Shown here: positions 1-53,981 of the stretch, in pieces
Position numbering within the stretch: the stretch's first letter is position 1
How the letters are laid out: the number at the start of each line of letters is the position of its first letter
Origin: Gemmatimonadota bacterium
GTDB lineage: Bacteria > Gemmatimonadota > Gemmatimonadetes > Palauibacterales > KS3-K002
Reading direction: 5' to 3'
NCBI GenBank assembly: GCA_020344375.1
Contig: CP070823.1
Coordinates: forward strand, 2,215,776-2,269,756
DNA: 53,981 bases
Made by a program: the position numbers and the translations under genes
The notes under the pieces: model-generated
The model's database searches: none
Seen by the model: the letters and a program-made list of their open reading frames with translations, nothing else
What the model was told of the DNA's origin: nothing

Positions 1-648
1 CTCGGCGTGGGCGAGGGAGGGCGGCCGGTGCAGCCATTCGAGTGCCTCGGGCGGGCTCGCCAGATCGAGCTCACGCTGCAGCGTCTCGGGGACGACGGAC
101 TCCTCTTCCTTGGCGTCATCCAGAAGGGCGTCGAGATTCTGTTGCACGATGCGACGGATTTGGCGGTGGGTGAGGCTCGCGGTCGCCGGATACACGGGGA
201 ACACGGTCCCCTGCTCTTCGGCGACATCGCCGGCCCGAGCGAGTATGGTGAACTCCCGCGGCTGGATCTGGCGGCCGTGGAAGAAACGGACAGGGCCCGA
301 GACGAGAAGCTTGTCGCCCTTGCGGATCGTGCGGTCGAGAAACGGTTGGCCGGGCCACGCGCACTCGATCAGGCCCGTCCCATCACGGATCACCGCCTGG
401 AACACACGCAGTCTGCGCCGCGTCGGTATCACGCCCTTGGAGACGACTTCGCCGATGGCGGTGGCTTCCATGCCCGGCGCGAGCTTGGCGATCGGCATCA
501 CGGCCGTGGCATCCACGTAACGGTGCGGTGCGTGGCGCAGGAGGTCCCGCGCTGTGTGGATGCCGAGCTTGCCCAGGGCTTCCGCCCGGCGCGGGCCCAC
601 GCCCTTCACGTACTGAACCGGACGATCGAGGCCGCTGGACCCCCCCAC
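1..648 (-). CDS. recG: ATP-dependent DNA helicase RecG, N-terminal part (cut by window edge)
   Basis: The 216 residues visible form the N-terminal wedge/OB region of RecG, the helicase that remodels stalled forks and branch-migrates Holliday junctions. Recognisable stretches are VQYVKGVGPRRAEALGKLGI (helix-hairpin-helix-like entry), HRYVDATAV, and an OB-fold core reading AVIRDGTGLIECAWPGQPF. The helicase motor lies beyond the left edge, so ATPase motifs cannot be checked. I chose the GTG at 648 because a GGGAGGGAG Shine-Dalgarno (SD) sequence sits just upstream; no ATG is available. The gene follows the vWA protein gene by 22 nt and is probably the last gene of the post-ftsZ run seen here. 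Family assignment is firm; the exact start is likely but not certain. Confidence 0.88.
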   Translation of the reverse strand, partial: MGGSSGLDRPVQYVKGVGPRRAEALGKLGIHTARDLLRHAPHRYVDATAVMPIAKLAPGMEATAIGEVVSKGVIPTRRRLRVFQAVIRDGTGLIECAWPGQPFLDRTIRKGDKLLVSGPVRFFHGRQIQPREFTILARAGDVAEEQGTVFPVYPATASLTHRQIRRIVQQNLDALLDDAKEEESVVPETLQRELDLASPPEALEWLHRPPSLAHAE

Positions 649-670
649 AGGCTCCCTCCCGTCGAGGCCG

Positions 671-2620
671 CTAACGCAGCCCGCTGACTCGTCGCACCGC
701 CCACTCGCCGCAGAACAGGGCGATCAGGATCAAGTAGGGCCAGCCGAGAGTCGCCAGTCCCCGCGACCCACCTGAGGGCCGGCCGGCACGGACGCGTGCC
801 TCCGCGGCCAGAAGCTCTGGGCTGGGTGTGCCCGACGCCGGCAGCAACTCCCGAGAGAACTCTTCCACCTCCACGGGCCCTTCAGCGGATGCGGCGACCC
901 GTCCGTCGCGATAGGCCCGGGCTATGAACCGGTAACGTCCTGGCGGCGCCACGGTCGCCAATGAGTCACCTCCAGCGGCAACGCCACGCCACACCGTCCC
1001 TGAGTCCGACGCGCTCAGCTCGACGGCCAACGAATCGACACGCTGCGGCGCCCTCCAGCGCACAGGTTCACCACGCTCCACGACCCGCCGGCGTGGCTCG
1101 ACTCCGATGGCGCCGTCGCTGCGACCCTCCAACAGCCAACCCGCCACTCCGGTCCACAGCGCGCGGTAGAGCTGGCGGCCAGCGCCCGGCCGAGACGCCC
1201 AGCGCCAGTAGCCCTCCGCTGTGGCCACCGCCCAGCGGCGCGTCCCGGCGCTGCCGGCCACAATGGCTGGCAACGGCTCCCCTCTCCGAAAGCGCCGCAG
1301 GTTGACCGCGCGCCAGGTGCGCCGTGCGTCCACCGCCCGGACCCGCAGCAGCGGCGACAGCTCCTCGACCGCGACGCCGCCCAGGTCGAGGGCCATCGGG
1401 GATGGCAGAACGTCGCTCGCAGCGTACCACTCGCCTTGGGCCGGCGCTCCCACCCGGATCCCCAAACCGGGCAGGTCGAAGGCGCGGGCACCCGCAGTGA
1501 CGACCAGCAAACGCTCAGCGCCGCTGGCCAGAGTCTGCGCCCAGCCCGGCGCCTCGGCGTCGAAGCCGTGAAGGACCAGAAGCGGTGCCCCACGGACACG
1601 CCGTTGCACCGTTGAGAGAGGGACGGCTTGGTAGTCGTCGCTGCCTACCAGACCCTCCGCGATCCACAGGTAGGCCGTCGCTGGCGCGTCGCTCAGGCGA
1701 TCCAGAACCGGCAGTAGGAACGATGGCTCCCAATCGGGACGCAGCGAGATGAGCACCGGACCCGCTGGCCGCTCCGTGACCCGGATATAGAAAACCCGCC
1801 GATCATCGCGCGCCTCGAGATCCGGTGAACCCAGGCTCAGCCGCACGGTGTAGCGCTGATAGCCCGCCCGGCCCCGCACCGGGAAGCGCAGGTGTAGCGG
1901 CATGTACCGGCCGGCTGCGGGGAGCGCGGCCCGGCCGGCAGCGCGTACATAGCCGTCCTCATCCACCACTTCCAGGCTCACGCTGTCGCCCTCCAAGTCG
2001 GCGGCCACCACCTCGACCCGCACCTCGGCTGTGTCTCCGACTTCCGCCCAGGGCGTGGCCGTCACCTGGGCGATCCCCGCCTCCGGATATGATGAGCCCA
2101 GGCGGATCACAGAGAAGGCGAACGTCTGGCGCCGCGCCAACTCCAGCGAAGCCGTCGCGTCCGCTAACCGCGCGTCCGTGATCACCACCCCGCGGACGGC
2201 CCCTGCGCTCGCCGCAGCGCGCAGGGCAGGCGCCAGCCGCGACTCGGGATAGAGAGGCGTCGTCGGCAGCGAGTCCGTGGACACGCTGTGGGGGGTAGGG
2301 CCTCCAAACAGCCATACCCGCGTAAAGCGGGCGACCGAATCGAGCGCGGCACTCCAGACGGTGGAACCGTCGGGGGCGCCTGGCCTCGTCATGCTAAGGG
2401 AAGCGTCGAGTAAGGCGACCTCGCCGCGGGCTCCCTGCCCGGCAACCGGGATCCCTGGGTTCAGCAGGATCAGCCAGGCCAGGAGCAGCGCTGTGGCACG
2501 CAGTGCGGCCGCCAAGGCACGCCCAGCAACCGGCTCCTCGCGGGTGCGGTACCACCAGACGGTGTACACCAGGATCACCGCGCCGCCGCAGATCAGAAGA
2601 ATCCACTTAACAGCACCCAC
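671..2620 (-). CDS. vWA-like integral membrane protein
   Basis: A 649-residue protein with two N-terminal membrane segments (about residues 5-22 and 40-58), a large central extracytoplasmic or cytosolic region, and a C-terminal hydrophobic segment (LGWPYLILIALFCGEW). Directly after the second membrane segment, LLDASLSM fits a DxSxS metal-ion-dependent adhesion site of a von Willebrand A domain. The layout resembles the large membrane proteins found with BatA/BatB-type vWA genes, whose role is poorly known. It starts at a GTG six bases downstream of the zinc-ribbon membrane protein gene, which suggests co-transcription. I see no enzymatic motif and do not assign a function. Confidence 0.7.
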   Translation of the reverse strand: MGAVKWILLICGGAVILVYTVWWYRTREEPVAGRALAAALRATALLLAWLILLNPGIPVAGQGARGEVALLDASLSMTRPGAPDGSTVWSAALDSVARFTRVWLFGGPTPHSVSTDSLPTTPLYPESRLAPALRAAASAGAVRGVVITDARLADATASLELARRQTFAFSVIRLGSSYPEAGIAQVTATPWAEVGDTAEVRVEVVAADLEGDSVSLEVVDEDGYVRAAGRAALPAAGRYMPLHLRFPVRGRAGYQRYTVRLSLGSPDLEARDDRRVFYIRVTERPAGPVLISLRPDWEPSFLLPVLDRLSDAPATAYLWIAEGLVGSDDYQAVPLSTVQRRVRGAPLLVLHGFDAEAPGWAQTLASGAERLLVVTAGARAFDLPGLGIRVGAPAQGEWYAASDVLPSPMALDLGGVAVEELSPLLRVRAVDARRTWRAVNLRRFRRGEPLPAIVAGSAGTRRWAVATAEGYWRWASRPGAGRQLYRALWTGVAGWLLEGRSDGAIGVEPRRRVVERGEPVRWRAPQRVDSLAVELSASDSGTVWRGVAAGGDSLATVAPPGRYRFIARAYRDGRVAASAEGPVEVEEFSRELLPASGTPSPELLAAEARVRAGRPSGGSRGLATLGWPYLILIALFCGEWAVRRVSGLR

Positions 2621-2626
2621 AGGACT

Positions 2627-3409
2627 TCACAGGTACACGCGCCCCGGAGCGCCGTTGGTCAACCAGAAGCGCACGTACTCTTGGTGGGAGAGCTGCTGGG
2701 GAACGCGCCACCACGGATGATCGGCATCCTCCGCAGGACTCGTGACCAGGCTCTCCGCCACCGCCGCCTCACCCTTGCAGGACTCGCAGTAGTAGGACAG
2801 CTGCTCGCGCGGCACCCACGTGATGTAGGGGGCGCCGGCGACCTCACGAACCAGCCCGCACGGGTGCACGCACGGACGGAGCTGCGCGCGCGCCTCCCCA
2901 ACGCTCTGGAAGAACCCACAGAACTGGCACATCCGGTAGTGGCGACCGGCCTCATCTTCCCGCGGTCCGTAGAAGCCGGTCCGCCTACAAGCCGGGCAGG
3001 CGCGCGGCTGGTCTCCCCGGTCGCGCTCCCGCATCTCGGCGCTCCAAGCCACCTCGCTGTACGCCAGCGTTGGAGAGGTCGCTACCGGTGTCTCGCGCCG
3101 CCCGGGGCGTTCGTACTGGTAGACTAGCATGACGATCACGGCGAGTACCAGCAGCTCGAAAGCCAGGCGACCCAGATCGAGCGATGCGTCCAGTGGCGGA
3201 TCCCAGAAGAACCTGTAGCGCACGGCCCTAATAGGGACGGTGGTGTCTTCAGCGACGCGCCAGAGGAATTCCTGCCGCCAGGGGAGGTAGATACAGATCG
3301 GCACCAGCAGGATCAGGCCGATCCGAAAGGCCCAGGTCGTGAGGTAACGACGGATGTCCTTGGTCCTGTCTTCTCCAAGGGCGCGGACAAGTAATGCTCG
3401 AAGCTTCAC
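2627..3409 (-). CDS. Membrane protein with two Cys4 zinc-ribbon-like motifs
   Basis: A 260-residue protein with two predicted membrane helices (about residues 28-44 and 85-100) followed by a soluble cysteine-rich part. CPAC pairs with CQFC about 20 residues later, as in a zinc ribbon, and a second set (PCVHPC and YYCESC) could hold another metal. The C-terminal segment is aromatic-rich (HPWWRVPQ, VRFWLTNG). I do not recognise the family. Position between a cell-wall hydrolase and a vWA membrane protein suggests an envelope role, but that is inference. The start is GTG with a weak SD. Coding status is well supported by length, frame and tight spacing. Confidence 0.65.
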   Translation of the reverse strand: MKLRALLVRALGEDRTKDIRRYLTTWAFRIGLILLVPICIYLPWRQEFLWRVAEDTTVPIRAVRYRFFWDPPLDASLDLGRLAFELLVLAVIVMLVYQYERPGRRETPVATSPTLAYSEVAWSAEMRERDRGDQPRACPACRRTGFYGPREDEAGRHYRMCQFCGFFQSVGEARAQLRPCVHPCGLVREVAGAPYITWVPREQLSYYCESCKGEAAVAESLVTSPAEDADHPWWRVPQQLSHQEYVRFWLTNGAPGRVYL

Positions 3410-3445
3410 TGCGTCACCACGCTGACGGGAGGATCTGCAGTCTCC

Positions 3446-4693
3446 CTATTCAGCCACTCGGACGTCTTCAATCTCCGCACGATCGAGAAGACCCATGAGT
3501 CTGTCTCTGATGCGTCGGTACTCCTGGAGGTGCTCGGCGCTGACCGGTTCGCCGGAGGGCAGGTCCACGCGGCGCTGATCGATGGCCGCACCGTTCCGAA
3601 GCAACTCGTAGTGCAGGTGCGGGCCGGTCGCCAGCCCGGATTGTCCGACATGACCGATCAGCTGTCCCTGGCTGACCCGCACTCCGCGTCTTATCCCCTT
3701 TGCGATGAAGCTAAGGTGCGCGTAGCGGGTAGAGTAGCCGTTCACGTGACGTATCTCCACGATCCTGCCGTAGCCACCCCACCGACCAGCCCGGCTGACC
3801 GTTCCGTCCGCCGTCGAATACACCGGCGTCCCGATGTCGGCGGCGTAGTCGGTTCCCAGGTGAGCTCGATAGATGCCCAGCGCGGGGTGGTAGCGCCGCC
3901 GGGCGAATCGTGAAGAGATGCGGCGGAAATCCACGGGCGCCTTGAGGAACACGCGCTTCATCGACTCACCGTCCGCGTCGAAGTACTCGCGGCGCGGCCC
4001 AAACCAGAATGCCCGGTGGGTCACCCCCCGGTTGTTGAACTCGGCTGCCAGTACGCGGGTGTGCCGCACTGAACCATTGTCGCGGACGTGACGCTCGTAG
4101 ACGACGCGATAGTGATCACCGGGCCGGAGGTCGATCCCGAAGTCGATGCTCCACTGGAATGGCCGGTAGATGCCCCACATCAGCCGCTCGATGCGCTCCT
4201 GGGCGCTGATCCGAGGCGCCGGAAGCGCCATCACGGAGTGATAGAGCGTGGTCCTGACGGAGCCGGTAAGGACCAGGGTATCCACCCGTACCGCCAGCAC
4301 CTTGAGGTCGGACGACCAGCCGAACTCGCCGGGTGCGAGACGGACCTCGTGGTCGGGATCGACGCGAAGCGTGACATCTATGAGGCTGTCCCAGGCAGTG
4401 CGCTGGACCTGTAACGTCACGCCGGGCCGGAGGGTACGTGGGTTCGCGTAGGCGCGCAACGCGTCCACGGCATTCGCGACTTCAGTCGCGGTGAGCGACT
4501 GACGGGAGAGCACCTTCGCCAGGACCTCGCCCCGCCGCAACGTGTCCACTGCGACCACCACCTCAGCTTCCTCGCTCGAGACAACGACCGGCTGTAGCCG
4601 GGGCAGCCGGCGCTGCGAGCTGGCCGGACGCCCCAATAGGAGCGTCAGACCGCCGGTGACCAGCAGCGCGAAGACGAGCAGGCCTTTACCCAT
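3446..4693 (-). CDS. M23-family metallopeptidase (LytM/NlpD-like, membrane-anchored)
   Basis: A 415-residue protein with an N-terminal signal anchor (LLVFALLVTGGLTLLLG), a middle region resembling the LysM/OapA-like part of M23 proteins, and a C-terminal peptidase domain. The zinc and catalytic residues are visible: HLGTDYA at about residue 278 (HxxxD) and HLHYE at about residue 357 (HxH). Such proteins cleave peptidoglycan cross-bridges or, when degenerate, activate amidases; here the active site looks intact. The gene lies 69 nt after ftsZ, and its ATG has a GAGG SD five bases upstream. Location at the end of the division cluster fits a role in septal wall splitting, which is inference from context. 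Confidence 0.9.
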   Translation of the reverse strand: MGKGLLVFALLVTGGLTLLLGRPASSQRRLPRLQPVVVSSEEAEVVVAVDTLRRGEVLAKVLSRQSLTATEVANAVDALRAYANPRTLRPGVTLQVQRTAWDSLIDVTLRVDPDHEVRLAPGEFGWSSDLKVLAVRVDTLVLTGSVRTTLYHSVMALPAPRISAQERIERLMWGIYRPFQWSIDFGIDLRPGDHYRVVYERHVRDNGSVRHTRVLAAEFNNRGVTHRAFWFGPRREYFDADGESMKRVFLKAPVDFRRISSRFARRRYHPALGIYRAHLGTDYAADIGTPVYSTADGTVSRAGRWGGYGRIVEIRHVNGYSTRYAHLSFIAKGIRRGVRVSQGQLIGHVGQSGLATGPHLHYELLRNGAAIDQRRVDLPSGEPVSAEHLQEYRRIRDRLMGLLDRAEIEDVRVAE

Positions 4694-4762
4694 GCTGTCC
4701 TCGGGGAGGGGATAGCACGCCGGGCGGGGTCCGGTCCTTTATCACCCGTCACACCTCCTCGG

Positions 4763-5887
4763 CTAGTCCATCTGGCGCCGAATAAACGTGGGAATCTCCA
4801 GCTCCCGCGGGTCGGTAACCTCCAACGGGATGACGCTCCGTTCGTGAGCCGCTGCCACTGCCGGTTCTTTCGGCTTGCGGGCCGCGAAGTCCGGCCGAAT
4901 CACCCGAGCCGTCCCGGCTTGTTCGCTCGGCTGGAATCCCGTGGCGATGACCGTCACGCGGATCTCGTTCTCCAGCGTGGGATCGTGCACGGTCCCGAAA
5001 ATGATCTCCGCATCATCGCCAGCCGCCTCGCCGATGATGCTGCTCACGGTAGTGACCTCGTCGATGGTGAGATCGACACCGCCCGTGATGTTGATAAGCA
5101 CGGCCTTGGTACCCGAGATCGAGATATCGTCCAGCAACGGCGAAGAGATCGCCTCCTGTGCGGCCTCTTCCGCGCGGTTCTCGCCCTGCCCATAGCCCGT
5201 GCCCATGAGCGCCGGCCCGCGATTGGCCATGACCGTGCGCACATCGGCAAAGTCCACGTTTACATCACCCGTCACGCTAATCAAGTCCGAGATGCCACGC
5301 GTGGCCTGCAGCAGCACTTCGTCCGCCCTCTTCAGCGCATCACGGAAACTCGTGCCCTTGCCGACGACGGAGAGCAGACGCTGATTCGGCACCACGATGA
5401 CCGTGTCCACCGTCTTGCGGGTCTCCGCCAGGCCGATCTCCGCTTGGTGCATCCGCTTCCTGCCCTCGAACTCGAACGGCTTCGTGACGATGGCTATGCT
5501 CAGCGCACCTAGCTCTCGGGCTAGCTGACCGATGATCGGCGCGGCCCCTGTGCCCGTACCGCCGCCGAGTCCTGCGGTGACGAACACCAAGTCGGCACCG
5601 CGCAGTATCTGGACGACATCGTCTTTGTTCTCCTCGATGGCCTGTCGTCCGATCTCCGGGCGCGCCCCCGCACCCAAGCCGCGGGTCAGCTTCTTCCCGA
5701 TCTGCACCTTGACCGGGGCCCGGCAATTGTTCAGGACCTGCAAGTCAGTGTTCACAGCGACGAACTCAACGCCCGGCAGGTTCTCTTCAATCATCCGGTC
5801 GACAGCGTTGTTGCCGCCGCCGCCGACACCCAGAACGCGCATCGTAGCCCCACGCAGGCGCGTTTCTGCAAGTTCGAAACGAATCAT
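4763..5887 (-). CDS. ftsZ: Cell division protein FtsZ
   Basis: FtsZ is the tubulin-like GTPase that forms the Z-ring. The nucleotide-binding signature GGGTGTGAAP and the synergy loop NVDFADVRTVM (T7 NxDxxD) are both present, as is the N-terminal VGGGGNNAVDRM. The C-terminus ends in EIPTFIRRQMD, the conserved tail that binds FtsA and other partners, after a short linker of about 35 residues. I place the start at the ATG at 5887 because GAGGGG lies nine bases upstream; a TTG at 5893 is too close to that SD. It follows ftsA by 18 nt and closes the dcw cluster. Confidence 0.98.
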   Translation of the reverse strand: MIRFELAETRLRGATMRVLGVGGGGNNAVDRMIEENLPGVEFVAVNTDLQVLNNCRAPVKVQIGKKLTRGLGAGARPEIGRQAIEENKDDVVQILRGADLVFVTAGLGGGTGTGAAPIIGQLARELGALSIAIVTKPFEFEGRKRMHQAEIGLAETRKTVDTVIVVPNQRLLSVVGKGTSFRDALKRADEVLLQATRGISDLISVTGDVNVDFADVRTVMANRGPALMGTGYGQGENRAEEAAQEAISSPLLDDISISGTKAVLINITGGVDLTIDEVTTVSSIIGEAAGDDAEIIFGTVHDPTLENEIRVTVIATGFQPSEQAGTARVIRPDFAARKPKEPAVAAAHERSVIPLEVTDPRELEIPTFIRRQMD

Positions 5888-5905
5888 CGCCAATCCCCTC
5901 CCCTC

Positions 5906-7144
5906 TTAGAAGAACTCCTTCAGCCAACCTCCGACCTTGGCGAGTGCCCGTAGCGTCGGGCCCCTTCCATTGCCGAGATCCTCGCGAATTCGCCCAGCAG
6001 CGAACAAAAGCAGGCCGGCCGCCGTCGCGAACTTCGGGCGACGGACCGAGTCGGCCAGCCCGGTGAGGCCTCCGCCCGGCGCGCCGCAGCGCACAGGCAT
6101 CGTGAAGATGGATTCTGCCACATCCAGGATACCTTCCAGACTGGCTCCGCCGCCCGTCAGCACCACCCCACCGCCCAGGCGATTCGCGTAGCTCGCACGC
6201 TCGATCTCCTGGTGCACCAGGGTGAGCACCTCGTCCAGACGTTGCTCGATGATGTGCGCCAGTAGCTCGCGCGGCATGTGCTTCTTCGCTCCAGGAGCCG
6301 GCCCGGGCATCTCGATCGTCTGCTGTGGGTCCACCATGCGGGTGCTGGCCACTCCGTAACGCTCCTTCACCCGCTCGGCTTCGGCGTAGGGTATGCCCAA
6401 GCCCTTGACCAGATCGTTGCTGAAGCTCACGCCCCCACACGGCACAACGGCGATGTGCCTGATCTTGCCTTCGTGGAAGATCGCGATCTCGGTCGTGCGA
6501 CCACCGATCGCCACGACGGCGCTGCCGACCTCGCGCTCCTCGGGCGTGAGCACGCTCAACCCAGCAGCCAACGGGCTCAGGACCAGCTGTGCAACCTCAT
6601 AGCCCGCGCGCGTCACGGCCTTTCGAAGGTTGCGGGCTGCGGCTCCGGACGCGAGCACCATGAAGACCTCGGCCTCTAGCCTCGTCCCCAGCATCCCCAC
6701 CGGGTGCTGGATCCCGCCGCGGTGATCTACCGAGTAGTCTTGCGGGATCACATGGATCAGCTCCCGGTCGGGCGGCACGACTACAGCACGGGCCACCTCG
6801 TGGACACGCTCGACATCGTCCTGATCGATCTCGTCCGCGCCGACCGCGACCACCCCGTTGGATGATGTGGTCTGCACGTACTCGGCAGAGAGCCCCACAT
6901 AGAGGCTGCGCGGCTGAACGCCGGCCATGAGCTCGGCCTGCTTGAGCGCCTGGCGTATTTCGTCGGTCGTCTCCTCGATGTTGCTCACGGCGTCGCGGCG
7001 AACCCCGGTGGGCTTGACCTGGCCGACGCCGAGGACCTTGACTTGTGACGAGCGCTCGCCATCCGAGATCAGCTCGCCGATCACGGCACACGTCTTCGTC
7101 GATCCGATGTCGAGGGCGCCGATGAGATAAGGTGTAGCGATCAT
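5906..7144 (-). CDS. ftsA: Cell division protein FtsA
   Basis: FtsA is the actin-like ATPase that tethers FtsZ to the membrane. The first phosphate-binding motif DIGSTKTCAVI is at residues 13-23, the SHS2/1C subdomain follows, and the second nucleotide-binding region includes VVLTGGGASLEG. The C-terminus (LAKVGGWLKEFF) looks like the amphipathic membrane-targeting helix. At 412 residues it has normal length. Its ATG overlaps the ftsQ stop by 4 nt (ATGA), so the two are probably translationally coupled. Confidence 0.97.
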   Translation of the reverse strand: MIATPYLIGALDIGSTKTCAVIGELISDGERSSQVKVLGVGQVKPTGVRRDAVSNIEETTDEIRQALKQAELMAGVQPRSLYVGLSAEYVQTTSSNGVVAVGADEIDQDDVERVHEVARAVVVPPDRELIHVIPQDYSVDHRGGIQHPVGMLGTRLEAEVFMVLASGAAARNLRKAVTRAGYEVAQLVLSPLAAGLSVLTPEEREVGSAVVAIGGRTTEIAIFHEGKIRHIAVVPCGGVSFSNDLVKGLGIPYAEAERVKERYGVASTRMVDPQQTIEMPGPAPGAKKHMPRELLAHIIEQRLDEVLTLVHQEIERASYANRLGGGVVLTGGGASLEGILDVAESIFTMPVRCGAPGGGLTGLADSVRRPKFATAAGLLLFAAGRIREDLGNGRGPTLRALAKVGGWLKEFF

Positions 7145-7893
7145 GTCTGCTCTCTCCGCACCACGATTTGGTCCGCGTAGCGCGCCTCCACCAGCGTCGC
7201 AGCGACGCCACGGCTCCGCAGGTCCGCCAGCGTCGCCCGGACCCGTCTAACCAGGGTCTCGTCAATCGCGCTGGGCAGAGCCAGACGCTGGGCGGGCTGC
7301 GCCGTCGTCAGATTCGTTATCAGCCCCTGATCCACCGCCAGCTCGAAGTCCGAGATGACCGATGCCAGCCCCGGATCCAGGATCTGAAGCCTTGCAAAGA
7401 TCGCCAGGGCCCGAAGCGCTGAACCATCGCGCAGTCGGGTTGAATCCTCCGCCAGCTCGGCCTGCACCGTCAGCAAGGGAAGATCTAGCGATGTACCAGC
7501 GGGGTCGATCGGTAGCAGCGTCCCGTCGCCGCGAACCGCGCGCAGCTCTGGGATACCCACAAGGGCCAGCGGCTCGACCTCTCGAACCACGACGCGCAAC
7601 CTCCGTAGTCCGGACCGTCGTATATGAGCCGCGTCGATCAGCGGGTGGCGGATCAACCGACGCTCGATTTCTGAGAAGTCGTCCCACACGGAGCGCCCGC
7701 GACCGATCGCCGCCAACCTCAACAGCGAGTCGGGCGCGACCCAGTGTGCGCCAACCACCTCGACCTGGCGCACGTCGAAGTAGTCGATACTCGCCAGCAG
7801 CCTCCGCCCCCACACCGAGCCGGCGATAGCTCCGGCCACGACCAGGAGACCGATGAGAAACGCAACTCGCGGCAGCGCGCTCCGCCCCTTCAT
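7141..7893 (-). CDS. ftsQ: Cell division protein FtsQ/DivIB
   Basis: A 250-residue bitopic protein with one N-terminal membrane helix (about residues 8-27) and a periplasmic POTRA domain starting FDVRQVEVVGAHWVAPD. A beta domain reading VREVEPLALVGIPELRAV follows. FtsQ scaffolds FtsL/FtsB and controls septal wall synthesis. Assignment rests on topology, the POTRA signature and its place between murB and ftsA; primary sequence in this family is poorly conserved. It overlaps murB and ftsA by 4 nt each. Confidence 0.93.
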   Translation of the reverse strand: MKGRSALPRVAFLIGLLVVAGAIAGSVWGRRLLASIDYFDVRQVEVVGAHWVAPDSLLRLAAIGRGRSVWDDFSEIERRLIRHPLIDAAHIRRSGLRRLRVVVREVEPLALVGIPELRAVRGDGTLLPIDPAGTSLDLPLLTVQAELAEDSTRLRDGSALRALAIFARLQILDPGLASVISDFELAVDQGLITNLTTAQPAQRLALPSAIDETLVRRVRATLADLRSRGVAATLVEARYADQIVVRREQT

Positions 7894-8777
7894 CTCAGCG
7901 CTCCCAGCTCGCGCAACACCTCTTCCGGGAAGCCCCAGAAATGGATCTCGGGTTCGAGCAGAATCCCAGTCTCCTCATGCACGCGACGGCGCGTCTCGAC
8001 CATCAGCTCGATCACATCCTGCGCCCAGGCACCACCGACGTTGACGATGAAGTTCGCGTGCTTCGGCGAGATCTGAGCGCCGCCCCGGCACGCGCCACGC
8101 ATCCCCACGCGGTCGACCAACTGCCAGGCGGACGGAGCTGGCGGATCGGGATTCTTCCAGGTGGACCCGCAGGTCGGCTGATCGTAGACCTGCGCCGCCA
8201 ACTTCGCTTCGCGCCGGCGCCCGTGTTCCTCCTCGACCCGTGCGGCATCGCCCGGCGGGGCTGAGATCTCGGCCCAGAGAAAGATCGCCGCAGGAGTGAG
8301 ATCGATACCGCGATATCGCGGACCGACGTCCTCGCGCCCTAGCCGCTCTTTCCTGCCGTCCGGCCACAGGGCCTCGGCCCAGAGCACGCGATCCCAGATC
8401 CCCTCCTCCGCCGTCCCCGCGTTCATGCGCAGCGCGCCGCCCACCGTTCCGGGAACCGCCTCAAGCATCCAGAGCCCTTCGCGGCCAGCGCGCCGGGCCG
8501 CCTGAACGACTCCGGAAAGCGGCGCCGCGGCCCCGCAGTGTATGCTCCGCTCGCGCACCTCGAACGCCTTGAACTCGCCGTCCAGCATCAGCACTGGTCC
8601 GCCGGGCCCATCGTCCGAGATCAGCAGGTTGGCACCGCCTCCCAGCACCAGGACTGGCTGGCCGCCGATCTCGGCGAGCAGCTCGCGCAGCTCCCTTTCA
8701 GAGCCCGCCCTCGCGAAGGCCGGTGCCGGGCCGCCGATCTTCCAGCGGCTGAGCTCCGCCAACGGGACGTCACGCAT
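7890..8777 (-). CDS. murB: UDP-N-acetylenolpyruvoylglucosamine reductase MurB
   Basis: MurB reduces enolpyruvyl-UDP-GlcNAc to UDP-MurNAc using FAD and NADPH. FAD-domain hallmarks are LGGGANLLISDDG and VPGTVGGALRMNAG; the catalytic region reads CGSTWKNP (the GS supplies the proton-donor serine), and the C-terminal glutamate is in LEPEIHFWG. The usual YRxS motif is replaced by RYRGID, so the arginine is kept but the following serine is not. I prefer the ATG at 8777, eight bases after GAGGAG, over the ATG at 8783, which is too close to that SD. It overlaps murC by 8 nt. No ddl gene lies next to it. Confidence 0.95.
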   Translation of the reverse strand: MRDVPLAELSRWKIGGPAPAFARAGSERELRELLAEIGGQPVLVLGGGANLLISDDGPGGPVLMLDGEFKAFEVRERSIHCGAAAPLSGVVQAARRAGREGLWMLEAVPGTVGGALRMNAGTAEEGIWDRVLWAEALWPDGRKERLGREDVGPRYRGIDLTPAAIFLWAEISAPPGDAARVEEEHGRRREAKLAAQVYDQPTCGSTWKNPDPPAPSAWQLVDRVGMRGACRGGAQISPKHANFIVNVGGAWAQDVIELMVETRRRVHEETGILLEPEIHFWGFPEEVLRELGALR

Positions 8778-10188
8778 CCACATGGCTCCTCTGCAACTCA
8801 GCCAGCATGGCGTGGGCGACCTCACCGATGTCGCCAGCGCCGACGGTCATCAGGACATCGCCCTCCCGCAGCACGGCTTTCAGCGCTGCCAGCAGCTCGC
8901 TCAGGTCCTCAGCGTAGTGAACGCGGTCAGCGCCAATCTCCCTGTGCGCCGCCGCGACCACGAGCTCCGCCGACACACCAGGTATCGGCTCCTCGCGGGC
9001 GGCATAGATACCGGTGACGAACAGCACATCAGCGCCGGTCAGCACATGTGCGAAATCACCGGCAAACGCGCGCGTGCGGCTGTAGAGGTGCGGCTGGAAG
9101 GCGACCACGAGCCGCCGATCGCCGAACACCTGACTGGCCGTCTCCAGCGTCGCGGCGATCTCCGTGGGGTGGTGAGCGTAGTCGTCCACCACGGTGATGC
9201 CTCCCGCTTCACCGAGCGTCTGGAAGCGCCGCTCGACGCCCGTGAAGCTTGCAAGCGCCGACACCGCTGCTCGCGGGTCCTGCCCCAGCGCCAACACGAC
9301 GCCGAGGGCGGCCAGAGCATTGCGCACGTTGTGCCGGCCGCACAGGGCGAGCTCGAACTTGCCCAGCGGCTCGATGCCCCAGCGCACCGAGAACGTTGTC
9401 CGCGCCGGCTCATAGGAGATCGATTCGCCGCGCAGGTCCGCGTCGCTACCGAGGCCATAAGCCAATCCTCGCTCGCCCGCGACCTTCAGCTGCCGACGCG
9501 CCCCGGCGTCATCGACACAGGCGATCACGCGACCGTCTCCGGGGACACGGCCGGTGAATTGGTCGAAGGCGGCTTCCAACTCGGCGAGCGTGGCGTAGGT
9601 GTCGAGGTGCTCGGCCTCGACGGACGTCACCACCGCCAGCTTCGGCCGGAGCGATAGGAAGGCGCGGTCGTACTCATCCGCTTCCACAACGTAGGTCGTG
9701 CTGTGCCCTATGCGGGCGTTGCCACCCCAGGCCGCGACCCGGCCCCCCACAATCGCTGTGGGATCGACCCCGACGGCCTCCAGCGCCAGCGCGGTCAGGG
9801 CGCTAGTCGTGGTCTTGCCATGGGTTCCCGCTATGGCGATGAGCGATCCCGTGTTCACTAACTGGGCCAACGCCTCGCTGCGTTTCAGCACCGGCAGGTC
9901 TCGCGAGCGAGCCGCCTCCAACTCGGGATGGTCACCGCCGACCGCTGCGGTGTGGACCACAGCCGTGACCGCCTCCATATGCTCAGGGTCGTGTCCGCGG
10001 TACACGGTCATGCCCCGACGCTCGAGGTCTCGGGTCGTCTGGTTCGATTCCTGATCGCAGCCGCTCACCTTCGCACCGCGCGCCTCAAGCAGCAGCGCGA
10101 GTCCTGCCATCCCGGCACCACCAATCCCCATCAGGTGGATGGCAGATCCCTGGGCCACCAGCGTCGCCAGCTCGCCGTTCCCGCTCAC
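8770..10188 (-). CDS. murC: UDP-N-acetylmuramate--L-alanine ligase MurC
   Basis: MurC adds the first residue, L-alanine, to UDP-MurNAc in an ATP-dependent step in the cytosol. The N-terminal Rossmann motif GIGGAGMAGLA and the Mur-ligase P-loop GTHGKTTTSA are present, with the downstream EADEYDRAFL and YAHHPTEI motifs typical of MurC. I chose the GTG at 10188 because it overlaps the murG stop as GTGA and has GGAGG four bases upstream; a GTG at 10209 would add seven residues. With this start it is 472 residues, a normal length. Confidence 0.97.
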   Translation of the reverse strand: MSGNGELATLVAQGSAIHLMGIGGAGMAGLALLLEARGAKVSGCDQESNQTTRDLERRGMTVYRGHDPEHMEAVTAVVHTAAVGGDHPELEAARSRDLPVLKRSEALAQLVNTGSLIAIAGTHGKTTTSALTALALEAVGVDPTAIVGGRVAAWGGNARIGHSTTYVVEADEYDRAFLSLRPKLAVVTSVEAEHLDTYATLAELEAAFDQFTGRVPGDGRVIACVDDAGARRQLKVAGERGLAYGLGSDADLRGESISYEPARTTFSVRWGIEPLGKFELALCGRHNVRNALAALGVVLALGQDPRAAVSALASFTGVERRFQTLGEAGGITVVDDYAHHPTEIAATLETASQVFGDRRLVVAFQPHLYSRTRAFAGDFAHVLTGADVLFVTGIYAAREEPIPGVSAELVVAAAHREIGADRVHYAEDLSELLAALKAVLREGDVLMTVGAGDIGEVAHAMLAELQRSHVDA

Positions 10189-11324
10189 CGATCCTCCATC
10201 AGCCGCCACAGGTCAGTGGCGATCGCATCGGCGGCGTGCGGGTTACCGCACGATTCGGCGCCGCGCCTCATCCGCTCAAGCCGGCCCGGCTCGTTCAGCA
10301 AGTCGACCACAGTGTGCCACAATAGGCCCGGGGAGCGCGTGACCTCGAACTCCTCAAGCACGACAGCGGCACCCTGCGCCTGTAGAGATCTGGCGTTCCA
10401 GCGCTGATGGTCAGCGGCGGCGTGGGGCAACGGAATCAACACCGAGGGAACGCCCCAGGCGCACAACTCGGCCAGCGCCAGGGCGCCGGCGCGGGACACC
10501 GCCAGCGCAGCGACCTCCAGAGCTCTCTCCATCTCGTGGATGTAGGGTACGGCTCTCACCGGGACCTGCACGCCGAGGACGGCCAGGCGGTCCGACACCG
10601 CCGCGTGGTGGGCCGGCCCCGTAGACCAGAGCAGCTGCGCATCCTCAGGCAGCGGCGGCAAGTCACCTCGGTTCACGGCTTCGAGGGCGGCGATGAGCAT
10701 CTCGTTGATGGGGCGCGCGCCCTGGCTGCCGCCCACAACGAGCACCGCGGGCCCTGGCCCGAGGCCGAACTGGGCACGCACCGAATCGGGATGCGGCCGC
10801 TGGTCAGGCCAGCGGATGGGGTTCCCGAGAGCGCGAACGATGGTGTCAGGACCCGGCCACAGGTGCTTCATCGCTTCCACATAACCCAAGTGCAGTTGAT
10901 CCACGTACGGGGCCAGCCAACGGGTCGTGAGGCCCGGGTAGCTGTTCTGCTCCTGTATCGCCGTGGGCAGGCCGCGGAGGACTGCCCAGGCGACCACCGG
11001 GCCCGCCGCGTATCCGCCTGTTCCCACCACGAGGTGCGGAGCGAACGTCCCGAAGAGGCGGTGTAACTCCCGGACGCTCCGGATCGCGCTGGGCAACAGC
11101 CGCCAGTTCCGCCACGGCCGGCGGCGATAGATCGGTTCCAGTGGCAACAGACAGTGCGCCACTCCCCTTTCCGGGAGGATCCGCGCCTCGACGCCTCGCT
11201 GTGCGCCGACCAGCAGTATCTCGATCTCCTCACGCGCCAAGCGTTCCAGAGCCTCGGCCAGGTTGAGGGCCGGGTAGAGGTGCCCGCCTGTTCCACCGCC
11301 AGCGATGATCGCACGGTAGCCCAC
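10185..11324 (-). CDS. murG: Lipid II synthase MurG (GlcNAc transferase)
   Basis: MurG transfers GlcNAc from UDP-GlcNAc onto lipid I at the inner face of the membrane. The glycine loop GGGTGGHLYPA lies at the N-terminus, TGGYAAGPVV follows, and the C-terminal donor-binding region reads VSRAGALALAELCAWG with DHQ further on. The protein is 379 residues, normal for the family. The start is a GTG four bases after the ftsW stop, with only a weak SD, so translation is probably coupled to ftsW. Confidence 0.97.
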   Translation of the reverse strand: MGYRAIIAGGGTGGHLYPALNLAEALERLAREEIEILLVGAQRGVEARILPERGVAHCLLPLEPIYRRRPWRNWRLLPSAIRSVRELHRLFGTFAPHLVVGTGGYAAGPVVAWAVLRGLPTAIQEQNSYPGLTTRWLAPYVDQLHLGYVEAMKHLWPGPDTIVRALGNPIRWPDQRPHPDSVRAQFGLGPGPAVLVVGGSQGARPINEMLIAALEAVNRGDLPPLPEDAQLLWSTGPAHHAAVSDRLAVLGVQVPVRAVPYIHEMERALEVAALAVSRAGALALAELCAWGVPSVLIPLPHAAADHQRWNARSLQAQGAAVVLEEFEVTRSPGLLWHTVVDLLNEPGRLERMRRGAESCGNPHAADAIATDLWRLMEDR

Positions 11325-11328
11325 GTCA

Positions 11329-12477
11329 TCACGTCCGCCAGCTGCCGACGTTGAGGAGGATACCCACCGCCGCCAGCGAGACCACGAGACTCGAGCCGCC
11401 GTAACTGATGAACGGGAAGGTCACTCCCGTTGTCGGCAGCAAGCCCAAACTCACGCCCATATGCATCAACGCGCTGACCACGATGAGCGCCGTGAGGCCC
11501 ACGGCCAGCAGATAACCGAACACGTCCGGCGCTCGCCGCGCGATTCTCAGACCCAGAACGCCCAGCACGGCCACCGAGAGCGCAACCGTCCCTACCCCCA
11601 CGAGGCCCCACTCCTCGGCGATGATCGCAAAGGCGAAATCGTTGTGGGGCTCGGGAAGGAAGAAGTACTTTTGTGCGCTCTCACCGTAGCCCACCCCGAG
11701 TACGCCGCCCGAGCCCACGGCGATCAGCGACTGTCGCAGCTGGTAGCCCACCCCGCTCGGATCCGACCCGGCATCCAAGAACGTGACGAGCCGTGCCATG
11801 CGGTAGCTCGCGGCCTGGATCCACTCCCAGAAGAGTGGAAGCGCTATCAGCCCCAGCAAGATGAAGTGACCGATCCGTGCACCCGCCGTGAACAGCACGA
11901 TGGCGCAGAGCAGCCCGATCAACGCCGCCGACGACAGATCCGGCTCGAGCACGATCAGAAAGGCCACCGGCAGATAGATGACGCCGAAAGCCGCTAGTCC
12001 CCAACGGAGGCTGCGAAGCCGCTCGCCCTTCTTCGCCGCCAGCGCCGCCGCCCAGATCACCATCACCAGCTTGGCCAGCTCTGACGGCTGCACTTGCACC
12101 CCAAGGTCCAGCCAGCGGCGCGCTCCGTTGCGCGGTGGCGCGATCGCTTCCGTGCCCGGGAGCACCAGCACGAAGAGCGCCAGCAGCGTCACGCCGAGCA
12201 GCGGCCAAGCGAGGCGCCGATAGATCCGGTAGTCGAGACGCGCAAGCACATAGAGGACCAGCAAGCCGACCAGCGCCTTGCTCGCCTGCTGACGCAGGTA
12301 GTAGTGGTCCGGCAAGCCCTGCTTCTGAGCCAGGAAGGAGCTCGCGCTGTACACGGTGATCAGGCCAACGAGCACGAGAAACACGGTGATCGCCAGCAGC
12401 ATCCCGGCATCACGTCTGGCGCTGCCTGCCGCCGGCACGTATGCATCGACCGCTAGAGATGCAGCGAGGTCCTTCAT
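11329..12477 (-). CDS. ftsW: SEDS glycosyltransferase FtsW
   Basis: FtsW polymerises lipid II at the septum together with FtsI. The 382-residue sequence shows about ten membrane helices and the SEDS signature TTGVTFPFISYGGSS near the C-terminus; AQKYFFLPEPHNDFAFAII is the conserved extracytoplasmic loop. An N-terminal cytosolic stretch of about 20 residues precedes the first helix. It overlaps murD by 4 nt and is followed by murG. Confidence 0.97.
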   Translation of the reverse strand: MKDLAASLAVDAYVPAAGSARRDAGMLLAITVFLVLVGLITVYSASSFLAQKQGLPDHYYLRQQASKALVGLLVLYVLARLDYRIYRRLAWPLLGVTLLALFVLVLPGTEAIAPPRNGARRWLDLGVQVQPSELAKLVMVIWAAALAAKKGERLRSLRWGLAAFGVIYLPVAFLIVLEPDLSSAALIGLLCAIVLFTAGARIGHFILLGLIALPLFWEWIQAASYRMARLVTFLDAGSDPSGVGYQLRQSLIAVGSGGVLGVGYGESAQKYFFLPEPHNDFAFAIIAEEWGLVGVGTVALSVAVLGVLGLRIARRAPDVFGYLLAVGLTALIVVSALMHMGVSLGLLPTTGVTFPFISYGGSSLVVSLAAVGILLNVGSWRT

Positions 12478-13856
12478 GACAGCTCTCGACCCGCCAGATC
12501 TGCGAAACGCTCTCCGCGTTCCTCGTAGTTACGGAACATGTCGAAACTGGCGCAGGCAGGCGCGAGAAGAACGGCGTCGCCCGGCTGCGCCAGCTCAACT
12601 GCCCGACGCATTACCTCTTCGAAGGGCCCGTCCTCTCTGATGAGCTGCACCTTACTGCCAAGCTCCGCTCCGATCTGTGCCGCCGCTTCGCCGAATGCCA
12701 CCACCGCGCGCACCCGGCCCCGCATATCGGGCAGTAGGCTGGCGAACGTCTCACCCTTGGGCCGGCCACCGAGCAGGAGCACCACCGGGCGCTCGAGCGA
12801 GCGCAGCGCCATACGCGTCGACGCGACGTTCGTCGCCTTCGAGTCATCGATCCAGAGCACCCCGTCTCTCTCCGCGACCGGCTGGAGGCGGTGCGGCAGC
12901 GGCTCGAACCCTCGCAGGGCATCCCGCACGGCCGAAGCGGGAACGTGCACGAACGTGGCGACGAGGACGGTGGCCAGGGCGTTAGCCACGTTGTGAGCTC
13001 CCAGCAACCTCAGTTCACTCTTGTTGACCAAATCCACCTTCTCGCCGCCACAGCGCGTCACCAGCATGCCGTCCGGCTCGAGGAAAGCTCCTTCTTCATC
13101 GCGCTCAAGTCGTGAGGAGACCCGGAAGTAGCGCGCGCTTCCGGGAATTCTTTCCGCCAAGCGCCGCACACCTTCATCCTCGCCGTTGAGGACCCAGCGG
13201 CTCTCGGAGTCCGCGTTATCGAACAGCCGTGCTTTGGCCGCGTAGTAGTCCTCAACGTCGACGTGCCAATCGAGATGATCCGGACACAGGTTGAGGAAGA
13301 CGCCGATCGCCGGCTTGAACCTGTCGATCAGCGCCAGCTGGAACGAGCTTACCTCGGCTACGACCCATTCGTATCCCGCGTCCTGATCGGCAGCCAACTC
13401 CGAGAGCGCACGCCCGATATTCCCGCCCACACCGACGCGCGTACCGCCATGCTCGAGCATCGCGCCGGTCCAAGCCGTGGTCGTCGTCTTTCCGTTCGTC
13501 CCCGTGATCGCAATCATCGGCGCGTCGAGAAACCTGAAGGCGAGCTCGAGTTCGGAGATCATCGGCCGCTCGCGTAGGCCGGGCACCTGGAACACCTCGG
13601 CGCTCGGCGGTATGCCCGGGCTCACGACCACCAAGTCGCAGCGCTCCAACTGCCCGGCGTCGTGCCGACCTAATTCCACCTCGACCTGCGGGCCGCGCAG
13701 CCCCTTGGTCTGCGCGCGGAGCTCCTGAGTGTCCGCCACATCACTGGCGTACACCGAGGCGCCGGCCTGTGCGAGCAGCCGCGTCGCCGCGCGGCCGCTA
13801 CGGCCAAGTCCCAGCACGCCCACGTGCAGCTCCGACCATGCCTCGGGTGTCTTCAC
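12474..13856 (-). CDS. murD: UDP-N-acetylmuramoylalanine--D-glutamate ligase MurD
   Basis: MurD adds D-glutamate to UDP-MurNAc-L-Ala. The N-terminal Rossmann motif GLGRSGRAATRLLAQAG, the P-loop GTNGKTTTTAW, CPDHLDWH and DDSKATN are all present, in the MurD order. It is 460 residues, with a GTG start that overlaps the mraY stop by 4 nt. It sits between mraY and ftsW as in most dcw clusters. Confidence 0.97.
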   Translation of the reverse strand: MKTPEAWSELHVGVLGLGRSGRAATRLLAQAGASVYASDVADTQELRAQTKGLRGPQVEVELGRHDAGQLERCDLVVVSPGIPPSAEVFQVPGLRERPMISELELAFRFLDAPMIAITGTNGKTTTTAWTGAMLEHGGTRVGVGGNIGRALSELAADQDAGYEWVVAEVSSFQLALIDRFKPAIGVFLNLCPDHLDWHVDVEDYYAAKARLFDNADSESRWVLNGEDEGVRRLAERIPGSARYFRVSSRLERDEEGAFLEPDGMLVTRCGGEKVDLVNKSELRLLGAHNVANALATVLVATFVHVPASAVRDALRGFEPLPHRLQPVAERDGVLWIDDSKATNVASTRMALRSLERPVVLLLGGRPKGETFASLLPDMRGRVRAVVAFGEAAAQIGAELGSKVQLIREDGPFEEVMRRAVELAQPGDAVLLAPACASFDMFRNYEERGERFADLAGRELS

Positions 13857-14959
13857 CGTATCTTAAGCGTGCTGAGCGCGATCAACGCGCACAGCACCCC
13901 CGCGATCCAGAAGCGAACGACGACCTTGGACTCTGACCAGCCGAGCTGCTCGAAGTGATGGTGCAGCGGCGCCATGCGGAAGACGCGACGCCCCTGACCG
14001 AAACGTCTTCGCGTGTACTTGAACCAGCTCGTCTGCAGGATGACGGACAGCGCCTCCACGACGAACACCGCCCCAATGATCAAGAGCAAGAACTCTCCCT
14101 TGATCAGCACCGCCACGGTGCCCAGCGCCCCGCCCATGGCGAGTGAGCCGGTGTCACCCATGAACACCTCAGCGGGATGGCTGTTGAACCAGAGGAACCC
14201 GAGCGCGCCGCCCGCCAGCGCGGCGCAAAACACCGACAACTCGCCCACACCAGGGAGATAGAAGAGACCCAGGTACTGGGAGGCATCGACTCGGCCGATC
14301 AGATAGGCGAACAAGCCAAACGTACCGCCCGCGATCGCCGCCAGGCCGGCCGCGAGTCCGTCGAGCCCGTCCGTCAGGTTCACGGCGTTCGCGCTGCCGC
14401 TGACGACCAAGGCGACGAAGGGGATGAAGAACGGTGCCCAGATCACCAGCCTCCACTCCTTGAAGAAGGGCAGCGTGGTGTGATTTATCGGGTAGTCACT
14501 GAGCGGATACGTCCAGATGAGCAGCCCGAGTAACAGGCCGAGGAGTAGCTGACCCACCAGCTTGTAGCGCGCCACCAAGCCACGCGACTCGCGCCGCACC
14601 ACCTTCAGGTAGTCGTCCGCGAAGCCCAAGAGGCCCATGACCGAGGTAAGACCGAGGGCGATGAGCACGTAGGCGTTGTCCATGCGCGCCCATAGGACCG
14701 TCGGAACGATCACCGACGCCAGGATGATCAGCCCTCCCATGGTGGGCGTGCCCGCCTTGGCCAGATGCGCGTGCGGCCCATCCAGCCGGATCACCTGGCC
14801 AATGCCCTGGCCCCGCAACCAAGACAGGATCGGCGGTCCAGCCAGGAAGGCTATGATCAGCGCCGTCAGCATAGCTCCGCCGGCCCTGAACGTGATGTAC
14901 TGGAACAGGTTGAAGACGATGTGCTTGTCGGCCAGCGGAAACAGGAATTCGTATAACAC
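13853..14959 (-). CDS. mraY: Phospho-MurNAc-pentapeptide translocase MraY
   Basis: MraY makes lipid I by moving phospho-MurNAc-pentapeptide onto undecaprenyl phosphate. The Mg-binding FADDYLKV motif, NAVNLTDGLDGLA and the cytosolic MAPLHHHFEQLGW loop are conserved, with about ten membrane helices across 368 residues. The GTG start lies 10 nt after the murF stop. Nothing unusual is seen. Confidence 0.98.
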   Translation of the reverse strand: MLYEFLFPLADKHIVFNLFQYITFRAGGAMLTALIIAFLAGPPILSWLRGQGIGQVIRLDGPHAHLAKAGTPTMGGLIILASVIVPTVLWARMDNAYVLIALGLTSVMGLLGFADDYLKVVRRESRGLVARYKLVGQLLLGLLLGLLIWTYPLSDYPINHTTLPFFKEWRLVIWAPFFIPFVALVVSGSANAVNLTDGLDGLAAGLAAIAGGTFGLFAYLIGRVDASQYLGLFYLPGVGELSVFCAALAGGALGFLWFNSHPAEVFMGDTGSLAMGGALGTVAVLIKGEFLLLIIGAVFVVEALSVILQTSWFKYTRRRFGQGRRVFRMAPLHHHFEQLGWSESKVVVRFWIAGVLCALIALSTLKIR

Positions 14960-14969
14960 GTCGACCTCG

Positions 14970-16367
14970 CTAACCGTGCGTTCCGGAAATCCTCAGCCGT
15001 CCCTTTCCACCGAAGTCACGCTCGAAGAGCGGAATCGCCCGCTCGAACTTCTTGGCGCGGGATGCCTTGATGAGCACGACCTCGTCGCCGCGCAACCGAG
15101 CCGAGAGCTTGCAGTAGGCGTCCTCGAAGTCGTCGGCCCTGATCAGGCGCTCTCCCAGCTCGCTTGCCATCCCTGCGAACCCTGTAACGAACTCGCCGGT
15201 CGCAGCGATGAGCTCGATCCCCTCGTCAGCGATCCACCGCGCTACCCGCCCGTGCAGCATCTGCGACTCCTCGCCGAGCTCTAACATCGTCCCCGCCAGC
15301 ACCGCGCGGCGGCGACCCGCCGCCAGCGCGGAGAGCGAGTCGAGCGCAGCCCGGAAGGAAGCCGGGTTGGCGTTATAGCAATCGACGAGCAGCGTCAGAT
15401 CGCCGAGCTGGCGCAGCTCGCCCCGCATGGGCGGCAGCTTCACCGTGGCCAGCCGCTGTGCTGCCTGCCGCGCGTCGACTCCGAGAAGCTGCGCCACCTG
15501 CAGAGCGAACAGAGCGTCACGGATCAGGTGGGCTCCGAAGCCCGCCAGCCGGAAGTCGACCCCGGACCAACGCCAGGCGACCCCGTCCGCCGACACCGAC
15601 CAGCTTTCCGGCCTCACGTCCGCCTCGGGGCTCAGTCCGACGGTGCGCACCTCCGCGAGCCGCTGACGTGCCAGCTGGACCAGATCAGCAGGTTCGTCGC
15701 AGACCAGCGCTTGCCCGCTCACGCGCAGGTTCGAGAGCAGCGCGAGCTTCTCCTCCATGACACCTTGCAGATCCCCCAATCCCTCGAGATGGCCCTCGCT
15801 CACGGACGTGATCACGGCAAAGTCGGGCTCGGCGATTCGGGCGAGCAGGTCGATCTCACCTGCCTGGTTCGAGGCGAGCTCGAGCAACCAGACACCCGAA
15901 CGTTCCGGCGCAGCCAGGATCGACAGCGGTAACCCTACCAGGTTGTTGTAGTTGCCCGGACTGGCGTAGGCGCCAGGGCCGAGCGCCGCCGCGGTCAACT
16001 CGCGCGTGGTGGTCTTGCCGCTAGTCCCCGTGATGGCGACGACCTTAGGGTCCAGCGCCCGTCTCCGCACCGCGGCAAGCTGGCCGAGTGCGCGAAGCGT
16101 GTCGTCAACCACGAAGAGCTCGAACTCATCCGCCAAACCGTGCGGCCGGTGCTCTGCCACCGCGCCCGGTGCCCCGGCCGCCGCCGCTGCCGCCACGAAC
16201 TCGACACCGTCGAACCGTTCCCCACGCAACGCGACGAAGAGCTCACCGGGCCGCAAGGTGCGCGTATCAGTGGAGACACCCTCGTAGACCCTGGGCTCTT
16301 GCCCTGTCGCAGGGATTCCGAGCGCCTCAGCGATGCGCTCGCTGGTCCAGGAGAACCGTGGCATCAC
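14970..16367 (-). CDS. murF: UDP-MurNAc-tripeptide--D-Ala-D-Ala ligase MurF
   Basis: MurF attaches D-Ala-D-Ala to complete the UDP-MurNAc-pentapeptide. The N-terminal substrate domain contains STDTRTLRPGELFVALRGER, the P-loop is GTSGKTTTREL, and the C-terminal part has DCYNANPASFRAAL, typical of MurF. It is 465 residues. GTG (16367) and ATG (16364) are adjacent start options, both overlapping the murE stop. The D-Ala-D-Ala ligase gene that supplies its substrate is not in this window. Confidence 0.97.
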   Translation of the reverse strand: MMPRFSWTSERIAEALGIPATGQEPRVYEGVSTDTRTLRPGELFVALRGERFDGVEFVAAAAAAGAPGAVAEHRPHGLADEFELFVVDDTLRALGQLAAVRRRALDPKVVAITGTSGKTTTRELTAAALGPGAYASPGNYNNLVGLPLSILAAPERSGVWLLELASNQAGEIDLLARIAEPDFAVITSVSEGHLEGLGDLQGVMEEKLALLSNLRVSGQALVCDEPADLVQLARQRLAEVRTVGLSPEADVRPESWSVSADGVAWRWSGVDFRLAGFGAHLIRDALFALQVAQLLGVDARQAAQRLATVKLPPMRGELRQLGDLTLLVDCYNANPASFRAALDSLSALAAGRRRAVLAGTMLELGEESQMLHGRVARWIADEGIELIAATGEFVTGFAGMASELGERLIRADDFEDAYCKLSARLRGDEVVLIKASRAKKFERAIPLFERDFGGKGRLRISGTHG

Positions 16368-17824
16368 GCTTGCGCCCGCCCTCGAGAAAGGAGCTCGTTC
16401 ACAATCACGGCCTCGTCGAACGGCCTTCGCTCCGTGCCGACGACCTGATACGTCTCGTGACCTTTACCTGCCAGCAGAACCGCGTCGTCCTGCTCGGCGA
16501 TCTCCAGAGCCCGGGCGATCGCCGCCCGACGGTCGACGATGCGCTCGTGGGCTGCCGATCCGAGACCCGGCAGGATCTCGGCAACGATCGCTTCCGGCCG
16601 TTCAGTTCTCGGGTTGTCCGAGGTGACAACCGTGTAGTCGGCGCCCTCGGCCGCCGCCCGGCCCATCAGCGGCCGTTTCCCGCGGTCACGGTCACCACCG
16701 CAGCCGAAGACCACGATGAGCCGCCCGGCTACGAGCGGCCGAACCGCCGCCAGCGCGCGACGCAGCGCATCTGGCGTGTGCGCGTAGTCCCGCAGGACCA
16801 GCGGCGCCCGACTCAGGACCTCCAACCGGCCCGGCACCGACCGGACGGTCGCCAGCGCTCTCGCCACCGCCAGCAGGTCCAGGCCGAGAACGCCGGCGAC
16901 CGCCGCCGCCGCCAACGCGTTCCGGACGTTGAACTCACCGACCAGCGGCAGCTCGACCTCCGCTTCGCCGCCCGGCCCGACCAACGTCCAGCGTGAGCCC
17001 CCAGGCCCGAGACGCACACCTCGGGCTGCGTACTCCGCCTCGGCCTCCTGGCCGTAACGGACCCGGCGAACGCGCACCTCCAGGCCCTGCCACGCAGGCT
17101 CGTCTGCGTTCAGGACGAGCGTGCCGTCAGCAGCAACCAGTTCCGTCAGGCGCCACTTCGTCGCGCGGTACTCCTCGAAGTCGGCGTGGTAGTCGAGGTG
17201 ATCGCGGCTGAGGTTAGTCAAGACGCCCACCTCAAAGCTCACACCGTCCACGCGGTACTGGGACAGCGCGTGTGACGAAACCTCCGCGACCACGCACTCC
17301 ACACCCTCATCCTTCAGTTCCGCGAGCCGACGCGCGAACTCCACGGGACCCGGCGTCGTCAGTTGCGTGGCCTCGCACTCACCTGAAGCGGTCAGAATGC
17401 CGAGCGTGCCGATCGACGCGGTTGGGAGGTGTCGGGACAGGATGTGCCGGGCGAGGTAAACAGTGGTCGTCTTGCCGTTCGTCCCGGTCACACCGACGAG
17501 CCGCAACCCGGCTGCCGGCTCTCCAAACACGATTTGCGCCGCGATCGCCGTGGCGCGCCGCGTGTCGGTGACGCAGATCTGAGACAGGTCGAGCCCGGCC
17601 TGGGGATCCTCGACCAGAGCCGCTACGGCACCTGCCTCAGCCGCGTCCTCGAGGAATCTGTGCCCGTCATTGACGAAACCACGGATCGCGCAGTAGAGAT
17701 CCCCGGCTCGCACCTCGCGCGAGTCATCGCTGATCCCCGTCACCGCGACATCCAAGCGCGGCTGGGGCATGGCCAGCAGTCCGCGAGACTGAAGGCGTGC
17801 AAGGATACCGCCGACAGGAATCAC
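16364..17824 (-). CDS. murE: UDP-MurNAc-tripeptide synthetase MurE (meso-DAP type)
   Basis: MurE adds the third stem-peptide residue. The P-loop is GTNGKTTTVYL, and SRDHLDYH and the C-terminal GKGHETYQ are typical. The specificity motif reads DNPR (VTSDNPRTERPEAI), the signature of enzymes that use meso-diaminopimelate rather than lysine, as expected for a diderm. It is 486 residues with a GTG start overlapping the ftsI stop by 4 nt. Confidence 0.97.
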   Translation of the reverse strand: MIPVGGILARLQSRGLLAMPQPRLDVAVTGISDDSREVRAGDLYCAIRGFVNDGHRFLEDAAEAGAVAALVEDPQAGLDLSQICVTDTRRATAIAAQIVFGEPAAGLRLVGVTGTNGKTTTVYLARHILSRHLPTASIGTLGILTASGECEATQLTTPGPVEFARRLAELKDEGVECVVAEVSSHALSQYRVDGVSFEVGVLTNLSRDHLDYHADFEEYRATKWRLTELVAADGTLVLNADEPAWQGLEVRVRRVRYGQEAEAEYAARGVRLGPGGSRWTLVGPGGEAEVELPLVGEFNVRNALAAAAVAGVLGLDLLAVARALATVRSVPGRLEVLSRAPLVLRDYAHTPDALRRALAAVRPLVAGRLIVVFGCGGDRDRGKRPLMGRAAAEGADYTVVTSDNPRTERPEAIVAEILPGLGSAAHERIVDRRAAIARALEIAEQDDAVLLAGKGHETYQVVGTERRPFDEAVIVNELLSRGRAQA

Positions 17825-19839
17825 CCCGCACCCGTTGGGTTCTCGGGGCGCCGCGGTGGGCTGAGATCGCCACCCTGGAGGACCACACGCTCGCCCCGGC
17901 GTAACTCAGTTCCGACCGCTGGTTGTGTCGACACCGCACGTCCGCCTCCCCGCACAACGACTCGCCAGCCCGCCTCATGCAGCCGCTGAGCGGCCGCACG
18001 CAGCGAGAGCCCTCGCACGTCCGGTACTGCGGCCACGTCCTGCGACGTCAAGCGCTCGTCCTGGGCCCGCAGCAGCGGCGTATCGAGAGCGAAGATGTAT
18101 GGGCTACCGGCCGGCGCCCGACCCGCTGGTACTCCCGCCTGTTCATCCGGAATTTCCGGCTCCCCCATCAGCGGCGGCGCCGACCAGTAGCTTCCCGCGA
18201 GAGCGGCGCGCACGGCCGTGCGCATCACCGGCGCTGCCGTCGCGCCTCCGTAGTACGCGCCGCTCGGTTCATCGAGCTTGACCAGGATCACGAGTTGAGG
18301 GTCGTCCGACGGGATCAGGCCCACGAACGACGACGTGTACGAGTGCCCCGAGTATCCCTGCCGCTGATCGAATCGCTGGGCCGTGCCGGTCTTGCCAGCA
18401 ACGCTGAGGCCGCGCACGCCCGCACTGCGACCGGTGCCCTGCGTCACGGCACGGGCCAGTACACCACGCAGCTTCCCCGCCACGTCTTCGGGGACGACGC
18501 GACGGACCACCTCCGGGTCACGCCTCCAACGAATCATGCCCTCGGCGCTCTGCGCTTCGCGTACCAGCAGGGGTCGCATCAGCAGACCACCGTTCGCCAG
18601 CGCGCCGTAGGCCATCACCAGTTGGAGCGGGGTGACGGCGACCTCATAGCCGATCGCCAGCGACGCCTGGCTCTGCGCAGACCATTCCGAAGGGCGTCGA
18701 AGAAGACCAGGGGATTCGGAAGGATACGTGAGACCGGTAGGTGTCCCGAAGCCGAAACTCCGCAGGTAGCTGAACTGGACGCCCTTCGGAAGGCGCTCCG
18801 CGAAAATGGCCATGCCCACGTTGCTCGAGACCGCCAGGGTCTGTGCCAGGCTCAGACGCCCGTGCGGCTGCTCGTCACGGATCGTTCGTCCTGCGGTCCG
18901 ATACGATCCGCCCCCCGTGTTCACGGTATCCATCAGGTCGGCCAGGCCCTCCGCCAGCAAGGCTGCCACCGTGAACGGCTTGAGTGTGGAGCCGGCCTCG
19001 TAGGGCTCAGTGGCCGCCGTCAGGTGCGGCAATCTCCAGTGGCTGCGCCGACTCGCCGCGGCCAGAAGCTCGCCGGTCTTCGGTTCGACAATCAGCAGGT
19101 CACCACCGCTGGCTTCCGTCTCTCTGACCGCGTCCTCCAGTACCGATTCGGCGAGCGCCTGCAGCTCGGCATCGAGGGTCAGGTAGACATCGCTGCCGGG
19201 GCTCGGCGCGACGACCGTCACGGTCAGCCAATCCGCCGAGGCACCGGTCGCGTCACGTTGCCGTACACCGAAACCCGGCTGGCCCGTCAGCACGGAATCG
19301 AAGCCGAGTTCCAGACCGCTTTGACCATGACCGTTGAAATCGACACGACCGACGATCTCGGCGGCCAAGGGACCACGGGGATAGAAGCGATCCACGACGG
19401 GCTGCGGGTGAAGGCCTCTGGGGATGCGCTCCTCGAGCTTCTCCTTCTGGAGCGCCGAATAGGTACCCGGCAGCCGAATCCAGGACCGCTTGCCCTCAGC
19501 AATTCGTCGCGTCGTCTCTGGCCCGAGCCTCAGCACGCTTCGAATCACTTCAGCCGCTGCACTCCTGTCCGCTAGCTCAGCGGGCGCCACGAAGATCTCA
19601 TACGTCGTCCGGCTGACGACCAGTTCGCGGCCCTCGCGGTCGTAGATCTTGCCGCGTGGAGCCGGGAGCGGGACCCGCGTCTCGTGCTGCGCGATCGCCC
19701 GAGTGCGCCATTCCACACCTTCGAGCACCTGCAGCTGGAGAGCGCGGCCGAGGATCAGGCCCACCGCGAGCAGCAGAGCCAGCTTCAGCAGGTGGTGTCG
19801 GAGATGCAGGCGTCGCGCCTGGCGAGCCGCTGACCTCAC
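17821..19839 (-). CDS. ftsI: Septal penicillin-binding protein FtsI (PBP3) with C-terminal PASTA domain
   Basis: A class B penicillin-binding transpeptidase of 672 residues that cross-links septal peptidoglycan with FtsW. One N-terminal membrane helix (about 19-38) is followed by the PBP dimerisation domain (about 60-220) and the transpeptidase domain. The three active-site motifs are intact: STLK at 284-287, SSN at 338-340 and KTG at 483-485. The C-terminus (about 604-660) carries one PASTA repeat beginning VPDVRGLSLRAAAQRL. E. coli FtsI lacks this; it is common in Gram-positive, spore-forming and some deep-branching diderm homologues. GTG start, overlapping ftsL by 4 nt. Confidence 0.96.
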   Translation of the reverse strand: MRSAARQARRLHLRHHLLKLALLLAVGLILGRALQLQVLEGVEWRTRAIAQHETRVPLPAPRGKIYDREGRELVVSRTTYEIFVAPAELADRSAAAEVIRSVLRLGPETTRRIAEGKRSWIRLPGTYSALQKEKLEERIPRGLHPQPVVDRFYPRGPLAAEIVGRVDFNGHGQSGLELGFDSVLTGQPGFGVRQRDATGASADWLTVTVVAPSPGSDVYLTLDAELQALAESVLEDAVRETEASGGDLLIVEPKTGELLAAASRRSHWRLPHLTAATEPYEAGSTLKPFTVAALLAEGLADLMDTVNTGGGSYRTAGRTIRDEQPHGRLSLAQTLAVSSNVGMAIFAERLPKGVQFSYLRSFGFGTPTGLTYPSESPGLLRRPSEWSAQSQASLAIGYEVAVTPLQLVMAYGALANGGLLMRPLLVREAQSAEGMIRWRRDPEVVRRVVPEDVAGKLRGVLARAVTQGTGRSAGVRGLSVAGKTGTAQRFDQRQGYSGHSYTSSFVGLIPSDDPQLVILVKLDEPSGAYYGGATAAPVMRTAVRAALAGSYWSAPPLMGEPEIPDEQAGVPAGRAPAGSPYIFALDTPLLRAQDERLTSQDVAAVPDVRGLSLRAAAQRLHEAGWRVVVRGGGRAVSTQPAVGTELRRGERVVLQGGDLSPPRRPENPTGAG

Positions 19840-20138
19840 GGCGCACCTCCCAGACCCTCCGACGGCATACCGCTGAGGTCGAGAATCACCAACTCCTCCT
19901 CAGTCGGCTCATGCAGACCCAGACGCTCCGCAGCTCGCACGATCCGAGCCCTGCCGCGCAGGTACGAGATCTTCTGCCTGAGCTCACTCCGAAGGACCTC
20001 CGCTGCCTCGAGTCCGTCGTTGATTCCGCCGATGCGCTCGGCGACTCCGCGCCCGTAGGCTCCGCGATGGACCGCCACGAACATGCCGGCGAGCAGGAGC
20101 ATGGCCGAGAAAGCGCTAAGCAGGCCCCTGAGCCTCAT
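19836..20138 (-). CDS. ftsL: FtsL-like septum protein
   Basis: A 100-residue bitopic protein with one membrane helix (about residues 7-24), then a short coiled-coil-like stretch (GLEAAEVLRSELRQKISYLRG) and a C-terminal tail RAAERLGLHEPTEEELV. FtsL, with FtsB and FtsQ, activates FtsWI. The sequence family is weakly conserved, so the call rests mainly on size, topology and position between rsmH and ftsI, plus the terminal pattern A-x-x-L-G-L. It overlaps both neighbours by 4 nt. Confidence 0.85.
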   Translation of the reverse strand: MRLRGLLSAFSAMLLLAGMFVAVHRGAYGRGVAERIGGINDGLEAAEVLRSELRQKISYLRGRARIVRAAERLGLHEPTEEELVILDLSGMPSEGLGGAP

Positions 20139-21067
20139 TCCCCCCGCTCCCAGGCCCGCAGGCGCGCGCTACGCGCGCGGGCATTCTCAGCCACCTCCTC
20201 GGCAGTCGGGCGCAGGGGGGTGCGAGTAAGCTCGCGGCCCAGCGCCCGTCCCCGGCAGCGGCACACCGGAAGGTTGGGTGGGCAAATGCAGTCGCGGCTC
20301 CACTCGCGGAAGGCTCGCTTCGCGAGCCGATCCTCCAGCGAGTGATAGGAGATCACGACCATCCGCCCTCCGGGCGCCAGCAGGTTACAGAGGACGGGCA
20401 GCGCCCGTTCCAGCGAGTCCAGTTCCCGGTTGACCGCGATGCGCAGCGCCTGGAAGATCCGCGCCGCGTCGGCAGCAGCGACCGGCCGGCCCCACACCGC
20501 CTCCAGCACTCTCAGCAGATCGTCGCTGGTCCGCAGCGGAGTGCGCCCACGGCTCTCAACGATCCCGGCCGCCAGGCGCCGCGCACGCCGTTCCTCCCCA
20601 TAGGTCCGAAAGATCTCCGCCAGCTCAACCGCGGATAGGCTCTCCAGCAGCTCCGCTGCCGTTACCTCCGGGTGCCGGCCTGACATCCGCATGTCGAGCG
20701 GGACACCCGGACGGAAAGAGAAGCCACGCTCGGGCGTGTCGATCTGGTGGGAGGACACCCCCAGGTCCAACAGAACTCCAGCCAACGCGCCCTCCCCCAG
20801 ACCGAACAGCTCCCGTGCGTCCGCGTAGTCCCCTAGCTCGAATGCGACCCGCGCCGCAAAGCCCTTCAGTCGCGCACGCGCCCGGGCCAGCGCCTCCGGG
20901 TCGCGGTCCACCGCCAGTAGGCGAACCCCCTCTCCAGCCCTGAGAATCGCCTCCGCGTGCCCTCCGCCCCCGACCGTGCCGTCGAGGTAGAGGCCGCCAC
21001 GATCCGCCGCCAGGCAGCGCACCACCTCATCCAGCATCACCGAGTCGTGAAAAGCGTTCACGCTCAA
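20135..21067 (-). CDS. rsmH: 16S rRNA m4C1402 methyltransferase RsmH (MraW)
   Basis: RsmH N4-methylates C1402 of 16S rRNA with SAM. The core is clear: FHDSVMLDEVVRCL at the start, the SAM loop DGTVGGGGHAEAIL, VLLDLGVSSHQID, ALRIAVNREL and SYHSLEDRLAKRAF. I set the start at the TTG at 21067 (AGAGG six bases upstream), giving 310 residues, close to the usual length. The frame stays open to an ATG at 21283 that has a much better SD (GAGGAG, five-base spacer), which would add 72 residues of arginine/glycine/serine-rich sequence. The alternative cannot be excluded. Confidence 0.95.
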   Translation of the reverse strand: MSVNAFHDSVMLDEVVRCLAADRGGLYLDGTVGGGGHAEAILRAGEGVRLLAVDRDPEALARARARLKGFAARVAFELGDYADARELFGLGEGALAGVLLDLGVSSHQIDTPERGFSFRPGVPLDMRMSGRHPEVTAAELLESLSAVELAEIFRTYGEERRARRLAAGIVESRGRTPLRTSDDLLRVLEAVWGRPVAAADAARIFQALRIAVNRELDSLERALPVLCNLLAPGGRMVVISYHSLEDRLAKRAFREWSRDCICPPNLPVCRCRGRALGRELTRTPLRPTAEEVAENARARSARLRAWERGE

Positions 21068-21319
21068 GGCCGACCTCTGACTCTGCCAGAACGCGCCGCA
21101 GCTGGCCGAAGCGCGTTGGAAGCTTTGGCGATGAGGGACAGTGGACAGACGGCTTTGCCCTACCCCTAGACCCCACACAGCCCTCCCCCTGCCACCTGCC
21201 CACCGTCCCGAAAGACACGGCCGACGGATGGCGGTCGATGCCCGTTCGACCCGGGCTCCAGGTATTCCCCCCGATCCGCCCATCACGTCTCCTCGACCAT
21301 CACCGCCGGCCTTGGCTCC
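21068..21319 (-). other. Gap between mraZ and rsmH with a strong in-frame SD
   Basis: About 250 nt separate the mraZ stop from the conserved start of RsmH, where these genes are usually nearly adjacent. The frame continuing into rsmH is open throughout and begins with GAGGAG followed by an ATG at 21283. The encoded stretch is rich in Arg, Gly and Ser, and its third-codon-position GC looks lower than in the neighbouring genes, so it may be untranslated leader. No other gene is seen here. Confidence 0.4.
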
Positions 21320-21751
21320 TCACACAAGAATCTGACGAAGGATTCTCTCGTGTTCCGGCTTCGCCTCTCCCGTCGCGCTCTTGAACAACTCGGGGTTCCA
21401 GATCTCGATCTTCTCCAGCGCCCCGACGATCAGCGCCTCCGTATCGAGACTCGCAACGCGCTGCAGCCGCTCTGGTATCAGGATCCGACCCTGCTTGTCG
21501 GGGATCACCTCCGCCGCGGCGGCGGTGAGACTGAGCACGGTTCCGCGCGCCTCCGGCTGCCGGCGCATGAACTCGGCCAAGCGCTCCTCCACAGCGGCCC
21601 ACGTCCGTAAAGGATAGAGGTAGAGCGCGGGCTCGTAGGCGTGGATCAGGACGAACCCGGCGTCGCCGGCGCTGCGGCGGAACGAGGCCGGCAACGCCAG
21701 TCGACCCTTTTCGTCCAGCTGATGGAGGTAGCTCCCCAAGAAACCGGTCAA
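21320..21751 (-). CDS. mraZ: Transcriptional regulator MraZ
   Basis: MraZ is a DNA-binding protein with two swapped-hairpin AbrB-like domains that represses its own dcw operon. The first half has GSYLHQLDEKGRLALPASFR and the second DKQGRILIPERLQRVASL, the two DKxGRxxxPxxxR-type repeats expected. I start it at the TTG at 21751, which has GGGGGAGG four bases upstream and gives 143 residues. An in-frame upstream start at 21844 would run through the MraZ boxes and is unlikely. First gene of the dcw operon. Confidence 0.95.
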   Translation of the reverse strand: MTGFLGSYLHQLDEKGRLALPASFRRSAGDAGFVLIHAYEPALYLYPLRTWAAVEERLAEFMRRQPEARGTVLSLTAAAAEVIPDKQGRILIPERLQRVASLDTEALIVGALEKIEIWNPELFKSATGEAKPEHERILRQILV

Positions 21752-21814
21752 GTAACCTCCCCCGGCAGGATCACTTGAGCCCGGTGGCGGGGGACCCGGG
21801 CACCCGTGTGGGGG

Positions 21815-21874
21815 CAAGGGACACTTCCCCCCACTTTTCCCCACTCCGCCCCCAAGCTACCACCTTCGCCCCAC
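21815..21874 (-). promoter_or_regulatory. MraZ-box array (10-bp phased direct repeats)
   Basis: Read on the minus strand, GTGGGGAAAA (21844-21835) is followed exactly 10 bp on by GTGGGGGGAA (21834-21825) and then by a weaker GTGTCCCTTG (21824-21815). A further GTGGGGCGAA lies in the same phase at 21874-21865, with a degenerate TGGGGGCGGA between at 21854-21845. MraZ proteins are known to bind direct GTGGG/AAAGTG-type repeats at 10-bp spacing upstream of mraZ, so this is a probable autoregulatory operator. Confidence 0.7.
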
Positions 21875-21882
21875 GCCGTCAA
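21854..21882 (-). promoter_or_regulatory. Predicted promoter of the dcw operon (PmraZ)
   Basis: On the minus strand, TTGACG (21882-21877) and TAGCTT (21859-21854) are separated by 17 bp. The -35 is a good match; the -10 is only partial (3 of 6). Transcription would start near 21847, directly in front of the two best MraZ boxes, a sensible place for repression. Confidence 0.5.
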
Positions 21883-21934
21883 GGATTTCCTACCACCCCC
21901 TCACAACCCGCCCCAGCCAGGCCTCTGGCGGCAC

Positions 21935-21963
21935 AAAAAAGCCCGGGCCAAGGCCCGGGCTTT
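21935..21963 (-). terminator. Intrinsic terminator after the TPR protein gene
   Basis: A perfect 9-bp stem, GCCCGGGCC/GGCCCGGGC, with a two-base loop, is followed on the minus strand by six T residues. It lies 24 nt past the stop of the upstream TPR protein gene and separates that gene from the dcw promoter. A short T-run on the other side may give weak bidirectional activity. Confidence 0.9.
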
Positions 21964-21987
21964 CAGCTGGCGAGAGCTGTAAGACGG

Positions 21988-23733
21988 CTAGCGGCGCGAC
22001 AGCTGGCGAATCCGCGCCTCGACGTTCAGCAGCCATCTCTCGGTGGCGTCCCTCAGCTGGGGTACCTCGCGTCGGACGTTGCCGGCCTGCTGGAAGTGCT
22101 GCATGGCAGCCTGGAAGTTGGCCTGGGCGCGCTGCAGCTGGCTGAGGCCCGCGTCCTCGGGCTGCGCTAGCCGTTCGGCCAGCTGGTAGTACGTGTAGCC
22201 CCACCAGAACTCGAGCTCCTGCCTCTGGTCTGCCGGCACGAACCGCTGAGCGCGCTCGAAGTTCCGGATGCCGGTACCGTAGTCGCCGCTGTTCCGCGCG
22301 TTGATCGCCTGGCCCCAGAACACCCTGAACACGTCGGCCCGGCTGGACAGGCCTTCCTCGATCGCGTAGTTGAAGTCAGCCATGCCACCGGCCTCGTCGC
22401 CGGCCTGCAGCTTGAACTGGCCGCGCTTCAGGTAGCCGTTCGCGTAGGACGCATCCAGCTCCAGCACCCTATCCATTGCGGTGGCAGCTTCGCTGTACCG
22501 CTCCAGCCGGCTCAGCGCATCGGCATAGAGCGACCAGAGGCGTGGGCTGTCCTCGTGCGACTCGAGCGCACGCTCGGCGAACGTGACGGCCTCAGCGACG
22601 CGGTCGGCGCGGGTGTAAGCCGCGATCGTGTTCTCGATGATCCTGAGGTCCGTCTGCTCGCCCTTGATCTCGAGCACCCTCTCGTAGGCCTGCAGGGCGA
22701 CATCCACGTAGGTGGAGTCTTCTTCGGAGTGGCGCAGCGCGTAGTCACCCAGCGATTGCAGCAGCGTGGTATCACTCCCCGCGTGGACCAGGCCCTCCTG
22801 AATGATGTCGATGGCCCCGGCCATCAAACCGACCTCCGCCATGTCGTAGGCGACTCTGATACGGACCGGGATGTTGCCTGGATCGAGCTCCAGGTAGGCC
22901 CTGTAGTACTCGCTGGCATTCTCGGCGTCGCCGATCTGCGAGTAGATATAGGCGGCGTTTTGCATCGCGTCGCGGTGACCCGGATCGTTCTCCAGCACCG
23001 ATTCGAAGTAGACGATCGCGGAGTCCGCCCAGCCGTCGGTCCCGCTGTTCTCGTTCTCGAAGAGCTGCCGGAAGGCCAGCCCCTTGTGGTACAGAGCGTT
23101 CACACTGCTCGGGTTAATCTCCAGAGCCTCATTGCAGTTACGCAGGGCGTTCTCCGGCTGCTGGCTGCTCACATACTCGGCGCAGAACTGGCGTGCTCTA
23201 ACGAAGCGCACCTGCGTCTCGAAGGCCTGGATCGCCGCGTCAGCCACTCGCTGGACTGACTCGTCGCTCCTGTCCGCGATCGTGACGGTCGGCACCGGCA
23301 CTTCTTCACCGGTGGCCACATCGATAAAGCTCGCCTCTACGTCGTAGGCGCGGCCGGAGGCTGCCACCGATCCCCAGAAGACGACCTGCGCCCCCATGAG
23401 GTTGGCCAGCTGCCGGGCCCGGATGGCGTTGAGGTCTTCCTGCCTGACCTCGTACCGCCTCAGCGCGCGTGTGAACTCTCTCTCCGGGATGGGAGTATGG
23501 GTGGCGAAGTCCGCCAATCGTTCGCTGATCTCGTCGGCGACATCCTCGCCGAACCTCCTATGCAGCGCCCTGGATTCCACCGGAACCACGAGCACGCGGA
23601 AGCGCCCTCCCGGCTCCTGCTGCGCGGTGATGGCGGCATGGGATTCGAGAGCCAGCAGTGCGGACAGCGCACAGACCAGCGCGCCCAGCGCTGCCAGGCC
23701 AACTCCCCTCGAACCGGCGTTGCTAGACCTCAT
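21988..23733 (-). CDS. Exported TPR protein with FlgO/TolB-N-like N-terminal domain
   Basis: A 581-residue protein with an N-terminal hydrophobic signal segment (VGLAALGALVCALSALLAL). Residues about 42-175 (beginning FRVLVVPVESRALHRRFGED, with NLMGAQVVFWGSV later) resemble the FlgO/TolB-N-like alpha/beta domain often found in periplasmic or lipid-linked TPR proteins. From about residue 180 onward the protein is a run of TPR-like helices (for example ALRNCNEALEINPSSVNALY and YRAYLELDPGNIPVRIR). It has its own terminator and no close upstream gene. Function is unknown; a periplasmic scaffold is the most that can be inferred. Confidence 0.75.
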   Translation of the reverse strand: MRSSNAGSRGVGLAALGALVCALSALLALESHAAITAQQEPGGRFRVLVVPVESRALHRRFGEDVADEISERLADFATHTPIPEREFTRALRRYEVRQEDLNAIRARQLANLMGAQVVFWGSVAASGRAYDVEASFIDVATGEEVPVPTVTIADRSDESVQRVADAAIQAFETQVRFVRARQFCAEYVSSQQPENALRNCNEALEINPSSVNALYHKGLAFRQLFENENSGTDGWADSAIVYFESVLENDPGHRDAMQNAAYIYSQIGDAENASEYYRAYLELDPGNIPVRIRVAYDMAEVGLMAGAIDIIQEGLVHAGSDTTLLQSLGDYALRHSEEDSTYVDVALQAYERVLEIKGEQTDLRIIENTIAAYTRADRVAEAVTFAERALESHEDSPRLWSLYADALSRLERYSEAATAMDRVLELDASYANGYLKRGQFKLQAGDEAGGMADFNYAIEEGLSSRADVFRVFWGQAINARNSGDYGTGIRNFERAQRFVPADQRQELEFWWGYTYYQLAERLAQPEDAGLSQLQRAQANFQAAMQHFQQAGNVRREVPQLRDATERWLLNVEARIRQLSRR

Positions 23734-23845
23734 GGACTCTTCCCCACGGTTGGGACCTCAAGAAGCGGGCGCCCGCCCGCGCCAACTCACTGGCTTGACT
23801 TGCTCAGCAGCTGCGCCCCCGCTCAGAGAGCAGTCAACCCCGTTA

Positions 23846-23919
23846 TGGGCGCGCCTGGACTCGAACCAGGGGCCTCTGCCTTGTAAGGGCAGCGCTCTCG
23901 CCAGCTGAGCTACGCGCCC
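23846..23919 (-). tRNA. tRNA-Val (anticodon UAC)
   Basis: A full 74-nt cloverleaf on the minus strand: acceptor stem GGGCGCG/CGCGCCC is perfect, D-arm GCTC/GAGC, anticodon stem CTGCC/GGCAG with loop CTTACAA (anticodon TAC), and T-arm CCTGG/CCAGG with loop TTCGAGT. The discriminator is A, and CCA is not encoded. It reads GUA and, with modification, other valine codons. Confidence 0.96.
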
Positions 23920-23941
23920 ACACCCCTGAGCCAAAGCCGAC

Positions 23942-23970
23942 AGGTTAAGCTAAGGCCGACTACGCGTCAA
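23942..23970 (-). promoter_or_regulatory. Possible tRNA-Val promoter
   Basis: Minus-strand TTGACG (23970-23965) and TAACCT (23947-23942) with a 17-bp spacer place a start point about 15 bases before the tRNA 5' end. The -35 is good and the -10 is poor, so this is tentative. Confidence 0.4.
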
Positions 23971-23983
23971 CAGGCCGAACGAC

Positions 23984-24220
23984 TCAGAGAATCAGCCCCA
24001 AAGGGATCAGCACGGCGTAGGCAACCACCAGCAGGATCGGCGCGACAACCGTCGCCACGAGCGGCGAACTGCTGGCCAGCGCCACGTAGCCCGCGATGAT
24101 GATGACAGCCCCTGCGCTGAGCAGAACCCAGTTCAGCCGCGTGAACTGCAACCCCCGAGGGCCTTCCGCCGCTGTCCCAGTCATCGGCACGCCACCCAAT
24201 GCTTCGTCCCTATTTGCCAC
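23984..24220 (-). CDS. Small DUF3098-like membrane protein
   Basis: A 78-residue protein with two membrane helices (about residues 31-48 and 54-76) after a short hydrophilic N-terminus; FTRLNWVLLSAGAVIIIAGY resembles the DUF3098 pattern. Function unknown. In other genomes I recall such proteins beside FtsX-type division genes, but no ftsX is here. The GTG at 24220 has no clear SD; an ATG at 24184 is an alternative start. Neither neighbour overlaps it, so it may have its own promoter within the 67-nt gap upstream. Confidence 0.65.
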   Translation of the reverse strand: MANRDEALGGVPMTGTAAEGPRGLQFTRLNWVLLSAGAVIIIAGYVALASSSPLVATVVAPILLVVAYAVLIPLGLIL

Positions 24221-24287
24221 GCGGGCCGCAGGCGACCCGTCCCCAGTTTTCTAACGGGAGCTTGTTTTCGGCATGAACGGCTAGAAG

Positions 24288-25322
24288 CTATTCCCTGGTA
24301 TCGCCGCCGTCAATCATGCCGCCGCCCCCGGGCCCGGAGTCGTCAGCAGCCTCACCAAGCTCCCAGTATTGCGTATCCCGGCTCACCGCTTCCAACGCCG
24401 CCAGCTTTCGACGATATCTCTTCTTCTTCCAATACCCCAAGGCGAGAAAAAGGATCGTCAGAAGGGTCCAGAACACGGCCGCTTGCGTCAGGACGAGGAG
24501 CCAGCCGTACCGATGCCGCACATCTCGTCGCCATAGGCGCTCGAACTGCCCGAGCGTGAGGCCGTAGGTACGTCGCATGGCCGTGTCGAGGTCGCCGGTC
24601 TCCCGCCAGCGCTCGAGCAGCCGGGCAAACCCGTTCGGACCACCCAACCGGGAGAGGAATTCCACAGCCGTGTAGGAAAGCAGGTAAGCGTGATCCGCGC
24701 GCAGACGGCTGCTCGCGAAATCGAGGCTCAGGGACTCGAGGGCTGGGAGCTGACCCAGCAGGACGGCGATGCGCAGAGCCCAAGCATCGTTGGATCGCCA
24801 GTTTCCTGCGGCCAGCTGCGCATATCCTTCGTGGAACCAGCGCGGCACAGCGGAACCCAGATAGCGACTGAGCGCTACATGCGCCAACTCGTGCCTCAGC
24901 ACTGTGATCAGGGGCTCGCGGCCGGCGCGTGCCGTGAACACCGGCAGTACGATTCGGTCCCGCTCCGGGAACGCCAGGCCTGCGCTCCAATCCGGCACCC
25001 CGGGCGCCAGGGAGTCAAAGACTGCCTGATCCGGCGGCAGGTAGACGACGATCTCTCCACGGGCAAGCACGTCCTCCGGCAGCCCGGGCATCCGTGGTGC
25101 AGTCTCTAGCGCTTGGACAAGCGCTCTTGCTGCACTCGCTTGACGGGGCCAGAACCGGAACACCAGCGTGCCGGCCCGAAGTTCCTGCTGTGAGGCTGCA
25201 AGGTTGTAGTTGAGAAAACCGAGACCGGCGAGGAGGATCAGGCCGCCGGTGAAGATAGGTCGAAGTCGGGCGGTTCGCCGGATTCCACTCTGCGCGCTGC
25301 CTCCGCACAACGTCTGGCCCAA
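24288..25322 (-). CDS. Membrane-anchored gluzincin-type (peptidase MA-like) metalloprotease
   Basis: A protein of about 344 residues with an N-terminal signal anchor (FTGGLILLAGLGFLNYNL), a central domain containing LRHELAHVALSRYLG followed by PRWFHEGYAQLAAGNW, and a C-terminal membrane helix (TQAAVFWTLLTILFLAL) with a charged cytosolic tail. HELAH plus the downstream HEG glutamate is the HExxH+E zinc motif of peptidase-MA-like gluzincins. The start is uncertain: TTG at 25322 or 25310 are the only in-frame options that avoid a long overlap with the TPR gene upstream. It seems to close the chemosensory operon, but no direct link to signalling is visible. Confidence 0.75.
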   Translation of the reverse strand: MGQTLCGGSAQSGIRRTARLRPIFTGGLILLAGLGFLNYNLAASQQELRAGTLVFRFWPRQASAARALVQALETAPRMPGLPEDVLARGEIVVYLPPDQAVFDSLAPGVPDWSAGLAFPERDRIVLPVFTARAGREPLITVLRHELAHVALSRYLGSAVPRWFHEGYAQLAAGNWRSNDAWALRIAVLLGQLPALESLSLDFASSRLRADHAYLLSYTAVEFLSRLGGPNGFARLLERWRETGDLDTAMRRTYGLTLGQFERLWRRDVRHRYGWLLVLTQAAVFWTLLTILFLALGYWKKKRYRRKLAALEAVSRDTQYWELGEAADDSGPGGGGMIDGGDTRE

Positions 25323-26113
25323 GGATCGGGCCCCCCGGCGGCAGCTCCATCTTTCCAGGCCGACACCGCGTCTGCCCGTCGGCCCACCTGATAGCGCGCT
25401 CGACCCAGCTGGAAGTACGCTTCGCTCAGCGTGGGGCTCAGGTCCACGGTCTCCAGGAAGAACGATTCGGCATCGCTGTACATCTCCCGCGCCAGGTAGA
25501 CGAGGCCGAGATAGTAGCGACCGTAGAGCATGGCCCGGCGATCCGCTGCGCTGCGGACCGCTTTGGACAGATGCTCGATCGCCTCTCCGTAGATCCCTTT
25601 CTGTAGGCAAATGAATCCAAGGTTCAGGCGCGTCAGAACGTCGTCCGGGCTCACTACCAGGACGTGCTGATAAGTGAGGGCCGCCTCGTCATAGTCCCGC
25701 GACAGCGTCTGCGCCCACCCCAAGCACGATAGAGCCTCCAGGTCGTCCGGCGCCAGTCGCAGAGCTCGCCTCAGGATCTGCCTAGCAGTCTCATAGTCGC
25801 CCGCCGTTATACAGTTCCAACCTTGCTCGAGGAGGCCACCCAGCTCGCCGCCGCGCCGCGCCGGTGCCGCTGGCGCCAGAGCCGGGGCCAGGCCGGCAGG
25901 TTCGTCGGGCCGCACGTCGTATCGCTCTATCAGGCGTGTCAGATCCTCGCGAAGCCCGGCCAGCTGCCGCTCGAGCCATGTGAGGCTGTCGTCGAGCTCC
26001 GCGACCGCCGCGCCGAGCCGGGCACGCTCCTGCTCGCTGCCGGCCCGCTCAAGCGCTGCCTCCAGCTCACGGATTCGCGCGCGCTGCGACACGAGGGGAT
26101 CTTTCCCCTTCAA
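25238..26113 (-). CDS. TPR protein with N-terminal coiled coil
   Basis: A 291-residue soluble protein. Residues about 5-70 form a heptad-rich coiled coil (IRELEAALERAGSEQERARL), then a Pro/Ala linker, then about five TPR units (for example ALRLAPDDLEALSCLGWAQT and VDLSPTLSEAYFQLGRARYQ). No signal peptide. It starts at a TTG whose overlap with the double-CheW stop is 4 nt (TTGA), so it belongs to the chemosensory operon. A protein-interaction adaptor is likely; partners cannot be read from the sequence. Confidence 0.75.
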   Translation of the reverse strand: MKGKDPLVSQRARIRELEAALERAGSEQERARLGAAVAELDDSLTWLERQLAGLREDLTRLIERYDVRPDEPAGLAPALAPAAPARRGGELGGLLEQGWNCITAGDYETARQILRRALRLAPDDLEALSCLGWAQTLSRDYDEAALTYQHVLVVSPDDVLTRLNLGFICLQKGIYGEAIEHLSKAVRSAADRRAMLYGRYYLGLVYLAREMYSDAESFFLETVDLSPTLSEAYFQLGRARYQVGRRADAVSAWKDGAAAGGPDPWARRCAEAARRVESGEPPDFDLSSPAA

Positions 26114-27105
26114 CGCTCTCTCTTCTTCGTACGGCGCCGAGCGCGCTTCTTGCCTCGTGACTCGCCAGCAGCCGCGGCCTTCTCGTCGCTGCGACTAACC
26201 GCCTTCTGCATCCTCTCCAGTGCAATCCGTTCTTTGGAGCTCAGAATCTCGTCCACATCAAGCAGGATGATCAACCGGTCCCCGAGCTGTGCGATCCCCT
26301 GTAGGAAACGGCCGGCCAGCCCTTTGAAGAACTCGGGAGGTGGGCTGAGGGCGTCATCCGGAATCGGCGTCACCCCTGGCACCTCGTCCACCATCAGGCC
26401 TGCCCGGCCGGCGCCCAGCGAGACGACCAGCAGTCGAGCGTCGAACTCCCGTTCACGCTCCGGCAAGCTGAAACGCTTGCGCATCTCGATGACCGGAACG
26501 AGTAATTCTCGCAGCCGCATGACGCCTTCAACGAAGTCGGGCGCTTTGGGCACGCCCCGCAGCTCAGGGACGTGGAGGACCTCGTGAACCTTCATGATAT
26601 CGATTCCGAATTCCTCACCCCCGACGCGGAAAGCCACGACCTGCAGCGGTTCCGAGGTCATTCGCTCTTCCCTCATGATTCTCCCCTTGCCCTCGACTCG
26701 TTCCGCTCGAGGTCCGAGCAGCGGTTCGGGATCGACGTAACGAAACAGTTCACCGTCGAGTTCGACTAGCCCTTCGGCGTGCCGCGGACCTCGCAGTGCG
26801 TGCACATCGGCCTGGACCACGTCGCCGAACGTCTCCACTCTCAGACCCAGAGGCCCGCCGGCAGCGCCAAGCACCAAGAGCACCGAGGTCTTCGCCTCGG
26901 GATCAAGGCGCTGCGCACCTTCGACGGCCCTGGCAAGCTCCAAGACGGGTATCCAGCGGCCTCGCACCAGAGCCAGGCCCAACCGGTCTTCGTCACTTCC
27001 CGGCAGGTCGTGGATGATCGGTCCGATCTCGACGACCTCGTTCACCATCTCCGCCGGCAGGGCATAGCGCGCTTCGCCAACGCGAAACGTGAGGAGGCTC
27101 GTCAC
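26110..27105 (-). CDS. Double CheW-domain coupling protein with basic tail
   Basis: A 331-residue protein with two CheW-like SH3-fold domains: one at about 1-125 (SLLTFRVGEARYALPAEMV) and one at about 150-300 (VVAFRVGGEEFGIDIMKVHE, with LRELLVPVIEMRKRF). The second keeps the features of a CheA/receptor-coupling CheW, though the usual NLRG is RLRE. The last 15 or so residues are highly basic (GKKRARRRTKKRER). The GTG at 27105 overlaps the cheB stop by 4 nt. Two internal ATGs (26676 and 26661) just before the second domain have good SD sequences, so a short single-CheW form may also be made. There is no receiver domain, so this is not CheV. Confidence 0.88.
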   Translation of the reverse strand: MTSLLTFRVGEARYALPAEMVNEVVEIGPIIHDLPGSDEDRLGLALVRGRWIPVLELARAVEGAQRLDPEAKTSVLLVLGAAGGPLGLRVETFGDVVQADVHALRGPRHAEGLVELDGELFRYVDPEPLLGPRAERVEGKGRIMREERMTSEPLQVVAFRVGGEEFGIDIMKVHEVLHVPELRGVPKAPDFVEGVMRLRELLVPVIEMRKRFSLPEREREFDARLLVVSLGAGRAGLMVDEVPGVTPIPDDALSPPPEFFKGLAGRFLQGIAQLGDRLIILLDVDEILSSKERIALERMQKAVSRSDEKAAAAGESRGKKRARRRTKKRER

Positions 27106-28193
27106 GGCCACTGCCTTGAGGCCGACGGTGAGAGCGAGCCGAGACACTCGATGATCACCCTCGGGATCTCCTCCAGCGGAACGACCTTCTCCACCGCACC
27201 TTCCTCCACCGCTCGGCCGGGCATCCCATACACCACGCTGGTGGCGCGATTCTGCGCCAGTGTGCGTCCGTTGACCGCCCGGATCGCCGTAAGCCCGGCG
27301 GCTCCGTCTCGCCCCATACCCGTCAGAACGACACCGACACAGCGCTCGGCGTAGGCGTCCGCGACGCTGGGGAACAACGCATCTGCGGCGGGACGCGTGC
27401 CCCAGATCAAGCCCCGCTGGTCGAGTGCGATCCTGACGTCGCGGTCCACCCTGCGGACACGCATGTGGAAGTCGCCCGGTGCGATCCAAACCTGGTTCCG
27501 TGCCACCGTTTCACCGCCCGAAGCCTCTGCAACAGGGATCGGCGACACCTGGCTGAGCCGCGTGGCCAGCGTGCGGGTGAAACCGGCAGGCATATGTTGC
27601 ACCACCAGCACCACCGCCCCGAGGTCCGCTGGTAGGGCTCCGAGGATGTATGTGAGCGCCCGTGGCCCTCCCGTGGAGGCGGCGATGGCGACAGCAGCGT
27701 CATTCCCGACGCTCGTTGGGCGAACCAGGCGAGGTTCTCGCTGCACCCGTTCACACAGCAGCGCTCCAATGTCGGCGGCGCACGCCGCCTGCAGCGCCTC
27801 GTAGAGACGAGGCTCGACCTTTGCCACATCGAAGGAGATCGGCCCAGACGGCTTGGCCACGAAGTCGACGGCGCCGAGATCAAGGGCACGCAATGCCGCC
27901 TCCGAGCCGGTTTCGGTATAGGCGGAGAGCACGACGATCGGTCGCGGACTCGACGACATCACGCGCTCCAGCACTCCAAAGCCGTCAAGCCTGGGCATCT
28001 CGATGTCCAGAGTCACGACGTCAGGCTCCAGCTCATCGATACGCCGCAGCGCCTCCTGTCCGTCAGCGGCGACCCCGACTACTCGAAATCCGGGAAAACG
28101 CCCGATCATGTCGGAGATCATGCGCCGCATGAAGACGCTGTCATCGACCACTAACACGTCAGCAGTCCCGCCGGCCAGTTTAGATCTCGACAT
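27102..28193 (-). CDS. cheB: Chemoreceptor methylesterase/deamidase CheB
   Basis: CheB removes methyl groups from receptors, adjusting adaptation when phosphorylated by CheA. The N-terminal receiver domain has VVDDS and the phospho-acceptor Asp in VTLDIEMP; the C-terminal esterase has the catalytic serine in AASTGGP, histidine in VQHMP and aspartate in GMGRDGA. At 363 residues it is full length. It overlaps cheD by 14 nt. Its substrate receptor is not encoded in the window. Confidence 0.97.
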   Translation of the reverse strand: MSRSKLAGGTADVLVVDDSVFMRRMISDMIGRFPGFRVVGVAADGQEALRRIDELEPDVVTLDIEMPRLDGFGVLERVMSSSPRPIVVLSAYTETGSEAALRALDLGAVDFVAKPSGPISFDVAKVEPRLYEALQAACAADIGALLCERVQREPRLVRPTSVGNDAAVAIAASTGGPRALTYILGALPADLGAVVLVVQHMPAGFTRTLATRLSQVSPIPVAEASGGETVARNQVWIAPGDFHMRVRRVDRDVRIALDQRGLIWGTRPAADALFPSVADAYAERCVGVVLTGMGRDGAAGLTAIRAVNGRTLAQNRATSVVYGMPGRAVEEGAVEKVVPLEEIPRVIIECLGSLSPSASRQWP

Positions 28194-28659
28194 CGCTGTT
28201 ACCCTGCGATGAGACCACGACTCGCCCGTCGCTCAAATCGAATTCGATCGAGCGACCGCGTCCTCCACCGACCGCCTCGCCGATGATCGGGATATCGTGC
28301 TCAGCAAGTATCGCACGCGCCGCATCCACATTGCGCTCACCAATGTTGCTCTGACTCTCAGAGACCAGTTCCTGAAACATGCAAGCTCCGCCTACGAGGC
28401 GTGCCGTGATTCGCCCACGCTCGGCTCCCGCAGACTCGAGCTCGTCCAGCAAGTCCGGTATTGCGGTCGTCGCACACCTGCCGCGCCGATCCGATTGCGA
28501 TGAGTAGGTCGGGTCTGGCAGCAGTACATGTGCGAGCCCGCCGAGCCGGCTGCCCTCGTCGTAGAGCACGATGACAATGCACGAGCCGACTCCGAGGACG
28601 GACAGGATCCCCTCGGCTTTCCGAATACGCTGCTCACCAGCTGGTACGAACTCCCTCAC
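28180..28659 (-). CDS. cheD: Chemoreceptor glutamine deamidase CheD
   Basis: CheD deamidates glutamines in chemoreceptors and can pair with CheC. The catalytic cysteine lies in LGVGSCIVIVLYD (about residue 27) and the histidine in GLAHVLLPD. The C-terminal half has RLVGGACMF and the region reading SIEFDLSDGRVVV. It is 159 residues, normal for the family. GTG start overlapping the cheR stop by 4 nt. Confidence 0.95.
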   Translation of the reverse strand: MREFVPAGEQRIRKAEGILSVLGVGSCIVIVLYDEGSRLGGLAHVLLPDPTYSSQSDRRGRCATTAIPDLLDELESAGAERGRITARLVGGACMFQELVSESQSNIGERNVDAARAILAEHDIPIIGEAVGGGRGRSIEFDLSDGRVVVSSQGNSDVEI

Positions 28660-29459
28660 CGTTTCCTGTAGATCCTCTCTCGCGCATCGACGACGTCGAA
28701 GAGGGGGCGCATCTCTGCGCCCAGCGTCTCCACACGGCCTAGCACCAGGTAGCCCCCCGACCGCAAGACCTCCGCGAAGGTATCGAAGACTCGGCTCTGC
28801 GCGGGTCGGTCCAGGTAGATCAGCAAGTTGCGGCAGAGGATCAGATCGGCGTCGAAATTCGGGCGCGTCCCGAGGATGTCCAACTGCTGGAATTCCACTC
28901 CCGAGCGTATCGGCTCCTTGAGGCGAAACTCTTCACCGGCCGTGAACCACCGTCGGCGCAGCGCCAGCGGTGTCTCGGAGAGGGCGACCTCTGGGTAGGT
29001 GGCCGCGCGCGCCGCCTCCAGGCTGCGGTTATCGATGTCACTGCCGACGATGCGGACGCCGTCCCAGCTGTCTCTGCCGTGCGCCGCGAGCCATTCCCAC
29101 ACGAGAATGGCCAGGCTGTACGCCTCTTCACCGGCTGCCGAGCCCGCACTCCACATGACGAGTGGTTCTTGCTGCAGCAGCAGTGCGGGCAGCACCTGCT
29201 TCCTTATGACGGCCCAGGTCTCTGGATTGCGGAAGAACTTGCTGACGCTGATGGTCAGCACGCGCAGTAGGCGATCGTACTCGGCGGGGTCCGCGTCAAG
29301 GAGCGCTGCATAGTCTGCGGGCGTCGCGACGCCTCGAGCCCGCATGCGCACCGCGACCCGGCGCCGCAGGCACTTCTGGCGATAGAGGTTCCCGCGGAAC
29401 CCGCGCTCACGCTCGAGCTTGGCGAAGAGTCCCGCGTACGCGGCATCATCGCTGCTCAC
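28656..29459 (-). CDS. cheR: Chemoreceptor methyltransferase CheR
   Basis: CheR methylates receptor glutamates with SAM. The N-terminal helical domain (about 1-75) includes YRQKCLRRRVAVRMRARG; the SAM-binding motif is WSAGSAAGEEAYSLA and the later motif ILCRNLLIYLD matches the family. The protein is 267 residues. Its GTG start overlaps the upstream PATAN-TPR gene by 14 nt. There is no fused TPR tail, unlike some CheR proteins. Confidence 0.96.
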   Translation of the reverse strand: MSSDDAAYAGLFAKLERERGFRGNLYRQKCLRRRVAVRMRARGVATPADYAALLDADPAEYDRLLRVLTISVSKFFRNPETWAVIRKQVLPALLLQQEPLVMWSAGSAAGEEAYSLAILVWEWLAAHGRDSWDGVRIVGSDIDNRSLEAARAATYPEVALSETPLALRRRWFTAGEEFRLKEPIRSGVEFQQLDILGTRPNFDADLILCRNLLIYLDRPAQSRVFDTFAEVLRSGGYLVLGRVETLGAEMRPLFDVVDARERIYRKR

Positions 29460-31080
29460 CGGCAGCGCCCCTCACGAATTCCAGGTTCGTGCGCACTACA
29501 TCGTTGGCGGGATTGAGCTCCAAGGCGCGCGTCCACATCTCGATGGCCCGCTCGCGCGCTCGGCTCTTGTAGTAGACGTTGCCCAGCTTGGCGTAGGCGT
29601 CGTCCCCCAGATCGGGATCCGCTCTCAGCGCCCGCTCGTACGCCTCCGTCGCCTGATCGTAGCGTCCCTCGCGGTACAGCAGGTCGCCCAGGTTCTTGGA
29701 TGCCTGCGCAAGGCTGGGGTCCTGCCCGAACGCCTGCTCGTAGAGCTCACGGGCACGGTCTAGTTTGCCGTTCCTCTCCCGAATGACACCAGCGTTGTTC
29801 GCCAACGCCGCAGAGCTCGCGTGCCTTCCCACGCCCTCCTCTGCCACCTTCACTGCTGACTCAAGATCGGCTGACATGGCCTCGGCCAGAGCCCGGGTCG
29901 AGTAGTAGAGTGGCGGTAACGCATCCTCCACCGCCTCCGCATAGCTGTCGAGCGCCCCGTGCGCCGCCGCCGGATCGCCCAGCTTCAGCAGGAGCAGTGC
30001 CTTACAGAGGTGGAGCTGCGGGTGCGTCTTCACTCGCTGCAGCCCCTCATCCAGCACCGCCACCGCTTCAACCGTCTTGCCCAACGAGCCCAGCACCAGC
30101 GCCAGGTTGTTGTAGGCCGCCGGCTGCCGGCCGCCGCGCTCGATGACCTCCCGCAATTTCGCCTCCGCGGGCTCCAGATGACCTTGGCGCAGCGCCACTA
30201 GCCCCAAGTAGAACTCCGCATCCAGAGCCTGAGGGTCCAGCTCCAGCACTCGTTTGAGCTCTCTCACGGCCTCGTCGAACATCGCGGTCTTGTAGAACGC
30301 CACGCCCAGGTTCCGGTGCTCGTCCACTCGTGCGCCTGTGTCCGCGCGTGCTGTCTCGCGCTCGCGTCGTCCCGCCCTGCGCACCAGTCCCACCGTGATC
30401 AGAGCGTAGAGCGCCTTCCCAACCTCGAACTCAGGCAGCGCGGTCTCCTCCACGATGTCCCAGCCGCTGTGCTTTCCATCCAGTAGGGGAAGGATCTTCT
30501 CCTGCTCTTCGGTGAGATTGAGTGTGGAGATGGATGCCGACCGATCGGAATCCAGTGTGAAGGTGAGCTCGAGCGACGGTACCTTCTTCTCGATCTGACC
30601 CCACTCGTCCACGCGGCGTGCGCCCTCAAGCAGCAGGCTCTCAGGATCAATGGACACCAAGATCGATTCCCGCTCCGGTCGCTGCCCAGGCTCGAAGTAG
30701 AACGTGCCCTGGCTCCAGGTGAACAGGTGGTAGACGGCTTCTTCGATCTGGTGGCGCACCCACTTGTGGAGCGTGGTCTGATCGATGAAACCTTTGTCCT
30801 TGAGGATCTCGCCGAGTCGCCGGCCGTCACGTGCCTTGCTCTGCTCCTCGATCGCGTCATCCAGATGCTCACGCGTTATTACCTTCTCGCGGACCAGGAT
30901 GTCACCGAGCCGGTCACGCCGGTTAAGCAGGGAGGCGTAGATGATGCGGCCCTCTTCGAAGTAGATGTAGCCAAAGCTCTGGCGGTCCGTTACCGATAGG
31001 CAGCCCGTCTTGCCCCCCATGGTCAAGAGCTGAAGGACGTCGGGCAGGCTGGCTTCCTTGAGGCTACCCTTGATGGCCAT
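29446..31080 (-). CDS. PATAN/DUF4388 domain protein with C-terminal TPRs
   Basis: A 544-residue soluble protein. The N-terminal DUF4388/PATAN domain starts IKGSLKEASLPDVLQLLTM and includes GKTGCLSV and YIYFEEGRIIYA; it continues with an annex (GEILKDKGFIDQTTLHKWVR, GTFYFEP) to about residue 165. The rest is about eight TPR units. PATAN domains occur with response regulators in cyanobacteria, where some act on the type IV pilus motor; that is family knowledge, not shown here. I place the start at the ATG at 31080, which overlaps the end of the DnaA-like gene. Similar in design to the PATAN-TPR protein at 34515-35648. Confidence 0.82.
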   Translation of the reverse strand: MAIKGSLKEASLPDVLQLLTMGGKTGCLSVTDRQSFGYIYFEEGRIIYASLLNRRDRLGDILVREKVITREHLDDAIEEQSKARDGRRLGEILKDKGFIDQTTLHKWVRHQIEEAVYHLFTWSQGTFYFEPGQRPERESILVSIDPESLLLEGARRVDEWGQIEKKVPSLELTFTLDSDRSASISTLNLTEEQEKILPLLDGKHSGWDIVEETALPEFEVGKALYALITVGLVRRAGRRERETARADTGARVDEHRNLGVAFYKTAMFDEAVRELKRVLELDPQALDAEFYLGLVALRQGHLEPAEAKLREVIERGGRQPAAYNNLALVLGSLGKTVEAVAVLDEGLQRVKTHPQLHLCKALLLLKLGDPAAAHGALDSYAEAVEDALPPLYYSTRALAEAMSADLESAVKVAEEGVGRHASSAALANNAGVIRERNGKLDRARELYEQAFGQDPSLAQASKNLGDLLYREGRYDQATEAYERALRADPDLGDDAYAKLGNVYYKSRARERAIEMWTRALELNPANDVVRTNLEFVRGAAGEQR

Positions 31081-32242
31081 CGTCCCAGTTCTCCACAAGA
31101 AGCTCTTCGATCACGGGCCAATCCCACACGACCTTCTCGGAATCGAAGAAGAAATCATCGACGGCGAGATTGGCCCGACGCGCCTCTGCGAGCAGTCCTC
31201 GGAGTTCCTCGATGCGATCCGGGTCCCTGAACGACATTTCCGACGGCAGCTCGGCTTCCAGGCGTGAGAACTCCTCCTCGATCGCCTTCAGGGTGGCGAC
31301 ATCGCGTTCGTACGCAGCTATCACCTGTTGGGCGTCCACGATTTCATCCCCATCGAGGTAGGTCTCCAGCCGCTTGGTCAGATAGCTCTCGCCTCCCCAC
31401 TTCAGAATCGCGCGCGCCAGATCCTCTCGCCATTGCGGTGCCCCGAGGGCTTCCTCTACTGCAGACGACACATCGCTGAGGAAATCATCGAACTCGCTCG
31501 TCTCCCGTTCCTGAGCCTCCGCCAACCAGGGCAGTTCCGGGTCGCTGATCACGTCCGCGAGCAGCCGGTCCACCTCGTCCGCTTGGATCTCCCGCTTGGC
31601 CGCCTTCTGGGCCGCCAGCACACGGTTGAGTGCCCCCTTCAGCTGACGCACGTTCTCGATCGCGGAGCGGGCGATCGTCTCGATAACCTCCGGGCGCAGA
31701 GTCGCCCCGAGCGCACCGAGGCGGAGTTCCAGTATCGCCCGGCGTGTCTCAAGCACCGGGCGACCGATGTCAACCACGAGGCCGCCGCTGAACCTGGAGA
31801 GCAAACGATCGTCCAGTTCGCCCAGCTCCAGGGGTGGCCGGTCGCAGGCCAGGGCAACCTGCTTGCCGGCCATCAGCAGGTGATCCAACAGATGGAAGAG
31901 GGAGTGGTGGCTCTCGGTGTGGTGCCCGAGGAATTGCAGATCGTCGATGAGCAGGATCTCCGCATCGTGATAGGACGTTGCAGCTTCGGCTTCCGCCGCC
32001 AGATGCCGCAGCAACTGTTCGACGGCGGTGTAAACCACGCGCATGCCCGGCTGGAGATCCTGGGCGCGATTGGCAATCGCCACCAGCAGGTGCGTCTTGC
32101 CGAGGCCGGTGTCGCTGTAGATGAACAGGGGGTTGTACGACGAGCCCGGTGACTCCGCCGCGGTGCGTGCCGCCTCCCAGGCCAACCGGTTCTCCGGCCC
32201 GACCACGAAGGAGGCGAAGGTCATGCTGGTGTCAACGGCCAC
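31064..32242 (-). CDS. DnaA-like AAA+ ATPase lacking the DnaA DNA-binding domain
   Basis: Residues about 5-230 match DnaA domain III: FASFVVGPENRL entry, Walker A SDTGLGKT (43-50), Walker B ILLIDD (96-101), sensor 1 CDRPP (133-137), box VII DRLLSRF with an arginine-finger candidate, and sensor 2 NVRQLKGALNRV (197-208). The N-terminal DnaA domain I is absent. In place of domain IV there is an unrelated acidic, helical region of about 160 residues with a coiled-coil-like stretch; no DHTTV-type helix-turn-helix is seen. The gene lies between mglA (11-nt overlap) and a PATAN-TPR gene inside the chemosensory operon, so a role in replication initiation is unlikely. Function unknown; an ATP-driven assembly or switching factor for the GTPase module is a reasonable guess. 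GTG start; ATG at 32224 is an alternative. Confidence 0.85.
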   Translation of the reverse strand: MAVDTSMTFASFVVGPENRLAWEAARTAAESPGSSYNPLFIYSDTGLGKTHLLVAIANRAQDLQPGMRVVYTAVEQLLRHLAAEAEAATSYHDAEILLIDDLQFLGHHTESHHSLFHLLDHLLMAGKQVALACDRPPLELGELDDRLLSRFSGGLVVDIGRPVLETRRAILELRLGALGATLRPEVIETIARSAIENVRQLKGALNRVLAAQKAAKREIQADEVDRLLADVISDPELPWLAEAQERETSEFDDFLSDVSSAVEEALGAPQWREDLARAILKWGGESYLTKRLETYLDGDEIVDAQQVIAAYERDVATLKAIEEEFSRLEAELPSEMSFRDPDRIEELRGLLAEARRANLAVDDFFFDSEKVVWDWPVIEELLVENWDDGHQG

Positions 32243-32870
32243 GGCTACCGATACGCTCCCCGTTCTTCAGTTCGAACGACACATCAAGCTTGCTCGCCAG
32301 CTTCCTCAGCACGCCCTCGCTCGCTGACCTCAGGGTATCGAAAACCCCCTCCCCCAAGAGAGCCGACGCGGGGTAGCTTGGGACATTCCGGAAGTTCAAC
32401 TCCTCCTCAAGGCGCTCAATGCTCAGAACGTTGGGCAGATCGCGTTTGTTGTACTGAATCACGACCGGGATGTCCCGGATGTCGATTCCGTGCTCAAGCA
32501 GGTTCTCCTGCAAGTTTCTGAACGACTCGATGTCTGCTTCGAGCTGCGACTTCTGGCTGTCGGCCACGAACACGACTCCGTCTGCCCCCTGCAACACGAG
32601 TTTGCGGGTGGCGTTGTAGTACACCTGGCCCGGGACGGTGTAGAGCTGGAAGCGGGTGGTGAAGCCGGAGATCTGGCCAAGTTCGATCGGGAGGAAGTCG
32701 AAGAAGAGCGTACGGTCAGTTTCCGTGGCCAGGGAGACCATCTCGCCTTTGCGATCCCAGGGCACTCGACTGTGGATATACTGCAGGTTCGTCGTCTTAC
32801 CAGACCGCCCTGGCCCGTAGTAGACGATCTTGCAGGTTATCTCTCGGGTTGCGTAGTTCACCAGCGACAT
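32232..32870 (-). CDS. mglA: MglA-type small Ras-like GTPase
   Basis: MglA proteins are small GTPases that set front-rear polarity for gliding and type IV pili. The P-loop is GPGRSGKTT (19-27), the switch regions include TETDRTLFFDF and LYTVPGQVYY, and the base-specificity motif NKRD is at 141-144. Arg53 and Gln82 fall where the intrinsic catalytic arginine and glutamine of Myxococcus MglA lie, and TVPGQ replaces the DxxGQ of Ras. It is 212 residues with a short charged C-terminal tail. It begins 2 nt after the MglB-like gene. Its place in a cheA operon suggests that the CheA pathway controls polarity reversal. Confidence 0.95.
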   Translation of the reverse strand: MSLVNYATREITCKIVYYGPGRSGKTTNLQYIHSRVPWDRKGEMVSLATETDRTLFFDFLPIELGQISGFTTRFQLYTVPGQVYYNATRKLVLQGADGVVFVADSQKSQLEADIESFRNLQENLLEHGIDIRDIPVVIQYNKRDLPNVLSIERLEEELNFRNVPSYPASALLGEGVFDTLRSASEGVLRKLASKLDVSFELKNGERIGSRGR

Positions 32871-32872
32871 GA

Positions 32873-33361
32873 TCAGCCGCCAATCAGGTCTTGGAAGAAC
32901 CGATCAAGGCTGCTCTCCAACTCAGCCTCGAACTCCCTGGAGCTCACCGAAGAGCGTGCTGCGTCCATCGCCGGTAGCTGCCGTATCCGCCTCGCGAAGT
33001 CCTCGAAGAAGACCCGCACTAGACCGATCGAGGAGCTGTCGTCGAAGACGGTCACGAGCATCAGTTCACCGGCACCCGAATCGAAACGCCCGAGGAACAG
33101 CTGCCGCAACTGGCCGGCATGGTGCAGGTGCTCGAAGTGATCCTCACCGAGTTGGCCGGCAAGTGCACGGCTCGATGCGTTGATGCCCGCTGCAAGGGCC
33201 GCCACTCCGATGAGATCGTAGAACCGGTCAAATCCGTGCTGGGCAAGCACCTGACCGCTCCGATTGATCAGCACGGCCAACCTGACGCCCGAGTCTCGAA
33301 CGAACTGCTCGAGTGGACCCTCGAAAGCATTCTGTATCTCCCGGAGGTCAAGGCGTTCCAC
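32873..33361 (-). CDS. Roadblock/LC7 protein, probable MglB-like GTPase-activating partner
   Basis: A 162-residue soluble protein with a Roadblock/LC7 fold (AVLINRSGQVLAQHG, then GVAALAAGINASSRAL and LGEDHFEHLHH) and a helical C-terminal extension. MglB homodimers of this fold stimulate MglA GTP hydrolysis; adjacency to mglA makes that the best call. The sequence is divergent enough that I do not give the symbol. GTG start with a weak SD, just after the preceding roadblock gene. Confidence 0.8.
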   Translation of the reverse strand: MERLDLREIQNAFEGPLEQFVRDSGVRLAVLINRSGQVLAQHGFDRFYDLIGVAALAAGINASSRALAGQLGEDHFEHLHHAGQLRQLFLGRFDSGAGELMLVTVFDDSSSIGLVRVFFEDFARRIRQLPAMDAARSSVSSREFEAELESSLDRFFQDLIGG

Positions 33362-33365
33362 TCTA

Positions 33366-33725
33366 CTACCGTCCCGCCTTTACCAGCTTCTTCGCGGCGC
33401 GGCGAACTGCGAGCCGCGCCTGGCCGGCGTTGGCGCGTCGTTCAAGCACAGCCATGAGCGCGAGGTCGTCCTTCCCTGCGATCAAGATCCTTCCCTGCTC
33501 AGCTTCGAGCTCCAGCGTGCGTCCCTGCCCTCTCCTCGCGCCGGTCGCGCGGCAGGCACGCCGGTAGAGCGACGCCGCCAGGGCGGCCACAGCCTCACCG
33601 TGGACCCCGACGTGGACGCGTCCGTCTACGACCAGGCCATCGCGTATCGCCACGACGAGCGCGCCACGAACGCCCGGAAACCTCATCACCTCATTCAGCA
33701 GCCCCTCGAAGGCACCTGTTCTCAT
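33366..33725 (-). CDS. Small Roadblock/LC7-like protein
   Basis: A 119-residue protein; LNEVMRFPGVRGALVVAIRD, then DGLVVDGR and GRILIAGKDDLALMAVL match the beta-alpha-beta pattern of a Roadblock/LC7 domain. The C-terminal 20 residues are basic (RRAAKKLVKAGR). It overlaps the TPR-roadblock gene by 4 nt and lies next to the MglB-like gene, so it may form heterodimers with one of them. The specific role is unknown. Confidence 0.72.
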   Translation of the reverse strand: MRTGAFEGLLNEVMRFPGVRGALVVAIRDGLVVDGRVHVGVHGEAVAALAASLYRRACRATGARRGQGRTLELEAEQGRILIAGKDDLALMAVLERRANAGQARLAVRRAAKKLVKAGR

Positions 33726-34534
33726 TTGCCCAGGCTGTCCAGGTGTTCTCGTGCCAACTCGCGTGCACGTTCCAGCACGCGCGCCGCCTGGCCCGCTGGA
33801 AGGTCGCAGGCCGTCGCTACGATGAGCGTATTACGACCGACTTCAGAGATCGTCAGCCGAACCACTGCACTCTCGATCAACAGACTCTGGAGCCCACCGA
33901 GCTGGAGATAAGAGGCGACCCGCTCGGCCTCGGCCCTCGCGCCGCTGAGGGTCACGCCCAACATCCTGTCCGATTCCACACCGCGTGGTGTCATCCGGCC
34001 CTCGACCAGCTGGCCGGTCGCGTCTACCAGCAGCGCGCCGAGCGTCCCCGGGGCCTCACGCTCCAGTGTGGTGAAGAGGCCACTCACAGCGGTCGTAGTG
34101 GTCTCGGCTTCGTCTCCGTCCCTGCGCGTGGCCTGGAGCCTGCTCGAGAGCTCTGCCACGGTGGCGTCACCGGGGGCGATCTTGCGGGCCACAAGCAACT
34201 CCTGCTCCGCATCCGCCCGCCGCCCCTCGTCCAGATAGAGTCGAATCACGGACAGGCGAGACGGCAGATGATCCGGCGCCAGCTGAAGGACGATCCCCCA
34301 CTCATCCAGGGCAAGCTCCCGCTCGCCACGCTGCTCGTAGATGCGCCCGAGCTCGCAGTGGGCCTCCACGTGCGTCGGGTGACGCTGAAGGCCGCGCAGG
34401 CAGAGCCGAAGCGCGCGATCGAGATCGCCTCGCTCGCGGTACGCAGCAGCCAGCTCCACGAACGCCGTCGAATTCGGGTTCGCAGCGACTTCAGCGCTCA
34501 GCTCCTGCAGCGATCTACGAGTGCTCTCGGCCAT
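33722..34534 (-). CDS. TPR protein with C-terminal Roadblock/LC7 domain
   Basis: A 270-residue protein: about three TPR units at residues 20-130 (for example ALRLCLRGLQRHPTHVEAHC), a short Thr-rich linker, then a Roadblock-like domain at about 150-265 (LGALLVDATGQLVEGRM, then ERVASYLQLGGLQSLLIESA). This fusion could link the GTPase module to the TPR scaffolds made by neighbouring genes. It overlaps the upstream PATAN-TPR gene by 20 nt. Confidence 0.78.
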   Translation of the reverse strand: MAESTRRSLQELSAEVAANPNSTAFVELAAAYRERGDLDRALRLCLRGLQRHPTHVEAHCELGRIYEQRGERELALDEWGIVLQLAPDHLPSRLSVIRLYLDEGRRADAEQELLVARKIAPGDATVAELSSRLQATRRDGDEAETTTTAVSGLFTTLEREAPGTLGALLVDATGQLVEGRMTPRGVESDRMLGVTLSGARAEAERVASYLQLGGLQSLLIESAVVRLTISEVGRNTLIVATACDLPAGQAARVLERARELAREHLDSLGK

Positions 34535-35648
34535 TGAATTCGCCCAATATCGTCTGCAGCTCGCGCACCACGGTCATCGCACGCTCGACCCGTCGCCGGT
34601 CCGTGCCGTCTGCTGCCATGCGTAGGTACGCCGCCCACTCGCGTGCGGCGCCCTCGACATCGCCAAGCCTCAAGCGCACGAGGCCCAATCGCTGTCGCGC
34701 ATCCTGAGCCAAGGGATCGAGGTTCAACGCTATCTCATAGCCTTCTGCCGCGCCCACCAGATCGCCGCGTCCTTCTCGGACGCGCGCATCCAGATAGTGG
34801 GCTCTCGGCTCGTCGGGATGACTGCTCAGCAGCGGCTCAAGCTGCTCACGTGCAGCATCCAGCTCGCCCAGCTTGAGCAAATCCTCCACCTTATCGAGTG
34901 CGATTTCGTACGACGGCTTAGCTGGGGCCACGACCTCGGAGCCGATCTCAAGCAGCCCCTGCTCTGCCAGTCCGGAGATCACCTTGCTGATTTCAAACTC
35001 GCTACGCCCTAACGTGTGGGCGATCGATCTGACGTCACTCACACCGTCAACGCGCCCCACCACTTCCCATTCATCCGGTGACAGGTCGAGTATGCCACCT
35101 TCATCTGCCGCTTGCCCGGACAGCCGTGGCACTGCGCTCGGGTCCTCGATGGTCGTTGAGAGCGCTGAGAGCTCGTCGGCGCGCCGCGCTCGTTCCATCA
35201 AGACCGACTCGACCGGTATCCAGGTGGCGCACTCCGATTCACGTATCAACCGCTCGACGAACAGGAAGCGCCCATCACGCCATGCCAGGATCTCGTAGAC
35301 GAACTCTTCGACCTCAATCTTCACGTACCTCTCAAGGTCCTGCCGCGCGACAACATCCAGCGACTCGAAGATATCACGCCAGGCAAGCGCAGGATTCTCG
35401 GCACGCAGCTGACTCGCACGCTGAAGATCCGCCTCCCTGATCTTGCCGGCGTTGAGAAGCATATAGCCCAGACGCGGTGACACTTCGTCCAAGTCCGCAC
35501 CGACCACAGCACCGGCCTTGAAGACCACCACACCCCGTGTGCCCGCCGGCTGCTGCACGATCTTCAGCTCGCCTGTCTTCCGTGAGAGGTGAAGGAGCTG
35601 GAAGATGTCGTGCAACGCGAACTCACGCAGCGAGCCCTCTATTGGCAT
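34515..35648 (-). CDS. Second PATAN/DUF4388-TPR protein
   Basis: A 377-residue soluble protein with an N-terminal PATAN/DUF4388 domain (EGSLREFALHDIFQLLHLSR, GELKIVQ, GVVVFKAGAVVGADLDE), the same annex region as its paralogue at 29446-31080 (a helical hairpin, then the RFLFVERLI strand), a winged-helix-like LSPDEWEVVGRVDGVSDVRS segment, and three or four TPR units at the C-terminus. The ATG overlaps the stop of the 907-residue TPR gene by one base. The same gene design appearing twice in one operon suggests an old duplication. Confidence 0.82.
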   Translation of the reverse strand: MPIEGSLREFALHDIFQLLHLSRKTGELKIVQQPAGTRGVVVFKAGAVVGADLDEVSPRLGYMLLNAGKIREADLQRASQLRAENPALAWRDIFESLDVVARQDLERYVKIEVEEFVYEILAWRDGRFLFVERLIRESECATWIPVESVLMERARRADELSALSTTIEDPSAVPRLSGQAADEGGILDLSPDEWEVVGRVDGVSDVRSIAHTLGRSEFEISKVISGLAEQGLLEIGSEVVAPAKPSYEIALDKVEDLLKLGELDAAREQLEPLLSSHPDEPRAHYLDARVREGRGDLVGAAEGYEIALNLDPLAQDARQRLGLVRLRLGDVEGAAREWAAYLRMAADGTDRRRVERAMTVVRELQTILGEFNGREHS

Positions 35649-38371
35649 CAGTCGCCACTCCTCGCTGCAGCGCCTTCAACGGCGTGCTCCGTGCCCAGTA
35701 CCAACCGCGCCTGGACGCGGGCCCTCGCGGCGTATTCGCTCTCGGGCACCACCTCGATGAGCCGGCGCCAGTAGCTCAGCGCTTCTCGGTAACGACCGGA
35801 TTCCGCAGTCAGCTCGCCGAGACGAAACAGCACCGACGGCTTCTCCGGCTCGAATCGCAGTACCCGGCCAAACGCCTGCTCCGCATCTCTTCGTCTTCCT
35901 TCCTTTGCCAGCGCCTCACCCAACATCACCAGCGCCTCGAGGTTGTACGGCTCAGCCTCAAGAAAGTCGGCCAGCAGGTTGACGATCTCACGGGATCGAC
36001 CCTGTCGGCTCAACAGCTCGGCGAGCAGCAGGGTGCCTTCCGCATAGGTGGGCATGAGTTCGAGCGCCTGCCGGACCTCGCCCTCCGCCTCACTATACGC
36101 GCCCTCGTCGATGAGGATCCGCCCCAACTCCACTCGGGCCGCCGCGAAATCTGGATCTTCCGCGATCGCCAGCCGGTAGGATTCCTTGGCGTGCCGGCGG
36201 TTCCCTACCGCCAGCGCTGCCCGTGCGACTTCCCGGTGCACCACCGGATCGCGTGGTGAGGTTCGCGCAGCTCGCTCAAGTACCTCCAGCGCCCGTTTGG
36301 CCTCACCCGAGCGGGTCAACGCTTCCGCCACGGTCAAGAGCTGAGCGACATCTGAGGCCGCCTTCGGCTGGAGCTCCTCCGCTACGGCACGCGCCTCTTC
36401 CGTCCGGTCCAGCCGCAGCAGACAGCGGGCGAGCCCGGCCAGCACGTTGGGGTCCGCAGGCCGGAGCGTGCGGGCCTCCCGGAAGCGCTCCAGCGCCTCG
36501 CCGTAGAATCCGCGCTGGAGGTAGACGTTCCCGATGACGAGCGCTCCCTCAGCCGTATGACCGCTCTCGCGCATCGCACGCACAGCCTCGCTCAAAGCCC
36601 GTTCGTAGAGCCCGCTCGACAGGTAGTCGCGCGCCAGCGCGAAGGCGTCGCCCTGGATCTCTAGGCCCTCCGCCGCCTCCGGCGCTGGCTCCGAGGCCTT
36701 CGCCGGAGCGTCGAGCTCTTGGAAGACCGTGTCGAGCTCCGCCGGGTCAAACTTGAAATCACGGATGCCGGGGCCTTTCGCCTCGATCCGCTCCGGCGCC
36801 GCCAGCTCCGGCGCCCAGACTTCTCCACCTTCGTACTGCAGGTCGATCGCGAGCTTGAATCGCGGCGCAGTATAGTACGGGTCGAGCTCCAGTGCGCTCT
36901 TTGTCTCGCGCAGCGCGCCCTCATGATCGCCAAGCCGGGCCAGGGCAAAGCTGAGGTTGTAGCGCGCCGGCGGGAATCTCGGATCCGATTCGACCGCACG
37001 GGCGAAAGCGTTACGGGCCTCAGCCATCTTGTCCATGGCCATGAGAGCCAAACCCAGACCGTTCCACGCGTCCGCCCGGCCCGGTTCCGCATTCAACATC
37101 TGGCGGTAGAGGCGGAGGCTATTCTCCGGCCGGTCGGTCTTGATCCAGAGCAACCCGAGGTTCCAACGTGTCTCGTCCAGCTCAGGCTTTACTTCCAGGG
37201 CTTGCTGGAATGCTGTCTCCGCGGCTGCCATGTCTCCGCGGTGCGCACTCAGCACGCCCACGTTGTTCCACGCCAACGCGTACTTCCCGTCCCACCTCAG
37301 GGCACGCCGGTAGCTCTCCTCCGCCTCGTCAAAGCGGCCAATCTGGTGGAGCGTCACACCGCGCTCATTCCACAGCTTCGGGCTGTCTTCCTGTGTGGCG
37401 AGCAGCGTATCGTATCGTGCCAGCGCACCATCAGCGTCGCCCTCAAGGAGCGCCAGTTCTGCTTCTGCCTGCTCGATGAGCGTCGCATCCTCACCCGCCT
37501 CGCGTCCGCGAGCCAACTCTCGACGTGCCTCTTCGTAAAGGCCGCGCGCCCGGAACGCGATGCCGAGGCTGTAGTGTGCGAACGCCTGCTGGCCGTCAGT
37601 CGTCAGTGTCGGCGCGTTGCCGGTGAGCTCGAAGTAGCGGGCCGGGCTGTAGCGGTCGAGTGACAGGTTAGCCTGCGCCTTCGCTGACGCAGGATTGAGC
37701 TCAGTTGCACGCTTGGCGTGCTGTGCGGCTTTCTCTGCCTCACCTGTGTCGCCGTAGACGAAACTCAGGAGGTGATGCGCCTCCGACATCGACGGGCTCG
37801 CCTTCAGCGCCTTCTTGAGATGGACGATCGCCTCCTCGTCCATACCCTGATTATAAAGGATCTCGCCGAGCGAATAGTGGATCAACGGGCGATCGGGGTC
37901 CAGCTCGCTGGCCCGTTCGAACCACTCGATCGCTCGCTTCAGCTCACCCCGACTCTTCTCGGCGCTGCCGAGTTTCATTAGCACGCGTATGTCCTTGCGT
38001 CTTCTCTTGATCAGCAGTTCGTACTGGCCGATTGCCTCATCTACTCGCCCGGTTTGCAGATAGGCGTCCGCAAGCTTAAAGCGAGCCTCGTCGTCCGACT
38101 CGTCGACCTCGAGACGACGGACAAACTCAGCAATCCGCCGATCGTAGTAGCCGGTTTGGTGGTAGGCGATCTCGAGATTCCGGCGTGCTACCTCCATCTT
38201 CTCGTCGATGGCCAAGGCACGGCGAAACTGCTCGATCGCCTCCTCATACAGACCCTTCTGGTAGTAAACCACCCCCAGGTTGTTGTACGCACCAGCGTCG
38301 CCCGGATCGATCCTACGGGCCAGTGCCCGGAGCACGCGCAGATCGCCCTCGGAGTGAACCGTGCTCTTCAT
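35648..38371 (-). CDS. Very long TPR-repeat protein (907 residues)
   Basis: Almost the whole length is TPR-like 34-residue units, well over a dozen, beginning at about residue 20 (AYNNLGVVYYQKGLYEEAIE). A short acidic, Ala/Pro-rich break (about 535-575) splits the array into two superhelices. No signal peptide or membrane helix, so it is cytosolic. It sits between cheC and the PATAN-TPR gene. The likely role is a scaffold that gathers several partners of this operon; that is inference. ATG start, 3 nt after the cheC stop. Confidence 0.8.
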   Translation of the reverse strand: MKSTVHSEGDLRVLRALARRIDPGDAGAYNNLGVVYYQKGLYEEAIEQFRRALAIDEKMEVARRNLEIAYHQTGYYDRRIAEFVRRLEVDESDDEARFKLADAYLQTGRVDEAIGQYELLIKRRRKDIRVLMKLGSAEKSRGELKRAIEWFERASELDPDRPLIHYSLGEILYNQGMDEEAIVHLKKALKASPSMSEAHHLLSFVYGDTGEAEKAAQHAKRATELNPASAKAQANLSLDRYSPARYFELTGNAPTLTTDGQQAFAHYSLGIAFRARGLYEEARRELARGREAGEDATLIEQAEAELALLEGDADGALARYDTLLATQEDSPKLWNERGVTLHQIGRFDEAEESYRRALRWDGKYALAWNNVGVLSAHRGDMAAAETAFQQALEVKPELDETRWNLGLLWIKTDRPENSLRLYRQMLNAEPGRADAWNGLGLALMAMDKMAEARNAFARAVESDPRFPPARYNLSFALARLGDHEGALRETKSALELDPYYTAPRFKLAIDLQYEGGEVWAPELAAPERIEAKGPGIRDFKFDPAELDTVFQELDAPAKASEPAPEAAEGLEIQGDAFALARDYLSSGLYERALSEAVRAMRESGHTAEGALVIGNVYLQRGFYGEALERFREARTLRPADPNVLAGLARCLLRLDRTEEARAVAEELQPKAASDVAQLLTVAEALTRSGEAKRALEVLERAARTSPRDPVVHREVARAALAVGNRRHAKESYRLAIAEDPDFAAARVELGRILIDEGAYSEAEGEVRQALELMPTYAEGTLLLAELLSRQGRSREIVNLLADFLEAEPYNLEALVMLGEALAKEGRRRDAEQAFGRVLRFEPEKPSVLFRLGELTAESGRYREALSYWRRLIEVVPESEYAARARVQARLVLGTEHAVEGAAARSGD

Positions 38372-38374
38372 GCA

Positions 38375-38995
38375 CTATCCCAGCCGGACGGTCTTCAGTA
38401 TGACGTTCAAACTGGAAGGATCCGGCAGCAGAACGAAGTGCCCGGACATCCCCGGATCGCCGGGTTCAAAGCGGAAGCGGGTGTCCAAGATAATCACATA
38501 GCTACGGTCATGGCCGAAGTTGAGATAGGTCGCTGAGAGAATCGCCGCACAGAGATCTATCGCCAGGCTGGGCACCGACGGGATCAGCATCAAGCCGAGC
38601 ATGTCTGACAGCCCGCTGAGATAGGCGCCCGTCAGGATATTGGCAGTCTCCTTGAGGGAGGACTGTTCCAGCTCGGCAAACACCTTGGTGGTGCCGGGCT
38701 CCCGGTTGAGGAGCATGTCGCTCAGCTGCAATGCGCAGTCTTTTTGGAAGATCAGTAGGCTGCGCCCCGTGAGGTCGCCCAGCACGTGCATGAGAACCGC
38801 GGCGACCACGCCACTTCCGCTCCCCACTGCCGAGGAAGCTTCCTCGATTGGGCAGATCTGCACCTGCGGCACGTCAATCATGATGCGGCGATTCGTCAGC
38901 TGACTGAGTGCCGTGGCTGCGTGACCCGCGCCGATGTTCGCGACTTCCTTCAGCGCGTCAAGCTGCCGTTCCTCGAGCCCTCGCGTGTCCTTCAT
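38375..38995 (-). CDS. cheC: CheY-P phosphatase CheC
   Basis: CheC dephosphorylates CheY-P and is stimulated by CheD. Both half-site motifs are present: LKEVANIGAGHAATALSQL followed by DVP, and LKETANILTGAYLSGLSDML followed by a proline, each with the catalytic E and N. At 206 residues it is a standard two-site CheC. It follows cheA by 36 nt. CheC together with CheD implies the Bacillus/Thermotoga style of adaptation. Confidence 0.94.
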   Translation of the reverse strand: MKDTRGLEERQLDALKEVANIGAGHAATALSQLTNRRIMIDVPQVQICPIEEASSAVGSGSGVVAAVLMHVLGDLTGRSLLIFQKDCALQLSDMLLNREPGTTKVFAELEQSSLKETANILTGAYLSGLSDMLGLMLIPSVPSLAIDLCAAILSATYLNFGHDRSYVIILDTRFRFEPGDPGMSGHFVLLPDPSSLNVILKTVRLG

Positions 38996-39031
38996 CTGTT
39001 GTTCAGCCGCCAGACAGGTGACAGGTTCGCG

Positions 39032-40654
39032 CTAGCACAGACTGCCAACGTCGAGCACCAGAGCTGGCCGACCATCCGGCCGCACTGTGGCGCCCGAGAA
39101 CACGGGTACGGCCCCGACCGGTAGGTCGAACGGTTTGATCACGATTTCCTCCTCACCTACGAAGTCGTCAACCGACACAGCTAGCCGCGTGCCTCCGAAT
39201 TCAAGTGCTACGAGATTGAGCGGCCAGCCCTCGGGCCCGCCGGCTCCCTTGCCATTCCCCCCAGCGCCACCCAACAACACCTGCAGGCGGGTGAGCGCCA
39301 CCCGCTCGCCGCGCCAGCTGATCCACTCTTGGCCGTGAGTCTGCTCGACGGCGCTCTCCAGGAGCTCGAAGCTTTCGCGGATGAATGTGGCAGGCAGAGC
39401 GTAGATCTGCCCCGCTACCTTCACGATGAGGGCGCGGATGATGGCGAGAGTGAGTGGTAGCTCGAGGCGAACGGTGCAGCCGACGCCCTTCTCGCTCTGA
39501 AGCTCTACCGAGCCGCCCAACCCTCTGACCGTGTCTTCCACCACGTTCAGCCCGACCCCACGGCCGGAGAGTGTTGTAATCCGAGGCGACGTGGAGAATC
39601 CAGGTCGCGCCATGATCCGGAAGAGTTCCTGGCTGGTCGGCTCCGCATCCTCGTCGAGCAGACCCTCGCGACGTGCCCTCGCCGTCACCTCCTCGCGATC
39701 GACGCCGCGTCCGTCGTCGCTGACCACGATCACCACACGCGACCGCTCGCGCCGTGCCGACACCTCGATCCGCCCTGCCCGCGGCTTGCCGGCCTTCTTG
39801 CGCTCGGCGGGCGTCTCAATACCGTGGTCAACCGCGTTGCGAAGCAAGTGAACAAGCGGATCGGAGATCGCGTCGAGCATGGAACGGTCCAGCTCGAGAT
39901 CCCTCCCTGAGATCTCGAGCTCCACTTCCTTGTCGAGCGTGCGCGCAGTCTCACGCACCAGGCGCGGGAAGCGATCGAAGATCTGCCAGACCGGCGCCAT
40001 CCGGCTTTCAACGACGTTGACCTGCATCTCAGCGATCAACCGACTCGCTTGCTCGACGCTGTCGTGCAGCGGCTCTGATCCCAGTTCGTCAGCCAGCGCG
40101 TGAAGCCGACTGCGCACGATGGTCAGCTCGCCGATCAAGTTCATCAGCGTGTCGAGCCGCCGAATGTCGACGCGCACACGGTTGGCGTCGGCCCTTCTCA
40201 CAAACGTCTCGGCCCGGTGCGCCCGCACGCGGGCCGCTTCCTCTGCCACCGCTGGAGCGGCGGGTGCCATCTCCCCTAGCAGCTGCCATTGCACCAGACC
40301 CTCAACCATCACAGCGGCATCCGGCGGCTCACTTCCCTTGACCGTCGCCTCCACCGACTGCTCCAGCAGGTCGAGCGCCTGCAGCAAGAGGTCTATGACG
40401 CTACGGTCGACCTGCCGGTGCCCCGCCCTCAGCTCATCCAGCACGGACTCGATGCTATGGGAGAGACGCGTTACCGCCTCGTAGCCCATCGCCGCGGCCA
40501 TCCCCTTGATCGTATGGACCGAGCGAAAGACGGCATCCAGAGCGCCTCGCTCAGCAGGCTGCTCCTCGAGGGCGACCAGCGCCCGACCGATCTCGGCGAG
40601 GTGCTCGCGCGCCTCGGCCGCGAAGAGCTCAGCGTACTTCTCTTGTGGCTTCAT
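39032..40654 (-). CDS. cheA: Chemotaxis histidine kinase CheA
   Basis: A 540-residue CheA: Hpt domain with phospho-acceptor His47 in RSVHTIKGMAAAMG, dimerisation domain containing LDTLMNLIGELTIVRSRL, ATPase domain with LLRNAVDHGIETP (N box), DDGRGVDREEV (G1) and GRGVGLNVVEDTV (G2), and a C-terminal CheW-like domain. There is no obvious P2 CheY-binding domain between about residues 110 and 150, so the kinase is compact. It overlaps cheY by 4 nt (ATGA). Confidence 0.96.
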   Translation of the reverse strand: MKPQEKYAELFAAEAREHLAEIGRALVALEEQPAERGALDAVFRSVHTIKGMAAAMGYEAVTRLSHSIESVLDELRAGHRQVDRSVIDLLLQALDLLEQSVEATVKGSEPPDAAVMVEGLVQWQLLGEMAPAAPAVAEEAARVRAHRAETFVRRADANRVRVDIRRLDTLMNLIGELTIVRSRLHALADELGSEPLHDSVEQASRLIAEMQVNVVESRMAPVWQIFDRFPRLVRETARTLDKEVELEISGRDLELDRSMLDAISDPLVHLLRNAVDHGIETPAERKKAGKPRAGRIEVSARRERSRVVIVVSDDGRGVDREEVTARARREGLLDEDAEPTSQELFRIMARPGFSTSPRITTLSGRGVGLNVVEDTVRGLGGSVELQSEKGVGCTVRLELPLTLAIIRALIVKVAGQIYALPATFIRESFELLESAVEQTHGQEWISWRGERVALTRLQVLLGGAGGNGKGAGGPEGWPLNLVALEFGGTRLAVSVDDFVGEEEIVIKPFDLPVGAVPVFSGATVRPDGRPALVLDVGSLC

Positions 40655-41013
40655 CCCAGTACGCGCTGCACCGCTTCGACCACGCGCGACGGTTGGAATG
40701 GCTTGACCACGAAATCGCGGGCTCCAGCCTGGATGGCCTCAACCACGAGAGCCTGCTGCCCCATGGCGCTGACCATCAGGATGCGGGCGTTGGGATCGAC
40801 CTTCATGATCTCGCGAACCGCATCGATCCCGCCCATGTCGGGCATCACGATATCCATGGTGACCAGATCGGGCTTGAACTGCTTGTACTTCTCCACCGCT
40901 TCAACACCGGAGGAGGCCTCGCCCGCGATCTCGAAGCCTGCATGCTCCAGAATGTCAGCGATCATCGTACGCATGAAGATCGCGTCATCTACAATCAGCA
41001 CCGTGCGGCTCAT
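40651..41013 (-). CDS. cheY: Response regulator CheY
   Basis: A single-domain receiver of 120 residues: acidic pair in LIVDDA, phospho-acceptor Asp in VTMDIVMP, the switch serine in MVSAMGQ and the conserved lysine in VVKPFQP. No output domain. It lies between cheW and cheA and is translated from an ATG with AGGAG five bases upstream. Its target is not shown; flagellar fliM is absent here, so MglA or a PATAN protein is possible. Confidence 0.95.
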   Translation of the reverse strand: MSRTVLIVDDAIFMRTMIADILEHAGFEIAGEASSGVEAVEKYKQFKPDLVTMDIVMPDMGGIDAVREIMKVDPNARILMVSAMGQQALVVEAIQAGARDFVVKPFQPSRVVEAVQRVLG

Positions 41014-41021
41014 CGTCGCTC

Positions 41022-41507
41022 CTATCCTCCTACCGATACGAGTCGAATCGATTGATCTTGGTCACCAGGCTGGCCGAGCACACGCGCAAAGACCGAATCC
41101 AGGTTTAGCTGCAAGAACGGCCTCGGGCCAGACTGCCCGACACCATTCACCAAGTCTCGCGCGCCCAACCCTTCGAGGAGATCGCCATCCACATCGAGTT
41201 CCGCCCCCGTGTAGGGGACGACGCCTACGACACGATCGACACCTAGCGCCAACTGCCGGGTCCCGTTCTCGAAGAGAACCAGTACCGACCCTTGGCCCCC
41301 AGTCGAAGCCAGACCCAGAAGCGTGGCGAGTTCCCCCGCCACCACCAGCCTCCCCCGCAGGTTGATGAGGCCCAGCACGCCGGGCACCGCGCCGGGAACA
41401 GGGGTCGCCTCATCCAAGACCATCACCCCACGCACCTCCCGCGCGTCCACTGCGAAGAGATAGTCGCCGACCTCAAACAGGAGCTGGCGCCAATGGGGTT
41501 CGGCCAC
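41022..41507 (-). CDS. cheW: CheW coupling protein
   Basis: A 161-residue single CheW domain: QLLFEVGDYLFAVDAREVRG, then GVLGLINLRGRLVVAGELAT with the canonical NLRG. CheW bridges CheA and receptors. I place the start at the GTG at 41507, about nine bases after AGAGGG; the frame is open further upstream, but that part reads as shadow of rluD. First gene of the chemosensory operon. Confidence 0.9.
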   Translation of the reverse strand: MAEPHWRQLLFEVGDYLFAVDAREVRGVMVLDEATPVPGAVPGVLGLINLRGRLVVAGELATLLGLASTGGQGSVLVLFENGTRQLALGVDRVVGVVPYTGAELDVDGDLLEGLGARDLVNGVGQSGPRPFLQLNLDSVFARVLGQPGDQDQSIRLVSVGG

Positions 41508-41577
41508 CGAATGCAACCCTCTGATCAGGTAGTGGGAAATGGGGGAGGGATCGCAGTGCGTCGCGCGCGGAAGTATA

Positions 41578-41606
41578 ACTATAGTAAGGACTAACGCCGC
41601 GGTCAA
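41578..41606 (-). promoter_or_regulatory. Predicted sigma-70-type promoter of the chemosensory operon
   Basis: Minus-strand TTGACC (41606-41601) and TATAGT (41583-41578) are exactly 17 bp apart, a near-consensus housekeeping promoter. The TGA of the rluD stop lies inside the -35 hexamer. The predicted start near 41571 leaves a leader of about 64 nt before cheW. The AT-rich stretch 41571-41590 stands out from its surroundings. Confidence 0.75.
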
Positions 41607-42580
41607 CTCGTTCGCCGCGCCCACTCCACGGCCGCTGCCAGGTCCCGCGGCAGCGGTGCGGAGAACTCCAGCAGTTGCCCCGTCAACGGGTGCGGGAACC
41701 GGAGCTCGGCGGCATGTAAGAACTGCCGCCTCACCCGGCGTGCCAGCTCCTGCGGCCAGCGTCCCTCGAGGCCACGCTCCCAGCCGGCCGCGTACTGCCG
41801 ATCGCCTACGACCGGGTGGCCGATGTGACGCAGGTGGACGCGGATCTGGTGGGTCCGACCCGTCAGCAGACGCACACGGAGAAGGTCCGCCGCCTTCCAA
41901 CGCTCTAGCCGCTCGATCTCGGTGACCGCCGGTCGCGCCCCCGGAACCACGGCCACGCGCTTCCGGTCGCGTCGGTGCCGGCCGAGCTCAGCCTCGACAC
42001 GTAGCTTGTCGTCGCTCAGGTGCCCCCAAGACGCCGCCAGATAGCGCCGAAAGATGACCCGCCGTGCGAGCGCATCAGCCAAGCGACGGTGAGCCCTCTC
42101 CTGCTTCGCTACGATCACCAGACCTGAGGTATCCTTATCCAGGCGATGGACGATTCCGGGGCGGCGTGCGCCTCCGATCGGCGAGAGCTGGCCGACCCTG
42201 TGCAGCAGCGCGTTCACCAGGGTACCCCGGGGGTGACCTGGTGCCGGGTGAACGACCATCCCGGCCGGTTTGTTGACGACGAGAAACCCCTCGTCCTCAA
42301 ACAGCACGTCCACCGGAATGTCCTGCGGCTCGGCGACCGTTGGTTCCGGTGGTGGCACCTCGACCACGATCGTCTCGCCAGCTTCCGGAACGTGGCTCTT
42401 CTTCGGCACGCGATCGGCAATGCGAACGCGGCCCGCTTCGATCAGAGACGCAGCATGAGAGCGCGAGAGGGAGAGCTTCTCGGCAAGATAGCGGTCGAGC
42501 CGCTGCCCGGGCGGCTCATCGACCTGGATCTGATAGGCTACGAGTCCGTCAGGCCCCTCAGTTCTCTCTACTCTTGTCAC
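41603..42580 (-). CDS. rluD: 23S rRNA pseudouridine synthase, RluD family
   Basis: A 325-residue RluA/RluD-family enzyme: N-terminal S4 domain (QRLDRYLAEKLSLSRSHAAS), catalytic motif RRPGIVHRLDKDTSGLVIVA with the active-site aspartate, and LLTGRTHQIRVHL near the C-terminus. RluD modifies helix 69 of 23S rRNA; close paralogues cannot be ruled out from sequence alone. I use the GTG at 42580, giving a 23-nt overlap with lspA. The frame is open beyond it but that part lies inside lspA. Confidence 0.93.
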   Translation of the reverse strand: MTRVERTEGPDGLVAYQIQVDEPPGQRLDRYLAEKLSLSRSHAASLIEAGRVRIADRVPKKSHVPEAGETIVVEVPPPEPTVAEPQDIPVDVLFEDEGFLVVNKPAGMVVHPAPGHPRGTLVNALLHRVGQLSPIGGARRPGIVHRLDKDTSGLVIVAKQERAHRRLADALARRVIFRRYLAASWGHLSDDKLRVEAELGRHRRDRKRVAVVPGARPAVTEIERLERWKAADLLRVRLLTGRTHQIRVHLRHIGHPVVGDRQYAAGWERGLEGRWPQELARRVRRQFLHAAELRFPHPLTGQLLEFSAPLPRDLAAAVEWARRTS

Positions 42581-43094
42581 GGTCGCGACGCTGGTCCTCC
42601 GCCCAGAGCGAGGCCAGGAGCAGCACCGCGCCGATCGTGACCGCCGTGTCCGCGATGTTGAAGACCGGCCAACGAAGACTCCCGATCCCAAAATCGAGAA
42701 AGTCGACCACTCCATGCGCGGACCGAAGCCGATCGATCACGTTGCCCAGCGCTCCTCCGGCGATGGCCCCGATCGCGAACAGCCTAAGTCGATCGTCTGC
42801 CGTTGTGTGCCGATACATCACGATGAGGACGGCGAGCGCGATAAACGCAAGGCCCAGGAAGATGAACCGGGAGTACGGACCCAGGTGTAGGCCGAATGCG
42901 GCTCCAGGGTTGTGAATGTAGGTCAGGCGAAAGAAGTCGCCGAAGACCGGGATCGACTCTGTGATAAGGAGCGTGCGCTGGACCAGGTACTTCGTGAAGA
43001 GATCCAGCACGAGGATGGCAGCAGCGGTTCCGGCGAAGGCACCCAGCTTGTCCCGCAGCGACACCGCGTTCGCCAGCCCACTCGGCTTCTCCAC
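42558..43094 (-). CDS. lspA: Lipoprotein signal peptidase LspA
   Basis: LspA cleaves signal peptides of prolipoproteins after lipidation. Four membrane helices and both catalytic aspartate regions are visible: GNVIDRLRSAHGVVDFLDF and FNIADTAVTIG. IHNPGAAFG is the conserved first loop. The start is uncertain: GTG at 43094 (178 residues) fits the family, with GTG at 43064 as an alternative. Confidence 0.95.
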   Translation of the reverse strand: MEKPSGLANAVSLRDKLGAFAGTAAAILVLDLFTKYLVQRTLLITESIPVFGDFFRLTYIHNPGAAFGLHLGPYSRFIFLGLAFIALAVLIVMYRHTTADDRLRLFAIGAIAGGALGNVIDRLRSAHGVVDFLDFGIGSLRWPVFNIADTAVTIGAVLLLASLWAEDQRRDRDKSREN

Positions 43095-43116
43095 TTGCCC
43101 AGCGCCCGGATAGCCG

Positions 43117-43503
43117 TCAGGAGCCACTGTTCTCCTCGCGCTCCTTGCACTGGATGCACAGCCGCGCGTGAGGCAACGCGTCGAGGCGCTCGAGACCGAT
43201 GTCGGCGCCGCACTCCTCACAGAAACCGTACTGATCGGGCGTCCTGTAGAGTCGGCGCAGCGCCTGGTCAATATGATAGAGCAGTCGCCCTTCCTTGCTG
43301 GCAAACAAGAAGGCCTTTTCCCGCTCCATCGCATCGGTTCCCTGGTCAGCCATGTGGAAGCTGTAGGCCGAAAGATCCCCGTCTGAGCCCTGTAGGGTAT
43401 CCGAGAACGACTCGTCAAACTGCGCCAGTTGCTTGATGATCTTCTGTCGCTCTTCTAAAAGGCGCTGCTCGAAGTGCGCCAGATCCTTCTTCTTGAGTGG
43501 CAT
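43117..43503 (-). CDS. DksA/TraR-family zinc-finger protein
   Basis: A 128-residue protein with an N-terminal coiled coil (LAHFEQRLLEERQKIIKQL) and a C-terminal Cys4 finger, CEECGADIGLERL followed by CIQC. DksA-type proteins enter the RNA polymerase secondary channel; the Firmicute counterpart at this locus, YlyA, is also of this family. Its coiled-coil tip, which decides DksA activity, cannot be judged by eye. The ATG at 43503 has AAGGGA six bases upstream, so I prefer it over the GTG at 43518. Confidence 0.88.
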   Translation of the reverse strand: MPLKKKDLAHFEQRLLEERQKIIKQLAQFDESFSDTLQGSDGDLSAYSFHMADQGTDAMEREKAFLFASKEGRLLYHIDQALRRLYRTPDQYGFCEECGADIGLERLDALPHARLCIQCKEREENSGS

Positions 43504-43552
43504 TGTTGTTCCCTTCACTCGCTGATCCAGTCAGCTCTACGCCAAAGCTGGC

Positions 43553-46504
43553 TCACCTGACCTGCACACCGATCACGGCCTCACGCCCGTCCAGCCGGAT
43601 CTTCTTCATATGTTCGTATCCGTTGCCTTGCGGAGGTTCCGGGCTGATCTCAACCTCCACCGCCAGGACCTCACTCGCGATATAATCGCGGTGAGCTTCT
43701 GCTGCAGAGGTCACCTCCGGCGCCCCAAAAATACCCAATCGGACCCGGTCGTCCAGTTCGAGCCCCGCCTCGCGCCGGAGCCGCTGAATGCGGTTCACCA
43801 GCTCGCGGGCAGTGCCTTCGAGCCTGAGTTCGTCGTCCACTTCGGTGTCCAGACCGACCTGGATGCCCGCCTCGGAGAGCACCTTCAGACCTGCCAGCTG
43901 GGCCGGATCGTCGACGAAGCCTATCTCCCTAACGTTAAGCTCGTCTCGTATGATCCCCAACACCTCCTCGCCCAGCCGCGCCGCCTGCCCACCGGGAACC
44001 ACCCCGACCAGCTGGCGGAGCGGTTGGCGAACCCGGATTCCCGCCGCTTCCCGGGCCGCACGGCCCATGCCGGCCAGCCGCCTCCCGAGCTCCATCGCCG
44101 CTTCCAGCGCCTCGTCCCGTCGGGCGTCCGCCAGCGGATACCGCTCCAGATGCACGGAGGTTCCGCCGGTCAACTCCCGATGGATCCAGTCGCTCACGAA
44201 TGGTACCATGGGTGCCAGCAAACGGCAGACGGTCAACAGCGCCTCCCAGAGCGTGCCGAAGGCCGCGTCCATAGTCTCCCGCGTCGCGGCCCGCGTGCCC
44301 CAGAAGCGCTGGCGTGAGCGTCGCACGTACCAGTTCGACAGATCATCCACCACGAATTCACCGATCCGGCGGATCGCGTGAGTGACGTTGTACCCGTCCA
44401 GGTCGGCCCGGCAGTCCGCGACCAGCCCGTCAAGCCGCGCGAGCAGCCACCGGTCCAACACCGGCCGCTCACCGCCAGCCGGGCTTCGCTCGGGCGTCCA
44501 GCCCTCGATGTTCGCGTAGAGCTCGAAGAACCGATAGGTCGCCAAGAGGGTGCCGAAGAACTTGCGCCGAACCTCGGCAATCGCTTTGGGATCGTGACGC
44601 TTCGGCAACCACGGGTTGCTGACCGAGAGGAAGTAATAGCGGACTGCGTCGGCACCGAACTCGCCGATGGCGTCCCACGGATCCACAACATTGCCGCGGG
44701 ACTTCGACATCTTGATTCCTTCGGCATCGAGCACCAGATCGTTCACCACGACGTTTTCATAGGGCGACCGGTCGAACAGCACAGTGCTGATGGCCAGCAG
44801 CGAGTAGAACCAGCCGCGGGTCTGCTCAACTCCTTCGGCGATGAAGTCAGCCGGGAACTGTTCCTCGAAGGTCTCCCGGTTCTCCATCGGGTGGTGCCAC
44901 TGGGCGAACGGCATGGACCCGGAATCGAACCAGGTATCGATGACCTCGGGCGTGCGCCGCATCCTCCCACCACACTGCGAGCACTCCCACTCAACCGTGT
45001 CGATGAACGGCTTGTGCGGGTCGAAGCCGGGGCTAACCTCGATTCCCGCACGTTCGGCGAGCGTGCTGTAGCTGCCGATAACCTCGATATGCGAAGCGTC
45101 TCGATCGCAGATCCATACGGGCAGCGGCGTGCCCCAGTAGCGTTCGCGCGAGAGTGCCCAGTCAACGTTGTTCTCGAGCCACTCCGCCATGCGGCCCCGT
45201 CCGATTTCCGACGGATGCCAGCCGACCGCAGCGTTGTTCGCCAGTAGCTGGTCCTTGACCGCCGTTGTCCGCAGGTACCAGGAATCGCGGGCGTAGTAGA
45301 GTAGCGGCGTATTGCAGCGCCAGCAGAAGGGATAGGTGTGCGTGTAATCCGCAGCCTTCCAAAGCTGGCCTGATTCCTCGAGCGCTTCGATGATCTTCGG
45401 ATCGGCGTCCTTCACGAAGACGCCCGCCCACCGCGTGACCTCCGGGTTGAAGCGACCTTCCTCATCGACCAGGTGGTGCATCGGCAGACCCAGCTCGACG
45501 CCCAGGTCGTAGTCGTCCTGGCCGTACATGACCGCGGTGTGCACGATCCCGGTCCCCTCGTCGGCGGTAACGAAATCGGCGGTCGCCACCAACCAGCCGT
45601 TCTGCCTGCCGACGACATCCGCGAGGAACGGGAACAGCGGCTCGTAGCGCAGTCCCTCGAGCGCCCCGCCGGGCAAGATCTCCAGGACCTCGTATCCTTC
45701 ACCCAGCACCTCGTCGGCCAGCCGTTCGGCGAGGTAGTAGATCTCGTCACCAACGCGCACTTTCACGTAGGCGATCATCGGGCTGACAGCCAGAGCGATG
45801 TTACCCGGCAAGGTCCACGGCGTGGTGGTCCAGGCCAGCAGGTACTCGCCCGGGCGACCCTCGATCGCAAACTTGACCGTCACCGCCGGCTCGGTGACGT
45901 CCTCGTAGCCCATGGCGACCTCGTGGCTCGACAGACCGGTCCCACACCGCGGGCAGTAGGGAACGACCTTGTGCCCGCGGTACAGTAGGCCTTTCTCGTG
46001 GAACCGGGAGAGTGCCCACCAGACGCTCTCGACGAACTCCGGCGAGCAGGTGATATAGGCACGCGAGTAATCGAGCCAGAACCCGATTCGCAGCGAAAAC
46101 TTCTCCCAGTCTTCCTTGTAGGTGAAGATGTGCTCCCGGCACACCTCCGCGAACCGCTCGACGCCGATCCTTTCGATCTCCGGCTTGCCAGAGATTTCGA
46201 GTGCCTTCTCCGCCTCCACCTCTACGGGTAGGCCGTGCGTGTCCCATCCGGCGATGCGTGTGACCGATCGGCCTCGCATCGTCTGGTAGCGGCAGAACGT
46301 GTCCTTGAGAGTACGCGAGATTACGTGGTGGATGCCGGGCCGGCCGTTCGCCGTCGGCGGTCCCTCATAGAAAACGAAGGGCTCGCCGTCTCGGGTGAGC
46401 TCCAGCGAGCGCTGGAAGGTATTCTCCTGCTCCCAGGCCGCCAGAACCTCCTCCTCCAGAAGGGTCGGGTTCTCAGGAATTTCCCGGTAGTGCTTCTCGC
46501 CCAT
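43553..46504 (-). CDS. ileS: Isoleucyl-tRNA synthetase, type 2 (eukaryote-like)
   Basis: IleRS charges tRNA-Ile and edits valine. The 983-residue protein has the class I catalytic core with KMSKSRGNVV (about residue 598), the editing-domain motifs LLAWTTTPWTLPGN and DEGTGIVHTAV, and NVDWALSRERYWGTPLP. The first signature is not HxGH but GIHH (57-60, in NGRPGIHHVIS). The C-terminal region lacks the zinc-binding tail of the common bacterial type 1 enzyme and is of the type 2 form. It begins 9 nt after pnp without a visible SD, so coupling to pnp is likely. It is the only IleRS gene in the window. Confidence 0.96.
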   Translation of the reverse strand: MGEKHYREIPENPTLLEEEVLAAWEQENTFQRSLELTRDGEPFVFYEGPPTANGRPGIHHVISRTLKDTFCRYQTMRGRSVTRIAGWDTHGLPVEVEAEKALEISGKPEIERIGVERFAEVCREHIFTYKEDWEKFSLRIGFWLDYSRAYITCSPEFVESVWWALSRFHEKGLLYRGHKVVPYCPRCGTGLSSHEVAMGYEDVTEPAVTVKFAIEGRPGEYLLAWTTTPWTLPGNIALAVSPMIAYVKVRVGDEIYYLAERLADEVLGEGYEVLEILPGGALEGLRYEPLFPFLADVVGRQNGWLVATADFVTADEGTGIVHTAVMYGQDDYDLGVELGLPMHHLVDEEGRFNPEVTRWAGVFVKDADPKIIEALEESGQLWKAADYTHTYPFCWRCNTPLLYYARDSWYLRTTAVKDQLLANNAAVGWHPSEIGRGRMAEWLENNVDWALSRERYWGTPLPVWICDRDASHIEVIGSYSTLAERAGIEVSPGFDPHKPFIDTVEWECSQCGGRMRRTPEVIDTWFDSGSMPFAQWHHPMENRETFEEQFPADFIAEGVEQTRGWFYSLLAISTVLFDRSPYENVVVNDLVLDAEGIKMSKSRGNVVDPWDAIGEFGADAVRYYFLSVSNPWLPKRHDPKAIAEVRRKFFGTLLATYRFFELYANIEGWTPERSPAGGERPVLDRWLLARLDGLVADCRADLDGYNVTHAIRRIGEFVVDDLSNWYVRRSRQRFWGTRAATRETMDAAFGTLWEALLTVCRLLAPMVPFVSDWIHRELTGGTSVHLERYPLADARRDEALEAAMELGRRLAGMGRAAREAAGIRVRQPLRQLVGVVPGGQAARLGEEVLGIIRDELNVREIGFVDDPAQLAGLKVLSEAGIQVGLDTEVDDELRLEGTARELVNRIQRLRREAGLELDDRVRLGIFGAPEVTSAAEAHRDYIASEVLAVEVEISPEPPQGNGYEHMKKIRLDGREAVIGVQVR

Positions 46505-46513
46505 GTCGATATG

Positions 46514-47353
46514 TCAGGACAGGCGGGCCACCACACCTCTTATCAAGCGGGTCAGCTTCGGCTCCGCCTCGTTCGCCACGCGGATGATCTCCTCGACGCT
46601 CGCTGGCTTCAGAGCGTCCGGCAGACAGCTGTCAGTGATGATCGATACGCCGAGGACCTTCATGCCGCCGTGGACCGCCACAATGACCTCCGGCACCGTG
46701 GACATCCCCACCACATCGGCGCCAATCAGACGCAGAAACCGATATTCGGCGCGGGTTTCCAAGTTCGGCCCGGGGACCGCCAGGTACACTCCGCGGCGCA
46801 GGGTGATCCGTTCGTCCCTGGCCACCTCGAGCGCCAGCCGCTGAAGCTCCAGGTCGTAGGGCTCCGACATGTCGGGGAAACGCGGGCCGAGCTGCTCCAG
46901 GTTCGGCCCGATGAGCGGGTTGTCACCGAGCAGGTTGATGTGGTCGGCAATCAACATGAGATCGCCCACGTCCCACATAGGATTCATGCCGCCGCAGGCA
47001 TTGGAGACGATGAGTACCTCCGCCCCCAAGTCACGCATCACGCGAACCGGAAACGTCACCTGTTGCAGGGAGTAGCCTTCGTACAGGTGAAACCGCCCCT
47101 GCATGGCCACGACCGGCTGGCCCGCCAGGTCGCCGAGGAGCATCCGCCCGCTGTGCGTCTCTACCGTGGGCACCGGAAAGTCCGGGATCTCCTCGTACGG
47201 AATGATCGTTTCTGGCGTGATCTCCTCGGCCAGTGCACCTAAGCCCGTCCCCAGGATGATCCCCACGCGCGCCTGGTAACCCGTGCGAGTCCTGATCGCA
47301 TCACCGGCGCTTCGGATCCGCTGGACCAGCTCTTCGCCGCTCCAGCGTTCCAT
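46514..47353 (-). CDS. Purine nucleoside phosphorylase (trimeric PNP/MTAP family)
   Basis: A 279-residue phosphorylase: phosphate loop IILGTGLGAL, QGRFHLYEGY, VSNACGGMNPMWDVGD, GPNLETRAEYRF with the base-binding glutamate, and MSTVPEVIVA. The base-specificity position, Asn in mammalian PNP, reads Asp241 in IITDSCLPD, closer to the aspartate of MTA phosphorylase. Substrate range (6-oxo or 6-amino purines) is therefore open. It shares one base with the divIVA stop (TGATG) and is an insertion in the otherwise conserved divIVA-ileS order. Confidence 0.93.
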   Translation of the reverse strand: MERWSGEELVQRIRSAGDAIRTRTGYQARVGIILGTGLGALAEEITPETIIPYEEIPDFPVPTVETHSGRMLLGDLAGQPVVAMQGRFHLYEGYSLQQVTFPVRVMRDLGAEVLIVSNACGGMNPMWDVGDLMLIADHINLLGDNPLIGPNLEQLGPRFPDMSEPYDLELQRLALEVARDERITLRRGVYLAVPGPNLETRAEYRFLRLIGADVVGMSTVPEVIVAVHGGMKVLGVSIITDSCLPDALKPASVEEIIRVANEAEPKLTRLIRGVVARLS

Positions 47354-47967
47354 CAGCTGTCATCCTCCTGCTCGCCCTCAGTGACCAGCGACGACAGCCA
47401 TTCCCCCTCCCTGGCCTCCGCTTGCTCCGCCGGCTCCGCCGCCTGCGCCGGTGTCTGGCCCGACGTCTCGACCCGTGTCCCCGCAGCCGGAACATCGATC
47501 GGCTCGCTGAGCCGCGCCTCCTCCACCTCGAGCTCCGAGACGTAGCGCTCGAGCAGGGTTCGGAACGCGCGGACGAATTGGCGCCTTCGGGCCTGCAGCG
47601 CCTCGATCTCCCGTCCGATCTCCCGGTAGGCCCGCTGCCCTTCCTCAATGATGCGTTCCGCCTGGCTTTGAGCCTCCCGGCGCAGCAGCTCGGCCTCACG
47701 GTTCGCCTGAGCCTGTGCCTCAGAGCGAAGCTGTTGGGCGGTGACGAGCGCCTCATTCAGCGCCTTTTCGCGCTCCCGATAGGATGCCACCTGCTCCTGC
47801 AGATGTTCCGCGCGTTCAGTCAACGCCACATTCTGCTTAACGAGCTCCTCGAGACGCTCGGCGACCATGTCGAGAAAGTCGTCGACCAACTCGGTGTCGT
47901 AGCCTCGAATGGTGCGCCGGAAGTCGCCCTTCTTCTTGCGCACATCGAGTGGTGTCAAGTCAATCAT
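47353..47967 (-). CDS. divIVA: DivIVA-domain protein
   Basis: A 204-residue protein with the N-terminal DivIVA lipid-binding motif (LTPLDVRKKKGDFRRTIRGY, then DTELVDDFLDMV) followed by a long coiled coil to about residue 150 and an acidic Pro/Ala/Glu tail. DivIVA proteins sense negative membrane curvature and recruit pole or septum partners in Gram-positives; in diderms their role is less clear. It lies between yggS and pnp, overlapping yggS by 4 nt. Confidence 0.9.
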   Translation of the reverse strand: MIDLTPLDVRKKKGDFRRTIRGYDTELVDDFLDMVAERLEELVKQNVALTERAEHLQEQVASYREREKALNEALVTAQQLRSEAQAQANREAELLRREAQSQAERIIEEGQRAYREIGREIEALQARRRQFVRAFRTLLERYVSELEVEEARLSEPIDVPAAGTRVETSGQTPAQAAEPAEQAEAREGEWLSSLVTEGEQEDDS

Positions 47968-48671
47968 TGTGGCCGCTCCCCAAACAGCACTGTGCCGAGC
48001 CGCACCATCGTGCTGCCTTCCTCAATTGCGATCTCGTAGTCGTTGGTCATCCCCATCGAGAGGTGCCGCCCCTCGAACTTCTCCACACTGTCCCGGCAAC
48101 GCTCGAAGAGTGCGCCTGTGTGCCGGAACGTCCCGCGCAGCACGGCCTCATCGTCGGTGAACGGGGCCATCGTCATCAGCCCGATGACCCGGACGTGCTC
48201 GAGTTCGGTCGTCACGCGCACAGCCTCAAGCCCGTCCTCGGGGGAGAAACCGTGCTTGCTGTCCTCACCGGAGGCGTTGAGCTGCAGCAGGACTTCTGCC
48301 GGACGCCCTGTCTTTGCCGCTTCCTTGTCTATCTCTCGTGCCAGGCGCAGCGAGTCCACCGACTGAATCAGCGTGAACATGCGCAACGCCTGTCGCACCT
48401 TGTTGCGCTGCAAATGGCCGACGAGGTGCCACTCGAGGCTCAAGTCACCAGAAGCCTCCCACTTCGCCCGCGCCTCCTGCACCCGGCTCTCGCCAATCAC
48501 CTGCAGGCCGACCTGGCGAGCTGCCTGGAGGGCCTCGAGCGGGTGACCCTTCGTCACGGCCACGAGCGTGACGGCGTCGGCATCCGAGCGACCAGCGCGT
48601 TCGCAGGCCCGCTGGATCCGCTCGCGAACCTGAGGCAGCGCGCGCTCGAGTCGCTCAAAGTACATAAGCAA
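47964..48671 (-). CDS. yggS: YggS-family pyridoxal-phosphate homeostasis protein
   Basis: A 235-residue alanine-racemase-fold PLP protein. The PLP lysine is in LVAVTKGHPLEAL, with WHLVGHLQRNKVRQAL, SVDSLRLAREI and the C-terminal LSMGMTNDYEIAIEEGSTMV all typical. YggS/YlmE keeps vitamin B6 and amino-acid pools in balance. ATG at 48665 or TTG at 48671 can start it; neither has an SD. A CATAAG and a CTTATG flank a T7 run at the start, and transcription may begin very close to the codon. Confidence 0.94.
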   Translation of the reverse strand: MLMYFERLERALPQVRERIQRACERAGRSDADAVTLVAVTKGHPLEALQAARQVGLQVIGESRVQEARAKWEASGDLSLEWHLVGHLQRNKVRQALRMFTLIQSVDSLRLAREIDKEAAKTGRPAEVLLQLNASGEDSKHGFSPEDGLEAVRVTTELEHVRVIGLMTMAPFTDDEAVLRGTFRHTGALFERCRDSVEKFEGRHLSMGMTNDYEIAIEEGSTMVRLGTVLFGERPQ

Positions 48672-48706
48672 AAAAACTTATGCCCCTGAACGACCGCAGG
48701 CAAGAC

Positions 48707-48746
48707 AAAAAACTGAGCCCGGTACCGCGCCTGCGATACCGGGCTC
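48707..48746 (-). terminator. Intrinsic terminator after tonB
   Basis: A 10-bp stem GAGCCCGGTA/TACCGGGCTC with a 12-base loop, followed on the minus strand (after AG) by six T residues. It lies 23 nt past the tonB stop and separates that operon from yggS. Confidence 0.92.
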
Positions 48747-48769
48747 GCCCTCCCAGGCCGGGCCCCGAG

Positions 48770-49459
48770 CTACTGCTTCACGGAGAAGGTGATCGGGATC
48801 GCCACCCACACCGGCACCCTCTTGTCCCGGTTCAGGGCTGGCGTGAACGTGATCTCACGCGATGCGGTGAGGGCCGCATCGTCGAGGGCCGAGTTACCGG
48901 AGCCCTTCTGCACCTTGGCGTTCTGCACGACACCTTCGGTATCGATGAACACCCAGACCATGACCGTGCCGCCGATCCCTGCGTCCTTCAACAGCTTCGG
49001 GTAGTGGCGCTCAACGATACGCCGCGCCTCATCTATGCTCCGGTACTCCGGCCTCACCGTGTACGGCGTGAAGACCGGCTGGTCGCCGAGGCGAGTCACA
49101 TCACTGGGCGGCGGCGGCAGATTCTCGACTGGGTTCTCCTCGAACGTCGTAGGCGCGATCGTGATCTCCTCCTCAAGCGCCTGCGAGGAGACCACCGGGA
49201 CTGCGGGTCGCGCAATCTGCTCGGGCGGCGGTGGGATATCCACTTCTGGCGGCAGCTCGATCGCTTCGAACTCGCGAACCCCGTAGCTCACATCGGAGGC
49301 GGACAGCTCGGGGAAGAACTTGAACAGCCCGAAGTGAAACACCGTGGCCACGATAATGCTCCCCCACAGCCACGGGCCAAACGACTTCTTGAACTTGTCG
49401 TTCGCCGTCACCCGTAAGGCGCCAGACGGTAGGCCGACCGAATACAGGTCCTCTGCCAT
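48770..49459 (-). CDS. tonB: TonB energy transducer
   Basis: A 229-residue TonB: short cytosolic N-terminus, one membrane helix (WLWGSIIVATVFHFGLF), a proline-rich periplasmic linker (LPPEVDIPPPPEQIARPAVP), and the C-terminal TonB fold (VMVWVFIDTEGVVQNAKVQK, ITFTPALNRDKRVPVWVAIP). It passes inner-membrane proton-motive force to outer-membrane receptors. ATG with GAGG five bases upstream. Its presence shows that the organism has an outer membrane. Confidence 0.95.
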   Translation of the reverse strand: MAEDLYSVGLPSGALRVTANDKFKKSFGPWLWGSIIVATVFHFGLFKFFPELSASDVSYGVREFEAIELPPEVDIPPPPEQIARPAVPVVSSQALEEEITIAPTTFEENPVENLPPPPSDVTRLGDQPVFTPYTVRPEYRSIDEARRIVERHYPKLLKDAGIGGTVMVWVFIDTEGVVQNAKVQKGSGNSALDDAALTASREITFTPALNRDKRVPVWVAIPITFSVKQ

Positions 49460-49466
49460 GGCAGCC

Positions 49467-49916
49467 TCACCTCCTCTCGCGCGTCAAGCGGCTTTCGAGG
49501 TCCGTGTGGAAGAAGACGCGTACCGCGTTTGCCTGACGGAGCTGTTCGGTGACCGCGTTCATGAAGCGGTACGGTACTTCTCTATCGCCGCGGATCGCGA
49601 TCAGCAGCCGGCGGTCACTGTCCCGATAAAGGGGTAGCACGACATCAGCGACCATATCCATCGGTATCCGGCTATCATTTATATACACCGAACCGTCCGG
49701 CTCGATCCATAGATGCAGGATGTTCCTGCGCCGCTCGTCGATCTTCTGGGTCGCTTCCGCCCTCGGGAAGCTGAGGTGGCGATTCTGCTCTCTCCGGAAG
49801 GTGGTCGACACCATGAAGAAGATGAGGAGCAGGAACGCGATGTCCGCCATCGACGCCGTGGGGATCTCGCTCTGCGCCTTGGACTTCTTCTCGAAACCGC
49901 CGCCTGGCTTCGCCAT
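49467..49916 (-). CDS. exbD: ExbD-type biopolymer transport protein (second copy)
   Basis: A 149-residue ExbD/TolR protein with one N-terminal membrane helix. The proton-path aspartate lies in ASMADIAFLLLIFFMVSTTF. The periplasmic domain continues LHLWIEPDGSVYINDSRIPM. It is a paralogue of the ExbD encoded just upstream. A 55-bp stretch (49815-49869) is identical in the two genes except one base. It overlaps neither neighbour; tonB follows 7 nt on. Confidence 0.94.
   Translation of the reverse strand: MAKPGGGFEKKSKAQSEIPTASMADIAFLLLIFFMVSTTFRREQNRHLSFPRAEATQKIDERRRNILHLWIEPDGSVYINDSRIPMDMVADVVLPLYRDSDRRLLIAIRGDREVPYRFMNAVTEQLRQANAVRVFFHTDLESRLTRERR
49815..49869. repeat. 55-bp direct repeat, copy 1 (in exbD 2)
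   Basis: Identical over 55 bases, apart from one base (49857), to 50256-50310 in the adjacent exbD gene. It encodes the conserved EIPTASMADIAFLLLIFF region. The match goes down to the synonymous sites while the rest of the genes differ, suggesting recent gene conversion. Confidence 0.9.
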
Positions 49917-49918
49917 TG

Positions 49919-50344
49919 CTACTGCTCCCAGAGCTGCAAGGAAATACGCTGAGCCGCCGCTGACTGCAGTTCGTCAAGCACGTTGATCATATGTCGGTAG
50001 GGCGAGTTGGGCGCCGTCTTCACTGCCGCGATGATATTGGGGTTGTTGGCGATCTCCTGCCGCATAATCCCCTCGATCTCGCTGTAGGCGACGACCTGCT
50101 CGGCCTGGCTCTCGCCGCGCCGAATTGCGACCGCCCCGTCTTCACGAACGAGGAAGTGGATGATGTTACTCTGCGAGACCTCCACCTCCGCAGCTGTCGC
50201 CTCCGGCAGGACGATCGGCAGCCCCTTCTCCTCCTCGAACACGGTTGTCGTCAGGAAGAAGATGAGGAGCAGGAACGCGATGTCCGCCATCGACGCGGTG
50301 GGGATCTCGTCGCTCACCTTGCTCTTCCGTTGAAGCATGGGCAT
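49919..50344 (-). CDS. exbD: ExbD-type biopolymer transport protein (first copy)
   Basis: A 141-residue ExbD/TolR protein; the membrane helix reads ASMADIAFLLLIFFLTTTVF with the key aspartate. The periplasmic part is IIHFLVREDGAVAIRRGE and ends in a conserved helix. The ATG at 50344 has AGAGGT eight bases upstream. Together with exbB, the second exbD and tonB it forms the Ton motor; two ExbD types per motor are common in several diderm phyla. Confidence 0.94.
   Translation of the reverse strand: MPMLQRKSKVSDEIPTASMADIAFLLLIFFLTTTVFEEEKGLPIVLPEATAAEVEVSQSNIIHFLVREDGAVAIRRGESQAEQVVAYSEIEGIMRQEIANNPNIIAAVKTAPNSPYRHMINVLDELQSAAAQRISLQLWEQ
50256..50310. repeat. 55-bp direct repeat, copy 2 (in exbD 1)
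   Basis: Partner of the repeat at 49815-49869, with a single mismatch. It covers the membrane helix of the first ExbD copy. Confidence 0.9.
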
Positions 50345-50356
50345 GGCAACGTACCT

Positions 50357-51010
50357 CTAGCTGTGTGCAGGTCCGGCGGGAGACGTCATCTCCAATACCG
50401 CCTGCGCCCCGCGCTCCATGTCAATGATCAGCGCATCAATGCGGCTGACAAAGAAATTGTAAGCGATGTTCACCGGAATCGCGATCGTCAGACCGGTCGC
50501 CGTCGTGATGAGTGCCACCTTGATCCCGCCGGCGACCAGCGGGGCCTCGATCTGTCCCGCCTCGGCCACGGCCCCGAAGGCTGAAATCATCCCCGCCACT
50601 GTGCCCAGGAACCCCATCATCGGAGCCACGTTGGCCACCGTGGCCAGCATCGTCAGTCCCCGCTCCAGGAAACCGAGCTCGATGCTTCCGGTCGTGGCGA
50701 TCGCCTTCTCGATGTCCTTGCTCGTCTGTGAGCCCTCCCGCAGCCGCCGCAGACCTGAGCCCAGGATGGCGGCGACCGGGCCCTGCGTCTCCTCCGCGAC
50801 CTCGAGAGTCGCCTCGACGCCGCGTCCGCTCCCAGACACCCCCGCCAGCCGGCCCAGCAAGCGCCTGCTGTCGCGCTGGGCCACGAAGAGGATGTATGCC
50901 TTGGCAATGATGACCCCCAGAGCCAGCAGGGAGCACAGCACGAGGAAGTACATCATCACGCCGCCGTCCCTGAACAGCTCGAGGAGAGCGTATGTGCCGT
51001 CCGTCTGCAA
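50357..51010 (-). CDS. exbB: ExbB/TolQ/MotA-family proton channel
   Basis: A 217-residue protein with three membrane helices (about 18-38, 120-145 and 160-185). Conserved stretches are LATVANVAPMMGFLGTVAGM and ALITTATGLTIAIPVNIAYN. ExbB pentamers with ExbD convert proton flow to force on TonB. Start TTG at 51010 with GAGG six bases upstream. TolQ is an alternative name; linkage to tonB favours ExbB. Confidence 0.95.
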   Translation of the reverse strand: MQTDGTYALLELFRDGGVMMYFLVLCSLLALGVIIAKAYILFVAQRDSRRLLGRLAGVSGSGRGVEATLEVAEETQGPVAAILGSGLRRLREGSQTSKDIEKAIATTGSIELGFLERGLTMLATVANVAPMMGFLGTVAGMISAFGAVAEAGQIEAPLVAGGIKVALITTATGLTIAIPVNIAYNFFVSRIDALIIDMERGAQAVLEMTSPAGPAHS

Positions 51011-51072
51011 AGGGAACCTCGCTGTCTGCTGAGGCCTGGAGCCTTTGTTGGGTGCTTGGATCTGGAGAAAGA

Positions 51073-51939
51073 CTACGGTGCCGGGGAGCTTCTGTCAACG
51101 AGACTCAGCTCACCGGCGGGCTGAGCCGCCTGGGCAGATCCCGGCGCCGGGGCCGCGGCCAGCTGAGCACGGCCCGCCGGTCTCATCCCCAGGCCCTCAC
51201 GGAGCCGCTCGCCCGTCACGTTACGCTCGAGACGGCCGCGCCGCGCCAACGAGACCGCACCGGTCTCCTCGGAGACGACGATCACCAGGGCGTCGGTTTC
51301 CTCCGAGAGACCGATGGCGGCCCGGTGCCGTGTGCCGAGGCTGCGGTCGGTGACCGGAAACTGAGTGAGCGGCAGGATGCAGCGTGCGGCCAGGATGCTC
51401 GCGCCTCGGACGATGACGGCACCATCGTGGAGTGGCCCATAGCGCGTGAATATGGCCTCCAGCAGTTCGGCCGAGACGGGCGCGTTCACCGCTGAACCCC
51501 TGCGCGCATACTCCTCCAAGCCGACCTCCCGCTCCATGGCAATGATCGCGCCGATCCGCTTGCGTGCCAGCACCTCCGCCGCGTGTGCCAGCTCATGGAG
51601 GGTCTCCGAGCTCTGCTCCGGGCGAGAGAAGTAGCGCCACATACGGCTCTGGCCCAGCTTGGCCAGGGCACTTCGCAGCTCCGGCTGGAAGACGATGATG
51701 GCGGCCAGCGCACCGTAGGTGAACACGAACTCCAACAGGTATCGGATCAACTCAAGCTGCAGGAGCTCCGCCAGGGCATAGACGGCGAACAGCAGGATGA
51801 GACCGAGCAGCATCTGGATCGCGCGGGTCCCCGCCCACAGCAGGAGGAGGCGGTAGAACAGATACGCCACCACCACAATCTGTAGGAGGTCCCCGAAGCC
51901 GGGCCTCAGGAAGCTGATCCGTTCAAGCAGACTCTCCAC
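51073..51939 (-). CDS. cdaA: Membrane-bound diadenylate cyclase CdaA
   Basis: CdaA makes c-di-AMP from two ATP. The 288-residue protein has three N-terminal membrane helices and a DisA_N (DAC) domain with both active-site motifs: LHDGAVIVRG (DGA) and LGTRHRAAIGLSEETDALV (RHR), then VSEETGAVSLARRGRL. The C-terminal tail is Ala/Pro-rich. GTG start overlapping the folP stop by 17 nt. The usual partner cdaR (ybbR) and glmM are not next to it. Confidence 0.95.
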   Translation of the reverse strand: MESLLERISFLRPGFGDLLQIVVVAYLFYRLLLLWAGTRAIQMLLGLILLFAVYALAELLQLELIRYLLEFVFTYGALAAIIVFQPELRSALAKLGQSRMWRYFSRPEQSSETLHELAHAAEVLARKRIGAIIAMEREVGLEEYARRGSAVNAPVSAELLEAIFTRYGPLHDGAVIVRGASILAARCILPLTQFPVTDRSLGTRHRAAIGLSEETDALVIVVSEETGAVSLARRGRLERNVTGERLREGLGMRPAGRAQLAAAPAPGSAQAAQPAGELSLVDRSSPAP

Positions 51940-52830
51940 CGTTCACCTGACTGAGTATCGCCTCCGCCATGTCCAGCGCTCGCCGCGCCGGCCGCACGTC
52001 GTGGACGCGGAAGATGCGAGCGCCGCGCAACAGGCCCACGACGCAGGCTGCGATCGTCGCTTCCAGCCGATCCTCCACGGCGAGCCCGAGCGTCTTCCCG
52101 ATGAACGACTTCCGGGACGGCCCGATGAGGATCGGATGGCCCAGTGCGGCAATCCGAGCAAGCCCGTTGATCAGGACCAGGTTCTGCTCGGCATTCTTCC
52201 CGAACCCGATCCCCGGATCGACCACCACCTGGTTCTGCTGGCACCCCGCCGCCAGGGCTCGCGTCACGGACTCCTGCAGCTCAGCGACGACCTCCCGCAG
52301 GAGATCGTCGTAGTGGATATCTTCCTGCATCGTCCTCGGGCGCCCGCGGATGTGCATCAACACCAGGCCGGCGCCGGACCGCGCCGCGAGCTCCGCGATC
52401 GCGGGATCGAACCGCAGGCCCGAGATATCGTTGACGATCTCCGCGCCAGCCGCGAGTGCCGCCTCGGCCACCCCCGACTTGGTGGTGTCAACGGAGATCG
52501 CGACGTCAACCCGGCCGACCGCTGCCTCGAGCACCGGCATCAGGCGCCGGAGCTCCTCGTCCTCCGTCACCGGCAGCGAGCCCGGCCGAGTCGACTCGCC
52601 CCCGATGTCGATGACGTCCGCCCCCTCCTCCTGCAGCTCCTCCAGACGTCCCACCGCCACATCGCGGCTGTAGAAGCAGCCGGCATCGGAAAAAGAATCC
52701 GGTGTGATGTTCAGGACGCCCATCAACACCGGCTTCGCAAGGTCGATGTCCCGGCGCGCGGTTCGCCAGATTCTCCCGACCTCCTGCTCGTCAGAGATGG
52801 CAAACTCAGTGTTCGCCACCCGCCCCTCGC

Positions 52831-52834
<4 letters not shown>
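51923..52834 (-). CDS. folP: Dihydropteroate synthase FolP
   Basis: FolP joins p-aminobenzoate and hydroxymethyl-dihydropterin pyrophosphate, the sulfonamide target step. MGVLNITPDSFSDAG, DIGGESTRPG, NDISGL, VVDPGIGFGKN and GPSRKSFIG are all present in order. It is 303 residues, with an N-terminal extension of about 35 residues ahead of the conserved barrel. It overlaps ftsH by 4 nt (ATGA), an arrangement also common in other bacteria. Confidence 0.97.

Positions 52835-53981
<1,147 letters not shown>

Follow-up and report, generated by a model that had tools for sequence, protein, structure and literature searches.

A window of 53,981 nucleotides from a Gemmatimonadota genome (the whole stretch of DNA that was analysed) contains an operon in which chemosensory genes stand beside genes for a Ras-like GTPase, PATAN-TPR proteins and a DnaA-like ATPase, which raises the question of whether these parts form one signalling unit and what such a unit would control. 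The operon comprises 18 genes on the minus strand (41516-24288) in the order cheW-cheY-cheA-cheC-TPR-PATAN1-TPR/roadblock-roadblock-mglB-mglA-DnaA-like-PATAN2-cheR-cheD-cheB-cheW2-TPR-protease, and all lie at the order and coordinates given in a first-pass annotation of the sequence. The 17 junctions range from an overlap of 20 nt to a gap of 36 nt, as tight as had been claimed, and a single transcript is therefore likely. The promoter proposed at 41606-41578 is exactly in place and is the region's best sigma-70-like match; the region holds three such sites against 2.3 expected by chance, a number no higher than chance would give, so that a genuine promoter here is no more than plausible. The operon itself contains no receptor, flagellar or pilus gene, in agreement with the earlier reading. 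Upstream, the ileS-lspA-rluD synteny is conserved too. The features are as follows, in window coordinates:

41578..41606, minus strand: candidate sigma-70-like promoter, TTGACC-N17-TATAGT
41022..41516, minus strand: cheW1, CheW adaptor (PF01584, E 3.2e-17; TTG start assumed)
40651..41013, minus strand: cheY, single-domain response regulator (PF00072)
39032..40654, minus strand: cheA, P1-P3-P4-P5 (PF01627, PF02895, PF02518, PF01584; HTIKG at H47)
38375..38995, minus strand: cheC, CheY-P phosphatase (PF04509; both ExxN-x22-P sites, motifs at 17 and 116)
35648..38371, minus strand: large TPR protein (TPRbig), 907 aa (TPR families; place in order conserved)
34515..35648, minus strand: PATAN1, DUF4388/PATAN plus TPR (PF14332, 84.4 bits, cut-off 25)
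33722..34534, minus strand: TPR plus roadblock protein (PF03259, E 6e-7)
33366..33725, minus strand: roadblock protein (PF03259, E 8e-7)
32873..33361, minus strand: MglB, roadblock GAP homologue (solved MglB, E 6e-10)
32232..32870, minus strand: mglA, Ras-like GTPase (M. xanthus MglA, E 2e-78)
31064..32242, minus strand: DnaA-like AAA+ ATPase (PF00308, E 6e-46; model, Foldseek, tree)
29446..31083, minus strand: PATAN2, DUF4388/PATAN then TPRs (PF14332, 143.4 bits, cut-off 25)
28656..29459, minus strand: cheR, methyltransferase (PF01739, E 1.7e-44)
28180..28659, minus strand: cheD, deamidase (PF03975; GSC and HxxLP kept)
27102..28193, minus strand: cheB, methylesterase plus receiver domain (PF01339, PF00072; ASTGG, QHMP and GMGRDG kept)
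26110..27105, minus strand: cheW2, double CheW protein (PF01584, two stretches)
25238..26113, minus strand: short TPR protein (family search)
24288..25244, minus strand: putative membrane HELAH metallopeptidase (Peptidase_MA_2; PF13485, E 4.8e-15)

The chemosensory genes encode a CheA system, in which a CheA with P1, P3, P4 and P5 is accompanied by CheW, CheY and a methylation system. The cheW1 start probably lies near 41516, at a TTG, rather than where the 292-codon ORF begins. In the source assembly, which is one contig scored 87.6% complete and was annotated genome-wide by family searches only, the operon cheA is the sole CheA, and the receptors are two MCPs encoded outside the operon, a dCache-HAMP-MCP and a HAMP-MCP that adjoins a periplasmic binding protein gene. 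MglA falls in Group 1, given its full-length similarity to the solved M. xanthus MglA and its Arg53, Thr78 and Gln82, which are invariant in 12 of 12 aligned members. The product once labelled only MglB-like is a significant homologue of solved MglB (E 6e-10); against the NCBIfam Thermus-type MglB model it scores E 4e-14 and 53 bits, below the curated cut-off of 200. The source genome encodes a second MglA/MglB pair at C1:1121505 (dnaX-recR-mglB-mglA), a possible pilus regulator that counts against a link between the operon and pili.

Within the DUF4388/PATAN domain of PATAN2, residues 58-112 form an MshEN-type c-di-GMP motif (NF053729, 52.4 bits, cut-off 38) made of two 24-residue RLG...Q motifs in which the R, LG and Q positions are kept. 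The motif was matched in 16 of 16 PATAN2 members and also in family f6, whereas it is decayed in the PATAN1 family; it had escaped the first-pass annotation. The top Foldseek matches of the predicted fold are the c-di-GMP complexes of MshE and PilF, both at probability 1.00 but with modest E-values: 5htl (rmsd 1.1 Å over 57 columns, E 0.018) and 9gl5 (rmsd 1.0 Å over 55 columns, E 0.11). Motif and predicted fold together suggest that PATAN2 binds c-di-GMP, and PATAN2 is likely to be a c-di-GMP sensor adjoining MglA. GGDEF proteins are present in 20 of 20 genomes tested.

The DnaA-like protein consists of DnaA domain III, a new helical domain (residues 270-365) and a conserved C-terminal tail with EKxxWxWP. 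Its match to DnaA stops at the AAA+ lid and it lacks the DNA-binding domain IV; the AAA+ core models at an rmsd of 1.4 Å to B. subtilis DnaA domain III, the Walker and box VII motifs are kept, and the AAA+ is in tandem in most families. On a phylogenetic tree, the DnaA-like proteins form an old, separate and supported clade apart from DnaA. The protein is neither a true DnaA, given 241.6 bits against the TIGR00362 cut-off of 343.9 and no domain IV, nor Hda, given E 1.8e-46 to DnaA but 6e-6 to Hda and 83.5 bits against the TIGR03420 cut-off of 194.8. Judged by its sequence, it is an old DnaA paralogue without a DNA-binding domain.

The gene order is not unique to this genome; most families of the class share it, usually with 30-50% identity between the proteins, which excludes chance. 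Genome G317 (L107/L181), in which DnaA clusters with Geobacter and not with Gemmatimonadota, has the same operon. The che, MglA, roadblock, PATAN, TPR and DnaA-like genes are thus, as had been proposed, one long-lived evolutionary unit by their recurring order. CheY is about 72-83% identical across families, compared with about 40-50% for CheA segments there.

Natural losses reveal how the unit comes apart. A module MglA is encoded by 125 genomes. Among these 125 module genomes, where MCP matches as weak as E 1e-4 to 1e-6 (G072, G165, G203 and G294) were scored as absent, CheA and MCPs occur together in 111 and are both missing from nine, counts that are uncorrected for descent. The nine are all in different genera and keep the MglA core. 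The five exceptions are all accounted for: G121, G163 and G207 have no MCP, cheW, cheR, cheD or cheB and a CheA without P5; in G262 the CheA match is weak and the operon has no cheA; and the operon of G210 is interrupted by a contig end. Receptor-less relatives have a CheA that lacks exactly the CheW-like P5 domain. P5, CheW, CheR, CheB, CheD and the MCPs vanish jointly while CheA(P1-P4), CheY and CheC remain, and at the next stage CheY is left alone. The MglA core persists where all che genes are lost (L164, L166, L102). Genus g24 retains the che genes in G054 and G175, where the DnaA-like gene is gone, and in G066 and G298, where both this gene and the operon mglA are gone; the che part can therefore do without either. 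L104, L198 and L202 (g24 type) and L174 (g56) lack the DnaA-like gene and the protease along with the PATAN2 motif, whereas family f6 keeps DnaA-like-PATAN2-protease and lacks both the operon mglA and the che genes. Genus g24 disproves the idea that the che genes are always lost before an MglA/DnaA-like core, and G087 (L165) the idea that PATAN2 is kept in every form of the module. Losses show that each of the three parts, che, MglA and DnaA-like, can be detached. The module is thus not self-contained, as it had been described, since its parts separate and its receptors and pili are encoded elsewhere.

Type IV pili are the probable output, by analogy with related systems. In the source genome, pilB, pilT and pilC are contiguous (C1:1038897-1043186), and PilB has an MshEN domain, as does PATAN2. 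A PilT-family match occurs in all 125 module genomes, which bears out the expected co-occurrence with pil genes, but also in 284 of 298 genomes overall, so that this is weak support; sister family f2 has pili and no module. No FliG match was found in the source genome, which rules out a flagellar output there and fits the non-flagellar output expected earlier. FliG is likewise absent from 94 of the 125 module genomes, 71 of which have exactly one CheA, and is present in 31, of which 18 have two or three CheA matches.

Literature searches found no paper describing the operon, and its combination of parts is supported as new. Like the Frz-MglA/MglB-SgmX system of Myxococcus xanthus, it pairs chemosensory kinase input with MglA, an MglB GAP and a candidate TPR effector, with type IV pili as one output in Myxococcus (PMC7519303, PMC4316618). 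In Myxococcus, mglA lies away from the genes for its response-regulator partners (PMC4316618), whereas here the parts share one operon with a single-domain CheY, CheC/CheD and extra roadblock and PATAN-TPR proteins. SgmX, itself a TPR protein, binds MglA-GTP and favours PilB at the pole (PMC7519303); TPRbig is a candidate MglA-GTP effector with an SgmX-like role, proposed by analogy from a likeness in TPR repeats only. PATAN regulators, PixE and its relatives, bind PilB1 in Synechocystis according to work cited in PMC9090330, and these response regulators share PATAN (DUF4388) and a type IV pilus output, which is presumed for the operon. Here, by contrast, PATAN is joined to TPRs, has no receiver domain, sits with MglA and contains an MshEN-type motif. 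The two RLG...Q motifs, with their R, G and Q positions, are those of MshEN/GSPII-B in MshE and PilF/PilB (PMC5013675), but lie inside a PATAN domain and not at the N-terminus of an ATPase. Occasional proximity of mglA to PATAN genes has been described for Groups 1 and 5, in a survey where Group 1 neighbourhoods vary widely and DnaA is unmentioned (Wuichet and Sogaard-Andersen 2014, PMC4316618); the present order is fixed, class-wide and up to 18 genes long. The DnaA-like protein resembles DnaA (domain III) and Hda in its AAA+ core, and differs from DnaA in that domain IV is replaced by the helical domain and tail. We know of no DnaA-like protein in the Myxococcus system.

We favour a reading, with a probability of about 0.58, in which an MglA/PATAN/TPR core receives both receptor-CheA-CheY and c-di-GMP signals and in turn licenses type IV pili. 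The two MCPs would signal through CheW to the sole CheA, with CheR, CheB and CheD providing adaptation and CheC ending the signal. CheY-P would act on the neighbouring core and not on a flagellar switch, which the retention patterns support. By homology, MglB and the other roadblock proteins would govern the GTP/GDP cycle of MglA and, as with SgmX in Myxococcus, MglA-GTP would recruit the TPR and PATAN-TPR proteins. Binding of c-di-GMP by PATAN2 would gate the same core, and the TPR/PATAN proteins may then act on PilB/PilT at the pole, setting the place and time of pilus extension. More speculatively, the DnaA-like protein might, as a non-DNA-binding AAA+ accessory, work with the membrane protease to remodel or assemble c-di-GMP-responsive PATAN2. 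The polarity and pilus link of this chemosensory-to-polarity module thus stands as an argument from homology, as opposed to its existence as one evolutionary unit. A bolder proposal, possible but doubtful, is that a DnaA AAA+ domain was duplicated, lost its DNA-binding domain and was recruited to a switch in which a chemosensory phosphorelay and c-di-GMP are integrated with a Ras-like GTPase, where with the protease it would use ATP-dependent DnaA-type assembly to remodel the PATAN protein in its c-di-GMP-bound form.

The losses also speak to other readings. The DnaA-like part may instead have a target outside motility, for instance replication or division timing (Hda-like or as a decoy DnaA), with the operon linking signals to the cell cycle: it is kept with PATAN2 and the protease in f6, and a core that models as DnaA domain III with Walker and box VII motifs could mix with DnaA. 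We consider this unlikely, since the protein has no DNA-binding domain, is nearer DnaA than Hda and forms an old separate clade, and the proteins it is conserved with, MglA, roadblock and PATAN proteins, have characterised relatives with roles in motility. That the che and MglA parts are mere neighbours without cross-talk in an old, slowly rearranged segment would suit both their separability and the conserved ileS-lspA-rluD synteny, but is quite improbable when the losses are functionally coherent, ending with CheY alone, and the same operon recurs in G317.

The nature of the output is a separate matter. A 1976-aa SprA_N protein is encoded near pilC-pilT-pilB in the source genome, and Myxococcus MglA drives gliding and pili alike according to PMC9481161, so a T9SS/SprA-type gliding or secretion machine might replace pili as the target; this seems very improbable given that PilB is what PATAN binds in the precedent (cited in PMC9090330) and that PilB here shares its MshEN domain type with PATAN2. 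CheC and CheD are typical of flagellar systems. Together with the FliG-positive module genomes, they would fit che genes that serve flagellar chemotaxis beside an unrelated MglA core. This reading is scarcely tenable: for the source genome it is refuted by the lack of FliG unless the assembly misses flagellar genes, most module genomes also lack FliG, and the additional CheA matches in 18 of the 31 others leave a separate CheA for the flagellum.

Myxococcus offers the best-studied chemosensory control of a Ras-like polarity switch, with its parts scattered over the genome, whereas Gemmatimonadota keep candidate parts in one operon across a class. Natural deletions rank these parts, with joint loss of the receptors, CheW and CheA-P5, late loss of CheY and separate losses of the MglA core and of the DnaA-like part, and this ranking narrows down which proteins to test for interaction. 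A likely c-di-GMP sensor is thereby placed beside MglA, and a polarity operon gains a DnaA-derived AAA+ protein.

The first-pass annotation had described about 18 closely packed genes behind one promoter, and the gene cluster was borne out: 18 tightly spaced minus-strand genes run from 41516 to 24288 in the window, neighbouring genes being spaced by -20 to +36 nt, in a host genome of 3.04 Mb on a single contig (completeness score 87.6%). Among named genomes, those most closely related to the host belong to Gemmatimonadota. A sigma-70-like site is indeed present at the proposed promoter position, 41606-41578, but the frequency of such sites does not exceed chance.

Genes of the operon in order (all minus strand; assigned with Pfam, with the MglA and MglB identities taken from solved structures)
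Gene 1: cheW (cheW1)
Gene 2: cheY
Gene 3: cheA, domains P1-P3-P4-P5
Gene 4: cheC
Gene 5: TPR protein, 907 aa (TPRbig)
Gene 6: DUF4388(PATAN)-TPR protein (PATAN1)
Gene 7: TPR-roadblock protein
Gene 8: roadblock protein
Gene 9: MglB-type roadblock protein
Gene 10: mglA, small GTPase
Gene 11: DnaA-ATPase-domain protein (DnaA-like)
Gene 12: second DUF4388-TPR protein (PATAN2)
Gene 13: cheR
Gene 14: cheD
Gene 15: cheB
Gene 16: double CheW (cheW2)
Gene 17: short TPR protein
Gene 18: Peptidase_MA protein (protease)

H47 is present in the CheA sequence, and both ExxN-x22-P sites of CheC, the GSC and HxxLP motifs of CheD, and the CheB motifs are intact. After the operon lie a tRNA-Val gene (23845-23920) and a gene for a 581-aa TPR protein (21988-23733), the latter also downstream in same-family relatives. 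The operon CheA is the only CheA of the genome, and both MCPs are encoded outside the operon: a dCache-HAMP-MCP, and a HAMP-MCP adjoined by a periplasmic binding protein gene. The genome has five GGDEF matches, no match to FliG, contiguous pilC, pilT and pilB genes, the PilB possessing an MshEN domain, and a second mglB-mglA pair behind dnaX-recR that could be the pilus regulator. Close to the pil genes is a 1976-aa SprA_N (T9SS/gliding translocon-like) protein gene (L080:13001-18931; 1045000-1050930 of the genome), adjoined by an M28 peptidase gene.

The same gene order was found in many families of the class, using stretches of up to 20 kb mostly from metagenome assemblies. Across families most of the proteins are ~30-50% identical; MglA (about 65-76%) and CheY (72-83%) are higher. 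The operon recurs in G317 (L107/L181; CheY 77%, TPRbig 29% identity), whose DnaA groups with Geobacter DnaA and not with Gemmatimonadota DnaA; here the operon is interrupted by a restriction-modification cassette of NotI type (L181:3670-6575; Mrr-like, TIR-like, NotI, D12 methylase), which separates the homologue of TPRbig from that of PATAN1. PATAN, TPR-roadblock, roadblock, mglA and mglB homologues cluster in varying combinations in Zixibacteria, an Ignavibacterium and some Planctomycetes, with no che or DnaA-like genes near these clusters. In seven Zixibacteria and Ignavibacterium stretches (L106, L112, L119, L122, L129, L138, L145), PATAN, TPR-roadblock, usually roadblock, and mglA occur together, most with an mglB homologue. 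A Nitrospirota MAG (L150:9424-19951) has mglB-mglA near a receiver-GGDEF-PilZ-CheW-CheA-CheB-CheW cluster, where genes for MglA, chemosensing and c-di-GMP appear to have come together independently.

The wiring of the operon is revealed by its natural losses. Among 298 genomes of the phylum, 125 carry the operon kind of MglA; CheA and MCPs are both present in 111 of these and both absent from 9, each of a different genus and together spanning four families (Fisher p 4.5e-10, without correction for descent). Each of the remaining five is accounted for. G121, G163 and G207 lack MCPs along with cheW1, cheR, cheD, cheB and cheW2, and their CheA is missing exactly P5, the CheW-like coupling domain, with P1, P3, P4, CheY and CheC still present; two congeners (G094, G247) share this P5-less CheA. 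The CheA match of G262 is weak and its operon lacks cheA, and the G210 operon is interrupted by a contig end. As a further stage of loss, G294 and G144 (L162, L163) possess cheY and cheC but not cheA, so another donor may phosphorylate CheY, or CheC may serve as a binding partner of CheY. CheY is the sole che gene left in G005, G063 and G262; L164, L166 and L102 have an intact core and no che genes; and family f6 possesses only DnaA-like, PATAN2 and protease genes. In G072 (L061) all that is left of the che genes is short pieces of cheR, cheB and cheW2, as if che loss were in progress.

Loss runs in more than one direction, genus g24 being the counter-case. Its members G054 and G175, and the identically arranged L104, lack the TPR-roadblock, DnaA-like and protease genes but possess cheR, cheB, TPRbig, PATAN1, roadblock, mglB, mglA and PATAN2, with cheW, cheY, cheA and cheC wherever the stretch reaches them; in G066 and G298 the operon mglA is also gone, and mglB and che genes are present. 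These patterns divide the operon into che input, an MglA-roadblock-TPR-PATAN set, and the DnaA-like gene with the protease, three parts that can be lost separately. PATAN2 bridges all three and is present in almost every form, being lost in G087 (L165). Elsewhere, the operon MglA of G092 (genus g26; L051:10685-11242; 41% identity) has GAPQSGKT and AVPDQRH in place of the usual switch motifs, which suggests that normal GTPase switching has been lost. Four operons (L048, L049, L176, L177; G070, G090, G192, G130) have mglA and the DnaA-like gene, with no recognisable TPR-roadblock, roadblock or mglB.

PATAN2 matches the MshE-related c-di-GMP motif at 52.4 bits (cut-off 38), as do all 16 members examined, in which R58, G60, Q81, G91 and Q112 never vary; both motifs have a spacing of 23 from the first R to Q, as in MshE (PMC5013675). 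In the PDB, the PATAN2 model is best matched by two structures with bound c-di-GMP, MshE and the PilF GSPII-B domain (1.0-1.1 A over 55-57 columns, probability 1.00), the E-values of only 0.018 and 0.11 being weak because the match is short. Motif and model together argue for c-di-GMP binding by PATAN2. In PATAN1 the motif is above cut-off in four other Gemmatimonadota tested and decayed in the family of the window genome; it is also above cut-off in the L106 PATAN protein. In g24 and g56 (L104, L198, L202, L174) the PATAN2 match is gone and the TPRs begin about 50 residues earlier, as if the 53-residue insert had been removed, whereas f6, with DnaA-like and protease genes still present, retains the motif. 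This pattern, behind which stand few lineages, suggests the c-di-GMP-responsive form of PATAN2 as the one served by the DnaA-like ATPase and protease.

The role of the DnaA-like ATPase is speculative. It matches DnaA far more strongly than Hda, over domain III only; its model is confident at residues 1-235 and in a helical domain (270-365), and its AAA+ part can be superposed on domain III of B. subtilis DnaA at 1.4 A. Most families possess two AAA+ domains, and f1 (the family of the window genome) and f8 possess one. In a tree, the first domains of every member, G317 among them, group in a supported clade distinct from DnaA (98/92), and the second domains all fall in another, so f1 and f8 have most likely lost their second domain. 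Nearly every member, f6 included, has a C-terminal tail around EKxxWxWP...RxxE (shorter in G317) that looks like a docking peptide. In Geobacter sp. AOG1 (L197) there is a second DnaA-type AAA+ protein of very divergent sequence.

Since 284 of the 298 genomes have PilT-family genes, finding them in all 125 module genomes does not discriminate, and pili occur without the module in sister family f2. The Myxococcus TPR protein SgmX is a binding partner of MglA-GTP and promotes polar PilB (PMC7519303), and in Synechocystis PATAN regulators are described as binding PilB1 (cited in PMC9090330). Most likely, an MCP-CheA-CheY signal enters the MglA-roadblock-TPR-PATAN core through a presumed contact with CheY, and c-di-GMP provides a further, putative input; by analogy with these systems, the core would set the site of type IV pilus extension.

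Follow-up and report, generated by a model that had tools for sequence, protein, structure and literature searches.

The isoleucyl-tRNA synthetase encoded by ileS in this Gemmatimonadota genome can be read, with a probability of about 0.93, as a type 2 enzyme (IleRS2) that has the class I HXGH signature in its known GXHH form and is probably the sole housekeeping IleRS of its bacterium, combining a phylum-wide motif and a predicted insensitivity to mupirocin with the loss of a unit from its C-terminal domain. The swapped motif is a known resistance-type variant common to nearly the whole phylum, and the genome is ordinary in this respect. The C-terminal deletion, which was overlooked in the preliminary description of this DNA, is the only unusual feature that we found in the enzyme. 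Features of the window, that is, the whole stretch of 53,981 nucleotides that was analysed, are listed in Table 1.

Table 1. Positions in the window of ileS, its motifs and domains, and its neighbours.
Feature	Coordinates	Strand	Basis or remark
ileS, type 2 isoleucyl-tRNA synthetase (IleRS2), 983 aa	43553..46504	(-)	translation, phmmer, Foldseek, NCBIfam
Swapped form of the class I HXGH signature, GIHH at residues 57-60	46325..46336	(-)	translation; alignment A3
KMSKS signature (residues 598-602), canonical	44699..44713	(-)	translation, alignment A1
D331, invariant Asp of GxxDDY motif, CP1 editing domain	45512..45514	(-)	invariant column in alignment A1
Deletion junction (residues 871/872), specific to the genus, ~68 aa missing	43891..43892	(-)	
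Remainder of C-terminal DUF5915 domain: residues 869-981, aligned to profile positions 88-193 of 195	43562..43900	(-)	
DksA/TraR-type zinc-finger protein, downstream neighbour of ileS	43117..43518	(-)	
lspA, signal peptidase II; domain residues ~122-276	42558..43418	(-)	listed ORF overlaps DksA/TraR gene; true start further downstream
RluA/RluD-family pseudouridine synthase	41603..42715	(-)	listed ORF; true start probably downstream
Purine nucleoside phosphorylase (PNP), upstream neighbour of ileS	46514..47353	(-)	
DivIVA	47353..47967	(-)	

The reading frame of ileS (46504-43553, minus strand) is open over 983 codons without interruption; the N-terminal part of the protein is FVFYEGPPTANGRPGIHHV, and GIHH lies within EGPPTANGRPGIHH. 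In phmmer and Foldseek searches the enzyme groups with P. megaterium IleRS2 (PmIleRS2) and with the Thermus and yeast enzymes, IleRS1 scoring far lower, and it exceeds the cut-off of the NCBIfam ileS equivalog (875 bits vs 621) while staying far short of that of the MupA/MupB exception models (825.6 and 778.5 bits vs 1900). The AlphaFold model (mean pLDDT 91.2) matches PmIleRS2 with a Foldseek E of 2e-103 and a TM of 0.86, as against an E of 1e-60 for PmIleRS1. Its nearest solved structures are those of P. megaterium IleRS2 (8c8u, 8c8v, 8c8w and 8c9d), of which 8c8w is a hyper-resistant HIGH-motif mutant. The Cys4 zinc (CPRC-type) motif is absent from the C-terminus, which is of the DUF5915 type instead and retains the second half only.

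The preliminary description placed a type 2 IleRS with GIHH at residues 57-60 (46336-46325), and these positions are exact; the KMSKS signature and the editing aspartate are intact. G57, H59 and H60 are invariant in a 37-row alignment. By homology to the D333/D334 mutants (PMC4861432), D331 would be the site of post-transfer editing, which is probably kept because this residue is invariant. A reading error that conceals an HxGH motif at 46325-46336 was considered and ruled out, because a congeneric contig (L007, genome G297; 93% identical in amino acids and 88% in nucleotides over 6,089 alignment columns, ~6 kb) and all family members read carry GIHH as well.

Surveyed across related genomes, GxHH is the rule in the phylum. 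It was present in every family and order relative whose IleRS motif was read, and a strict DNA pattern (E-G-P-P-x-A-N-[GA]-x-P-[GA]-x-H-H), searched in 297 Gemmatimonadota genomes, matched 262. Ten of the 35 genomes without a match were read individually; eight still have GxHH, preceded by DGPP or TSNA (G099, G078, G086, G045, G063, G092, G102 and G029), and two, both of family f9 (G097 and G178), have IleRS1 instead of IleRS2. A pattern for canonical HxGH in either IleRS type, which matches E. coli IleRS1 and a Paenibacillus IleRS2 as controls, was found in a single genome of the 297 (G178, an IleRS1), a near-empty count that is not absolute because HAGH and HTGH enzymes (L101 and L103) escape the pattern. 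Of 91 IleRS frames, among which a few overlapping loci represent a single gene, 88 have GxHH and the three HxGH frames are plasmid enzymes of Bacilli. In the phylogenetic tree the enzyme belongs to a family clade with full support, which is nested in a clade of 30 Gemmatimonadota IleRS2 rows (support 99); another class of the phylum, f11, is placed outside this larger clade. The trait is inherited phylum-wide and was not recently acquired.

Some variants were encountered beside this survey. In family f9, where IleRS1 replaces IleRS2, one IleRS1 (L095, from G097) reads HLGT and the other HLGH; a change of the fourth histidine of IleRS1 (to Gln) is mentioned for laboratory-selected mutants only (PMC10485003), and HLGT could be a base error. 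In a collection of plasmids (L098-L103), the IleRS2 genes of Rhodococcus and Nonomuraea, located on large replicons, have GTHH and GVHH, and those of Paenibacillus, Sutcliffiella and the MupA copies have HXGH.

A link between a GxHH swap in type 2 IleRS and very strong mupirocin resistance had also been put forward in the preliminary description, and it agrees with published work; the reading is correct yet already known, since Brkic et al. published both in 2023, the G/AXHH swap of IleRS2 as well as the millimolar mupirocin Ki linked to it (PMC10485003). In that study G/AXHH occurs in 86 of 163 sampled IleRS2, a natural ALHH (AXHH) enzyme has a mupirocin Ki of 6.6 mM, exchange of the motif moves the Ki roughly 200- to 800-fold, and an IleRS1 that carries GXHH is dead. 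For the GXHH enzyme of S. griseus, a Ki in the mM range and the rescue of E. coli exposed to mupirocin are on record (PMC10485003, PMC4861432). The motif of IleRS2 is displaced, which gives the catalytic role to the histidine at its third position, a residue that would clash with the drug (PMC10485003). The main-text discussion of that paper does not include the Gemmatimonadota, and our literature search on IleRS of this phylum returned nothing relevant and no assayed enzyme. By reference to these homologues, His59 would take the catalytic role of the first histidine of HXGH in the displaced motif, its side chain would clash with mupirocin so that a Ki in the mM range is expected, and the organism should be mupirocin-insensitive at the IleRS target.

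What favoured the motif in the phylum is a separate matter. GIHH may be a neutral mark of the lineage that IleRS2 tolerates, with resistance a side effect that was never selected in the phylum, an account of the motif's origin that is compatible with the identity of the enzyme given above. The near-universality of the motif in the phylum, its presence in 86 of the 163 IleRS2 of Brkic et al., and the moderate resistance of the IleRS2 class even without G/AXHH (PMC10485003, Table 1) are in keeping with a neutral mark, whereas Brkic et al. infer selection by natural antibiotics; we regard neutrality as a serious contender with somewhat less than even chances.

The position of the gene was described beforehand as that of a housekeeping ileS, before dksA-like and lspA genes, and this is borne out: a DksA/TraR zinc-finger gene, lspA and rluD lie downstream, and PNP and DivIVA genes upstream, in a divIVA-(PNP)-ileS-dksA/traR-lspA-rluD cluster. 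Neighbourhoods of the divIVA-ileS-lspA-rluD type are a common housekeeping setting, and in E. coli ileS likewise adjoins lspA. The sole Rfam match in the window is a tRNA at 23846-23919, and none of the leader elements in Rfam lies close to ileS. The suggestion that this may be the only IleRS also holds so far: protein, family-model and DNA-pattern searches of the assembly (3,039,607 bp in a single contig, 87.56% complete) found no second IleRS over the ileS cut-off, and the other strong class Ia matches in the genome are ValRS and LeuRS only. The same assembly yielded 19 tRNA loci but no tRNA-Ile by Rfam model, pattern or BLAST, which we take as a sign of an incomplete assembly or an insensitive search rather than of biology. 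Given the missing tRNA and the incompleteness of the assembly, a second ileS may have escaped notice, but the phylum survey makes a missed copy unlikely. That the GIHH enzyme is an accessory copy beside a canonical housekeeping IleRS, as the coexistence of ileS1 and ileS2 in some bacteria (PMC10485003) and the incomplete assembly might allow, is very improbable given the housekeeping cluster, the genome without another IleRS, and the absence of the HxGH pattern from 296 of 297 phylum genomes.

The window ileS is therefore probably the housekeeping, and probably the only, IleRS gene of its bacterium. An IleRS2 with the published motif, in a housekeeping position and with no second IleRS found, makes natural insensitivity to mupirocin likely by analogy, and since GxHH is phylum-wide, the predicted insensitivity is most likely shared by almost all Gemmatimonadota and not special to this organism. 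The published resistance-type active site is hereby extended to environmental bacteria that make up nearly an entire phylum, an extension that predicts intrinsic mupirocin insensitivity across the phylum and leaves the window genome unremarkable in that respect.

With the G/AXHH IleRS2 of Deinococcus radiodurans (ALHH) and Streptomyces griseus (GXHH) (PMC10485003) the enzyme shares the IleRS2 fold, the swap of the first and third HXGH positions, the KMSKS signature and a housekeeping role, but unlike them it is without ~68 aa of the C-terminal domain. P. megaterium IleRS2 (8c8u, 8c8v and 8c8w; Foldseek E 1e-103 to 1e-100) shares 41% identity across the full fold but has a natural HVGH motif, is a second IleRS beside IleRS1, and keeps the block at residues ~859-926. 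The plasmid enzymes MupA and MupB are likewise of type 2 and of the mupirocin-resistant class, but are acquired and plasmid-borne, with a canonical HTGH in the MupA copy that was read (L103). IleRS1 (E. coli, family f9) catalyses the same reaction but has a zinc-binding C-terminus and an HXGH signature, and the window enzyme is 26% identical to PmIleRS1 at the fold level.

The deletion is a single clean in-frame gap at residues 871/872, common to the window enzyme and its congeneric sister L007. The DELN and EGxAR motifs are spaced 42 aa apart in these two and 107-115 aa apart in all others in which both motifs were recognised, the ~68-aa block is present in every other full-length IleRS2 measured, and the Pfam DUF5915 match covers profile positions 88-193 vs 2-185 in the nearest relative. 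The absent block carries a conserved (K/E)PNFxxLGPxFG segment. In AlphaFold models, the window enzyme and L008 are alike as far as a strand at ~858-863, beyond which L008 has an additional strand (870-876), two helices (878-898 and 901-910) and three strands (914-918, 921-925 and 930-936), and both models then resume with the same strand-strand-long helix. On these models the deletion would remove exactly one beta-alpha-alpha-beta-beta-beta unit, and the remaining fold appears to tolerate the loss, with a pLDDT of ~90 across the junction. An assembly artefact, a thought prompted by the possible metagenomic origin of both assemblies with the gap, is hardly credible when these assemblies have the same in-frame gap despite a nucleotide difference of 12%, the frame remains open, the ends of the gap fit domain boundaries in the models, and the block is not found elsewhere in the genome. 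Nor does the genome appear to supply the block in trans, a 78-aa query having a best match of E 0.03. The deletion is real and, within the sample covered, confined to the genus; it is new here and a modest point of interest.

Judged by its position, the missing block is probably the IleRS2-specific insertion into the C-terminal subdomain SD2 that is noted in a legend of the IleRS2 crystal paper. We call the block IleRS2-specific on the strength of that legend, because the register of an hhalign alignment of IleRS2 with IleRS1 is ambiguous within the block. A literature search on DUF5915 gave nothing relevant. Yeast IleRS 1-984, which keeps the junction domain and loses the last C-terminal tRNA-interacting domain, leaves tRNA uncharged (PMC7955072), and C-terminal changes can therefore matter; the window enzyme differs in that its end is retained and the loss is confined to an internal unit. 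We favour, with some reserve, the view that this genus lives with a shortened sole, essential IleRS2 that has lost a C-terminal tRNA-binding unit (probably the SD2 insertion), so that either its recognition of tRNA-Ile is changed or the unit is dispensable. The excision offers a natural test of the purpose of a conserved C-terminal unit of IleRS2.

Other short IleRS frames were considered as further deletions and rejected: the contigs of G053, G194, G270 and G147 stop just past the matched region, and the frames of G176 and G180 run to the contig end.

The LeuRS of the same genome, which lies outside the window (G000:C1:934667-937117; L005, L127), has HVGN in place of HXGH, the fourth histidine being replaced by Asn. 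A literature search found no paper with the term for this LeuRS motif. HVGN might be ordinary for the phylum, and the motif was HVGN or HIGN in 17 of the 17 family and order relatives read.
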